64,000 bases of DNA from Mytilus galloprovincialis (Eukaryota > Mollusca > Bivalvia > Mytilida > Mytilidae). This document shows, one piece after another, positions 1-64,000 of the stretch (position 1 is the stretch's first letter; every line of letters starts with the position of its first letter). The stretch spans positions 8,476,192-8,540,191 of the forward strand of contig NC_134842.1 in assembly GCF_965363235.1 (NCBI RefSeq), in the 5' to 3' direction. A program made the translations under genes and the position numbers. The notes under the pieces are model-generated. The model saw only the letters and a list, made by a program, of their open reading frames with translations, was not told where the DNA came from and did not search any database.

Positions 1-611
1 GTCAGTTCTTAACTTTTTATTAAATTTATGTATACCTCTTACTCTATCAAATGATCAACTAATAAGATATTCTTATATTCTATTGAATAACATTAACGTA
101 ACTCACGAAAGGGTCGGGTGCGGAGGGTATATAATTATATCCTGATTATCTTTTAATAAAATGTATTGCGATTCAAAAGACAATCTTTCTGAATTTTTCA
201 TTCGATTCAAGTAAAATTGTTAAAAAAATAACCTCTTTTCCGCGTTAGAAATAACATAACAAATAGAAAAAAACATACCCCCTCCCCCTTTTCCATAAGC
301 TAAGTGGTACAATAAATTACTTACAATGTGTCTTGTATTTGTCATACACAGTTATCGGATGGTAACAATACACTTGTTTCTTACTTCATGCAGTTACAGT
401 AATACTTTTATTGTTTATGGATAATAATTTTTAAAAGGTTTATATCTAAATTATTTAGTGAGTTTTATTTCACACTCTAAATGAGTCGCAGGGCGTATTA
501 AAACCTGAACGCATTAGAAAGGAAAATCCCACTTTAGTGTTGTCGGTAAAATAGGATACTAAATTTTACAAATCTTTATAAAATTAATATTTTTTTACGG
601 TATATAAGTCA
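1..611. other. AT-rich DNA without recognised features
   Basis: No coding exon, RNA gene or clear repeat boundary was seen on either strand. Only short homopolymers are present. Confidence 0.5.
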
Positions 612-778
612 GATAATGCATATTTTAAGGTTTTTCCTGTCGTAGAACACACCTCGGGGTGTCAGGATAGTTCAAAGAAAGACCTCCATCCGGTCGGTCT
701 TTCATTTGATCAATCCTGCCACCCCTCGGGGGGTTCTACGACAAGAAAAACCTTAAAATATGCATTATCTATAACATA
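612..778. repeat. Foldback (snap-back) element with nested hairpin
   Basis: The left arm (about 612-670) and right arm (about 713-777) are near-perfect inverted copies. The left reads AGATAATGCATATTTTAAGG and the right ends with its complement. Between them, around 676-707, a second hairpin is formed by GAAAGACC and GGTCTTTC. The whole unit could extrude as a cruciform. It looks like a miniature inverted-repeat element without coding capacity. The arms also contain CCTCGGGG-type GC patches that stand out from the AT-rich surroundings. Confidence 0.85.
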
Positions 779-899
779 ATGACACTTGTTAATGTTTCTC
801 CCAATAGTTAAAGTACTGCTTTACAATATTCTTATTTTTATTTTAGGCACTTAAAAATAAAGAAAACAATAATCTGTACAGAAAATTGCATTAATATTG

Positions 900-1070
900 C
901 ACCTATGTTCAAATGTTCAAATGTTCTGAACATTTAGAACGCACCTCTGTGCAGACACCCATAAAGACTTTGAACTACAATCTATGATATTGTTTTTTAG
1001 ACAGACTCTTAACCACCATGACTATTATTTCCAAAAGATCGTATGGATTAGCGTGGTGTTTTAATTGATC
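900..1070. repeat. Dispersed repeat, copy 1 (partner at 46,670-46,830)
   Basis: The segment with GCAGACACCCATA, GACTTTGAA and CCAAAAGATCGT is repeated with moderate divergence at 46,670-46,830 in the same orientation. No coding potential is conserved between the copies. Confidence 0.7.
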
Positions 1071-1104
1071 TCAATTACTTGCACTCCTTAAACCAAATAT
1101 ATAT

Positions 1105-1560
1105 ATATATGCCCTAGCTGTCGTAACCTTACGCTATGCAGAACTAATGAGACATGTATTTTCACATCTGCTTTATACAGGCGTTAATTCTAAGTTAGTT
1201 ATTATGACTTTTGTCTTTATTAAGCAGAAATACACATAAATATGAAACTCGTGTCAGTTATGAGGGTCTGGGTCGTAGGTCTTCATTTTTGTATTTCATA
1301 ATTTAAGCCATTTCCTCTATTCAGATTTAACTTACCCATTATTTTCGAATCTTTATATTTTATCACCCATTAAATGATCTATTCTTTAATTTTCATATGC
1401 ATTTTCCTCTCATGATTCTTTATAATTATGGTTTATCATTTTCTAATCTCTAAATTCCCATAACCAATGTTTTAGATCAAAATCATTGTTGGGTTAAAAA
1501 CAATGATTTAAGTTGATCAAAATCATCCTTGAGTTAAAAAAATGATTTAAGTTATTTAAA
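1105..1560. repeat. Dispersed repeat, copy 1 (partner at 58,460-58,945)
   Basis: GTCGTAACCTTACGCTATGC and the following 400 bases recur at 58,460-58,945 with insertions and substitutions. It lies just downstream of the 900-1,070 segment, so both are probably parts of one longer family. Confidence 0.7.
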
Positions 1561-1589
1561 ATGTCCAAATTGTTTATTCTCTCTTTTTG

Positions 1590-1900
1590 TCCATGCCCTA
1601 TGTATACCTTCTTAAGAATATTATATGTATACCTAATGTACAGTAGTTGTCGTTTGTTTATGTACTATATACATGTTTCTCGTTTCTCGTTTTGTTTATA
1701 TAGATTAGACCGTTGGTTTTCCCGTTTGAATGGTTTTACACTAGTAATTTTGGGGCCCTTTATAGCTTGTTGTTCGGTGTGAGCCAAGGCTCCGTGTTGA
1801 AGGCCGTACTTTAACCTATAATGGTTTACTTTTTAAATTGTTATTTGTATGGAGAGTTGTCTCATTGGCACTCACACCACATCTTCCTATATCTATCTAA
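1590..1900 (+). repeat. Degenerate copy of the GAAGGCCGTAC repeat family
   Basis: Contains the ordered blocks CGTTTGTTTATGT, CCCTTTATAGC, GTTGAAGGCCGTAC, GTTGTCTCATTGGCA and CCACATCTTC. The same order occurs in the right arm of the palindrome at 49,793-50,815. A short ORF over 1,561-1,782 lies in this repeat and is not taken as a gene. Confidence 0.7.
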
Positions 1901-2139
1901 ACATAGCGAAACTGGAGAAAAAGAAAATCAATACTAATTTGCAAAATCTCTCATGGATGTAAGACAAAAAAGGATAATAGCTACTTTTCATCTTGTCTTA
2001 TGTTATTGTTCTAATACTGGAGGTCTTGTTTGTTAGTAGGGTAACTATCTGACATATTTTAAAATCGATACACAATTATTACTACGGTCAAGTTTGAAGG
2101 AAAAGGTTTTTGTAAAAGGTAACGAACGCCAATAGATGG

Positions 2140-2560
2140 CAACAGAAATTTATAGTATATATGATTAATCAACAAGAAGATAATTAGGTTGTTATCAATG
2201 AAAATAACAGTATTTGGCAGTATAAATCGACTATTTACAATCCTGAATCTCGAAAAACTTACGAGAGGTTAAACTGAATATTGGTGCAACTGAGTGCAAG
2301 TTACCCATTTATGTGTTTGTAAAATAAACTTCATATTCTTAAACTTTGCTTAAGTAACAAACATTGGAAAATGATCTAATTTTTAGTAAACTTGCTTGAA
2401 AAGTCTAAGAAATTATATATTATGTATGAATATTTAACAAAAAGAAAATTGTGTTGCTATCAATGAAAATAACAATATTTGGTAGTACAAGTCGACCATA
2501 TACAATCCTTCCTAAAATATAACTTACGAGAGATTGAATTGAACATTGATGAAAATGATT
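2140..2560. repeat. Local duplication, about 140 bp, two copies
   Basis: A segment with TATCAATGAAAATAACA at about 2,196 and again at 2,458, followed by TTACGAGAG in both, shows two direct copies about 260 bp apart. The copies have diverged. Confidence 0.6.
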
Positions 2561-2744
2561 ATGGCATTCGCTTTTCATTCTTAAACAATTTTGATACTTA
2601 AAGTGTTTGATACTAGGCATAATGTACAGATATACCTTGTCTAAGTACATTGAAGCTAATTTATGATCATTGTGTTTGGTGTCCATAAAAACTTTTGAAA
2701 AAAACAATGGTTTGATGATGCACTCAAACAATGCTGTTGTTTTT

Positions 2745-2805
2745 TTCTATGGTCGGGTTGTTGTCTCTTTGGCCAATTCCCCATTTCCATTCTCAATTTT
2801 AAATG
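2745..2805 (+). repeat. Fragment of the GGTCGGGTTGTTGTCTC repeat
   Basis: The block TGGTCGGGTTGTTGTCTCTT followed by CCCCATTTCCATTCTCAATT recurs at 26,265-26,325 and about 42,014-42,075 on the plus strand, and reversed at 37,780-37,920 and 62,365-62,515. This is a short terminus of a common dispersed family. Confidence 0.75.
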
Positions 2806-3059
2806 TAATTTGTTGATTTTCGCGTCTAGCCTTTTTAGAAAACTTTATATTTGTGAAAAATTGCAATAAATATATTCATTTACAAACTACCCCAATACAA
2901 CGGAAGTTCTTACGGACAGGGTATCCACAAATGCGTCAAACATTATTTGAAATGTATATTATACAGACAAGTAAAAATATTCATATGCCCTGTTCAGAGA
3001 ATCGAATTTCTACAGTATAAAATAAGACATCTTATATAAAAGAAACACACATTATGTAA

Positions 3060-3260
3060 AACATGAATATATAATAAAAAAACAATACAAAAACAACAAA
3101 AATACTGAACTGAGAGGAAAATTCAAAAATGGATGTTCCCAATCAAATGGCACAATCAAAAGCTCCAACACATCAAACGCATGGATAACAACTGTTATAT
3201 TCCTGACTTGTAACAGGCATTTTCTTATGTAGAAAATGATGGAGTGAACGATGCGTGAAC
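3060..3260. repeat. Dispersed repeat (partner at 33,890-34,080)
   Basis: The blocks AATCAAAAGCT, ACACATCAAACGCATGGA and ACATTCCTGACTT-like sequence recur in the same order at 33,890-34,080. The 86-codon reverse ORF across it is a repeat shadow. Confidence 0.65.
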
Positions 3261-4299
3261 AAAATAAACAGACATAATCGGTAAAAATATTAAAGTGAAC
3301 TACAAGATACATAGCTTACTTGTTTTAACCAATACTACATCGTAATGATGATAGTAATAATGAGGAGAATTATTCACCAGACTTTGAATTCTATATAAAG
3401 TAATCAATTTCTGACGTTCTGTCTAATTATATATAAGTGTGTAGTAAGTTGACAACATTTGTCATCTTCACAACAGCAATTTCACACATACGTGAACATA
3501 ATTGATTATTGCCTGACACAACCAGTAAAACCACTACTGTGTACCATGGTGTAGGTATGAGGGAACCAATACAAATGAGGTTCGTCGACCTTAAGCTGTA
3601 CGTATGTCAAAATAAAAATCTACTTATATAGATCAAACAATTTGCTTGATGGTAACAGGTTAAAAGAAGGGCTCCGTTTACATTCATTTTAGAATATCTC
3701 TTATTTTCATTATACATATTTGTAGTAACATTTAGTTGTCCTGATCTATGGTAAAATGATCCTCCTATTTTGATTATCAACTGTGTTTAAATTTCCTACA
3801 GCACACTTTGAGATTTTTGCTTATATCGAAATCGAGACAAAAGAAGTCAAATTATTTACATTGTAACTGTTGGAATGCTGTAGTTTTGTTAGATAGTTAT
3901 TAACAGGAAAAAACTATTTTGTTGTTGTTATTTTGTGACTGCATCAGCATTACATTACAGGAATATTATTTTACAGAAAAGTTTGATAAAGGATTTTTTT
4001 ATAATTGCTGGATTGCAGTCTTCTTTCAAAATAACCTCTTAAAACACTTATCACATAAAATATAGTTTAACTCTATCATACACATCAACGATGGTCATTT
4101 TAATCATCATCACTGGTTATTAGTTCATTCAATTTGGAATTCGGAAAACAAGAAAGCTTCCTCGTATATTTCAACTAGTCATCCTACCAAATTAGTTGGA
4201 TTGTTCATATTCTATACGTTTTTCTTTCATAAATATATTAATTGCCCTAAGTGTATAGTAGAATTTGCGTATAACTGTATCGGAAACATGTTATAACTT

Positions 4300-4610
4300 C
4301 TTGGGAAGGGGTTTATAAAGGCAACAGTAGTATACCGCTGTTCGAAAGCCATAAATCGATTGAGAGAAAAAAAATCCGGGTTACAAACTAAAACTGAGGT
4401 AAACACATCATCTATGAGATGAAAACAACGAAACAACAGAAACACTGAAGTGCAACAAAAAAACAAAACGACAGTGCAACACACACAGAAACGAACTATA
4501 ATATAACAACTGCAATTTTCCAGACTTGGTACATGACATTTTACTATAAAAAAAAAAGTGGGTTGAACCTGGTTTTCGGCTAGCCAAACCTTCAGCTTTT
4601 ATGGCATTGT
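4300..4610 (-). repeat. Dispersed repeat, reverse copy (partners at 22,090-22,395 and 32,520-32,665)
   Basis: Read on the minus strand, this shares with 22,090-22,395 an ordered set of blocks: AACCCAC, the AGTGTTTCTGTT block, GTAACCCGGAT, AATCGATT and AGCGGTATAC. A 121-codon reverse ORF (4,408-4,773) lies mostly inside it and shows no family features. Confidence 0.75.
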
Positions 4611-5111
4611 TGAATATAACACTAACATGATAATATAACATAACAGGTAATTTAAAATATACATGTTTATGTGTAATGTTATATATCATATGGTTTACTT
4701 TATATTGGCGGTTCGTATACATCCTTGTCTGCAAATATACGGCTTTAAGCGCTCCTTTCGAAAGCAAATCCATAAAAGCACTTTGGAAGCAGTTTTAAGT
4801 GTATTATTAATAAATCGCAAAATGTACATTATAGGCTGACAATTAGTTGTATTATACATGTACCGTTTTATTTATCAAAATGCGACTTTTAGAATTAACA
4901 TCATTCACTAGGCAACATCAGATTATAATTTAATTTTGGATGTAACTCGTCTTCTGTTTGGCTGACGTCGTTATGTTTATCATATCATAGACACAATTTT
5001 GTCATGTGACCATGACGTCATCAACGTTTTTTTAATGATTAACCCCGGTTTAAAATGGAATTTAGAATTAAATTTTAAGAAAAAACTTTAATATTTTGTC
5101 ACTCTATTCGA

Positions 5112-5192
5112 AATAATATAAAAAATGTGGTTCACACTGTTAAATAACCCGCTACTGCGCGTTATTCAGTGCACCACATTTTTTATGTTATT
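5112..5192. repeat. Short foldback element
   Basis: AATATAAAAAATGTGGT on the left and ACCACATTTTTTATGTTATT on the right are inverted copies flanking a GC-richer centre (CCCGCTACTGCGCG). A roughly 35-bp imperfect stem can form. No coding content. Confidence 0.75.
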
Positions 5193-5280
5193 TCTTCACA
5201 GACAGAAAAAATATTATAGTAATTCCTTAAATAAAGTTCTTGATTTGTAACTGACATTAATGAAGTAAACAGTATAGAAA

Positions 5281-5575
5281 ATTTAGGTCTCACGGTGGGT
5301 ATGGTTGTCCTGCGAGAAAACGTACTGTGCTGGTGATTCGGTCCTGACGGGTGCTGGTGGGTCCTGATTCTGTGCTGGTGGGTTTGTTTACATTGTATCA
5401 GAATGGCAATAAAACAACCGTTCTGTTGCTTAATTTTTCTCTGATACGTCATAAGTACCATAAAAAGCATATTACAACAATATTTTATTGCAAAAGTCGT
5501 ACAAGCTGTGCTGGTGATTTAAAAAACGGTCCTGGTTCTGTGCTCCTATGTCCTGGTTCTGTGCCTTTCTATTTA
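5281..5575 (+). repeat. GTGCTGGTG-type repeat, forward copy
   Basis: A short motif, GTGCTGGTGGGTCCTGA or a close variant, is iterated several times after CACGGTGGGTATGGTTGTCC. The reverse complement of this arrangement is found at 8,100-9,137. The overlapping short ORFs on both strands are products of the repeat. Confidence 0.75.
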
Positions 5576-5579
5576 AGTC

Positions 5580-8100
5580 AAAAGTGGCAAAAATTCCAGA
5601 TCATTGATGCTTAACTGTAATTGACTATATCTAGCTGTTATCTGTTTTCTTAAAATAGACATTATTGTGACTATGTTTCCTGTTATTATGAAAAAAATAA
5701 CCCATATTTTTTTTAATTTATTGTTTTCTGTTTTCTCATTTAAAATGATTAAAAAGGCTGTTATCGGTTATCAATATTTCAATGAACTAAAATTTAAATA
5801 AAAACATGTACAAGACTTACAAAGCCAAGAGTCTCCTGACTTGGGCCGGGCGCTAAAATGCTTGAGGATTTAACATGTTTCGTATACGAATCAAGACACA
5901 ATCAAAGTTGATCAAGGCAAACAATCGGATTCAGGTGAGCCTGGACACCTCTTAGATGAGTTTAAATAATAAATTCAGTGTAATCTAAGCATCCTGAATA
6001 ATGTTTCTCTGACAAATTTGTACGATACTGTAGATACTTTTCTTTTTATTCAACCAAATGAACCTCAGCCTTGTTTCTGTTCGTTTGAATCATTGTCTTT
6101 AGCAGCTTAAATCAGATTTCATTGTTAGCAATTTAGTGCTGATTAAAAGGATGACTATAGTTTTGCGGTTTTTTTTACCTTTTCTATTTGGGTGGGGTCG
6201 ATGGGGTAGGAAGAGGGAGGGAACAGTGGCTAGGGGTAGTTTTGAAATTCTAATTTTTTTTCTAAACAGTTATTTTCGAAAGTTCGATAGAACACTTAAA
6301 AAAATATAGGACTATTCTATGGAAGGCCAGACTAGAATTTGTCGGAGAATGAAGATGAGATAACCTAAATTACACATACAGAAATAAAGTTTTGCATTTT
6401 ATAATTCCAAAAGAAAGTCTGTTGTCAAAGATTTTGGATAAAGAATTAAGAGGCGAGTGAATGATATTTATATATTTAAATATATTTCTTGAATGAAAAT
6501 AAAAATATGCCATACTTTTAATTGAAAATGAGTGAAAAATGAGTGAACGGAAAAATACCAGACTCAGAAATACACTTTTAATATTGGTAATATCACGAGG
6601 CTTTTTGTGTGCCAAACACACCTTCGCTGTAGTAATGACTCGTTACTGGGGTATTTCACTTCACGCATATATTTCATTTTTTGATACAGTGAATTCTTTG
6701 TATTATTACATTAACATGTAGCCTTTGTATATATATATATATATATATTTGTAAAAAATCGAATCTAAAGCATTTTTTTCCCCATTTCATACGTGTTTTC
6801 AGGACTCAAAAAACTAAAAAACGCCTTAGAAGTAAAATGCGATAAAATGATTGCCCCCCATTCAACACTTTCATGACATTTAAAAAAAAGTCTCTCGAAG
6901 TTTTTCTAGTTTTGTTTTGCCTAAACAAACGGACACAATAAATTAAGTATTGTTGAATTTTTATAACTTATGTTCAATATATACATTGGTAACACCGGTT
7001 ACTAGGGTAATAATCCTGTCACGTATGAATTGGGTAAACTAAATCAGAAAAAAAGATGGTAATATGACAATTTACATGTACATGCGCTGGGTGCAACAGC
7101 ATACCGACGATTAACATGGCTCACCAGGGTTGAAGCTAAAAAGTAGATCAAACTCCATGAAAAATTGATTAAAATAGAAAAAAGAAGATGTGCTTATGAT
7201 TGCATATGATACAGCTCTCCGCAAGAGACCAACATGACACAGAAATTAAGATTTACATGTCACCTTTGTTCTGTTCGTTCCAACACAGTTATTGAGATTT
7301 TGTTGAACATTTAAACATTTACCGTTACGACAAGAAGAAAACTGTTTAGAATTTAATGCAACGAAGTTTTAAAGTCCTTCGCGCCAAAACAAACTATCAA
7401 TTTCTTCTTATCCTATGTAAAATTCCATGCAATGTCCATCCTCTCATGATCTTTAACTGTAAAAGACTTCTTGGTATCTTCCAAATGCCTTTATAATGTC
7501 TGATTTATACATACTAGTTGTGGAACATGTGGAATAACTGTTGTGAGCACAAAATTCACTGCACACTTTTAAAGTTCTAAATTATCAAACATTAAAATAT
7601 GAACTTTATGATCGGTATGATTGAGATTTTTATCTGAGAGAATTTGGTTTATCTACCGGTATTAGTTGAAAATGCGTCTTTGAACTAGCTTTCAGTAGCT
7701 GCGAGTATGCGTTGTTCAATAATTTGTGTCTTAATGTTATTAATTCATGTGATAAATTGTGTTGTTACACCACTGTACCAATGAAGGAGGAGAGAAGGAG
7801 GGGTTGGTTGGATGGAGTTGCGAGAGTTGTGTGAAACGCACCTTTTAAAACTGTTTAAGTTAACATATTTTGTAGAGAATCATCAATTAATATCTTAAAT
7901 AAAACTATTCTAATTAGATATATTTTCATCTGATATTGGACGGAAGATGTTGCCCATTTATGTAATATAATTACGATTTATCATATAAAACAGCCAAATG
8001 GATGCACAAAAGTAAAAATAGGAGTCACAGATCCGATTGAATACAATTATCAGTTAAATTTTATTGATTTTGAAACATTTGTTTCAAATATGACAAATTT
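5580..8100. other. Non-coding stretch with minor repeats
   Basis: No convincing exon. It contains a (TA)n tract at about 6,728-6,748. At 5,810-5,890 there is a fragment (AAGACTTACAAAGCCAAGAG) of the family better seen at 62,590-62,650. A polymorphic-looking GGGAGGG patch lies near 6,200. The short ORFs here show no family features. Confidence 0.45.
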
Positions 8101-9137
8101 TTACCCAAAATCACCAGCACCGTATCAGGACCCACCAGCACAATGACAGGACCCACCAGCACAGTATCAGGACACGAATAAACTGAGAAAATGCAAAAGG
8201 AGTAGGTCCAGTAAGACCCCTTTTTGGCCCCAAAATATAGCAGTTTTACAAAATTGTTAAAATGTAAACTTTTAGTTATTTATTGGATAGAAGAATGGTT
8301 CTGTTACATAAATATGGGCTGTTTTTGACAATACATTGCACATATATTGGGTAATAGCACCATTAAGTCATGCTAAATTACTGAAATCTTCACAATTCCT
8401 GCATTTTAGTTAAATTTTAGACGGTTTCTGTGTAAAACGAAAGTGGCCGCATTCGTGTTCATCCAAAATATTGAAATGGAAGTTGTATTTGATGATAATT
8501 CATAACATATATAAAGATTGAGGATGAACACGCATGCGGCCACTTTTGTTTTTGACAAAAAACATCTGAAAAGTGACATTTTTTCGCATATTTGGTAGAT
8601 TTTTCATATTTGAGCTTGAATCGGATCGTTTTTAATGACTAAATCAGTTAAAATCTTTCACATAAATTAATTGAATCATATGAAATAGACACTTAAGTGT
8701 TTAAAAAGGGGTCAAAATTTTTCGTGAGATGAAACTGAAATTTGAGGCCAAAATCGGTCCTTACCGGACCTACTCCTTTTACTAAATTGCACTGTTTTTT
8801 CACAAAATAATTTTGTCATTTGGATTTGGGTATAGAAAGCGGACTCCATGAGCATTTTTCTTTAAGTTTTTCAGTTCTAGATTTTCTGAAAATTAGCACT
8901 TTTGTGTTACGCTTACTGAAACAGTTTAGAGGATCAACTTTTTAATGGTTTGCCTATGAACCCATAAGAAACAAAATTGAAAAATTTCAACTGTTTCCTT
9001 CCATTTTTATGAGAGAAAACGTCAAAAATCATCATTTTCGTCATTGTTTACATTTTTTCATTGATCACCAGCACCCGTCAGGACCGAATCACCAGCACAG
9101 AACGTTCTCTCGCAGGACAACCATACCCACCGTGGGT
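8100..9137 (-). repeat. GTGCTGGTG-type repeat, reverse copy, interrupted
   Basis: CACCAGCAC-type motifs occur three times at about 8,113-8,165 and again at 9,065-9,100, followed by GGACAACCATACCCACCGTG. This is the reverse complement of the 5,281-5,575 arrangement. The copy is split by the inverted-repeat element at 8,189-8,786. Confidence 0.7.
8189..8786. mobile_element. Non-autonomous terminal-inverted-repeat element (about 0.6 kb)
   Basis: The left end AAAAGGAGTAGGTCCAGTAA and the right end TTACCGGACCTACTCCTTTT are inverted repeats with one or two mismatches. There is no transposase ORF. An internal second inverted pair lies at about 8,440-8,466 (AAAGTGGCCGCATTCGTGTT) and 8,522-8,549 (its approximate complement), giving nested hairpins. 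The element sits inside the GTGCTGGTG-type repeat, so it is the younger insertion. Confidence 0.8.
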
Positions 9138-10098
9138 CTTATTGTTAACATATCTGACTGCACGTTTATCATGAAATTGATCATTTATAATTTCAAATTC
9201 TTGAAGACAATCTAGTATACAATATCGATACATTAGTTCAATACAAACGTTGTTGTCCTAATAAACCAAAAAGGACCAAAGCTGAAACCAAACCGTGACA
9301 GGAGAAAAGGGTTATGTTTTAGGGTGTTATGTAAATTATTTATTCTTTTAAAAATATCCATTAGAGAACACGTTCTTAATCAGTAAACTTACAATACCAG
9401 AAGTTTTAAAATAAGGAAAACGAAAATAGGCGTTCAATCTATGAATACAAATTTGCAATATTTGTTTCTATCGATGAATTTGTTTGTCTTTTGTAAAATA
9501 TGGCATTATTACATTAATTAATGTGTGTGCTTACTGTTTAAGAGCCATTCTCTGTAAGGACCAAAATTAGTGTTCACACCTATGTCACAGATTTTTACCA
9601 TTCTTTGTACACATACTACATAACTAATATAATTAACAACTAACACTTTAGAAATTAATTTTGGGCTTTGTTACTATGGAAATGGCGGCCATTTTGATTT
9701 TGGGCTTTTTTTTTCAATGAAAATTCTAAAAAATTTCCTAAATATCAATGCTTATTTTCCCTTAATCCTGACAGAAAATGATGCAGACAATTATCACATC
9801 TGAAAGCTGTTACCTTTGCCTTTCTAAAAATATATCACACATTTGGCTGACAATTGTGTACATATGCTTATTTTCTATTGGAAAAGGGGGTGATTTTGAC
9901 ATCTAAATGAAAACCAAATTTCACCAAAATTCATTGAAGCTTTGAAAAAATTTCCGAGATAGTTTATAGAAAATATTGCCAAAATCATAAAGATAAACCC
10001 CCCGTTTAAAATTTAAAAAAAATTCAGGGATGTGTTTTTTGATTTAAGAAAAAAAATGTGGATTGAAAACTGAAAAAAATCAACTATGTGTCTATGAA

Positions 10099-11740
10099 TT
10101 ATCTCCCCTTATGGTTCTTCTTCATTGAAAACATAAAGGAACAACAGGAAGTACAAGGGTTAATGCCCAAAATAAAGTGCAGACGAAATGCAGACACTGA
10201 TAAAACCATCATAATGTTGGTAAAAATAAGATATATCAAGGTAGATACTATGTAGTGCAGTTTCTCTCCAAAGTTTATGGGTTGTGATGAACTCATCAAG
10301 CTCTTGCCAAACATTGAAACAGTGAAACACAGGCAGTGCATACCAAATATTTGCTATTTTGTCTGAGAATGGTCTAAAACCACCAGTAGCTCTACATCTT
10401 CACATCAATATTGTATTTTTACCAGCTGTTTCAATTAAATGAAAAAACAACAACAATTCAAATTGTGCACGTCGCATGTTATGCCAGCAAAAAGTTTTCA
10501 TCTAGATATTGACCACATCAAGGATTCTGGACTCAAGTCCGTACCTTACAGAACTAGCCTTAAACTAGCAAGTAGCGGACCAAAGGAAAAGGATTGTATT
10601 CATCTTATTAACTAGACAGAATGTGAGTAATGGAAATAAAAAGAACTTGACATGACCTCCCCCTTTTTCCCCTTTTATAGTTTTGATTATTTTATGTAAT
10701 ATTTAAATTTTCATTATTATCATTCATCATTGATTATTTATTAAAACATTCTCAATTACTAAGACAATGCAAACATGTCTTTTAATGGAAAAAGGAGCAC
10801 TTTCTATGTATTAAATAAGTTTCAAAACAGATATTTAATTTACCTCCTTTCATGAGTGTAAGAATTGGGGTCATATAATATTTATGTATTATTTACTTTG
10901 TACACATTTTCTATATTTTTAAAACAAATAATTATTCTGTACAATTCTAAGGAAAATGATTTTATAATTAAAATTTAAATTTCTGTAATAATTTGATTTC
11001 TTTTTAATGTTTGTCCTCCATTTTGTGATTTATAATCTATATTGTATTACCTTATTATTTTGTTTTCCACAGTTTAATATTCTTCTTAATTTTGCATCCC
11101 ATTATTCTCTATTTTAATGTTGGTGCTTACTTATCTCCAATCATAATGTTCATAATTATTTTGTAATTCAATAATTGGGGAATTATATTAATTATTCTTT
11201 GTTTGGTAAACCCTATTAAACCCCTGAATGGTGAGTGCATGGTTTTAATCTATCATTTTTACAATTTATGAATTATTTGATATTTATTTCAAAACAGTAC
11301 TTTAGCTGTAAAATTGTCAAAACTTTAAAACTCCTATTTACATAACACCATGGTTGTGAATATAAATATTTGATTTGCATTCAATACCCCCCTTCCCACC
11401 CCTGACCCAAGATTAGATGTGTATTCAATATCCCTCCTCCCCCACCCTGAGATTTGATAGGGTTTTTAAAACATCCTAAATAAGGAGTATCTTTTAACAA
11501 TGTTTTGAAGCTGTAAATAACAAGCTTCCCAAAAAAAGTTATATTGAAAAAAAAATATTCTAGAAAAAATTGTATAATGATAGAAAATAGATGAGTACTC
11601 TGTTGAACATCTGTGAACGGTTTAGTATAATTGGTATGCAATATTAATAAATCTTGAACAGCAATGCATGTAAAGATTAACACAGAACTGAGTTGTTTCA
11701 ATGTTTTACTGTAGTTTTATAAATAATTGCTATAATTTTT
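10099..11740. other. AT-rich interior of the candidate element, no supported exon
   Basis: One minus-strand frame over roughly 10,130-10,390 reads open for about 75 codons with a composition that could be coding, but it has no family match, clear start or splice sites. The stretch 10,640-11,740 has nothing beyond AT-rich sequence and a CCCCTTCCCACCCC patch near 11,390. Confidence 0.3.
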
Positions 11741-11745
11741 TTCAG

Positions 11746-11815
11746 CATATTGTACTTTGTTTCTGAAGAAAATAAGAATAGATGTCAATCATGCAGTACT
11801 TGAAGGGGAAATGAG
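11746..11815 (+). CDS. Putative internal exon A of an unrecognised gene
   Basis: A good acceptor (TTTTTTTCAG) precedes 11,746 and a GTAATA donor follows 11,815. The reading frame is open with a phase-1 entry and phase-2 exit. It encodes about 22 residues, including LFLKKIRIDVNHAVLEGEM. The exit phase exactly fits the entry phase of the next candidate exon at 12,423. No domain was recognised. Upstream exons were not found, so the start of the gene is unknown. The support is the linked phases across three exons, not homology. Confidence 0.45.
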
Positions 11816-12422
11816 GTAATAACAATATATTGTTTAAAAGTAATCCTTGTATCTTCACAAAAGGTTCAGCATGTGTTTAGTAATACTATTATGATATACA
11901 TGTATGTCATACAAAGTCTTCACATACAAGAATAGAGACTAATTGCTACATTCCCTGAGTCAGGAAGGCTAGAAAAAAATATATTGGAGAGTCTTATCCT
12001 TTTCACAAATTGCACCTAATTTATTTAACAAATGATACTATAACTGTATCATAATAATGTTTATTTGTCTATGAAAAAATAAGCATTTAAACAAAAATTA
12101 CAAAACTTATTTGCTGTTTATGTTGCTGATTCTTATTTTTATTCTCTATATAAATAAGCTGAATCAATTTAATTGTTGTGTAAATAATTATTATTCTTAC
12201 ATAATCAAAAATATAAATTTACTTCCCCTATAGAAAATAGTTTTTTAAACTGCTAATGCCTTATATATTTAGTAAGATACAGTAATTGAATATGAAGGGA
12301 ATTAATTGCTGTTTAAATTTATATCTTGCTATTTAATTTTTATTACAAGCAAATATTTGAGCTTATTATAGATGCTGTTAGTATTTAGATCCTGTTAGTA
12401 TTAATTAAAATTTATTTTAAAG

Positions 12423-12493
12423 GTTAAATCAACAAGAAGAGAAGGGAATCTGCCAACATATCCAGAAAAGATGGAAACAACAGAAGATGTATG
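12423..12493 (+). CDS. Putative internal exon B of the same unrecognised gene
   Basis: The exon starts after TATTTTAAAG and ends before GTATCA. It is 71 nt long, entering in phase 2 and leaving in phase 1, so it joins exon A and exon C without changing frame. It encodes a charged stretch, LNQQEEKGICQHIQKRWKQQ followed by KMY, likely helical. The acceptor has a weaker pyrimidine tract than those of exons A and C. Confidence 0.4.
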
Positions 12494-13789
12494 GTATCAG
12501 ACCACCATCAACCCACTTTAGTAATTTTTTTATTCTTCCAAAATTTTTTGGCAAATAATTTATCCCTGTATTTCCCCAAAACAATCAATTTAAGAAAATT
12601 CTATTTATACTATGAACTATAATTAACTTTGTATTTTATGCAATTGCTGAGCAATGCTATCTTACATCAAGACAGATTCAGATTCAATATTTTATTATAG
12701 TCTCACTACTTGAAATTCATAAATATACAGTACATACAGAGTATATACACAATATAAGACAGCGAATATACAAATATAAAACACAAGTACCAAGACATCT
12801 AACATAAGGGATATTTTCCAATTAACAAAGTTCCATAACTCATCAGTTGAAAGGTAAAATTTGTCACAATCAGAAGTGCTGACATTTATTATTCCTAAGG
12901 TTGTGTAATCATTGTAATAAATATTCCATTCTCAATTTTATTCATTTAAAGAAATTTTATCAATGCAAACTGTTAATGAAAAGGTGTACAGAAAGCAAAT
13001 GTTATATCAAAAATAATCATAAAGTTATTGCATAGAATTGAACCCCTAGAAACTATAACTTTGAAACTATGAAATATTTTTTTGCTGTATTATTGCCAAT
13101 GAATAAAATCGCTACTAGAGATCAAAGAACATAGAAGTAAACAGTATAGGTCAGCCATGATCACTCAGAGTCAATATTTTATGTGCCACTAACTGAGTTA
13201 TATTGTAGTTACAAATGTTCCTCTTTTTTTTTTTTTAACTTTACAAAACCAGATTTATTTGACATATTCCTCAGAATTAACCAGGGGAAATAGCAATTTA
13301 ACATGAATTCATCAGAAACCTTTTATTTTTCAGAGTGATGTAACACAGGCAAGAATTTAAGTGAATGAAACAGCATCACTTCTATGAGTAGCACCATGGA
13401 ATTTTTATCACAGGTATTATTTAGATAGACAGATTAAAAAGTGTTTTGCCTTGTAAATCAACAACAGTTTCTCAATCAATATTTTAAAATTGTGTTTAAA
13501 CGTTTTACTCAACCCAGACAAACTAGCTATATATAGGATCTCCCTTTTTTGGCAAAGAGGGGGGGGGGTTCATTAATCTAATAAAAAATTTTTTGTCCTG
13601 ATCCAGTCAACATCATTTGGGAATCTATACATGCTATACTTAATACCAATTTTAATGGTTACAAGTGATTATAACATCAATAGGCCAAAATTAGAGCCAA
13701 ATTTTTCTTTTAATCAGAAATATCTATGCAATAGGGAGAAACATGACTCAGAAACAATACTTTTCTATTACTTTTTATAAATTGCGTAT

Positions 13790-14760
13790 TTCTTGAACAA
13801 TTTCAATGCAGTTTTATTCTTGAATTTTGGGGCTTCTTTAATGTGCTGAATCTAAACATGTATTAAGTTTAGGATTTTGGGTACTTTTTTAAATTGGTCC
13901 ATTGAGGGTCCAAAATTAAACTTTTAACTTGTTTTAACTTGTTTGATTTTATCAAAAATTGAATTATTGGGGTTCTTTGATATGTCAAATCTAACTGTCT
14001 ATTTAGATTTTTAATTATGGGTCCCGTTTTCAAATTGATCTACATTAATAAGGTCCCAAGGGTCCAAAATTAAACTTAGTTTCATTTTATCAAAAATTTA
14101 ATTCTTGAGGTTCATTGATAAGCCCAATTTAACTGTGTATTTCGATTTTTAATTTTGGGTCCCGTTTTCAAATAGGTCTACATTAAGGTCCAAAGGGTCC
14201 AAAATTAAACTTAGTTTGATTTTCACAAACTAATAATGTAAAGGGTTCTTTAACCATTTAACATGCTTAATCTAACCATGTATTGTGATTTTTGGGCCCT
14301 GTTATCAAATTTGTCCATATTGAGGTCTAAAGGTTCCCAAACTAAACTTTGTTTGATTTCATCAAACAATTGAATTCCTGGGGTTCTTTGATATGCTCAA
14401 TCAAACTGTGTATTTAGATTTTAGATTTTGGGTCCCATTTTCAAATTGGTCTACATTAAGTTCCAAAGGGTCCAAAATCAAACTAAGTCGGGAACAAAAT
14501 CAAACTTAGTTTGATTTTAACAAATATTGAATTCTTGGGGTTCTTAGTTATGCTGAATCTTAACATGTGTTTAGATTATTGATAACATGTGTTTAGATTT
14601 TTGATAACATGTGTTTAGATTTTTGATTATGGGCCCAGTTTTCAAGCTGGTCCACATCAAGTTCCCAAATTTAACTTTGTTTGATTTCAACAAAAATTGA
14701 AATCTTGGTGTTCTTTGACATTCTGAATCTATTTAGAGTTTGGATATTGAACCATACTAG
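13790..14760. repeat. Degenerate tandem array, about seven units of 130-160 bp
   Basis: The block TTGGGGTTCTTTGATATGCT, in diverged forms, recurs near 13,817, 13,960, 14,100, 14,240, 14,370, 14,525 and 14,695. Each copy is followed by a GGTCC...AAATTAAACTT block. Units differ by many substitutions and small indels, so the array is old. Confidence 0.8.
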
Positions 14761-14850
14761 CTTAATTGTCAAATGTTTAATCACAATCCAAATTCAGAGC
14801 TGTATCAAGCTTGGTTCTATCTATGCAAATTGGTCAAAACATTTTTATAT

Positions 14851-15163
14851 GCCCAGGACGTATTATGGTATACAAATGTCATCCGTCTGTCTGTCTGGCG
14901 GAAACATGTCGCACTGTAACTTGAGAAAAACTTTTGGATGATTCAAAATGTTTATATTTAGAGTTATTGAGTTTTTTGGTATGCAAGTTTTTTTTCCACA
15001 TGTCGAGCTGTATCTCAGAAAATATTGATGATTATGGCATAAAACCTACACACAAGACGAAGGGTGTATCATGCACTCATGGCGCAGCAGTTTATTGAGT
15101 TCATGTCCGACATGTTGATGACCGATAGACAAACGGACAACGGTATGCCATAATAGTCCTGTA
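14851..15163. mobile_element. Small terminal-inverted-repeat element
   Basis: The left end CAGGACGTATTATGGTATAC and the right end GTATGCCATAATAGTCCTGT are inverted copies. Internal CTGTCTGTCTGGCGGAAACA and GACAAACGGACAA tracts match the family at 40,513-41,215, which ends in the same GTATACCATAATACGTCC sequence. No ORF. Confidence 0.75.
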
Positions 15164-15342
15164 AATGATGTATAAAAAGTGCATAAATAATGCACTCAAA
15201 AGTTAACCATGAGAAAAACAAAACTATCTTTTGAATTTTGTGTAAGCATCAATCATTATGAAAAAATTATCTAAACTAGTAAAAATTGCTTTATACCTCA
15301 TATTTGATTAAGTTTGTAAAATAAAATACTTTCTTTTTTTAG

Positions 15343-15644
15343 AAATAATCCAGCAGTTTCCAGATCATGAATTTCACCATGTTAATGAATTTTTACAAGC
15401 AGTTAGGATGAGGTGTTTTTCAGAAGAAGAAAGGAGTTCCTAGAATATGTATTCTAAAAGTTGTAATAGATTACTTGAAAGAATGAAGAAAATTATTACA
15501 ACTGTTTTTCCACAAAATATAGAAGATGTCCTTCATTTACTAACAATGTAATTGAGTTCTAATAACCAGGAACAGAAACCTCAAGTATTACCAAAAGTTT
15601 CATTTAGTTCTTTTGTTGATTCATTGGAAAAGGCTGAATCTTAG
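15343..15644 (+). CDS. Putative terminal exon C with read-through-like tail
   Basis: A strong acceptor (TTCTTTTTTTAG) precedes 15,343, and the phase matches exon B. The frame encodes about 33 residues (EIIQQFPDHEFHHVNEF and more) to a TAG at 15,441-15,443. The same frame then continues with coding-like composition through a second stop (TAA, 15,549-15,551) to a final TAG at 15,642-15,644. The 100-codon stretch therefore either ends at the first stop with a fortuitous tail, or is a decaying longer C-terminus with two nonsense changes. The family is not recognised. It lies inside the candidate 9,538-17,016 element and could be its own or a captured gene. Confidence 0.4.
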
Positions 15645-17016
15645 CGCCACAACCAACATATACTTTCAGTCTAGACACAGACCATGTTGTATAATTGAGT
15701 TTCTCAAATGATTCCAGACATAACTGAGAATAAATCTTATGTGACATCTAGCTGCAAAATAAAACTGATTGCAAAGTTTTCTGTTAATCTCTTTTGTTAA
15801 TGCCAATCATTTTGTCATAGTCGCACCTCAAGTTGCATGTTTTACCTGTAACCTCTAGAAATGTATCCAACTGTCATACAAGTGAGTGGTTTAGCTAGCT
15901 ATAAAACCAGGTTTAATCCTCCATTTCTACATTAGAAAATATCTGTACCAACTCAGGATATGACAGCTGTTATTCATTCCTTTGACGAGTTTTAGCTTTT
16001 GATTTTGCCATTTGATAAGGGATTTTCCATTCTGAATTTTACCTTACTTTCATTTTGACCAAATCACTACTTTCGCTTTAAACAATATTTTTGTTCAGAT
16101 GTTTTACTTATTTCAATATATATATGCAACTGATAGGACTAATTAGATAGTAAACATTTCAAAGAAAACAGTAGCCATAATACTTAGGAAGAAATACCCC
16201 TTATGATAATTGGGAACTATATTCAAAGGCCATGGAAAAGGGGAATTAATTGTGGTCTGAAGCCAACTGCAATGTTCTTTGTAATGTGTTTCCATAGCAA
16301 CTGTTATTGATATTTATTTTGAATAATATTAGTTGTGTATCAAAACAATTCCTAATCAGTATGGTTTTACAGAGTTTAATAAGAAAAACTTTGAAATTGA
16401 CGAATATAACCACTTACTTTCCTTTAATCTGCACAATGCAATTTCAAGTTTTGCCAAATTTCAGAAAATTTTGAACAATTTTTTTTTTTTAACAACAAAA
16501 AACACACACCCATTTTTTTTCTTGGTAAAAGAGTGATATATGAAGATTATTTTGGAGGCATAACAATAAAATGTGACGTTGGGAAAAAAAAATAAAATCA
16601 TTTTGAAATTTACTAAAAAATGCCTTTTTCAGCAGTTTGAAAAAATGCAAAATCGGCAATTTTCAGATACAAGTTTTAATGTTTTGAATAGGTTCAAGAC
16701 AATGTCTGTTTACTTTAATGTGTTATTCCAGACCTTTATTTGTTCAGTATACCTATGATTTAGGCTAAAAAAGTGTATTTGTTAAAAATAATGAAAGTTG
16801 AAAAATGATGCATTTTGAGATTTTGCTACTCTGTTACTGGGCTTATATATATGGGACCTGTAACCATGGCAACAGAAACCCCAAAAACAAAAATGAAAGT
16901 TATTTTTGTTATCAGGGCATCATATGGGCTTAATATTGAAAAGATATTGAAAATCTGTGACATTGGTGTGAACAGTCCCATGAATTTCTTTGGTTTTTAC
17001 AGAGAATGACTCTTAA

Positions 17017-19935
17017 TGATTTTAAGTTTGCGTATGTCGTATATATATTATAGTAAGAATTAATGAAAACTATGGAGTGACAGTTAATTGTAACTTAAAT
17101 ATATATATTGTATGTTTTGTTGCATAAAACATCAATAATTATTTACCAACAAATACAAGATACGATGCAACTAAACTATCTTCCCATGATTTCAGTTTCG
17201 ATAGTACAACCAAGTTGTATTCAAATTTATGAACCATTTTGTTGCTTATTAGACAAGTGTCATTGCACAAAGCATAAAAATTCTCCGTACTAAACTAAAA
17301 GACACATGATGATAGCAGTCTCAACACACTTTAAAAGCTTTCATAGTAGACTTGCCTATTGATATTAACTATCAGTTTAAAGCGACTTTCCTTATGAAGA
17401 TTGTATACACGTGTCTATAACGTGTCCATCTGATTCTATGATTATAACATCTATTGTTAAAGATTGTATACACGTGTCCATCGGATTCTATGATTATAAC
17501 ATCTACTGTTCAATTAAAGATCACTGGCATTTGTGACTCCGAGAGATTATGTAAAATTGTCAGCACCAGATATCAGTTTGATATAGTCAAATGGTTATTT
17601 ATCATTAAAATATTAGTCACGTTTCCAACTGAACTTTCCATGAAAACATGGCTGTAAATTAAGAAACATGTGGAAAAAATCCCCAAAGAGACTTTGATTG
17701 TATGGAAAATTTTAGTCATTAATTATGTTACAGCTTATTAACAAACTGGGAGAACTAAACATGTCAGTATATGATTTTCATATATTTTTAACATTTATAT
17801 GAACGTTAAAAAGGTATTAATAAAACTTTGATTCCGAATATACTATTTAGTTCTACAGCATCATCGTTGATTGGTTTGTTGTATGAAATTGATTGTCAGA
17901 ATTAAAATAAAAAAGGTTTCTACAATCCCTCAAAACATGACAAATACTGAAAATACTCATCTATCGGATACATTATAACTATGTACGCATTGTAATCAAA
18001 AATAGTTAAATATAGAAAGAGTGTATGCTTAGTGTTGAGCAAGAGAGTGCGATGAATTGTCAAGAAGGGTGAAGTTGGAAAACAGCAAAAACATATATTC
18101 TTCAATCATTTCCAATTTTTATACTTTTTTTCAAAACAATTCGACGATCTATTTGAGTATCTTGATAATTTTTGTATTCAAGGTTTATATAAATAGACAA
18201 ATTTTAATATATACCTACCATTTTTGGAAAGTTTGGTATAGCTTGCTATAGCAATAAATTTTCTTAAGGCATCGGCCTAATCGGAAAAGAGACAGACTAT
18301 CTTACTTTAGGAAGTGTGTCCTACTTCTAGATAATATAGTACTGGTGTTTGAAAACTAATGCATTCATTCCTGTTACCAACTATGTCCTATTACTCAAGA
18401 TTATTTCCGTGTAACCGACATATCGGACTATATTTTAGTATATTTTTTAACCTTTTGTATTGTAAAGTCTAAAACAAATAATTTTCATTTGATAAAATAT
18501 TGTAAGATATACTTGTAAATCACAACTAGTCTCTTTAACTTATTCCTAATTCCCATTAGAAACTTTTTTTAAATTGATTCACTTAAGTAACAGGAAAGAA
18601 CATCAATTTTTAGTTCCATGTTTTACATTGCCTTTGTTACACTATTTAACAATTGTTAAAAAAATTGTTAATTACAGAAAACAGTTCCTGAATCCTAAAT
18701 GTTTGTTCTTCGAATTTTGCTATTAAAATACCGGTTCTAAATAAAATGTATGATACTGAAAACAATGTAATAATCACATTCAATTAAGTATAAAAACAAA
18801 CATATTTAGCTTTTGCTTTTAATATTCACCAGCTGAATAATACATCTTAATAGGCTACAAATATATACAATGATCCACAACGTATAATATAATAATAAGC
18901 TGCTTGGGTATTGCATAATAATTTTAGTCTATAATCTCACAATATCGGCTCAACATATATATAGATGGTTTATTCCTTGAATGACAACATCCTTTGATAT
19001 AACATATAAAATGTTGGCATTCGAGGAAGACACCATATAGATGCATCAGATAATCTTCCTTACAAATCCTTGGGTTAAAACTTCTGTAGAAAGAGCAGAT
19101 ATTGAGTATATGGCTTTGTTTTACTAACCTTTGGTTGAACCAAATGTCTCTCTCAACGTGAAAGGGTGATTAACACAATCTCCATCATAATTTAAAATGC
19201 TTGTGAATTATCAGCCGCCTCGCTGGTCCTTCTCCTATACCTCAAATCAGTCGGGCTTGTAACATCAGCTTTTTGATTTGTTTGATATGTTTGAGATTTT
19301 GGTGTTGAGTTAGTTTTGTTGTTGTTGTTGTCATTTTACTTTTTTTCTACGGTCCTACCTTCGAGTGTTCCTATACTTGTATAAGGAATTAGACGCGTTT
19401 AGGTCAAATGACATTTCTTTACTGTTTTTTCGATCAATTCATTTATATACCGTCTCCTTAGCAATGTCCTTATAACGAACGCTGCTTTAAAGAGTTTAGT
19501 TTATATCGCATTTTACTTCAGGTACATCACTTAAATTAGCTAAAACATCAGCTGCAGGTTCAAGTGAATACAATGTCCCTTGAAACTGAATACGGTAACT
19601 TTTTTTGATACTTTCCGGATCAAATCTTTGGTAGTATCACTGAAATGTGAATCGTATCATGGATATATTTTTTTTTACATCATGCATGTTGTCATATATA
19701 CGAAACTAATCCGTATGACAAATGTTATCTATATATATTTGTTGAAGGTTTGGCATGCCACAAAAGCAAGTTCAACCCACCATTTTTATCTTAAAATCCC
19801 CTGTACCAAGTCAAGGAAATGGCAAGTCTACAAATAACCATGCATAATCGCGCATTATTATTGACAACCACTATTATCAACAAACTTAGACGGATGACAT
19901 ATTAATTCATCATAGATACAAGGATTGCAATTTTA
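17017..19935. other. AT-rich DNA, no gene recognised
   Basis: No exon with a supported frame. A direct duplication of about 60 bp lies at 17,396-17,513 (GATTGTATACACGTGTC twice, each followed by GATTCTATGATTATAACATC). At 19,755-19,830 there is a fragment related to the 22,090-22,395 repeat (AAGTTCAACCCACC). Short ORFs of 60-85 codons have no family features. Any 5' exons of the HEPN-STAND-ankyrin gene should lie here or further left but were not identified. Confidence 0.4.
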
Positions 19936-19940
19936 TATTT

Positions 19941-19980
19941 ACGCCAGACGCGCGTTTCGTCTACAAAAGACTCATCAGTG
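19941..19980 (-). ncRNA. Hammerhead-ribozyme-like core (copy a)
   Basis: On the minus strand it reads CTGATGA, then a 13-nt stem-loop II with GTCT/AGAC arms, then GAAAC. Stem III is closed by ACGC and GCGT around GCGTCTG, and an A sits at the expected cleavage position after the U. These are the invariant core positions of hammerhead ribozymes. Stem I pairing is not evident from the immediate flanks, so activity is unproven. Confidence 0.55.
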
Positions 19981-20280
19981 ATGCTCGAATCAAGATATAT
20001 TAAAAAAATCCAAATAAAGTACGAAGTTGAAGAGCATTGGAACCAAAAATTTCTAAAAGTTTTGCCAAATACAGCTAAGGTAATCTATTCCTGAGGTAGA
20101 AAAGCCTTAGAATTTCAAAACTTCAAAGTTTCGTTAACAGTTAATTTATAATTATGAAGATATCAATGATAACTCAAGTCACCACATAAATGTTGACTAC
20201 TGGGCTGGTGATACCATCGGAATTCAAAAATAAGATTTAAGTGCACATAGTTATCAAAGGTACCAGGATTATAATTTAGT

Positions 20281-20323
20281 ACGCCAGACGCGCGTTTCGT
20301 CTACATAAGACTCATCAGTGATA
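20281..20323 (-). ncRNA. Hammerhead-ribozyme-like core (copy b)
   Basis: Same core and stem III as copy a. Stem-loop II is GTCT-TATGT-AGAC, so only a loop base differs. The copy is cut short 3 bases outside the catalytic core, where the 3.7 kb inverted-repeat element begins at 20,324. The flanking repeat to its left (about 20,190-20,280) contains GACTACTGGGCTGGTGATAC, a block also found in the dimer at 29,881-30,470. Confidence 0.55.
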
Positions 20324-21734
20324 GGCGAGTGACTTATTTCAAAAAGACGCTTAGTTAACGACTTTAATGCACCCACCTAACACACGGCTGTATTATATAT
20401 CATTCGAAAGCTAATAATCTGTACTTTCTGTTTTGCCCGGTCGTAAAAAAATCGTTACGTGCATTTTCTGTTAAATCAAGGTCAAAGGTCATGAATAAAC
20501 GTTCCAATTTTTGCGATTACTAAACAAAAAGCCATTTTCTAATTCTTGTACCATAAAATTTTTCAAAAGATCATATGAATTGTATGGAACATGATACATT
20601 ATTTCCAAATCAAACAAAAAAATAGAGGTTAGATGTGCAATATTTCCCAAAAATTGAAATTTATCGCAAATCTTAAAAAAAATGAAAAGTTGTTCCAAAA
20701 GCAAAATATATCTTAGGGAATCGATATTTGTATGCTAAAAAAATAGTTAAATGTATATGTCTTAGGTCAGGGAATATTTGTTTTGAATTTTAAGATGCAA
20801 TTATTAATTATTGTTCATAGAACAGCCTTCTATTGAAGTGTTTGCAGTTGCCCAAAAATCGGCCATCTGCAAATAGCGATCTTTTTGTTATTCTATGTTC
20901 AGATAGCACATCGCTTATTGTCAATATCAGGGAGGAGAATGATTTTCCATAATAAAAATAGGGGTATTTATAGATCGAAAAGAATATATACGAGCTAATT
21001 GAGGTAAAAATGTGTTTTTACGAAGTCAAACGTATTAACTTTTTGTAATCATGTTTAAATGCAAACATGACTTTGCGACTAAATCGTAGGTAACATTGAA
21101 AAAAGTAACCTTGCTTAGAAACACTTGGTTGTCTAAAGCGGGATGTAAACGAACAAAATATAATGCTGCTGCTTCTTATTTAGTCTAAAATCGTGTTAGT
21201 AATATTAAGTGTTTTTAGAAGTTTAATCGCTTTAATTATTTGAATAAAAGATGCTTTGAGTATTTTCAACATATACTTTTAAAATACAAATGCAGGTCAT
21301 TGTGTATGTAAAACACTATAAGCAGTTGTGAAATAAAAAAATGAAAAACTTGAATACACTTCCTGACCTCATAAGATCATTTGCTGTTTTAGGCAGTGAT
21401 CGTTTTCATGGTGTGCTGTATTTTGTGATCTGTTGTTCGTCTCTTAGACTTTAATTTTATTTTGTTCATGGTTTTAATTAAGTTTATCTGATTCATGATT
21501 TAAGATGTTGATTGTCCTTTTGGTATTAATTTACTTTAAAGACATTAACTTGCAGTAATGAAAATCGGCAAAAAAATCGCCTCAAAGTAAAGTGAATAAG
21601 AATAACGCAATAAGACAAATATCCTCGAAAATAACTTAATTTGCTCACGGTGATGTATATATAGAACAAAATCGTTATTATGATACATTTAGCTACAATG
21701 ATCTACAATTTTAAAACCTTTGACTACTTGAATA

Positions 21735-22125
21735 GTGACGAAATATATCAGAGGGACATCAAACTCATAATTGAAAACGAACTGACAAAACGGCCAAAAA
21801 AACGAACACGACAAAGCAACAGTATACAAAACACAACATATAAAACTACAGATTAAGTAACAGAAAACCCTCAAAAATATTTGGGGTGAATTCAGGGACT
21901 CCCAAAGGGTAAGCAGATCATGTTCCACATGTGACACCCGTCTTGTGGCTCATTTAATTCCTAACTCGGTGCCAAGCCTTAGTGGGTAGGTGTCATTCAA
22001 GGCAGATATGACGGTATTTTGGTAATGTCGATTGGAACTTATCAGTCGTCATCTGGCGAAACAAATATTTTATAATTGTCAACCAACTCGTAGTGGCGTC
22101 CATAAAATTTTCAAAGGGATGATTC
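21735..22125 (-). repeat. GGTATCTTTCG-type repeat, copy 1
   Basis: This shares with 25,105-25,545 an ordered series of blocks: CAGAGGGACA or CAAAGGGACA, TCAAACTCATAA, AACTGACAA, GGGTAAGCA, TGTGNCACCCGTC, GTCAACCAACTCG and AAAGGGATGATT. Another partial copy in opposite orientation lies at 24,225-24,395. Confidence 0.8.
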
Positions 22126-22395
22126 CAACTCAAAAACCATGTTCAAACCACCACTTTTCTTCAAATGTCCTGTACAAAGTCAGGCATATGGCAGTTGGTA
22201 TCGAATAATCGGTTTCTTTGTATGTTGGCGTTTGTTTTTGTAGCAGTTCAGTGTTTCTGTTATATCGTTGTGTTCCTCTTGTATATATATAGTTGATGCG
22301 TTTTCCTCGGTTTTGGTTTGTGACCCGGATTTGTTTCAGTTTCTAGTAAATCGATTGATGACTATTGAATAGCGGTATACTATAGTTGCCTTTAT
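22090..22395 (+). repeat. Dispersed repeat, forward copy (partner of 4,300-4,610)
   Basis: Blocks CAGTTCAGTGTTTCTG, GTGACCCGGATTTG, AATCGATTGATG and AGCGGTATACTATAGTTGCC match the reverse complement of 4,300-4,610 in order. A shorter third copy, GTAACCCGGATTTGTATTCT, lies at 32,520-32,665. Confidence 0.8.
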
Positions 22396-22527
22396 TTACC
22401 ATCTTCATTGTGAGCAGTTACGCACTATCACGAAAATAAATCGTGAACATACATGCAAGCTCTGGAAAATTGTATCAACTTGGAGAAATATACTCCACAA
22501 GAAGATGCCGCGAAATCGCGTTACAAT

Positions 22528-22710
22528 TGGGCAAGTGTTTAGATAAATAGTTTCATTTAATTTCGGGGGCAGTACGTCGACTAAGCATGCAAAGACAAAT
22601 TAAGGAAATACAAAACCCTACATTTATACGACATATCATAAATATTTCCGACTTGTTATTGTCTCAGAGGAGTTGAGGCTCAATGAAATCGGTCTCCTCC
22701 TTTAGTAGTT
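22528..22710 (+). repeat. Dispersed repeat (partner at 59,310-59,590)
   Basis: CTACATTTATACGACATATC, AATATTTCCGACTT and GGCTCAATGAAATCGGTCTC recur with a few changes at 59,485-59,570. The flanking GGGCAAGTGTT and GCAGTAC blocks are also shared. Confidence 0.75.
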
Positions 22711-24224
22711 GAGATATGCAGGCCTTGCTATACTGTTGCTACATAGACTAATTTATAATTTGGTAGTAAGGAGTGTTTTTATTGGTTGATTTATGATCAT
22801 CTCTATTGTCCAACATTGTCACAAATTTGGCACTATTCAGTGAGATGACATCATCTATATAGTTGAAAGTGAAGTTTCAAGATAATGGTGCTTCTTTCCA
22901 GTCGTCATCAGAAACACTTGCATGAATTCATCCTCGTATGAAAAATGATCTAGTCATTCAAGCTATTCAAGAAGTCTAGTTGTAACTACAATCGTTGCGT
23001 ATTAATGGATTTTTTTTTTCTTCAAAATTATTCTTATTTGATGAATTAATGCATTTAAACAATGAACAACGCAATTTAATCAATCAAGGAGTAAAGTTTT
23101 ATAATTTGTTTCCTGGTTTTTTAATTCTTTGAAATTTCAATTTTTATCAATTAATTTTCTATTTTTTTTTGTCTAGATTGTCAATTTCTTTTTTTATGGT
23201 TCACATTAAATAAATAAAAGGGGGTTTCACTACATCAATATTTATAATGAAGCTACAATCAAACAATTAGAAAAGTCGAAAGATGTTCATTTCAGTCGGG
23301 TAGTTTCAATGCAGATTGCAATCTCTTAGTTTCGCCCCCTTTATTTCAAGCAATAGTATGATTCGCGCACATATCTTTTTACTTTCAATTTTTCAGATTC
23401 TTAAGAATTTGTTTATTAAATCTTATTTTGACCACATACAATGTTTAAATTGCAAGAAATGCTTAAAAGCTGTTTTTCGCAGATGGCGGTATTTAGGGCA
23501 ACTGTATGAGTTGTTTTGATTTGCTGTTTGATTAGAAGTAAGCATACTTTTAGGAAATTTATGATGTCAAAAACTTCTTTGATAGTCATTACAGGGTTTT
23601 ACTTAGTTTAAAGTGATTAGCAGTTGCATCAGAAAGAAAAAATTGTGTTTTTGCACATTTTATTGACTTTTACTCGAATTTCAGGAAACATGTGCTGTCT
23701 ATCAAAAACACGCTTTAAATATATAAAAATGCATTTGATTAATGACTGTTAATTTCTCTGCTAAAAGTTTAAATTGTTTGCATATGTGAATTAAGTATAT
23801 AAAAGTCATATTATGCAATCAAGCTGAAATCTTAGACAATATGCCCTTATTCCTCCTTGGCCTTTGATCTTGATTTGACGGAAATTGCACCGTACGATTT
23901 TTTTACGACCGGACAAAACAGATAGTACAGATTTGTAGCTTTCAAATGATATATAATTAAGCCGTGTGTTAGGTAGGTGCATTAGAAAATTAATTTCATG
24001 GTTAAAGTCACTCGCCTAGAACAGATTCTTCTGTATATCATTAACGTTTGTATGAAGTTGTTTGTCTGAAATTGCAATTATCTATTTTCTCAATTTTACT
24101 AATCAAAATAGTTGACAAATCGTAAACAAATGACATTGGTAGCGGAAACAATCAACTTTTCATGATATGAATGAACGCAGTCGTTCTTCTTGTCATTATA
24201 TCAAATGTTCAGTCTTAATAAGGG

Positions 24225-24395
24225 CACTTTATTTGGAGTTCGTGTTGTTTATTCTTTAGTGTTCTATGTTGTGTCATGTGTACTATTGTTTGTCTGTTTG
24301 TCCTTTTTCATTTTTAGCCATGGTGTTGTCAGTTTATTTTCGATTTATGAGATTGACTGTCCCTCTGGTATCTTTCGTACCTCTTTTATTAGACG
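24225..24395 (+). repeat. GGTATCTTTCG-type repeat, partial inverse copy
   Basis: Carries GTTTATTCTTTAGTG, TTTTAGCCATGG and GATTGACTGTCCCTCTGGTA, the reverse complement of the corresponding stretch at 25,105-25,260. It ends about 75 bases before the acceptor of the HEPN exon. Confidence 0.8.
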
Positions 24396-24471
24396 ATTCA
24401 TATTATATTCATATCAGCAAGATTTTTTTTTTTCGAAATAAAAACAAATAGTTACACTACATTTCTTACAG

Positions 24472-24689
24472 AGCCAGTTAATTCAGAGAAATTTGATATA
24501 ACACTGATGACTTGCCTTTTAAGACATCTTGCCAATATTAAAATCGAAGATTGTCTCCCATTAAGCAGTGATAAGAGTGTAGCAGCAGATTTGTCCCGAA
24601 TCAAAACTTACAGAAATAAAGTTGAACATTGTGAAAAAGGAATACTCTCTCACCAGGAGTTTAATAAATACTGGAACGATATCAGTCAG
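24472..24689 (+). CDS. HEPN-domain exon (DZIP3-like)
   Basis: The acceptor ATTTCTTACAG precedes 24,472 and the donor GTAAGT follows 24,689. It encodes 72 complete codons after two bases of a split codon. The segment FDITLMTCLLRHL, then LPLSSDKSVAADLSRIKTYR, then RNKVEHCEKG and FNKYWNDISQ is the characteristic C-terminal half of DZIP3-type HEPN domains. RNKVEH supplies the R-x4-H motif, which in HEPN ribonucleases holds the catalytic arginine and histidine. Entry is in phase 1, so at least one upstream coding exon is required. The nearest 5' sequence is repeat DNA (24,225-24,395), which suggests a long first intron or loss of the 5' end. Confidence 0.85.
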
Positions 24690-25104
24690 GTAAGTAACTC
24701 GTAGTGAGGTTCACTTGATAATCAATTATTATAACATTTACAATGTTAGTTCAGACTTTGAGCAATCATTCAACAAACGTCAACCACTGAACATCAGGTT
24801 CTTTAATTAGGAAATGTGCAAACAAATGCAGCGTGTTTACACGTTTCAATAGGTACCAACTTTCACTCTTACCTGAAACAATAGTGTAAGATCACAACAT
24901 AGAAAGACACACTATAAAATATAAATTAAAAAGGATTTACTCAAGCAAAAGACATATTAAGACAAATTTGCGAATTTACAATGAACAATAAATTTGAGCT
25001 ATGACACTATGTGAAGACAAAATCAATAACATAAGGTGGGTATAATAAACAATTTCAGAACGTCAACCATACACAAGTACAAGTAATCTTGATGTACAGT
25101 TCTA

Positions 25105-25545
25105 AAGGAGGACGAAAGATACCAAAGGGACAGTCAAACTCATAAATCAAAAATAAACTGACAACGCCATGGCTAAAAATGAAAAAGACAAACAGACAAA
25201 CAATAGTACACATGACACAACATAGAAAACTGAAGAATAAGCAACACGAACCCCACAAAAACTATGGGTGATCTCAGGTGCTCCGTAAGGGTAAGCAATC
25301 CTGCTCCTCATGTGGCACCCGTCGTGTTGCTTATGTGATAACAAATCCGGTAAATAGTCTAATTCGGTAGGTCACATTCATGAAAGGGAAGGGGATTGTA
25401 GTTACGACGTAAGGAACATATCCGATATCATTTGTGAAACGGTTATTCCATAACGGTCAACCAACTCGGGATGGTGTACGTAAAATTTACGAAGGGATGA
25501 TTTTAACTTCGCCATTTGGAACTCTTGGTTTAATAGCTTCTAAAG
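25105..25545 (-). repeat. GGTATCTTTCG-type repeat, copy 2, within intron
   Basis: Inserted in the intron between the HEPN exon and the linker exon. It matches 21,735-22,125 over its length. A short periodic tail (CTGTACATCTGTA with CTGTATATAAACTG, twice) follows at 25,560-25,620. Confidence 0.8.
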
Positions 25546-25755
25546 ATGCATATCAAATGTACATCTGTACAGCTGTATATAAACTGTACATCTGTAAAAC
25601 TGTATATAAACTGTGGATAGATATCGTATCACACAAGATGCAGTGGCAGAATCTACATGTTTAGCTTGTATGTAGAGACAACACTCCTAAGAGACAGTAA
25701 GTAGGGAGATATGATTTGGATGTTACTTACTTGCGTTTATGTCATTTTTCATTAG

Positions 25756-25894
25756 GCTATTATTAGACTTGGGGGTCCTAAGTATCAACAACGATGTGAT
25801 GATTTGAAAAAAAAGGAATTTGATGCAACAGACAAAGATTTGTTAAATGAACTAAAAAACCTCAGAGGAACAACAATTCCCAAAGGTGTAGAAG
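25756..25894 (+). CDS. Linker exon of the HEPN-STAND-ankyrin gene
   Basis: The exon begins after TTTTTCATTAG and ends before GTACAT. It is 139 nt, in phase 0 and out phase 1, matching both neighbouring exons. It encodes AIIRLGGPKYQQRCDDLKKK and a lysine/glutamate-rich helix ending in TTIPKGVEG. In DZIP3-like HEPN proteins a similar segment (a glycine/proline turn followed by a basic amphipathic helix) follows the HEPN core. Confidence 0.8.
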
Positions 25895-26186
25895 GTACAT
25901 TTATTTTTAGTTATCTAAACGGTCATATGTATATAACGCGCATTATAAATAATAATTGTAGCAAATATAGGAAAAAATACTTCATACCTTTTTAAATTAT
26001 TATTTGAATTTTTATAAATTCTTGCAAAGGAATCAAATTAATAGTGTGTTATTTATATATACCAGTAAATGAGTTATAGGCTACTGGCCTTTGTTAGTCT
26101 TGTATTATTTTAATTTTAGTTTCTTGTGTACAATTTGGAAATTAGTATGGCGTTCATTATCACTGAACTAGTATATATTTGTTTAG

Positions 26187-26325
26187 GGGCCAGTTGAAGG
26201 ACGCCTCCGGGTGCGGGAATTTCTCGCTACATTGAAGACCTGTTGGTGACCTTCTGCTGTTGTTTTTTTCTATGGTCGGGTTGTTGTCTCTTTGGCACAT
26301 TCCCCATTTCCAGTCTCAATTTTAT
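26187..26325 (+). repeat. GGTCGGGTTGTTGTCTC repeat, longer copy
   Basis: Runs from GGGGCCAGTTGAAGGACGCC through TCCGGGTGCGGGAATTTCTC to the shared terminus CCCCATTTCC. It lies in the second intron of the HEPN-STAND-ankyrin gene. Related copies at 41,940-42,075 (plus) and reversed at 62,365-62,515 show the same order of blocks. Confidence 0.8.
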
Positions 26326-27069
26326 TATACGGTCATTAAGATCTTAGCATCATCTCAAATGTCTTAAATTTATACATTATCATTTGCTAAAAGACGATGT
26401 TTTCTGGAAACATTATTTAATAACTATATTCTAAAGTCTATTCGAACCTTGATGATCAAATGGGTGTAAATAAATCCTTACCATATAATTGTATCATCTA
26501 GAGTACAACTTGATGTTTTACCACTTACTTGATAATAACAAAATGTCGTAGTCAATAATCAGATGGATTTTTTAACTTTACAAACCTCGTCTAAAACTTC
26601 CTGTAATTTTCAAAATTTGAAAACAACTTCTTAATTCATTCTCTTGTCTGCAAAATTTGGATTTGTTTTTGTTTCCTTTTGTCTTCATAAGGTTAAAAGG
26701 ACTTGATTTTCTGTTCACTTTTCACTGCACATTGACTGCATCGGTCATAGACGTAGAAACGAGACTCTTTACTAATTGTATTATGCAGGATCATCGCTTA
26801 TTAATTTTCACACGGTTGTGATTTTATGAATTACATAGAAAACTCGGTAAATTTAAGACAAAGATGATATTTATAGTAACTTGACTAACGTCAATTGTTT
26901 AAGACGAAAACTTTACACAATCATACACACACACCTGAAGTTAATACCAATTTACGTAGTTTTTGTTCAGTGGAGAAATTGGTTCAATCTAGAACAAATA
27001 GACTTACATGTACAAGGTACAAGTTATCAAGGATAGACAAAGTGAATTCTTTCAAATGTATATTTTCAG

Positions 27070-29874
27070 TCATCACTGAAACGCTGTTGGAAGAATGGTC
27101 ACAAAAAGATGAACGTGTTGTAAGAACAAGAGCTATTCAAACACTTATCAAAGCTATTGACGAAAAAGCAGTGGTAACTATAATAGGTCCTCCAGGTTGT
27201 GGGAAATCAACATCAGCGCATCATGTAGCTGTTTATCTAAACAAATCGATGGCGTATGAAGTGATACCTGCTAAGAGAGCTAGCGATATAGTACAGTATT
27301 ATAACCCACTTTGTAATCAAGTATTCGTGTTTGATGACATTTGTGGAAAGTATACCTTGGATAAGCAAAAAGTAGTAGAATGGCGTGATTTGACAGGAGA
27401 GATTAACATTCTTACAAAAAATAAACGCATCAAAGTTTTAGCAACATGTCGTAGCTATATTTTCAAAGAACGCATAATCGCAATATTGACATTTTATCTT
27501 CTAACTGCGTAGACTCTACATCAGAATATTGTTGTTTATCTAAAAAAAAACTTGATATCACCAGGGTATTCTTCGATAAAGATAACATTTTAGCATTGCA
27601 GAAGTCGAAACAATATACGAGTTATGACTTTTTTCCCCTCTTGTGTGAATTTCATTCCAAAGACAGGAAGGGGTCTATTGTAGATTTTTTTCTTCTCCAA
27701 TTGAGGCTATAAATACTGAACTTTCTCGTTTGAACGATGATATTGATCAAGCAAACATTGCTACTTTATTTTTATTTGTTGTTTACAATAACTGTATACC
27801 AATCACAATCCTCAACTCACAATCAGATCTCAAACAAATTCTTGAAACAATAGTTCTCTATTTCGATTATGCATCTTCTCTCAATTTTACTGTTGTAAAG
27901 CAGACATTACAACATCAGATTAGCTGTTTTACAAAGATATCCGACGATATTTACAGCATAATTCATGATAAGATTTTTGATATTTTAGTTCTATTTTTCG
28001 GACAAAATTATTTTGAACTTTGTCTTGAAATCGGCCATCCTGAAGTCATACGAGATCATTTTCAATTTGAGTCAATTTTGCACAATAGTGCTATTCAACA
28101 AAGATCATGCAAAATAAAAGTTTCTATTTCCCTTGAAGAATCCTACTTTAATAGACTGTGTCAAGATGTATCTAAAGGACGTGTCGATGATGTTTTCAAT
28201 AACATACAGTTAACAAATGTACATTTTCAAACTAAGTTTGTACAATACTTTAAAAACAGACAGGATTTGAGAGATAAACTATTGTTTTTATCAGACCAAG
28301 CATCGTCACCTTTACTTTCAGTTGCACGTAATGGTTATTATCCCATTGCTGAAATGCTGATTAAAATAGGTTTAAATGTCAATGTTTGTGATGGTGCAGG
28401 CAGAACACCACTATTTTTGGCATCAGAATGTGGCTACACGGACATTGCTGATTTGCTTTTACAAAATCATGCGAATGCCAAAATCTGCGATAAGAAAGAC
28501 AGATCTCCATTACACATTGCGTCTGCAAGGGGTTTAACTGAAATAGTAGTACTGTTTTTTAAAAATGATGTTATAAACATAACTACTGAAAACGCGATGG
28601 GTCCCCTTTACATGGCTACAGTGTCTGGCAATATCGATATCGTTCAATTATTATTGGAACATGGATTTGATCCAAATGTCCAGACAAAAGATAAAAAAAA
28701 ACGCCGATTTATGCAGCCTTTTATTACAACCATTTGAATATTGTGAAGGTGTTGTTAAGTTTTAATTGTAAAACTGATATTTTCACTGACAGTTTTCAAT
28801 CACCAATATATGTCGCATGTTTAAACGGTTTCAAATCAGTTGTTAAACTATTGTTAGAAAATGGAAGTGATCCAGATCTTTTCAAACACCAAATCAGTAA
28901 AAAAAAAACAAAGTATTACCGATCCTACTAGAACAATAATATTTGATTACTATGATATAAAAAAGAAACTCCCTTCTTTTTTAGTTAAGCCTTTTGGTTT
29001 AAATTGTAGCATTCTTAGAAACATTGACAGTTTCGTCAACAAAACCTATGAGTCCCCAATTTTCATTGCATCGCAAAATGGTTACTTTGATATTGTGAAA
29101 TTATTACTGGATCATCACTGTAATCCTAATTTTGGCAACGATGTTGGCCAATCCCCTGTTTACATGGCTGCTAAACAGGGTCATATAGACATTGTTGAAT
29201 TATTATTGAAATATAAGGCTGATCCAAACATAATTGATAGATATTGTGAATCTCCCTTATTACAAGCAGCGTCTTTGTGGGATCCACAAAATCAAAGTAT
29301 CTTTGAACATATGGGAGATCCTGACAGCAAAAAAGCGGATATCTTCATTCGCCATCAACAGGCTCGATTGAAAATTGTCAAATTATTTCTACAAAATAAT
29401 GCTGATCCAAATGTATGCAATGTGTATTGTGAAACACCGTTATCTGCAGCTTCAAGAAGGGGCTTTGTAGACATTGTTAACGCTCTTTTAACATATTATG
29501 CAGACCCGGACATTTGTAATCATCTCTTTCAATCTCCTTTATTCATAGCTTCCAAAAATGGACATTTAGATATTGTAAATGTACTTTTAGAGTTTAATGC
29601 AGACCCAAATTTGTGGAATGAAAACTCCGAATCTCCGTTATTTATAGCTTCCAAAAATGGACATTCAGATACTGTTAGAGTACTTTTAAAGTTTAATGCT
29701 AAACCTAACGGTTGTAATAAAAATATAGATTCACCATTGTATATAGCTACCAACATGTTTCAAAAAGCATTTTTTCAAAAGCATTTGTCTGTAGAGGAAC
29801 CAGATCGTACAAAACAGTACAGAGAAATAATAAAGCTGCTTTTAACGCATCATGCTGATCCGTTGTTCTTATGA
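27070..29874 (+). CDS. STAND NTPase and ankyrin exon (frame-disrupted)
   Basis: The acceptor TATTTTCAG precedes 27,070, and the phase-1 entry completes a Val codon from the linker exon. The P-loop GPPGCGKST lies at about 27,186-27,212, the Walker B FVFDDICG at about 27,324-27,347, and a sensor-like arginine in LATCRSYIF near 27,449. The helical region up to 28,290 carries the conserved-looking FFPLLC segment. Ankyrin units of about 33 residues with TPLFLAS, SPLHIAS or SPLFIAS cores follow from 28,300 to 29,870. There are thirteen, and the ninth is interrupted by an insertion of about 25 residues. The last unit ends at ADPLFL and stop, without a following domain. Confidence 0.8.
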
Positions 29875-29910
29875 ATCACTGTAATAACATTAACGGTACC
29901 AATTTTCCTG

Positions 29911-29949
29911 CACCAGATGCGCATTTCGACAATACATGTCTCTTCAGCT
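29911..29949 (-). ncRNA. Hammerhead-like core (copy c)
   Basis: On the minus strand CTGAAGA, a 13-nt stem-loop II with GACA/TGTC arms, then GAAA. The core consensus CTGANGA allows A at the seventh core position. Relative to copies a and b, the second and fourth base pairs of stem II are changed on both sides, keeping pairing. Stem III is weaker than in copies a and b. Confidence 0.5.
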
Positions 29950-30270
29950 ATGCTCGTGGCCAAAATATTTGAAATCCAAAGCTTATATAAAAGATGAAGA
30001 GCTATAATCCAAAAGGTCCAAAAGTATAGCCAAATCCGTGTAAGGAATCAGAGCTTTGCATGAGGGAGATACATTCCTTAATTTATAATAATTTATAATA
30101 ATTTCTAACATTTTGTTACAGCAAATTTTGATAACACAAAAAAATCCGTATTTTCATGCCAGTACCGAAGTACTGGCTACTGGGCTGGTGAAACCCTCGG
30201 GGACTAACAGTCCACCAGCAGAGGTATCGACCCAGTGGTAGTAATAACAATAACGGTACCAATTTTCAAG

Positions 30271-30309
30271 CACCAGATGCGCATTTCGACAACACATGTC
30301 TCTTCAGTG
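30271..30309 (-). ncRNA. Hammerhead-like core (copy d)
   Basis: The second unit of the dimer has the same core as copy c, with stem-loop II GACA-TGTGT-TGTC. It is preceded by CATCA as in copies a and b, whereas copy c has CATAG at this place. Confidence 0.5.
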
Positions 30310-30479
30310 ATGCTCGTGGCCAAAATATCTGAAATCCAAAGCTTATATAAAAGATGAAGAGCTATTATCCAAAAGGTCCAAAAGTATAGCCAAATCCGTG
30401 AAAGGAATCAGAGCTTTGCATGAGGGATATACATTTCTTAATTTATATTAATTTCTAACATTTTAAGGACGTTTTAACT

Positions 30480-33165
30480 TTTATTGTATATTGCTGTATT
30501 TATGTTATTGTATGCTTTTATGGATTTTTTTTGGGTGATTTGTTTAGTACGTTCAGCAATTTTTGGCAGATTTTTGGTCGTTACTCTTGCACTATTCTTA
30601 AACAGTAACCATATTTAACAATTCGATGATGCCATTGTTTGAAATGTGGTATAAGAGGAAACGTAAAGAGACCTCTAGTGGTTTATCTGTTTATTAACCG
30701 AAATTTATTTTTTTCTCCTCAATGTTCAGTAGTTAGCGATGAAAGATGAAAAGAAATAGTTCCATACGGACTGAAGAAGAACGCTTACTGTACATCACTT
30801 TCATGGGTATAATAATTTCTCAATTACAACTTTATCTGTATTAAAAGATCATATTTTAAAGTGTGTAAATTATGATTTATTACCAATTGCAAGCCAAAGG
30901 GTAGTTACCTGATTAAAGTTCAGAATTTTGTTATGTTTAATGGCTAATGTGTGAAGTATGTATACATATTTATTAAGCCAACAATTCTAAACGAAAGAGC
31001 AATTCAAATGACAGTTATTTTTTTTTTTTTTTGGTTTTAACCTCAATCATATTGCTAGAAGGAAAGCAGTTAACGGTAGCAATGATTAAGGATAACTTTT
31101 TGGATACCAAAATATGAAATTGAAATTATTAAATATGTAAACAAAAATGTGTTGAAATAGTTGAATTATGTAATTGGTGTGTCATGTTTACATATATGTG
31201 TATATATGTATGTGTTACGTTTTCACGTGAATATGTCTGTGTGTTAAATAGAAATTAAAGGCATTCAACCTTAAATTGTGACCGATTCTATTACTTCCAT
31301 ACTGTTTGCTTTTAGCGATAAAGAAAATAATATTATAATTGTTTGAGAAACAAGAACCCAACAATAAAAGGTAAAAATGGTTATACACAAAGGCATCCAC
31401 GACACTAGGCTGAAACAATTAACAGCCAGACGCTCGCATCATCTACAAAAAACACGTCATTCGAATCACAAAAGCTAAAAAAAAAAAAAAAAAAAAACAA
31501 ACATTGGCAATCATATAACATCTTCTTTTTTATATACTTAATTGAAGAGAACCAAAAATTCCAACAGCTTTTGCCAAATACAACTTAAGTAATCTATTCC
31601 TGGGAAATAACAACGTGAGAATTTCAAAGTTTTGTAAACTGATTCTTTATAAATATGACCATATCAACAATAATGTATGTCGTCAACAGAAGTGTTGACC
31701 ACTGGGATGATTGATTCTACATAAACAGATCAATAACAATTTTTTTCTTCATAATTTTGTTAAACTGTCAGTAACTTGCAGTTAACTTCGCAACAAGTAT
31801 TGAAAAATTAAAAACATGAGTCAACAGCTAGCTTATCGAAAGTCTAAGTTTGCAGGTTCTTCATAACTTGCATATGACTGCATTCTCACTGCATACTCTG
31901 GTGTTTTCAATATCTTCTATACCTTACATGCCGACGTATTTGTTGCATTTATTTAATAAACGTTTGTATGTGAAATATCAAAGTATTACAAAAATACCGA
32001 ACTCCAATGCAAATTCAACAAAAATGAAAAAAAAATGTTATTCCTTCCTCATCCTTGTCATTCCAGAATCCAGATGATCCTCAAACGTGTTTAGAAATAT
32101 GCTTGTGAATACTGTGCTCTGTCTTGGATTGTAAGCGTATAATGTTGATTTGCAAATCTCTTTCTCAGTCTTTCGTCATTTCTTCACAAGTTACGGTTAT
32201 TAGCTATAACAAATTACATGTCATGAAAATTGTACAGGTCAAGTCGTTTATTTGAATTAACAAAAATATGGTACTTCTAACTATTAGTAAAACATAAGAA
32301 ACAGTTGTCTTCCGGACAAATCTACTTTTTTGTATTTTTCTGGTCTTTACAATTCTACGTCGTTTACTGATTTTCGTTATAACTCAATAATGACAACAAA
32401 TTCCATTGCTTAAAGGAAATGGAAGAAGCATACAACAACCGACAAAACACCTCTTTGGTGTTCTTGCGTGTATTTGTACTTTATTCCCGTCATGTAATGT
32501 TGTCATTTTTGTCAGGAATATGGAACTTGTTGTCTTATAGTTCGTTTATATGTGTGTTGCATTGTCGTTTTTTCCTCTGATCGTTGATGTGTTTCCCTTG
32601 GATTTTTTTAGTATGTAACCCGGATTTGTATTCTCTTGTTAGTTTTTCTGCTTTCGTGAAGCGATTTACAGGCGCAAAGACAATCACCTTGGTCTTCAGT
32701 AGACACGTGCAAAGTACACACAAAGTTGAGTTATTAGACCAAGTCTTGACATCCACAAATTGAATGCTGATCAATAGACTCAAAAATTAAATTCCTAACA
32801 AATATTTCAGTATTGCTTATAAGGAACATTGAAAAAAAATTTGAGTTGTACAATCATGGCGTAATAGGAGTTCAAAGTGATTTAAACAAGTTTAATATAA
32901 ACTCTTTACTGACATTGCATTACAAAATCTATAAATGTTATTATGCTACAAAATATATATATAATTCATCTATATATATATATATATATATATATCAAAA
33001 TAGTTTTCTATTGTATGAGTATAAACTTCAGGCTAAATGGTCCATGATTTAGTTCAAGGTGAAGTTTAATGCATGAGTACTGGATTACACATGTAGCCAG
33101 ATCTGTAACATTGGATTATATATGTTGGTCTTTTAATTATATATATATTGTTATTTGTTCCAATA
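30480..33165. other. No gene recognised; AT-rich intergenic DNA
   Basis: Lies between the ankyrin gene on the plus strand and the 3' end of hcp on the minus strand. It holds a degraded hammerhead-type repeat fragment near 31,430-31,470 with the core destroyed, a poly(A) run at 31,478-31,497, a third copy of the GTAACCCGGATTTG repeat at 32,520-32,665 and a (TA)n tract at 32,971-32,995. ATTAAA-type hexamers on the minus strand near 33,070 and 33,135 could serve as polyadenylation signals for hcp. Confidence 0.45.
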
Positions 33166-33666
33166 CTACATCATATCTTCCATGTCTTCTAGTGGGTGCC
33201 TTATATCGACAGGCATTATTCCATACTGATCCTGGAGTGCTTTTCTGACAGTTGGTGTCAGAAAAGCCGGCATTACTGGACCTAATCTTATATTTTTGAT
33301 GCCAAGACTCAATAAACTAAGAAGAACTGCGACTGCTTTCTGTTCAAACCATGACAATGATAAAGACAAAGGTAAACTGTTAATGTCAGTATTGAGAGCC
33401 GACGCCAGTGCCTGTGCTACCATTATTGCACCATAACTATCATTACACTGTCCAAGGTCAAGAAGTCTTGGGATTCCAGTATTTCCCAGAGTTCCATAGT
33501 CTTTGTCATTGATTCTATATTTGGCACAACCCATAGTAAGTATAAGAGTTTGCGGCGGTAATGAATGTGCCAATGTTTTGAAGTAGTTACGTTTGTGCTC
33601 CGAACCGTCACATCCACCAATGACAAATATTCTCGTCAAATCCCCATCAGCTACTGCTTGGAGAAC
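33166..33666 (-). CDS. hcp: hcp exon 9: C-terminal cluster-binding domain
   Basis: The acceptor ATATTTTAG precedes 33,666, and the exon runs 166 codons to TAG at 33,168-33,166. Ligands are Cys474 (VIGGCDG; the persulfide cysteine position), Cys502 (TMGCAKYR), Cys529 (LGQCNDSY) and Glu563 (SWFEQKA). An insertion of two residues in [10 protein letters not shown] accounts for the longer Cys502-Cys529 spacing. The end, [10 protein letters not shown], resembles bacterial C-termini. Confidence 0.95.
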   Translation of the reverse strand, partial: VLQAVADGDLTRIFVIGGCDGSEHKRNYFKTLAHSLPPQTLILTMGCAKYRINDKDYGTLGNTGIPRLLDLGQCNDSYGAIMVAQALASALNTDINSLPLSLSLSWFEQKAVAVLLSLLSLGIKNIRLGPVMPAFLTPTVRKALQDQYGIMPVDIRHPLEDMEDMM

Positions 33667-33794
33667 CTAAAATATTATCAGATAAAGTAAGTCCATACCA
33701 TCTATTAGTTAACAGGTGACCATATAATAATATGATCTTGTTACTTCTTATATGTTGTTCATTTCGTTCTAACTATAGATTAGACTAGGGTGAG

Positions 33795-33833
<39 letters not shown>

Positions 33834-36800
33834 AACAAACAAATCGGACACAAGTTATCACAACTTATATACAGTATATTTTTTAATTCTTAGCATGTGA
33901 AAAAATTGAATAAAAAATACAGAACTCGAAGGGGAGTTTAAAATGGAAAGTCCCTAATCAAAAGGCAAAATCAAAAGCTAAAACACACCAAACGAATGGA
34001 AACGAACTGTCACATTCCTGACTTTGTACAACAGGACGACTGTAGAACCTGAATTTCTTTTATATTTACACATGCAGAATAAAAAACAATTTATGAAATT
34101 CTTGTGAAATTCTTGTATTAATGAGATATATATAAACAAGAATGTGTCCAAAGTACACGGATGCCCCACTCGCACTATCATTTTCCAAGTTCAATGGACC
34201 GTGAAAATTGGTAAAAAATATAATAAGGCATTAAAATTAGAAAGATCATATCATAGGGAACATGTGTACTAAGTTTCAAGTTGATTGGACTTCAGCTTCA
34301 TCAAAAACTACCTTGACCAAAAACTTTAACCTGAAACTCGCACTTTCATTTTCCATATTCAGTGGACCGTGAAATTTGGTGTCAAAAGTTTAATTTGGCT
34401 TTAAAATTAGAAAGATCATATCATAAGTAACATGTGTACTAAGTTTCAAGTTGATTGGACTTCAGCTTCATCAAAAACTACCTTGACCAAAAATTTTAAC
34501 CTGAAGCGCGACAGACGGACGGACGGACGGACGGACGAACGGACGGACGCACAGACCAGAAAACATAATGCCCCTCTACTATCGTAGGTGGGCATAAAAA
34601 TCAGAATAACACAAACTACATGTACTTTTCCCCCCATTATATCACTAGTGTAGCATCGTTCGATTGAGTTATAAATAACAAATCATGTTTATCGATGCAA
34701 ATCGTGGTAGACGGACAGTTTTGACGAAGTCTGTTCAAAAAGAAATCCTACAGAAATTTCAGCGTGATATACCAAAACCTCGATAAATGTAGAGAAAGAG
34801 TGGTACTAGTAAATGAGTTTAAAGACTTCAATGAATTTATATACTAAGTAAGTAACAAAAGCCTTACATAGTCATGTGTATTAGAGATTACTGTTCAATT
34901 ACGTGAATTTAGGATTTAACAAGAATGTGTCCCAAGTACACAGATGCCCCACTCGCACTATCATTTTCTATGTTCAGTTGACCGTGAAATTGGGGTAAAA
35001 ACTTTAATTTGGAATTAAAATTAGAAAGATCATATCATAGGGAACATGTGTACTAAGTTTCAAGTTGATTAGACTTCAACTTCTTCAAAAACTACCTTGA
35101 CCAAAAACTTTAACCTGAAGCGAACGGACGCACAGACGGACGAACGGACGCACAGATGGACGGACGAACGGACGCACAGATGGACGGACGAACGGACGGA
35201 CGGACGAACGGAGGCACAGACCAGAAAACATAATGCCCCTCTACTATCGTAGGTGGGGCATAAAAAATGTGAAACACGATGAAATGATAATACGTTTGCA
35301 ATAGAAGTCAAAAGCATGATATAAGCAATGTTATAATTCAAAACATAAGTTAAGGATTAATAATTATTTGTTTAAGGAAGAAGTAACGAGACAAATATGC
35401 GAGCCGAGAGTCTCAACAATCATGCATAAAATGCATTGCATTTATTTAACTAAACAACATATATTTCAGGACAAGATCAAATTGAACAAATTTCAAACAG
35501 GTCTATTTTTTAAAACGAGGCGACAAGAGTGAAGGTAAGAAATACGACATTCCATGTGAAAAAGATGATATGTTGGATAGGGACAGAATGATAGTACTTC
35601 AATAAACTAACGAAGAGTTGCAGTTCAACCTGCATAATACGGCAATTTCCAAACACAAACATTGGATTTTAATTGAAATCAATGAAACGAATATCTGGCG
35701 TACCGGATTATAATCCTGGTATATTGTGGAGCAAAATTGTTAAAAATATGAACAGACGTGGATGTGTCTTTATACATCCCGCAGAAAATATCTATTTAGT
35801 ATGACTATGGGCAGTATATGAAAGACAAATCTTGACAACACTGATGCAATACTTGTTGTAACACCATCAAATGAAATAGAGTAACAATAACAGTAAAAAT
35901 AAAACAATTCAAACTGTACACAACTCACTTTATCTGCATTATCTAAGATCACCTCTCTTCCAAAGCCAACAGTAAATGTGTTTTTATCAAACTTCTGAAT
36001 TGTCTTATCATCGAATCCTGGAAGTGATTTGGCATGCTGGAAATGAAGAAGTATTATCCTTTTATTATTTCATTGAAGAGTTCCTCTTACATTTATAAAA
36101 TCTAATATCCGCATCTTTTTGTTGAAACAAAAGGATGTGAGTCTATTATATATTACAATAGACTGTGTTTAATTTCTGTTATATTTCTTTTTCAAACATG
36201 TTTTCCAAAATTTATTTCATTGTAGATCTCTTCTATACAAGCACTGCACTTACACTTTCAAATTTTATTATTCGTATCCATTTGTTTGGGGGCATGCAAG
36301 CCTTGTGTATTCATTTATTTCCATATTCTGTGTTTAATTTCTTTCATTTTTATTTCATGAGAAATATTTGTTCTGAATAACAAACTATAGAATAGCTTAC
36401 AATATTATGTATCCGTCCAAGCCAAGGCCGATCATACAAATTATCAAACGGGTATATTTTGATAAGTATCTTATCCTATGAAGGTTGATTTGATAAGTAG
36501 CACTATTCCTATAACTATATAATGCTATTCATATATATCAGAGAGTTGAACCAGATTTTTAAAAAGGTAAATGTAGTCTTGGTCAAAAATTGAACTAATT
36601 GTTTGCAATATTTTCTTCAGGAACGTGTGACGCATTCAATGGATGATCAAGTTATTTGGATATATTATAAATGGTTTCTACTTTACCACAATGACCATAA
36701 CTACAGAACTGGCATGCTGTAAATATTACATTAAAGATTCATTATTAATGAAATCGTTCAGTTTGTAAACCCTGGTGTCGTATTAAAACTCCCTCACACA

Positions 36801-39800
36801 AAATCAACCTTAAGCTTGTTCTTTTGAAGTTCTTCTGGACTAAGGTGCTTCCTACATTTCATGTTATAATATCTCAAACGTGAGGTAAGGTTCAAGTTCA
36901 GGTCACGAGATATCTGATGCAAGTTATTTTACAAAACGTGTCGTTTTTCAAAATTGAAATTGGTATCAATTTTAATATGATAATCACGCGATTTTTACGA
37001 ATAAGCCCGTTTGATGTTAAATTCGCATTGAAATTAAATATACGTGAAATTGATTCGAGTGAAATTTGTCTGTGTATGGAGCAAATTGTTTCTTCATTGA
37101 GCCCTTTTCCACTCCTTTTTTTTTTATTTTAGCGTCACTGATGAGTCTTTTAAAGACGAAACACGCGTCAAATTATCAAACTAGATCTGTGATGAGTGTA
37201 CTATATTTAACCAGATGCATTTTTTTCTGCATTTTCTTAAATGTGAATGTTATTTTGACTTTAAGAAATCATTAAAACTGTGAGTAATTTAATCATTCTT
37301 TGCAAAAAATAAATAACGTAACGCAATAGTGAAATTTTGATTGTCTGTACGTTGTTCTTCGTTTTTCAAATACAAAGCTTATTTTATAACACGGCAAAAT
37401 ACATTAAGGTATCTTATGATGAAATCTCAATGTGTTGCACACTCTTGGGTACACTTCTAGACAAAACTTACCACAGTAGTGAAAATATATACGTGTTAAG
37501 CTTACGTTTATCAATTGAGACATTTCCTCTTTATTTTCCAAATTGATATGTTTAACTCCATGGATTCCTGTCTCGTTCAAAGTATACAGTCTGTCTCTGT
37601 AAGACTTCAAAGGCTCGATAACACAATTTGTTGTTATGACAACTGGTCCTGGAAAAGTTCCAAATTCAATCTTCTGATTCTGCCATGCACTACCAAACTG
37701 ACCAACCAGATTCTACGAGAAGATGAAATGTACTTCAGAAAAAGTTCAAAGTCGAAGTTTAGTGTCATATCTAAGTTTATACGATAAAATTGAGAATGAA
37801 AACGGGGCATATGTAAAAGAGACAACAACCTGACCAAATAGCAGACACCAACCGAAGGCCACCAATGAGTCTTCAAGTCAGAGAGAAAATCCCGCGACCG
37901 AAGGTGGGTCTTAGCTGGTCCCTGAATAAAGTTTACGAAGTTTACTTCATTTTTGAATGCATAGACAAAATTTAAATAACGAAACTTCTTAATCAGATAT
38001 TACAATATGTATCTTCAGATAGTCCAAGATGTATGTTATGTTATTATTGGTCAATCAAGAAAATATTTCTATTTTTCGATATTTGTTTGTTTAAAAAAAA
38101 GTATTATCATTCTGCGTTGTTAAAGGTGACATTTTGGTTTAAGAACAAAATTAAATGCCAACGGGAAGGAATCAAACATATTAGATCACGATAGTCAATA
38201 AACCACCACGACAATGGCTCTCACCAAAAAATGGATAACTGCAAATGTAGGGTAAGAAGGCAGTTCCAGCTCCACTCTTTAGGACATGCATGCTATACAT
38301 AACAGGAAAAAATAGTTTTCTCAGATTTTTATTCTTGAATATGTGTCATTTTTGTATATGTGTATGTACCTTGAACTCTCTCAAAATAGGATAGCTGTGT
38401 GCTGGTAACATCTCTCCGTGAGTGTAGACATTTATTCCTTCTTTTTCAGTCTGCTTCAGTATAGCATAAAGATCCATCAGGTCATGTCCTGAAACCAGTA
38501 TACACTACAATATAGATGTAAACGTTATTTCTTGTACATGGACATTTAAATACAAGCATGCATATAGCGCAAGCTCATAAATACAGTATGTGTGTTATAT
38601 GACAATCAATATCTTAAACTATGCGTTATCTATATCTTATTGAATCACATATAAAAATATGGATGTAAAATAACGAAATGTAATTGTTTGACAAGGCAGC
38701 TTATCTTAAAGTATTTAATTTGCCTTATCCCTTGCTTTTATTAATAGTAAGTCCTTTATTGTCATTCAATTTGATAAAGAAGTAAATTTAAATGCAACAC
38801 GTCAAAAAAATAAAATCACAAAAATGAAAGTTAGGCTGTAGTGATGACATTGTATTTAGTTTGGGTTGTTGTTTTAAGTAGCTGAATACAACAATTTGCT
38901 TTCTGAGGGAAAGAAGACAAAGCAAATTAAAAAAATGTAGATCGGCGACCAACTCCTTAGTCAGTGTGTCATAGCAGCATACATTCGGGTAAAAACTTGA
39001 TACTAATAGCTTTAGTCAATGCATACTGGTCAACAAAAGCAACGACACATGACAATACATTCCCATATAAAACTAAATTTGTATCAAGGAACCTAACTAC
39101 AAAATATGGTCAAAAGGGGTTGGTTTTGTTTACATGTTGGTTGTTTTCGTCAAAACCATCTATTCAAACCAAAAAACCAAATTTTTATATTCTCAATAAT
39201 TGATTTATAAAAAAAGTTATTTTCCCAGAATTTTATTATCTTGAAAATTGAAAAAAATAAATTCAGAAAATCGCTTCGGACGCGCGAAATTGAAAGTGCT
39301 ATTTTCGTTGCAATACATTTGTAGGCTCTTTCTGGCTTGCTCAAATTCTTCTTATTGATAATTAATAGTATACCTTTCCTGCGACAGGGGCTCTATTTAC
39401 TTCAGAGGGAGATGGTATACCAAGCTGCTTCCGGTGACCTTTATCTAAAAGCTCCATAACTCGAAGGTTTATTTCTCCAACTTTCAAAGCCAGTTTGAGA
39501 TTCGTAGTCAGATCATGACGTTCTTCTTCTGTTCCACTTGTCAAAAAGTCCAATACCTGAATGGCAAAGTGCATCAAACCTCATCATTTTTAAAGATTTT
39601 TTTTAATTTTCAAATTTTTCAATTTATCGCGTCTTTCTCGTTAATACAATACAAAATTACAAATGTATATTAATTTGAATTTTTCACGTATGGTTTTGTT
39701 GCAGAAACTTTCCCTCAATAAAACATAATGCATAATTAAACAAGTGAAACTGCGAGCTACTGCTCACTGATGATACCCCCGCCGCAAGTGGATAATATTA

Positions 39801-42800
39801 ATAGTGTAAAAATATGCAAGTATTCAGTAAACAGGGAGTTATCGAGTGATGACTCTGAAAACGCTTCACACGGTATAGCTGACTTATATAAACCTTGAAA
39901 CCAAATTTCAGAAATCCTTGTATTGTAGTTCCTGAGAAAATTGTGACGAAAATTTTTAACTTGGCTATCTTGGGTAAAATCATACAAGTGTTTGGTAAAC
40001 AGGAAGTTGTCAAGTGATGAATCTGAAAACGCATCACACGGGAAAATTTTTAACTTTGCTATCATGTGTAAAATCATACAAGTGTTCGGTAAACAGGAAG
40101 TTGTCAAGTGGTGAATCTGAAAACGCAAGATCCATCACACGGTATAGCTGACTTATATAAACCTTGAAACCAAATTTCAGAAATCCTTGTATTGTAGTTC
40201 CTGAGAAAAATGTGACGAAAATTTTCAACTTGGCTATCATGTGTAAAATCATACAAGTGTACGGTAAACAGGAAGTTGGCGAGTGATGAATCTGAAAACG
40301 CATCACACGGTATAGCGGACTTATATCAAGCCTGAAACCAAATTTCAGAAATCCTTGTATTGTAGTTTCTGAGAAAAATGTGACGAAAAATATTCATGGG
40401 ACGGACGGACTGACTGACAGACTGACGGACTGACGAACTGACGGACTGACGGAAGGACAGACAGAGGTAAAACAGTATACCCCCCTTTTTTTCCAAAGCG
40501 GGGGTATAATAAACAGCTGCGCCATGAGCGCATGATACGCCCGACGCCTTGTGTGGAAGTTTTATGCAATAATCATAAATAGTTTCTGAGAAGTTTTAAG
40601 CAATAACCATATATTGTTTTTGAGATACGGCGGGACATGAGAACCCCCCCCCCCCCTTTTCTCTCTTCTTTTTTTTTACAAAAAAAAGTAAATATCACTC
40701 AAATAAAATTTTGTATCAATACCAAACAATATACAGATCTTAAGATTAATATAACAAAGAATTGTGTAATGTTTTAAGAAATAATCATAAATTGTTTTTG
40801 AGATACGGCGCGACATGTAAAAAATCCCTCCCCTTTTTTACAAAATACGCAATAACTCAAAAATAAAATATTGAATCATCACCAAAAAGTATACAGATCT
40901 TCAGATTAATATAACAAAGAGGTGTGTAAAGTTTTAAGCAGTAATCATAAATCGTTTTTGAGATACAGTGCTACATGTGAAAAAAACACTCCCCTGTTTT
41001 AGTTACAAAGTGCCGTAACTCAAAAAGTTTTAATCTTATTTTCACCAAAAAGTATACAGATCATTTGACCATCATAAGAAACAACCATATTAAGTTTCAT
41101 GAAATTTGGAAAAGTCGTTCTCAAGTTACGGTGCGACATGTTTACGCCGAACAGACAGACGGACGGACGGACGGACGCAGGACATTTGTATACCATAATA
41201 CGTCCCGTCAAAATTTCGACGAGCGTATAAAAAATAGAAATTCCATTTTTTTCTTTTTTATTTCATTAGTCTAATATTATATACTTCAGTAAGTGAGCTT
41301 CATTTTCGTCTAAAATTTTCAGGTGTCGCTGTTTCCGTTAATGCCGACTCGAGAAAAACTTTGTAATGTGAAATTCGCTTACCAAAAATGTTCGACAAAT
41401 AAATAAATGCAAGGATTTAAAAGATTTTTTTACATATTATAGGATTACATAAAGCATATTTTCGATCTTAATCGGTCTATATACCTCGTATAAGGAAGTG
41501 GAGACCTCAGGGTCTTCTTCCCCAAGCGCATTAGCATGGCAGGCGTATGCAGATAATCCTTTAATTCCATATATGGTCATGTAACGAACACCATTCACAT
41601 CTGGTCCATAAATACTCTGGTTTTCTAATACACCAACTTTAAGACCTACATTTACAAAGAAAACAAAGTTATAACGATAAGTCGGTAATAATTCATTCGT
41701 GATCACCACCCATCTTATTATTCATATCAAGTTTCAAAAATAAAGTGATCCAATATTAGCTTATATATAATAGTATTTGTTATTGAAGGCACATGCTATG
41801 TAAAATTGTTCTACTTTAATGTTAGATTTTTTTTTAAATGAGTACTGTTTAAATCAACTAAGACACTCGTTTCGTCTACATAAAATTTAAAAAAGAAAAT
41901 TTCGAAATATTTTGTCATAAGACATAAAAAAAAAAAAAAAAACTGAAGCCCGCATTCCGGTTCGGAATTTTCTTGCTGTGTTGAAGGTCCATCGGTGGCT
42001 TTCGGCTGATTTCTGCTCTTTGGTCGGGTTGTTGTCTCTTTTACACATTCTCCATTTCCATTCTTAATTTTATAGTAGGCAAATAATACATAGAAGTCAA
42101 CCATCTACCGATTGACCAGAGATTGACAGCACATATTTAATGATTTTAAGATACATTTACGAAGTGCGTTGATCTTCGTCAACTTGGTCAACTGGTGAAT
42201 AAATGATGACTGTTCTATTTCAAGCCTTAAATACGTGCAAAATTATTCTTGAAGATGGGATTTTAAAATCAAACGAATAAAACTTCTCTGTATTATTATT
42301 TGTGTTTAAGTAGACGAAAGCTACCGAGTTTCTCGTGTGGTAAATTTGTACTATCTCACCGAGTCGAACTTTTAAAATGCACGTATCTTAAATTGCAATA
42401 AGCCGCAGGTAGGATATCACCCTTCAATCCTTTGGCTAATGACTCAAGAAGCCAAACAATATTTGTTCTTATTTCTAATCGTAGTTACCGAGTTTTCGGT
42501 GGAGCAGCATTGATAATACAACTGATTTGACCAAGGTGGGATTACAGCTTAAGACCTCACTTACTCGAGCTAAGCATGTCACAACAAAGATCACACGGTG
42601 TTTCGGGTTGTTTTTATACTCAAGTCTTTTTCTTTATTACCATGTAATACATATTTTATTTCGATAAGTGAACACGTCTTAAGTTTACAGGATTTTCTAT
42701 AACAAAGTCAGTTGGTAGTGGTACCGAACCAATCTCAATCACAAACCACAGGCACTTTTCTCAGAAAAAGAATCCTATATACCTTCAATCTAATTAAATA

Positions 42801-45800
42801 CCGATCTATCATCGCTTCCGTTTTCTGATATGTCGCGTCCCGACATATCAGAAAACGGGAGCGATGAGAGATCGGTTTTTGGAAAATTGACGCTTTCAGC
42901 GGCATGATTCCGATACTATTGACCTGAACTTCCATTACATTTCTCTACCTTCCGCGCTTGTTTCGTATTTACTTTCCATTACATGTCTCCGCCTACCGCG
43001 CTTTGTTTCGTATTTACTATTTTACATACAAACTGGAATCTGCTTGTGTTATCATTATTGTGTAGTAATCAACCGGGAACCAGCAAGAACAAGTACATAA
43101 TTTATTTACAGAATAAAACATTTCGTCCAGCCTCTGACTAATCAGACCGTATCACCATGGACCGTATCACCATGATCGATCTCGATAGTTTAGACTTTGT
43201 TACGTTCGTACACATATATTTGACGATCTTTTCTGCATTACTTGTCAATCTAAACCTCAAATATGTTCAAATAACATAGAAAGGACGTTATATTACTAGT
43301 CCGGTCGGGCTAGCGATAATTAAAATTTACTAGTCCGAGTTGAAAATTTAATACTAGCCTAGTCTGGGGCATCGGGCTGGTGCACGTGGTTAACGACGCA
43401 GACTCGTCACTGGGCCGGTCCGACTCAATCTTTGTCTACAAAGTTACAGCAGCAGAGTCTGTAACAGACTGTATCTGTATGACATGTCAATAAATTGTCA
43501 ATGTTGATGCTGACTTTAATACAACGGTTTGAGAGATCGCCGCCGATTTATTGGCGGGGTGTGAAAATGTAAAGCAAAATTATATCCGGGTGAAATTTGA
43601 TCCGGAGGAAAAAATGTCACAGTAGTTGTTGTTATTTTTTTATCCGGAGGAAAATATTTCCCTGGGATATTTTGTCCTTTGCCGTGAAATTCTATCTGGG
43701 TAGTTAACTTATTGAATAGTTATTAGAAAAAAACTTATCCTTTAAAAATACTATGAAATAATAATAGTGTATTTGAAATAAAGCGAAATTGTTAAAAAAA
43801 AAATGTATTATAATGGGAAATAATTTCACAAATTATCCTTGAAAAAATTTCCTGAAATATTCAAGTCAATATCATCCTTTTAAAAAGAAAATTATCATGA
43901 AACAAAGGGAAGAATACCAGAAGTAATTTCAAAGATCGTAATTGTGAAAATAATATCATGATTAAATAAGGTTAGTGAAATACATGTAAAAGTGAGTTGT
44001 TTTCAGATCTCAGTACAAATATAAATTTAAAAGTAAGGTAGAAATATAGTTGCATTACTACTGTTAACAGTAATAGAATAATTTGATTATGATGATATTT
44101 TTAACTATATAAATAGTTTTGTCTGGTGACAGAGATGTAGTTGTTGATTATATGGAAATCAGATAAATCATAGCATATCAATATATTTGAACAAAAGCAT
44201 GTTTAACAGCTGGATAGTTTTTACCTGTGAAATGTTGTCTGTCTTATTAAATCAAGTTGTAAGTCATCTTTTTATATAAATGAATATATATAAAAAAATA
44301 AGATTCATGGAAAAATTTCACTATAAAATAGATTCACAAATATATTAAATTAATATCTTTAAAATATAAATTGCTCATAATTACCTCCCTTTGATAAATT
44401 ATGCAAATTTGGTCTACCTTTGTGAAACATTTTATAATTATAGTCAGGTATATATTGATTGTGAGTAACTTTCATAGTAGTTAATGGGACTCTATTTCAC
44501 ACGGTTCTGTGAAATATAGTACGGCAAATATATACCGGTACATACTATCCGCATAACACAGATAGATTTTCCCTCCTCTGGAAAAAATCAACCTGTGAAA
44601 TACTATGCCTGGAAAAAAATTACCGGGACAAATTATCCTCAGGATAAAATATCACAGAGGAAGAAATAAACCGTTACAAAAACAGATTTGAAGCTCTCTA
44701 CGTTTGATGCGTGCACAACAGTGTCGTCTAGCTTATTCTTCACTTGCTTTTCCACAATAATTGTTGCATGGTATTCTTTGAATTTCTCAGCAGTTATTGT
44801 TCTCTTCGGACATGCTTTTTTGAGGAATTCGTCTGGTTCAATAGCGTGAATCAGCCCCTCAACTACTTTTTATATAAATACTTATTTTGGCTTCAACGCC
44901 TTGTTCGTCCTTGTCTGGAGATCTTGTTGTAGATTCCAGACAAGTTCCAGTTTGGCAAGCATTTTTGGAGACATATTCTCTTGACTTGTAATCTCTGGTG
45001 ATAAATTTTGCGGCTTAACATGTATCCTCTCAAGCTTGTTTATTTTTGTTACCGGACAGGGGGCGTATACTATGCATGGCTCCATATTAAATTTTGAGAT
45101 CAATTCCAAAAGGTTTAGTTCATTGTTATAATCTGACACAATAACTGGAATGCCACCCAAGTTGAATATATGGTGACCCATTATAACAGCATAATTACTT
45201 GAAATTGTGTTTAATACCATGATGGTTCAATGCAATGGCATAAACTCAAATGGAGACAGAAATTTGACATGAAAGATGATGGTTTAGTGCAACATAAAAA
45301 AAAACTAGCTAACTATCATATATGGTTAAAGAATGAATATCAATTATATGAGTCATGGGCAGAGTTGTTATAAAATATCAATATGGCAGAGAAGTGGTGT
45401 CAAGTTTCATACAAAGCGACCTGACTGACATGAAATAAAAAATCAAAGGAGTATCCCTATTTGTCTAATCTTCAAGGTGAAATAAAACTAGTATAACAAT
45501 ATTATGCTATTGTGTAAATCTACAGAAATCGAATTTACTTCAAGTAAAAGAAATAACTATGTCGCTAGTAACTTACAAATGTATGTAATGAGTATGTGGG
45601 TAATTAGTCCTATAACATATGACCTCAGGAGCATTATTTACTATTTCTATTTACTGTTCTGATAAAAAAAAATATACTATCATTATAAAAACGTTAAAAA
45701 TTGAATTTAGTATGTACAAAAAACAGGCCAGTAGTCATTGGATATTGTAGATCATTTAAATAGTCTTGACCTATTTATTAGTACAAAAAACAGCTAGTAG

Positions 45801-48800
45801 TCATTGGCTATTGTAGATCATTCCAGTATTCTTGACCTATTTATTTGTACAAAAAAAACCCAGCGAGTAGTCATTGGATACTGTAGATCATTCAGGTAGT
45901 CTTGTCTCTTGACCTATTCATTTGTACTAAAAAAAACAGCCAGTTGTCATCTTCACTTCACACACACATATACGGATATCAATTATATGCTTACGAGACA
46001 TGTTGCAATGTTAAACTTATTACAGTATGTGAAAATCAAGACTTGCATAAATATATCCCAATATTAGAGGCAGTGGCGTCATTTTTCCTCAGAGCTTTCA
46101 GCTCTTTGATTAATTAGATTGATATACTTTAATAAATGGTTATATAAAGGTATATATAGGGATTATTGTTTTTCCGAGACAAGTGCCTGTGCTTAACCTC
46201 CGCAAATACAAAAACTTCGTTCCATTGTAAATCGTTGACAAGACTTAGTATCAGTACGTAGCATGCCATAGTTATTTACCTTCGTCTTCTAAATATGTCA
46301 AATCATATGATTCTGGAACCCAGCTAGCAGGACCATGCTTGAGTTTTTCGTCAAGAGGTTGCGATGATTTTTCCTCCATAATTTTCTTGATGGCATCGCG
46401 ATGGTAGATTGCAGTTTTGATATATTCCGGAAAGCGATCCTGGTCAAAGTTCACGTTTGTCAATGTGCTGTAAAGTAAGAGCAAATAGTAGTCTCAAGCA
46501 GACAATAAAGTAGTTTAATATATAAATAATGATATTATTTTAATGTGTATCCCCATAGTGTAAAGTATTGCTTTATCGACGAAAATATTGCATATTCCTA
46601 TCTTTATGTTCGGTGCTTAAAAACAAAGAATGCAAAAGTCAGTACAGACAAATACATTGCCTATGTTTAAATATTCTGAACAATAAGTATGCACCTCGAG
46701 GCAGACACCCATATGAAGACTTTGAAATACTAGCATCTATGATTTCGTTCTTCAGACAGTGACTCTTAACCGCGATGGCTATCATTTCCAAAAGATTGTG
46801 TGGATTTGCGTGGTGCCTTAATTGGTCCGTGACTGACTTAAAGTATATAACTATGCCTAAGCCTTATTTTAGTAATTGGTATTGGTATCTGATAAAGTCA
46901 TGTCGATTATAAGATACAGAGTTTTTTTTTTGCTTTCAAATCTTTCTGTTTGAACCCGTCGACCTGGAACTTATCAATTATTGGTAATATTAATTATTTG
47001 GAAAACAAAAGGTCCTGGCTATCAGTGGCGTAGCTTGCATGTATGCTCAGATGCTCATGCATCCACAAAATTTTGACAGGGGAAAAAATATAAATGAAGA
47101 TATGTTCGCAGCAGTTAAACTCGGAGGTATCCGTATGTAACAATTAAGGGTTAGGATATGAGGATAACATCCAATTATTTCCGATGAAGTATGCGTGGTC
47201 TTTTATTAAGGATAATTTAGTTCATGTAATAAAACAAGATGGATAAATCGCAGAATAGTGTTCTCGATTTTTTTTCGTAAAAAGATTAATTACGTCGTCG
47301 GCTACGGCAAGTGCAGAGGACGATGCACAGATCCTCGGACATGTTTCATCTGAAATTGAGCCTAGCGTAGCGATGGCTTCTACAACTGACTAACAACATA
47401 ACTGACAACTAGACCACCATATCCTGATATCGTTTCCGGTGACATGAAAGACGACGTGAAAAAAAACTAATCTATAATAGAGTGTGATCATTCCTTGGCT
47501 TATCAGTAAATTCCAGTTTCTATATAGGTCCACATATTAATTTGATTTTCAATAAAAGAACGAAGTTCAATGTCCCCTGCATTGCACATATTTTATGTAA
47601 CCAAGGAACAAGGGCAATAACTAATAAAAAATAATGTTTTTACTTTTCCTTTTATTTTTAATGGAGAAATAAAAGCTTCAATCTAATTAAAAACCGATCT
47701 TTCATCGCTCCCGTTTTCTGATTTGTCGCGCTCCCACGCGACATATCAGAAACGGGAGCGATGAGAGATCCGTTTTTAATTAGATTGAAGATCCGTTAGA
47801 TTGCAAGTAAAAGCTTTAGAGAAAATGCAATGGGATTTCCGTTATAATTTATAATTCAAAAGGTCAAAGCTTAGGACTTATTTTCGAAATTGTCATTGCT
47901 GATGATATAAAAATCTGGCAAGAATTGTACACATGAGAGTGCAAACAAGACCGGATGGACGGACACCAGGAATTTCGATGATGTCCCCTGCGACGCGTTA
48001 ATGGGATCACTTCAGTTCCTATATTCCGAAGAGCCGCTGTGATGAGGCCGTTTTTTGACAAATGCTAGGAAAGGGGATCACTTCAGTTCCTTTATACAGA
48101 AGTGCCGCTGTGGTGGGACCGTTTATGAGATGTCAAATGTAAGATTGGTGGGAAACTTTTACATCAAATAAATAACTTATGAATTACATTCAATTTCGAG
48201 AATTTCGAGTAAACATTAAAATTTTGTTTGAAATATAATTATATGAATTCGTGGGTATTTTGAAATTAAACAAAAATCTAACCAGTTTTGCTTTTTGTCC
48301 GATTATTTTGCTTTTTGTCCGATACTTTTGCTTTTTGTCCGTTGCTTTTTGTCCGTTTTGCTTTTTGTCCGATAATTTTGCTTTTTGTCCGATACTTTTG
48401 CTTTTTGTCCGTTGCTTTTTGTCCGTTTTGCTTTTTGTCCGATAATTTTGCTTTTTGTCCGACACTTTTGCTTTTTGTCCGTTTTGCTTTTTAGCTCACC
48501 TGCACCATAGGACTAAGTGAGCTTTTCTCATTTTCTCATTATTCGTCGTCGTCATTAATTTTTACAAAAATCTTCTCTTCTGAAACTACTGGCAAAATTA
48601 AAGCAAACATGGCCAAAATCATCCTTAGGGTATTTAGTTTCAAAAAAGTATCCGATGACCCCGCCCAATAATTAAGATGGCCGCAATGTCTAAAAGAAGA
48701 GCATCGCATAAAATGTAGATTTTGGCTTAATATATATCTGAAACAAAACCATAGAGACAATCTAACAAGGGATAAGAACATTTCGCCTCATAAAATAATG

Positions 48801-51800
48801 TGGACCAGTCAGAACTTTTCATGTGGGACAATATGAGCTCTTAATTTAAAAAAAAGTGGGACAATCGGGAATAAGCCCTACAGACTTGAGCAATTCTAAA
48901 ATAAACACTGTTGATGTATCTCTTTTAAATTTTCTATTAAAAAGTGTTTTACATTTACGAATGCACTATATTGTATCTGTATCTAAAATATTAAACGCAT
49001 TTATTTCGTGATAGAAATTAAGTAAATGCTTAAGTAACCATTTTATTACTTTTCCCCCTCTTTTCGAGTTTGTCAAACAAAAATAAACTACTTTGTTGAA
49101 AATGCTGTTGTGTTAACCAAAGTTTCCTTAATCTTATTACTTGAATAACCTCGAACTTCCTCGTCATTTGGATATAGTTGCTAAATAATTCCGAAATGTA
49201 TGGATTAATACAGTTTATCTAAATAAATAGCTACACATGTATTACGTAAACTTTGTGATAGTGTTCCAAAAATGAAGTTTGTTTGTTTGTTATATTTGTA
49301 ATATTTGTAATGTTTAAGAAAAATAAAGTTGTTGGAAATATGACGAAAATATTACCAGACTTAAAAAAGTTTTTTTTTAACTGAAATGTTGCAAAATATT
49401 TTGGAGCGACTGTCAATCGGCCATTCGCATATAAGTGCAAATGGTGACTATATATTATTAGCGGGAAGAAGAAACTGTGCGTTTAAGCAATAACATGTCG
49501 TAAATGTGTGCACTTCCACATATAGCAAACGCCGACACCATTTAACATAATGATACAACTATTCAAACGAGAAAACCATTGATTTACAAAACACTATACG
49601 ACAAACAAATACAGAAACAAACAACAACTATTGAATTACAGATTGAAACTCCGTTCCTGACTTATTCGTATGATTATCATATATAATATTTAGCGCGGTT
49701 AAACATCAATTTAGAATTTCAATAACGAAACCATCACTCAAGGATTATTTGATTTGATAAATTTCTAAACTATTCTAAAGTTTCGAGCATATAAAAAAGA
49801 AGATGTGGTATGATTGCCAATGAGACAACTATCCACAAAAGACCAAAATGACACAAACATTAACAACTATAGGTCACCGTACGACCTTCAACAATGAGCA
49901 AAGCCCATACCGCATAGTCAGCTATAAAGGCCCCGATAAGACAATGTAAAACAATTCAAACGAGAAAACTAACGGCCTTATTTAAGTAAAAAAATGAACG
50001 AAAAACAAATATGTAACACATAAACAAACGACAACCACTGAATTGCAGGCTCCTGACTTGGGACAGGCACAGATTTAAATAATGTGCCGGAGTTAAACAT
50101 ATTAGCGGGATCCCAACCCTCCCCCTAACCTGGGACAGTGGTATAACAGTACAACATAAGAACGAACTATAAAAATCAGTTGAAAAAGGCTTAACTCATC
50201 AGATAGACACAAATACAAGTGGACGTGGCCGGGTACTTATACATCCCGACACAAAAAGTCACAATAAACAGATCTGAGAGTACTCGCAGTTATCTGACAG
50301 CTATTTCAAAGCCACTAACAACTAATAAAAAGTCATGCCTCTGAGACTTAACGTTCGTTTAAGTCTTTGAATATCCCATGTATTCTACAAATTGGTGTAC
50401 GTACACCATTGCTCACACGTTTGAGGATGACAGACTAACTTACGACCAGAATGAATAAGAATGAGTCTATATAACAAGATCCAAAATATTTCTAGTGTAA
50501 AAGACTTTAACCTCGCCACATTATTTATGTATGTGCCTGTACCAAGTCAGGAGCCTGTATATTCAGTGGTTGTCGTTTGTTTATGTGTTACATATTTGTT
50601 TTTTCATTTATTTTTTTGACATGAATAAGGCCGTTAGTTTTCTCGTTTGAATTGTTTTACATTGTCTTATCGGGGCCTTTTATAGCTGACTATGCTGTAT
50701 GGGCTTTCCTCATTGTTGAAGGCCGTACGGTGACCTAATGCTGTTAATGTCTGTGTCATTTTGGTCTTTTGTGGATAGTTGTCTCATTTGCAATAATACC
50801 ACATCTTCTTTTTTATAAGAATGCCAACTCCTCACACGTACAATTATTACTTCATTTTCTTTTTTTCACTCATCTAATTATTATATCTATTTTAATTCAA
50901 TATTGTATCCATATAAATGTATATGAACGCTTACATATATATAATTATTGCGATATCATATATAAGAGAGAGGCAAAGTGTACCAAAGGATAATCACACT
51001 AAAAAGGGTTGAAACAAACCAACAAAGCCGCAGCTGAATGAAAAACAACAAGATACACAACAGTCCACAAAACAAATGGTCCGAGAACACAATTAATTCG
51101 TAGTGCATTTCTTTTAGACATAAATGAAAATTTAAAAAATCCCACCTGCGCTTTTTTAATGAAACTTTTACAGTGTGTTGTACTAATTTTGGGACAAATT
51201 ATATCAAAATTATAGAAAACTTCATCGCGTCTAACTCAAAATATGGACAATTTTGTGTTTAGGGTGTCTTGAAATCTTTTGACAGCTTCCGAAGTGCTAA
51301 TTTTTAACCTTTTTCAGCTGGACCAAATCACTACTTTCCTGTAAAATTCTGGACCCAAATTTTTTTACAGTGTAATTTCACCCCCCCCCCCCTACTTACA
51401 ATGTGAGGCATTAAACAAGGAGAAATAAATTTAGAAGGGGTATACAAATTATTGGCAAGTAACCCACTGTTATCACTAGGGACTAATAACGAAAATCAAG
51501 GGACGACAATTGTGGTCTCGGACGAAATCATTGAAATTTAAAATCTGAGCAACAAGAACCAATGCAACTGTGATGATGTATGGTTAACTGGAAGAGTAAG
51601 ATAATCCTGCTCCGTCCATTAAGTTTTAAAAAGTCATGTATTAAACTCAAACTCTCGAACACGTTGTCTTGGAAGATCTTTATTCCAAGGGGGTCCTTAA
51701 TAGTTGCTTTTTGATAATCCTATAAGGAGTTTATAATTTAACTCCTTGCGAACACTTTCATAAGGAACGAAAATTCCCATCTGCATCTTTTTGAAAAGAT

Positions 51801-54800
51801 TGCAAATATTGTTTAAATTAAATAGGGTATCCCATTTCAAACCCAGCGTCTCGGAAAATCTCATTTTAGGGCACTAGACAATGATTAAATGTAGTAATTC
51901 GATAATAATACATGGATTTCTCGCGAAAACATCGTTAAGGCGAAATTTAAAGTTTGTCTTGGCTGATTGAAGAAATTTCACAATAAAAACTGAAACGCAA
52001 AAACGCAAAAACGCATAAAGATGTTTATTCAGGACAATAACTTATATAAAACAACAGCAGAAATACATATAATGTATCACAAATGGATGTTGTAAAATAC
52101 TGTAGGTGATACTTAAACGTAATGTTCTATTTATTTTTTTTGTCGTTAAGGGGACTGGAGGGTATTAATCCATTATTTTTTAAATATACATGTAGGATTT
52201 TGCTTGTTTTTCTATAGATGAACTTTTATCATATACTAAATAGAAAAATCAAATAAAAACATGGGGTTATCGTTCACTTAAGCTCACAATCTGCCCTCGA
52301 AAGAAGCAACCATTTTTGTTAAGGTACTTTTTTTTAAGTTGAACTAATAGGAGAAATAGAGAGATATATATATCGAAATAAAAAAAGAACTAAATTACAG
52401 AAATCGATTTAATTTTACAACTGTTTAGTTTACGTAAAGCATATTTGAAAAATATCTATAGGTCACCGATGAGTTGAAAAAGACATTTTAATTCTAATGC
52501 CAAAACAAAATGTCATTATTGCACTAAAGGGAGACAATTTGGAGTTTTTACAGTGATATAAACATTTGAAAAATAAATCTGAGGCCAAAATCATTCGATT
52601 TTTTGGGTTGATTTTTGAGCCAATTCATAAAGTTATAACTAATAGTGTAATAAATAAAATTTGTAATGAAAATAAAAATGATAAAATTTTTGCTGAAATT
52701 ACCCTCGAGCCTCCGAAAGAGCAAGTATTGCACAAAAAAAAAAGGGAATCATCCTTTAACGGAAACAACTCTTGAAATCATCGGCTATTCGTCGATGACT
52801 AAAGGCTATTTATTTCTGAAATCTAAATTTTGTTTTGCTGTTCTGAGTGTTCAAGATGTTACATGCAGCTAAAATATTGGTAAAACATTTGAAAAAATAC
52901 TGATCTGTATAAAATTTACACAAAAGTAAACGAATGAAAGCCACTGGAATGCAGTCCAGGACTCGGATAAATAAGCACATTTAAACAAGAGTGCACACAC
53001 TGAAATGTCTCGCCTACTTTACTCATCATTAATATTATGTTGATAGCCCTAAGTATAAAGATTTATTACAACTGCCACATAAACTTAACATTAACCAAGA
53101 TAGCTAAACAAAGACCAAATGAATTATGAAAATGAGGTAAAGGTCAGACGAACCATACCAGGCAGACATGAACAGCTAACAATTCTTCGATACAACAAAT
53201 ATACTTGACCTTTTACTTATAGTTTAAGAAAAACAGACCAAAACACAAAAACTTAACACTGTGCAATGAACCGTGAAATTGAGGTCATGGTCAAATAAAA
53301 CCTGGGAGACTTATATATAGATCATAAGACATTTTCATGCACCAAATATAGTGACCTTTGGCATATAATATTAGATAAAAAGACCAAAACTCAAAAACTG
53401 AACTTTGACCACTGAACCATGAAAATGAGGTCAAGGTCAGATGATATCTTCCCGCTAGACATGTACACCTTACAATCATTCCATACAACAAATATTGTAG
53501 ACTCATTGCATAAAGTATGAGAAAAACAGACCAAGACAGAAAAATTTAACTATAACCACTGAACCGTGAAAATGAGGTCAAGGTCAGATGACACCTGCCA
53601 GTTGGACATGTACACGTTACAGTCCTTCCATACACCGAATATACTAGCCCTGTTGCTTATAGTATCTGAGATGTGGACTTGACCACCAAAACTTATTCTA
53701 ACCTTTGTTCACTGATCCACGAAATGAAGTCGAGGTCACGTGAAAACTGTCTGACGGGCATGAGTACCTTGCAAGGTACGCACATACCAAATATAGTTAT
53801 CCTATTACTTATAATAAGAGAGAATTCAACATTACAAAAATTCTGAACTTTTTTTTCAAGTGATCACTGAACCATGAAAATGAGGTCAAGGACATTGGAC
53901 ATGTGACTGACAGAAACTTCGTAACATGAGGCATCTATATACAGAGTATGAAGCATCCAATTCTTCCACCTTCTAAAATATTAAGCTTTTCAGAAGTTAA
54001 CTTACGCCGCCGCAGCCGCCGCCGCCGCCGGATCACTATTCATATGTCGAGCTTTCTGCAACAAAAGTTACAGGCTCGACTAAAATGACATATAACGACT
54101 TATATGAACTGAGTGGCAATAAAAGCACAAGTCTAACACTTACTTTTTAAAAAATTAAAATCTTTATTTAAAATGGTCATCTTTAAACAAACAAAAATTG
54201 AATATGAAAATTTACAATTCCAACAATAGATCGATATTAAACAGAAATGTTTCATTATCATTTTTCGGCTACAATTGGTATATGAACCATCCAAATGTCA
54301 AAATATCAACATAGAGTATTTACAAAGAATGTTTCTGTTATGTTGTGCAACTAAATCTCTACAGCAAATGGTAGTGACAACACTAGATGTTAATTAGGAT
54401 CCAGCGAAAAGCCAGGCTTTTGTCCACGAAGGTAGCAAATTGTCGGTGTGACTATCGCTGACGGCTTTTGGTAACACACGATATGGTTGTTGGTCATGTT
54501 GTTATCACCAAGGGAAGGTCATCGTGCTCTTAATTTCCACACAAACTGATATAGCTCCAAAGGTTTAACAATGAACACCAATGGACACTCATGTCAATTG
54601 GAAGGCCACGCGGAATCAATATCGGAGATGTTAAAGACAAATGCATCGGTCATGCTGGGCTTTTGTTGCTTAATGTCTAAATGGACATGGCCTATAATTA
54701 AAAGATCCTTTTGCGGAATTTGTGGATTATTTGGTCAACTGTATACAGTCTACGAGCAATTGCATCCTGGGAAAAGCCTCATTAGATAAACCCCAATTTG

Positions 54801-57800
54801 TTTGTAATTGGTTGTCAGAAAGACCTGGCATATAGTCTTATATTTATTGAACTTACTTACTTACAATAAGGGATAAGCCAGCGAGTAAGTCAGCAAAGGG
54901 TTAGGGAAGTACCTTGGTATATAAAAAAGTCGAAATAAACAATTGCCGGCTGGCCAAGAGATTCTCCACGTGGGGTATGATGCCAGAGGTAGAAGTAGGC
55001 ATTGCCTTAAAAAAGGCACAGATCACTTAGGCCCAAGACCCGTACGAGTTTGACAACAATTAATTAAAAGGGTAAGGTGGTACCTCTGTTTGCAACGAAG
55101 TCGAAATACACTTTAATAATTGCCGGCTGGCCAAACTAAAAGATTCTCCACGTAGGCCATTTTACCAGAGATAGAGGAGGGCATTGCCATACAAATTTCT
55201 TATAGCACTTATGCCCTAGACCCGTACGAGTTTGACAATAATGAATCAAAAGGGGGAGATGGTACCTCTGTTTACAACAAAGTCGAAATAAAGTATTGCC
55301 GGCTGGCCAAATTAAGAGGTTCTCCGCGTAGGCCATTTTACCAGAGATAGATATGGTAATTGCCTTTAAAATGGCATATAACACTAATTCCAAAGACCTG
55401 TACGATTTTGCCTGCAAGGGGTTAAAAATAAAAGGTGTTACCTTTGTTTACAACGAAGTCGAAATAAACCTCTACCTCTGGTATAATGATCCACGTAGAG
55501 AATCCCGGAGTTTGGCCTACCGGCTACAGTTATTTTGACTTTAATGTGAACAGAGGTACCACCTCCTCATTTTAGCTCTTTACTGACAAACTCGTACGGG
55601 TATATGCCATATAAGTGCTATAGGCTATTTTAAAGGCAATGACCACCTATACCTCTGGTAGCATGGCCCATGTGGTGAATCTCGTAGTTTGAACAGCCGG
55701 CAATATTTCATAACGACTTTGCGATATACTACAATACCCTCCTTTCCTTTTGCTGGCATAAGTGCTATAAACCATTTTAAAGGCAAGACCCACCTCTACC
55801 TCTGGTATCATGATAAACTTCTATTTTTGGCCATCCGGCAATAGTTTATTTCGACTTTGTTATATACCAGGGTACCCTCCTTACCCTTTGCTGACAAACT
55901 CGTACAGATCAATGGAATAAGAAGTATGGGCCATTTTAGATGCAATGTCCACCACTACCTTTGTTATAATGGCCTATGTTGAGAATTTCTTTGTTTGGCC
56001 AGCCGGCAATAATTCATTTCGACTTCGTTGTAAACATAGATACCACCTCCCCCTTTTAACACTTTGCTGAAGCACTGGTACGGGTCTACGGCATAAGTGG
56101 CCATTTTTGAGGCTATGGCCACTTCTACCTCTGGTATCATGGCCCATGTGGAGAATCTCTTCGTTTAGCCAGCCAGCAATAGTTTATTTCGACTTTGTGA
56201 TATACTTAGGTACCCCCTTACCCTTTGCTGATTAACTTACACGGGTCTGGGACATACGTGTTATGGCTATGTTAGAGGTTATGCCTACCTCATCCTCTGA
56301 TATAATACCCCGCGTATAGAATCTCTTAGTTAGGCCAGTCGGCTTAATTTATATTTTCGTTGTAAAAAGAGGCATCGCATCTCCCCTTTAACCTTTTGCT
56401 GACAAACTCGTACAGGTCTAGGGCGTTAGTTTTATCAGCCATTTAAAAGGCAATGCACACATTTAACCTAGGATTAATGGCCAACTTGGAGAATCTCGTA
56501 CTTAAGCAAGCCGGCAATATTTTATTTCGACTTCTTTGTAAACAGAGGTTCCAACTCCCTTTTAAACCCTTTGATGATACCGCGTACTTCTCTAGGGAAT
56601 AAGTGATTTAGGCCATTTTAGAGGCAATGACAACCTCTACCTCTGGTATCATGGCCCACGCGGAGAATCTCTTAGCCATCCAGCAATAGTTTAGTTCGAC
56701 TTTATTATATACTAGGGTACCAACCTTACACTTTGCTGACTAACTCGTACGGGTCTAGGTCATACGTGCTCATGGTCATTTTATAGAGGCAATCCCTTCC
56801 TCTACCTCTCATATTATGGCCCGCGTGGATAATTTCTTAGTTTAGCCAGCGGGCAACAGTTTATTTCAACTTCGTTATATACCGGGCTAATTCATCCCCC
56901 TTTTAACTCATTGTTGACAAACTCGTTCGGGTCTATAGCATAAGTGCTATGAGCCATTTTTAAGAGAATGACTACTCCAACATCTAGTATAAGGGCGCAC
57001 CTAAAAATGTCTTAGTTTGGGCAGCCGTCACTATTTTTGGTGGACTGTGTGATATACTAGAGTATTCCCCTTACCCTCTTCTGACCAACTCGTACGGGTC
57101 GAGGACATAAGTGCCATGGCCCATGGACCATTTAAGAGGCACTGCCTACCTATACCTCTGGTATAATGGCCAACGTGGAGAATCTCTTAGTTTGAAGAGC
57201 TGGCAATAATGAGGTTTATTTTTACTTCGTGATATACCGGCGAAACTCTTGCCCCTTTTAATTCGTTGCTGATAAACTCGTGTAGATCCAGGAAATAAGT
57301 GCTATAAGCCATTTATAAGGGTTTGACTACCTCTTCTTCTGGTATAATGGCCTACCTGGAGTATGTCTTAGTTTAGCCAGCTTTCAATAGTTGTTTTTTA
57401 GACTTAGGGATATACAAGAGTATTCCCCTTGCCCTCTGTTGACCAACACCTACGGGTCTAGGATATTAGTGCTTCGAGCCATTTTAGAGGTAATGCGATA
57501 TATTGTAAAAGACATGAAATTTCATGTACAAATCATTTATAATGTGAGTATGGTCTGTATTTAACTCCTAAAAGGACATGGTATTTTGAAGTTCAAAATG
57601 AAACCTGCCAAAAATATACACATTTTATATCGGACATAAAGCAAAATTATCGGACAAAAAGCAAAACGGACAAAAAGCAACGGACAAAAAGCAAAAGTTT
57701 CGGACAAAAAGCAAAATAATCGGACAAAAGGCAAAACGGACAAAAAGCAACGGACAAAAAGCAAAAGTTTCGGACAAAAAGCAAAATAATCGGACAAAAG

Positions 57801-59504
57801 GCAAAACGGACAAAAAGCAACGGACAAAAAGCAAAAACGAACAAAAAGCGAATTGCGGACAAAAAGCACCGTATCAGTCGGATTCTAGGGGAGTACATGT
57901 GCTTACAGGAACAATGTCTGAAAAAAATATAATTTTCTGCATAAAATAGTCCAAAATATTTTTCGCCTCGCTCCGCTCGGCAAAGGCATCCACATCATTT
58001 CAACCCTGGCTATCCAGGAATGGAGTATTTTTTAATCAACAGCATTGTCCTATATTAGTTATCTTAGAAAGTCTTGCTGATTGCTGAATAAAACTACAAT
58101 AGGGAACAATTTGACAATGATAGAATTTAGTAGTGTCAGCCCTTTGATTATGACCCGTGTATATAGCAAAATCCTAAATACACCGTTTGGTGGTGCGCCT
58201 GTCAAATGCGGAACGTACATATAAGGTAATAGCTAACAGGTGAATATACTACATGTATTGGTATCGGTATCGGATTCGACCCGGAACTTGTTAATTATTG
58301 GCAATATTAATTATGTGGAAAACAAAGGGTCTGGAGTGGTGTTATTTTTAATCTACACCATTGTCCTATATTAGTTCTATATAGAGTTGAATTCTTTGAT
58401 TTGTCGTTTTTACCCGATGACGGATGACAAATTGGACCTCGTAATTTTTGTATTATAGATATATGCCCTGTCGTAACCTTACGCTATGCAGAACTTATGA
58501 GACATATACTTTTTATTTCTGCTTTATACGGGCGTTTATTCTAAATTAGACTAGTTATATTCACTTTTGCCTTTATAGCAGAAATAGATATTATATATAC
58601 AGACATAGGAGCCTTTGTGTCAGTTAAGAGGGTCTTGGTGGTAGGTCTTCATTTTTACATTCTATAATGTTAGGCCATTCTATAATGTTAGGCAATTTTC
58701 TCTATTAAGATTTGTTTTTGACAATTATTTTCTAATCTTTATATTTTATCACCCAATTAATCTATTTTTTTTAAATTTATATCCTTTTTATCTATTCTTT
58801 ATTATTATGGTCATCCTTTTCTATTGTGTATATTCCCATACCCGATGTTTAGAACAAATTCATCTATCCCAAATTGTATTTAATCGAAAAAATTCCTCTC
58901 TTTGTCCATGCTTTATGTCTATCTTCTTTAAGAATATTTTATGTACCTAAACATAGCTTGCTGTATAAATAGGTCACATTCTTTAGACATAGTGATGCCT
59001 GATTTAATAGCTCTATTGGCATACATGGACAACCCCTGCACAGCATACATTAGTAGATCTTGTAGTGCAGATACCTGTGACGTTTTACCGCATACTCCTA
59101 CGGTTACACAGCCTTTCCGGCTCTTGGTCTGCTCGCACTGGAAACAAAACATGTCTGAAATAATAGTGCAAATACAATAAATCAATATATTAAAGGGAAA
59201 CGATGGTCAAACATATATCCGGGTCGAGCAACCGTGTTAAGATATTGTGGTTTTATAACATGACTTGTTTATTTGTATATCACTAGATGATGCCCGTGAA
59301 ATCGTGGTACAATGAATTGGGCAAGTGTTGAAACAAAAAATTTTAAATTTCGCGTGCAGTACTTCGACTGAAAGCTTATAAGACACGGATCGATAACGGT
59401 CTCCGAAGTGTGTAATTTCTCAAAAATTGGCGTTTTCTGTGGAAAAGGATTGTTTCAAAGACAAATTTGGGAAGTACAAAACACTACATTTATACGTCAT
59501 ATCA

Positions 59505-59538
<34 letters not shown>

Positions 59539-61788
59539 ATGCGGCTCAATGAAATCAGTCTCTTCCTTTAGTCATGTTAGTAGTATAGAAGAAGTCCGAC
59601 AGTACACATTGGAGCACTTACCAAAAATAATACCTAAACGATAAATTTGTTGGCTATCAAAGACTTATTGATATGTTCAATGATTTGTATAGTTACTATA
59701 CCAATCTTGATTTACTTAAATACATGTGAAAAACTTCCTTTTGATCCCCCTTTTCTGTTGACTCATTATACATGAAAAAGGGGTTAAAAAAAGTTGGAAG
59801 TTTTGCGAATATATGTATGAGTGCTTCAATCCAATATACATGTATGGTTTGATTAAACACGTGTTCTGTAGGAAATTTGTGAGCAATTGCCATCACTTGT
59901 TGTCTGTCCTATTTATTAAAAATCTTCTCTTAAACAAAATCTGTATTCAAGTTGAAATCGAAATAATCAGCAAAATATTTTTTACCAAAAATATGTTTTA
60001 AGGCTTCAATGGAGACAATCTTATTTCTATTCATATAATAATTGGGACTTGTTCCATCGTATTATCTGTACTTAAAACTTAGCGAAAACTCAAACTACAC
60101 CATTATAGATATTTCAAGGTATCTTTTATGTTTAGTTAAAAAAAGAACTCTGCTTCTTGTATTTTTCAAATTACGAAATCTTCAACGATTTGTTTTTCAG
60201 TGACTCAAATAGGTGAAATGAAAAAATTATTGTCAAGTCATGGTACAAAATTTGCATAGTGCAAGTACGTGACTGAAGCTCGGCACGTATACGCTTATTA
60301 GGATTTTAATATAAGAAAAGAATCGATAAATCACTTGATAATCTCCGTATTCACTGTATCAGATAAGATTACGAGGAAATTTCAGTAAAAAATGAACTTT
60401 TATTAGAAGCCCAACATGTATAGCTTCACTTTGGTATATTAATCTCAAGCAATGATATTTATTGGCGTATCACATCACCCTATGCTGTATATATTTAACT
60501 AAAGTACTTTATGGGAAGGGTTTGGTAGGATGAATAGGTAATCTGATTTAACAGTTCTGCGTTTAATTTAATGGTATTTTGATTGATCTACCCGGATGAA
60601 TATTTGATAAAATGCATTCAACCAGAATACAGTTAACATTTAAATTGTAATTTACGTTCTATCATACCGACTTTAACATGCTGTAACAGTTTGTTTATCA
60701 CTTGGTGCAATAATTTGAATATATATTTAATACACTTCACAAACTTGATGTGCATTAAACTTTTAAAAGATAGAGGGACACTAGGGTATTGAATTTGTAA
60801 ATCTTGTTTTTGTTGCATCAGTTTTTATTTTGTACAGCTTTATTTATTTTCTATCAATTTCCACATTTGCCACATTTGCCACATTTGCCATTACTACCTC
60901 GTCTCTTTCCTACATTTTCTACAACAAACTTTAAACAGGTTGTCGATTGACTCCTATAGAATAGAATGAAATATTTTTATTTCCCAAATTACACGTCCCA
61001 TATAACAATATATATTGAGAGTAGAATTACCAAATTACAGGGCCCATAAAGGATATAAAAATATACTTTGCGAGTAGAATTAGCAACTAACGGAATCCAA
61101 TATGAGTATAAGAACATGATATTCTAGAGACCAGGCCACACAAAAACTTTGACTCCAAATAAGACGGTTTTTTTCTATTTCATTTTTCCTTTACCCAAGG
61201 TATATCTATCAACAAACGACTCATCAAACTGGCGAGCGTTATTACCTTAAGGGGTTCCTTACCTTTATGTTGCGTCAAGTTTAAATATTTTTTTTAGCAA
61301 AAATGTGCATTTCTTAACTTCACTTTATATATATATATATACATAACTTTATTGCAAAATGGTCAATCCCTGACGGGTTTGTTTGTACATATCATGACAA
61401 AAATTCATAATCAAGTTAATTTTAAAAGTTAATATTAATAATATATAGATGAGTTTATATATTTGTTGATCATGATTGATCAGAATATCAACAGCTCTTT
61501 TCCCGTGTTCCTATCGTGTAACGATGCTAAAAACGGGGACATTCAATTTTTACATATACACTGTCACACTTATTATTTATATATGCGTCTCATATTCAGC
61601 ATTTAGTACCTACCCGGTTTGACAAAGTCTGAAGTTGCAGCAGCAGCAGTTCCAAGCTTCCGAACATTATGACCATAGTTCTTTGACTGCAACTGGGTTC
61701 CCGTAAAATTCCATGCAGAAGAGCAGTATGCACTGTTTATCCATTTGTTACATCCAGATAGAAAACTTCGTCTTAACATGATACTCAT
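33166..61788 (-). CDS. hcp: Hybrid cluster protein (prismane / hydroxylamine reductase family), mitochondrial
   Basis: Nine exons: 61,788-61,614, 59,154-58,947, 46,467-46,280, 41,645-41,485, 39,556-39,374, 38,504-38,370, 37,712-37,506, 36,036-35,929 and 33,666-33,166. All junctions are GT-AG and phases agree, giving 1,866 nt and 621 residues. Residues 1-59 form a presequence with Arg6, Arg7, Lys15, Arg43 and Lys44 and no acidic residue before Asp54, typical of mitochondrial import. The core starts at Met60 and is about as long as class I bacterial Hcp (about 553). Cubane ligands are Cys62, 65, 74 and 80 (C-x2-C-x8-C-x5-C, class I spacing). Hybrid-cluster ligands are His312, Glu336, Cys380, Cys474, Cys502, Cys529 and Glu563, with spacings nearly those of the Desulfovibrio enzyme. 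Family members reduce hydroxylamine and nitric oxide and can act in S-nitrosylation. The physiological role in an animal is inference. No frameshift or stop was seen. Confidence 0.93.
33801..33830. repeat. (GA)n microsatellite
   Basis: An uninterrupted GA dinucleotide run of 30 bases in hcp intron 8. Confidence 0.95.
33890..34080. repeat. Dispersed repeat (partner of 3,060-3,260)
   Basis: Contains AATCAAAAGCTAAAACACAC, AACGAATGGA and CACATTCCTGACTT in the same order as 3,060-3,260. Located in hcp intron 8. Confidence 0.65.
34137..34602 (+). mobile_element. Non-autonomous element with GGAC/GGACG tract, copy 1
   Basis: It begins AACAAGAATGTGTCCAAAGT and ends CTATCGTAGGTGGGCATAAA. Internally a unit of about 190 bp (CACTCGCACT...ACTACCTTGACCAAAAA) is present twice, followed by a GACGGACG tract at about 34,510-34,550. 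The reverse ORFs rich in RPSVRPS-type repeats are translations of this tract, not genes. Confidence 0.8.
34919..35265 (+). mobile_element. Non-autonomous element with GGACG tract, copy 2
   Basis: Same ends as copy 1 (AACAAGAATGTGTCC and GTAGGTGGGGCATAAAA) but only one internal unit. The GACGGACGAACGGACGCACA tract is longer, at about 35,123-35,215. Same orientation as copy 1 and 320 bp away, in hcp intron 8. Confidence 0.8.
35929..36036 (-). CDS. hcp: hcp exon 8: short connecting exon
   Basis: The acceptor CATTTCCAG precedes 36,036 and the donor GTGAGT follows 35,929. It encodes 36 codons (residues 420-455) containing [16 protein letters not shown], which aligns with the VGFG-x2-x-L-x2-AD segment of Hcp. 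No metal ligand falls here. Confidence 0.92.
37133..37170 (+). ncRNA. Hammerhead-like core (copy f), truncated
   Basis: On the plus strand CTGATGA at 37,138-37,144, a 13-nt stem-loop II with GTCTT/AAGAC arms (five pairs), then GAAAC. Stem III is lost because the sequence after ACGCGTC diverges. It lies in hcp intron 7, antisense to the gene. Confidence 0.45.
37506..37712 (-). CDS. hcp: hcp exon 7: hybrid-cluster ligand Cys380
   Basis: The acceptor TTCTCGTAG precedes 37,712 and the donor GTAAGC follows 37,506. It encodes residues 351-419: [17 protein letters not shown], then [15 protein letters not shown] with Cys380, then [17 protein letters not shown]. All are in register with bacterial Hcp. 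Confidence 0.93.
37780..37925 (-). repeat. GGTCGGGTTGTTGTCTC repeat, reverse copy
   Basis: Reads GAGACAACAACCTGACCAAA, then CGAAGGCCACCAATGAGTC and AGCTGGTCCCTGAATAAA. The same order appears at 62,365-62,515. It lies about 65 bases upstream of exon 7 of hcp. Confidence 0.8.
38370..38504 (-). CDS. hcp: hcp exon 6: hybrid-cluster ligands His312 and Glu336
   Basis: The acceptor ATATTGTAG precedes 38,504, and 45 codons end before [18 protein letters not shown] contains His312, and [11 protein letters not shown] contains Glu336; both are ligands of the hybrid cluster in known structures. Conservation in this exon is very high. Confidence 0.94.
39374..39556 (-). CDS. hcp: hcp exon 5: linker between domain 1 and the Rossmann-like domains
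   Basis: The acceptor CCATTCAG precedes 39,556, and 61 codons in phase 0 run to a GTATAC donor. It encodes residues 245-305 with [17 protein letters not shown] and a PSPSEVN stretch. The usual TYGHPTPT-type sequence of bacterial homologues is replaced by KQLGIPSPS. Confidence 0.9.
39733..40511 (+). mobile_element. Non-autonomous element with internal 170-180 bp repeats
   Basis: It begins near AACAAGTGAAACTGCGAGC and ends CCAAAGCGGGGGTATAATAA. The inner unit (CGGTATAGCTGACTTATATA...AAACAGGAAGTTG...GAATCTGAAAACGC) is repeated about three and a half times from 39,840 to 40,390, followed by a GGACGGACTGACTGACAG tract. The overlapping reverse ORFs repeating [15 protein letters not shown] peptides are products of the repeat. 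Confidence 0.8.
40513..41215 (+). mobile_element. Non-autonomous element related to 14,851-15,163
   Basis: It begins CAGCTGCGCCATGAGCGCAT and ends TATACCATAATACGTCCCG. The block TTTTGAGATACGGCG with AATAATCATAAAT and GTATACAGATC recurs at intervals of about 130-180 bp (40,615; 40,800; 40,960; 41,050). A GACGGACGGACGGACGCAGG tract lies near the right end. It abuts the preceding element, so one probably inserted next to the other. Confidence 0.7.
41485..41645 (-). CDS. hcp: hcp exon 4: domain 1 helices
   Basis: The acceptor AAATGTAG precedes 41,645. It encodes residues 191-244, including [18 protein letters not shown], which matches the conserved GLKG-x-AAYA-x-HA segment of Hcp. It ends exactly on a codon before GTATAT. 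Confidence 0.92.
41940..42075 (+). repeat. GGTCGGGTTGTTGTCTC repeat copy
   Basis: CTGAAGCCCGCATTCCGGTT through TGAAGGTCCATCGGTGGC to TTTGGTCGGGTTGTTGTCTC. Same orientation and block order as 26,187-26,325. In hcp intron 3. Confidence 0.75.
42785..42885. repeat. Palindromic element (ATCGCTCCCG family), copy 1
   Basis: The left arm CCGATCTATCATCGCTTCCG to CTGATATGTCG and the right arm CGACATATCAGAAAACGGGA to GATCGG are inverted copies that meet at a short centre near 42,838. The right outer part of the arm (AATTAGATTGAAG) is missing, so it is less complete than the copy at 47,677-47,786. Confidence 0.85.
43550..44670. repeat. AT-rich region with inverted CCGGAGGAAAA / CCTCTGG blocks
   Basis: TCCGGAGGAAAA-type blocks at 43,600-43,700 and TCCTCTGGAAAA or ACAGAGGAAG blocks at 44,570-44,660 are loosely inverted around 900 bp of AT-rich DNA. 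The resemblance is partial and I could not define the ends. It may be a decayed inverted-repeat element in hcp intron 3. Confidence 0.3.
44882..45220 (-). CDS. Unrecognised 112-codon ORF within hcp intron 3
   Basis: Open from ATG at 45,220 to a stop at 44,882, on the same strand as hcp but not spliceable into it without disrupting a conserved region. The sequence has natural-looking composition, with [20 protein letters not shown], a [15 protein letters not shown] segment and a basic C-terminus. No signal peptide, membrane span or known motif was identified. It could be a remnant of a transposon protein or a retrocopy fragment. An ORF of this length can also arise by chance in 64 kb, so reality as a gene is doubtful. 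Confidence 0.25.
   Translation of the reverse strand: MVLNTISSNYAVIMGHHIFNLGGIPVIVSDYNNELNLLELISKFNMEPCIVYAPCPVTKINKLERIHVKPQNLSPEITSQENMSPKMLAKLELVWNLQQDLQTRTNKALKPK
45713..45955. repeat. Tandem repeat, about 65-75 bp, three and a half units
   Basis: TTGTACAAAAAACAG...AGTAGTCATTGG...ATTGTAGATCATT...CTTGACCTATTTATT repeats from about 45,713, 45,780, 45,845 and 45,920, with length changes in the A-run and a CTTGTCTCTTGACC variant. In hcp intron 3. Confidence 0.85.
46280..46467 (-). CDS. hcp: hcp exon 3: domain 1 helical region
   Basis: The acceptor TTTACAG precedes 46,467. The split Ser128 codon is restored, giving STLTNVNFD, a well-conserved Hcp motif. The rest (residues 128-191) is a charged helical segment ending in DLTYLEDEG. 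The donor is GTAAAT. Intron 2 upstream is 12.5 kb, the largest in the gene. Confidence 0.92.
46670..46830. repeat. Dispersed repeat, copy 2 (partner of 900-1,070)
   Basis: GAGGCAGACACCCATA, GACTTTGAAATAC and CCAAAAGATTGTGTGGATT match 900-1,070. Downstream, at 46,945-47,030, GGAACTTATCAATTATTGG matches 58,285-58,330, linking this family with the copy at 58,460-58,945. In hcp intron 2. Confidence 0.7.
47677..47786. repeat. Palindromic element (ATCGCTCCCG family), copy 2
   Basis: Nearly perfect palindrome: CTTCAATCTAATTAAAAACC on the left and its complement on the right, with ATCGCTCCCGTTTTCTGAT and TGTCGCG in each arm. The arms are about 52 bp with a short centre. No ORF. In hcp intron 2, about 5 kb from copy 1 in intron 3. 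Confidence 0.9.
48000..48135. repeat. Direct duplication, about 68 bp
   Basis: GGGATCACTTCAGTTCCT followed by GCCGCTGTG occurs at about 48,003 and again at 48,075. The second copy reads GTGGTGGGACCG where the first reads GTGATGAGGCCG. Confidence 0.8.
48285..48495 (+). repeat. Tandem array of TTTTGCTTTTTGTCCGA, 71-bp higher-order unit
   Basis: A 17-bp unit TTTTGCTTTTTGTCCGA and a shorter GCTTTTTGTCCGT variant alternate. The GATAATTTTG variant recurs every 70-72 bp, so the array is a higher-order repeat of about three blocks. It is open in all three forward frames. The reverse complement of the same array is at 57,635-57,870. Confidence 0.9.
48493..48850 (+). repeat. AGCTCACCTG-type dispersed repeat
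   Basis: Starts TTAGCTCACCTGCACCATAG followed by a TAAGTGAGCTTTTCTC palindromic edge, TCGTCGTCGTCATTA, AACTACTGGCAAAATTAA and AATTAAGATGGCCGC. I recall this layout as a frequent bivalve repeat. It begins directly at the end of the TTTTGTCCGA array. Confidence 0.65.
49793..50815. mobile_element. 1.0 kb inverted-repeat (foldback) element
   Basis: The left arm 49,793-50,075 and right arm 50,530-50,815 are inverted copies: AAGAAGATGTGGTATGATTG against CCACATCTTC; AGGTCACCGTACGACCTTCA against GAAGGCCGTACGGTGACCT; and CAAACGACAACCACTGAAT against ATTCAGTGGTTGTCGTTTG. The 450-bp centre contains the TTAGCGGGATCCCAACCCTC block seen also near 62,670 and 63,640. No transposase. It may be one palindromic element or two head-to-head copies of the dispersed family of 1,590-1,900. 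In hcp intron 2. Confidence 0.85.
50990..52984. other. Intronic DNA without recognised features
   Basis: hcp intron 2. AT-rich, with a C10 run near 51,380. Short ORFs at 52,548-52,872 overlap in three frames and have no family features. Confidence 0.4.
52985..54083. mobile_element. 1.1 kb non-autonomous element with internal repeats and a GCC tract
   Basis: It begins AACAAGAGTGCACACACTG, followed by five to six degenerate units of about 175-185 bp marked by ACTGAACCATGAAAATGAGG, TCAAGGTCAGATGA and ACATGTACA. It ends with a GCCGCCGCCGCCGCCGGATC tract (54,006-54,035) and TATGTCGAGCTTTCTGCAAC. It resembles in design the GGACG-tract elements at 34,137-35,265: unique start, tandem units, GC-rich microsatellite, unique end. 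In hcp intron 2. Confidence 0.75.
54870..57495. repeat. Degenerate satellite, about 170-bp units, with orientation switch
   Basis: Unit blocks in the forward sense are CTACCTCTGGTATCATGGCC, GGAGAATCTC, TAGTTTGGCCAGCCGGCAAT, TTTATTTCGACTT, GACAAACTCGTACGGGTCTA and GGCCATTTTAAAGGCAATG. From 54,870 to about 55,440 three units run in reverse orientation (GATTCTCCACG, CCCGTACGAGTTTGAC). From about 55,460 to 57,495 some twelve run forward. Units differ by 15-30 %, indicating age. In hcp intron 2. Confidence 0.85.
57635..57870 (-). repeat. Tandem array of TTTTGCTTTTTGTCCGA, reverse orientation
   Basis: Reads CGGACAAAAAGCAAAA with ATAATCGGACAAAAGGC recurring every 71 bp. It is the same higher-order structure as 48,285-48,495 but inverted and 9.2 kb away. 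A GGACAAAAGG variant (one base different) distinguishes this array. Reverse ORFs of 69-102 codons across it are products of the repeat. Confidence 0.9.
58460..58945. repeat. Dispersed repeat, copy 2 (partner of 1,105-1,560)
   Basis: CTGTCGTAACCTTACGCTAT, AGGGTCTTGGTGGTAGGTCT and ATTTTATCACCCA match 1,105-1,560. It ends at about 58,945, immediately downstream of the donor of hcp exon 2, so the 5' end of intron 2 consists of repeat sequence. Confidence 0.7.
58947..59154 (-). CDS. hcp: hcp exon 2: N-terminal [4Fe-4S] cluster motif
   Basis: The acceptor is TATTTCAG before 59,154. The exon restores a split Asp59 codon and then reads MFCFQCEQT and [11 protein letters not shown], giving the cubane ligands Cys62, Cys65, Cys74 and Cys80. 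It continues through [19 protein letters not shown], the conserved first helix. The exon ends in phase 2 before GTACAT. Its Met60 corresponds to the start methionine of bacterial Hcp proteins. Confidence 0.93.
59310..59590 (+). repeat. Dispersed repeat (partner of 22,528-22,710)
   Basis: CACTACATTTATACGTCATA, AATATTTCCGACTTTG and GGCTCAATGAAATCAGTCTC match the earlier copy. In hcp intron 1. The 78-codon ORF at 59,408-59,644 crosses it and is not supported. Confidence 0.7.
59600..61613. other. hcp intron 1, no further features
   Basis: AT-rich. A 10-bp unit CCACATTTGC is repeated three times at 60,861-60,890, and a (TA)n tract lies near 61,328-61,345. No exon or RNA gene was seen. Confidence 0.45.
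61614..61788 (-). CDS. hcp: hcp exon 1: mitochondrial presequence
   Basis: The first ATG of the frame is at 61,788. The 175-nt exon encodes residues 1-58 plus one base, starting [13 protein letters not shown] and rich in Ser, Ala, Asn and basic residues. The donor is GTAGGT at 61,613. An alternative GTACTA donor 4 bases downstream would break the frame with exon 2. The exon contains presequence only; none of the conserved Hcp core is in it. Intron 1 is 2,459 bp. Confidence 0.85.
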
Positions 61789-62295
61789 TTTATTATATTA
61801 TCATAAAATTATATATAGTACATATACACTAGTACTACGAGTAGTCATAAAAATATTCACCTCAAAACATTGTTTACACTGATAAAAAATGTATTTTTAC
61901 TTGACCTTGTTCGTCATGCGTAGAACATTGTAGAATTATCTCAATAAGATCGAGGATGAATTAGCATAATGATGTTTACCATCAGTATAAACAAAAATAG
62001 AGAAAATCATAAATTAAAATACTTTCATGAAAAGGAATAGTTCTGCGTTTTTGCAGTATAGGATTTACTTGACTTTATCATGTTTATAGACATATTGCAA
62101 TTGCTAGCTAAAACATATTATTAAAACTATAAATCTTCGTGTCAGAGATTAAACATGAAGTTTAAAACAATCAATATTTGTTCAACTAACATATATATTT
62201 CTGTACGTGATCTAAGTCAGGCTTATAAAATTCTTTTTAAATGAAATATTTTGTTTATTTTTATTTTTTTTATGATTTATTTTAGAATGTATTGA

Positions 62296-62330
62296 CTGAT
62301 GAGTCTTTTGTAGACGAAACGCGCGTCTTG
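62296..62330 (+). ncRNA. Hammerhead-like core (copy g)
   Basis: CTGATGA at 62,296-62,302, stem-loop II GTCT-TTTGT-AGAC, GAAAC at 62,316-62,320. Stem III partly decayed: CGCGCGTCT is kept but TGGCGTA is replaced by TGCACA. It lies about 500 bp upstream of the hcp start codon, antisense to hcp. Confidence 0.45.
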
Positions 62331-62338
62331 CACAAATA

Positions 62339-62960
62339 TAGAATTTCAATCCTATGATTAAAATAAAACTGAGAATGGAAATTGAGAATGTGTCAAAGAG
62401 ACAACAACCCGACCAAAGAACAGACAACAGCCGAAGGCCACCAATTGGTCACCAATGCGACGAGAACTTGACTCCCGCACCCGGAGGCGTGCTTCAGCTG
62501 GCCCCTAAACAAAAATGTAAAATCAGTGATAATGGACGTCATACTAAACTCCGAAATATAGACAAGAAACTGAAATTAAAAAAAATGTATACAAGACTTA
62601 CAAAGGCCAGAGGCTCCTGACTTGGGACAGGCGCAAAAAATGCGACGGGGTTAATCATGTTTGTAAATATGAGATCTCAACCCTCCCGGCCCTATACCTC
62701 TAGCCAATGTAGAAATAATACGCACAGTAAAACTCAGTTAAAAAAGTCCGAGTCCGATGTCAGAAAAGGTAACAAAAGAAACTAAACAAAATGACTATGA
62801 TACATAAATTAGCATAGGACTACTAGCAGTTACTGACATGCCAGCTCCAGACCTCATTTAAACTGACTGAAATATTAAAAGTCTTCATCATATGAATATC
62901 AAGTACAATCCCTCCCGTTAGGGGTTTGGTAATATACCATCATTAAATATATGAGAAGAG
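62339..62960 (+). repeat. Composite dispersed repeat upstream of hcp
   Basis: Starts with the reversed GGTCGGGTTGTTGTCTC family (GAGACAACAACCCGACCAAA, CGAAGGCCACCAATTGGTCA, CACCCGGAGGCGTGC). It continues as the AAGACTTACAAAGGCCAGAG / CTCCTGACTTGGGACAGGCG family also found at 50,030-50,160 and 5,810-5,890. The ORF at 62,354-62,620 is repeat-derived. Confidence 0.75.
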
Positions 62961-63159
62961 CATAACCCGCGTAACATGCAAGTGAATTTATTCATTTCTT
63001 CAAACTGAATCAAATACAAAAAATTACATATATTGAGCGAAATTTAACTTAAACGTATTACTTGATATATAAAATGCTCTTATTCTCTCTCTTTTTTTAA
63101 GGGTCACTTTTAAAAAAAATTATAAAACTATCTAAAAATAAGTAATTGGATCACGTTTA

Positions 63160-63720
63160 TTACAAACGAGACAACAACCATCCAAAGTTCAAATAAAGTG
63201 GATATAAGCAAGCATAGACCACAGAACATCCTTCAAACAGGGAAGAGAAAAAAACATACCGTCTTGTCGGATATAAAAGCCCAAACATGAACAATTCGTA
63301 ACAATCCGAACGGAAAACTAACAGTCTTATTTATAACAAAACAAGTAATGATCGTTTGTTGATATGGTTCATAAATTCTTCATTAGTGTTTCCCATTTCT
63401 CGTGTTTTTTTGGTATAATTTAGATCGTTGGTTTTCCTGTTTTAATGGTTTTACTACAAATTGTGACATGGGAGGAAAGTTGCGTCATTGGCACTCATAC
63501 CGCATTTTATTATAGCAATGTATAAAAAACAAAAATGATTGAAAGCAACCAACAACGACACCTAAAATATAAGCTCCTGACTCTGAACAGGCACATGAAG
63601 AATTTGGCGGGTTAAACTTGTTTATGATAACTCAACCATAACCTACCAGGGACAGTGGGGTAGCAGCGCAACATAAGAATTATAAAATCAGATAAAATTG
63701 GTTCAACTCAAAGATCCGTA
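63160..63720. repeat. Degenerate copies of the GAAGGCCGTAC / GGGACAG family
   Basis: ACGAGACAACAACCATCCAAAG on the left, GTTGCGTCATTGGCACTCAT near 63,485 and CCAGGGACAGTGGGGTAGCA near 63,650 match blocks of the 49,793-50,815 element. The order is rearranged and diverged. Confidence 0.6.
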
Positions 63721-63775
63721 CGAGGTACAAAACCAACTTACAAAATGCAACAGCATAAAGCACCTATGTAACAAC

Positions 63776-64000
63776 TTTTTTTTTTTTTTTTTTTTTTTTT
63801 TTATTTTAGGACAAGAAAAGGGGTGGGCTTATCTCGCCCCGTTAACATAAAGATATAACAGTTAAGGGTATTTTACAAGTTTGGGCTCATATAGACTTTA
63901 TTTTATCTACTTTTCTCAATTTGAAATTGTTCTTCTTAGCCACTTCTTCGATGTTCAATTTACGTTCTTCTGAGGGGTACAAGAAATTCATCTTGTCTCG
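63776..64000 (-). pseudogene. Coding-like 3' end with poly(A) tail (probable retrocopy, cut by window edge)
   Basis: On the minus strand the frame from the window edge reads MNFLYPSEERKLNIEEV and KKNNFKLRKVDKIKSI to a TGA near 63,890. This is followed by about 85 bases of GC-richer 3' sequence and a run of 27 A (T at 63,776-63,802 on the plus strand). A coding end, a short 3' untranslated region and a genomic poly(A) tract suggest a processed retrocopy or the 3' end of a LINE-like element. The protein family was not recognised. The 5' part lies outside the window. Confidence 0.4.

Follow-up and report, generated by a model that had tools for sequence, protein, structure and literature searches.

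The hybrid cluster protein (Hcp) is usually regarded as prokaryotic, with a few protists possessing it as well, and it is best known from anaerobic microbes. Members of class I are recognized by the N-terminal motif C-x2-C-x7/8-C-x5-C, a [4Fe-4S] site, while class II, the E. coli type, has the spacing C-x2-C-x11/13-C-x6-C and class III has lost the three-helix bundle subdomain. The partner of Hcp in E. coli is the NADH oxidoreductase Hcr. Reduction of NO and a disputed hydroxylamine activity have been described for E. coli Hcp, and a mitochondrial HCP2 for Chlamydomonas, in the available text of two papers (PMC7412212, PMC8003979), the latter of which placed the family in prokaryotes and 'some primitive eukaryotes including microalgae'. 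According to the same text, the Chlamydomonas proteins HCP1-HCP4 are eukaryotic and organelle-targeted, as is presumed here for a mussel Hcp, whereas they differ from the latter in that three of the four are predicted to be plastidic, in being recent duplicates, and in being raised by nitrate and darkness in a phototroph. Among protists, transfers of Hcp have been argued for the Trichomonas, Entamoeba and diplomonad types (PMC1484493, available part).

Animal Hcp seems to be hardly studied. Only two reports of an animal Hcp gene were found in the open-licence literature, as far as the available text of each goes. One is a hydroxylamine reductase cDNA of Riftia pachyptila, an Hcp-like transcript from the plume of an annelid that is likened to Hcp by its description, which was a single clone and possibly a bacterial contamination in the opinion of its authors (PMC2175520), and the other is a 2017 clam genome paper that lists the Hcp family (PMC5499747). 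Neither a study devoted to animal Hcp nor a paper describing the gene structure, tandem array or function of a bivalve Hcp was found in that literature, although other work may exist. NCBI already carries the names 'hydroxylamine reductase-like' in Mytilus trossulus, Mercenaria and Dreissena and 'HCP-like' in Mya, and with the bivalve gene named by automatic annotation and two papers touching on animal Hcp, the novelty implied by the first-pass annotation of the present locus is reduced.

The DNA analysed here, termed the window, is a 64,000-nucleotide stretch of the Mytilus galloprovincialis genome (G000:C5:8476192-8540191), which is located in a contig of 102,992,780 bases within an assembly of 1,384,861,812 bases and 331 contigs. 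An Hcp gene occupies positions 33166-61788 on the reverse strand and consists of nine exons separated by eight introns, all of them with GT-AG junctions and matching phases, and the uninterrupted spliced frame comprises 621 codons and a stop (Table 1). In the splice modelling, the exon 1 donor and both ends of exon 6 were left free, and a single combination gave an open frame; the remaining junctions were set by eye. Start, end, exon number and protein length as proposed in the first-pass annotation were all reproduced exactly, and its central claim of a real, intron-bearing animal Hcp gene is supported by the GT-AG spliced frame, the matches to Hcp family models and the 97% identity to a protein of M. 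trossulus. Exon 2 begins inside codon 59, directly ahead of Met60, which is the start point of bacterial Hcps.

Table 1. Features of the Hcp locus of M. galloprovincialis; positions are those of the window unless given with the contig
Feature	Position	Strand	Description
Exon 1	61614..61788	-	Residues 1-58; net-positive N-terminal extension; no ligand; presumed mitochondrial presequence
Exon 2	58947..59154	-	Enzyme proper begins (M60); all four N-terminal cluster ligands, C62, C65, C74, C80
Exon 3	46280..46467	-	No ligands
Exon 4	41485..41645	-	No ligands
Exon 5	39374..39556	-	No ligands
Exon 6	38370..38504	-	Hybrid-cluster ligands H312 and E336
Exon 7	37506..37712	-	Hybrid-cluster ligand C380
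Exon 8	35929..36036	-	No ligands
Exon 9	33166..33666	-	C474, C502, C529, E563 and stop codon
Hcp intron 2 remnants	767..1486	-	72-74% to 46518-46827 and 58454-58863; 5' edge of copy B, its exons just outside the window
Copy B	G000:C5:8475318-8468729	-	Exons 4-9 and the first dozen or so codons of exon 3
Copy C	G000:C5:8435071-8427200	-	Exons 4-9 and the first dozen or so codons of exon 3
Copy D	G000:C5:8400248-8383080	-	Exons 3-9; exon 9 without its first 23 codons

As regards the flanking bivalve repeats invoked in the first-pass annotation, what was observed is that intronic segments of the gene turn up again elsewhere within the 206-kb neighbourhood. Repeats of about 170 bp lie in an Hcp intron at positions 34130-35266 and recur at several spots of the same neighbourhood. 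Two adjacent frames in intron 3 (44639-45226, reverse strand; 114 and 76 amino acids) were considered as extra Hcp exons and rejected, as they match no Pfam family above the cut-off and the open frame is complete without them.

The deduced protein was matched by NCBIfam NF003658 with 667.6 bits (cut-off 367), by TIGR01703 with 644.7 bits (cut-off 360.8) and by the Pfam family Prismane, PF03063, with 454.9 bits over residues 60-606 (cut-off 27), and the Hcp models cover it from residue 60 to the end; the only other profile matches were distant carbon monoxide dehydrogenases below the cut-off (45.4 of 478 bits). For comparison, a set of 336 rows was aligned. Besides the window protein it comprised 255 proteins, chosen for their closeness to one of the queries (mussel, Owenia or P0027), and 80 prokaryotic loci, chosen for their closeness to an alignment of eukaryotic rows plus one bacterial row. 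Animals account for 27 rows, namely the window protein and 26 proteins, 16 of which are without a species name, and Hcps of Trichomonas, Entamoeba and diplomonads were not identified among the 336 rows. This alignment bore out the earlier statement that all 11 cluster ligands are present: no substitute residue occurs in any of the 11 columns, which contain 0 to 4 gaps each, and the complete set is kept in 26/27 animal rows, the exception being P0028, whose N-terminus is missing. Via the M. trossulus protein, the seven hybrid-cluster residues of the mussel (one His, two Glu and four Cys) align with those of the Desulfovibrio vulgaris chain 1e2u that we take to be its hybrid-cluster ligands.

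With the motif C-x2-C-x8-C-x5-C, the mussel protein has the spacing of class I, a label that the first-pass annotation had given and that the N-terminal motif bears out. Among solved structures, however, the highest score goes to the E. coli Hcp (7de4, 488 bits), which has the other spacing. The latter possesses the same hybrid-cluster ligands by alignment, but it lacks a presequence and its N-terminal cysteines are spaced x2-x11-x6 instead of x2-x8-x5, so that the mussel protein falls outside class II despite the top score. The class I Hcps of D. vulgaris and D. desulfuricans (1e2u, 1gn9), which are bacterial and likewise have no presequence, share the spacing of the four N-terminal cysteines and the same 11 ligands by alignment, while scoring lower than E. 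coli (410.8 and 415.7 bits). Membership of class III is contradicted by the helices from 83 to 288, which are present in the model of the M. trossulus homologue, and by the class III chains, which align over 416-418 columns only. Among the 80 prokaryotic loci, the 8/5 spacing was observed in 43, 11/6 in 26 and other spacings in 8, and no motif was seen in 3.

The structural model was made for M. trossulus P0001, which is 97% identical to the window protein and served as its stand-in. It was predicted to adopt the Hcp fold with a mean pLDDT of 81.6, parts of the N-terminal cluster loop (65-72 and 74-77) remaining below 50. Target TM scores ranged from 0.90 to 0.94 against five PDB entries representing four bacterial and archaeal Hcps, with 0.92 for the E. 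coli protein, 0.90-0.94 for the two Desulfovibrio proteins and 0.92 for the archaeal one.

Ahead of the enzyme proper, the mussel protein bears an extension of 58 amino acids with a net charge of +6 and one acidic residue, and extensions of 54-71 amino acids with a net charge of +4 to +10 were found in 21 of the 27 animal rows. The remaining six include P0005 (30 amino acids, +1), P0025 (37 amino acids, +1) and P0016 (24 amino acids, charge 0, without a starting Met), together with P0011 and P0024, which have no extension, and P0028, a fragment without the motif; at least some of these six are incomplete sequences. All six prokaryotic Hcp proteins that were measured (the 80 loci being outside this count) begin at the motif. 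In the M. trossulus model, residues 1-54 have a pLDDT below 50, and between the two Mytilus species the mature part is identical in 548/563 columns and the extension in 52/58, the faster change of the latter fitting a presequence that is freer to vary than the constrained enzyme it precedes. Judged by its length, charge, predicted disorder and recurrence, the extension is probably a mitochondrial presequence, and this presequence-like exon 1 is an addition to the first-pass annotation.

Counterparts in other bivalves, whose absence the first-pass annotation had named as grounds for doubt, were found, together with relatives in annelids and a brachiopod. The best 120 of about 8000 matches include ten named animals, of which seven are bivalves (Mytilus trossulus, Mercenaria mercenaria, Mactra antiquata, Dreissena polymorpha, Mya arenaria, Sinanodonta woodiana and Solemya velum), two are annelids (Owenia fusiformis and Helobdella robusta) and one is a brachiopod (Lingula anatina). 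No oyster, scallop, gastropod, vertebrate, arthropod, cnidarian or sponge appears among the named matches in these lists of the best 120 of about 8000, most entries of which are without a name. M. trossulus is 97% identical to the mussel protein over the full length and the other animal rows 52-74%, as against 43-49% for the best 80 prokaryotic loci (best segment, with M. trossulus as reference). The bivalve hydroxylamine reductase-like proteins of M. trossulus (P0001, 97%), Mercenaria (P0008, 67%) and Dreissena (P0012, 64%), which are named by automatic annotation only, share the basic extension and the 11 ligands and are apparent orthologues. The close relatives P0002, P0003 and P0004 lie on contigs just 2.3-3.2 kb long, which can nevertheless be read without interruption over some 620 codons. 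The mussel gene, by comparison, takes up 28.6 kb, so that these contigs are probably transcripts and would provide indirect evidence of Hcp expression in relatives.

In a FastTree analysis of the 336 rows, the 27 animal rows formed one clade with a support of 1.0, and all 86 identified prokaryotes (80 loci and 6 named proteins) fell inside a single clade of 216 rows with a support of 0.966. The other 130 rows of that clade are unlabelled, and the 58 rows treated as eukaryotic, 27 of them animal and 31 assigned by source or name, all lie outside it. An IQ-TREE analysis of 73 chosen rows under a site-mixture model recovered the animals and the six choanoflagellate-like rows at 100/100 each and the nine bivalve-type rows at 100/99, with 24 prokaryotes on one side at 100/97, and a quick tree of 96 rows concurred on the animals, the prokaryotes and the choanoflagellate-like rows. 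The Chlamydomonas protein P0114 (47% identity) was placed on the eukaryotic side of the 73-row tree, and the eukaryotic lineage that holds the mussel gene, as resolved from these protein sequences, also includes algal and other protist proteins. Within the animals, Sinanodonta lies outside Mytilus and the sampled heterodonts (100/98 in the 73-row tree), which departs from the accepted species order.

Beyond the gene itself, which was the subject of the first-pass annotation, three 5'-truncated, decaying tandem copies of exons 3-9 were discovered, most of which lies outside the window (copies B, C and D in Table 1, the window gene being copy A). A whole-genome Prismane search returned 13 matches (15 candidates scored), all on one stretch of contig C5, and within 206 kb exons 1 and 2 were detected only in copy A. 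Each of the other copies is damaged: the exon 6 acceptor AG has become AA in copy B, copy C has a premature stop in exon 5, and copy D has a premature stop in exon 3 and has lost the start of exon 9, and with it the GGCDG ligand region. By BLAST, B, C and D all start at one position within intron 2, window 58863, which lies about 84 bp beyond exon 2, and upstream of this 5' edge they share further DNA with each other, while A matches there in short repeats only; their common ancestor was therefore probably already without exons 1-2.

Comparison of A and B over 407 codons of exons 4-9 gave 54 synonymous and 9 nonsynonymous changes, corresponding to a dN of 0.0095, a dS of 0.233 and a dN/dS of 0.041, and the ratios of the other pairs were 0.069 (A-C), 0.126 (A-D), 0.137 (B-C), 0.158 (B-D) and 0.211 (C-D). 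Between B and C, 17 nonsynonymous changes were counted against 33 synonymous ones. The alignable introns differ at 334/3565 positions between A and B (0.094) and at 290/4336 between B and C (0.067), and half of the A-B value and the whole of the B-C value, each multiplied by about 950 sites, predict some 45 and 63 nonsynonymous changes where 9 and 17 were observed, respectively. With introns that divergent, the small number of nonsynonymous changes is not merely a matter of youth, and the three copies, despite having no start, seem from their sequences to have been under constraint for much of their history.

In exon 9 of copies B and C (G000:C5:8469226-8468726 and 8427697-8427197), 17 synonymous changes occur in 144 codons, a divergence that seems to exceed those of the nearby intron (7.3%) and the 3' flank (5.0%); a mosaic history, the one explanation offered, may account for the excess. 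The array is also occupied by other genes: at 26889-29874 of the forward strand, separate open frames of the window encode an nSTAND3 NTPase domain and, behind it, ankyrin repeats, and three nSTAND3-ankyrin genes in all (the others from 8421203 and 8461597) accompany another ankyrin fragment. These genes may be the reason for the amplification of the array.

Taken jointly, these results are read by us, with moderate confidence, as a functional nuclear Hcp of the mussel that has descended vertically within animals from a eukaryotic lineage, carries a mitochondrial presequence and reduces NO in the matrix at low oxygen. The gene structure, the ligand residues, the conservation and constraint, the phylogeny and the predicted fold of the 97% identical homologue are the parts of this reading that the analysis establishes directly. 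In the mechanism proposed, exon 1 would supply the mitochondrial presequence, behind which a 562-residue enzyme would hold a cysteine-bound cluster (exon 2) and an Fe-S-O hybrid cluster with residues from exons 6, 7 and 9. In the matrix, electrons would flow from reduced ferredoxin or a flavoprotein reductase to the N-terminal cluster and then to the hybrid cluster, where NO would be converted into N2O at low oxygen (2 NO + 2 e- + 2 H+) and hydroxylamine possibly into ammonia, and cytochrome oxidase and Fe-S enzymes would thereby be shielded. We infer the activity, mitochondrial location, electron donor, substrate, timing and anoxia role by analogy, the NO-reductase role in particular being carried over from bacterial Hcp, and handling of NO, hydroxylamine or S-nitrosothiols during hypoxia or air exposure, which the first-pass annotation had put forward, may belong to the same picture.

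Several other explanations have to be weighed against this reading, of which two concern the origin of the gene. Since Hcp is chiefly prokaryotic and even the tubeworm cDNA was judged a possible contamination in 2007 (PMC2175520, available text), a suspicion may arise that the gene is a bacterial contaminant or was recently transferred from bacteria to mussels, but the eight spliceosomal introns, the decayed tandem copies alongside and the greater identity to another Mytilus and to other animals than to the prokaryotic loci contradict it. The confinement of the prokaryotes to a clade without eukaryotic rows makes a recent bacterial transfer unlikely, no signal of recent bacterial contamination emerged in the trees that had been proposed as a check, and the location of the gene inside a 103-Mb contig of a 1.38-Gb Mytilus genome renders contamination untenable, a verdict that the first-pass annotation had reached as well; the probability of such an origin is negligible, and short of an assembly that joined two organisms it is already refuted. 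It is possible, but rather unlikely, that the animal (spiralian) stem acquired the gene long ago by horizontal transfer, with another eukaryote or an unsampled bacterium as donor, in place of vertical descent from early eukaryotes. Such a transfer would agree with the restriction of the named animals to bivalves, annelids and a brachiopod among the matches listed (best 120 of about 8000), with the finding that the choanoflagellate-like clade is not the nearest sister of the animals in the 73-row tree, and with the patchy occurrence of protist Hcp, for which at least two transfers were argued in the available part of PMC1484493. Against it, the animal clade sits among eukaryotic rows, and a constraint uniting animals with prokaryotes costs 23.6 log-likelihood units and is rejected, if narrowly (p-AU 0.039), whereas a union with the choanoflagellate-like rows costs 8.4 and is not rejected (p-AU 0.278); constraint tests and trees together therefore indicate an old origin of the animal gene and a position among eukaryotic sequences.

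The remaining alternatives concern what the gene and its copies do. The decay of all three tandem copies, with stops in C and D, the lost exon 9 start in D and the AA acceptor in B, could suggest that the window gene is itself a drifting relic with little or no expression, which is nevertheless very improbable in view of a frame and splice sites without lesion, the retention of all ligands, a difference from M. trossulus in 15/563 mature columns, and the contrast between dN and dS of A and B in exons 4-9. Alternative use of the downstream exon 3-9 copies, now or recently, as 3' halves joined by splicing to the one existing exon 1-2 module would explain how copies whose shared 5' edge places the loss of exons 1-2 probably in their ancestor still display a dN/dS of 0.137 (B-C) and 0.041 (A-B), with nonsynonymous counts below the intron-based expectation, and it would suit their common strand and the preserved phase from exon 3 to exon 4. 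However, every copy is defective at present, and skipping of exon 6 in B would delete H312 and E336. The units do not diverge evenly over their length, a pattern suggestive of gene conversion or unequal crossing-over. Selection may in truth have acted on the nSTAND3-ankyrin genes, which the array multiplies too, and the A-B value could partly stem from constraint at a time when the copies were still complete and had exons 1-2. Cassette use, which we consider improbable, may thus be mimicked by gene conversion of uneven extent, a former existence as complete genes and recent decay. A stronger competitor, to which we assign appreciable weight though less than an even chance, is that mussel Hcp acts mainly as a hydroxylamine reductase, a protein S-nitrosylase, another stress enzyme or an anoxic electron sink for ferredoxin rather than as an NO reductase. 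The available text of PMC7412212 and PMC8003979 reports or proposes that Hcps reduce hydroxylamine, carry out S-nitrosylation and compete for reduced ferredoxin, and sequence alone cannot separate these activities from NO reduction, while the low affinity of E. coli Hcp for hydroxylamine and its high-affinity NO reduction, as given in the available text of PMC7412212, speak against them.

Following the favoured reading of a mitochondrial, NO-reducing Hcp, it may be suggested, quite tentatively and with the odds rather against it, that bivalves and other spiralians have retained from early eukaryotes a mitochondrial enzyme of their own for reducing NO to N2O; if this is true, N2O would come from the hypoxic animals themselves as well as from their microbes. 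With an Hcp that is conserved in animals and bears a presequence-like extension, the mitochondrial handling of NO and nitrosative stress in facultatively anaerobic animals is opened to testing, and the formation of N2O by an enzyme of the animals' own, as well as the membership of Hcp in the early eukaryotic mitochondrial toolkit, likewise becomes testable. Such a protein also provides grounds to revisit animal Hcp transcripts that have been dismissed as contamination, such as that of Riftia.
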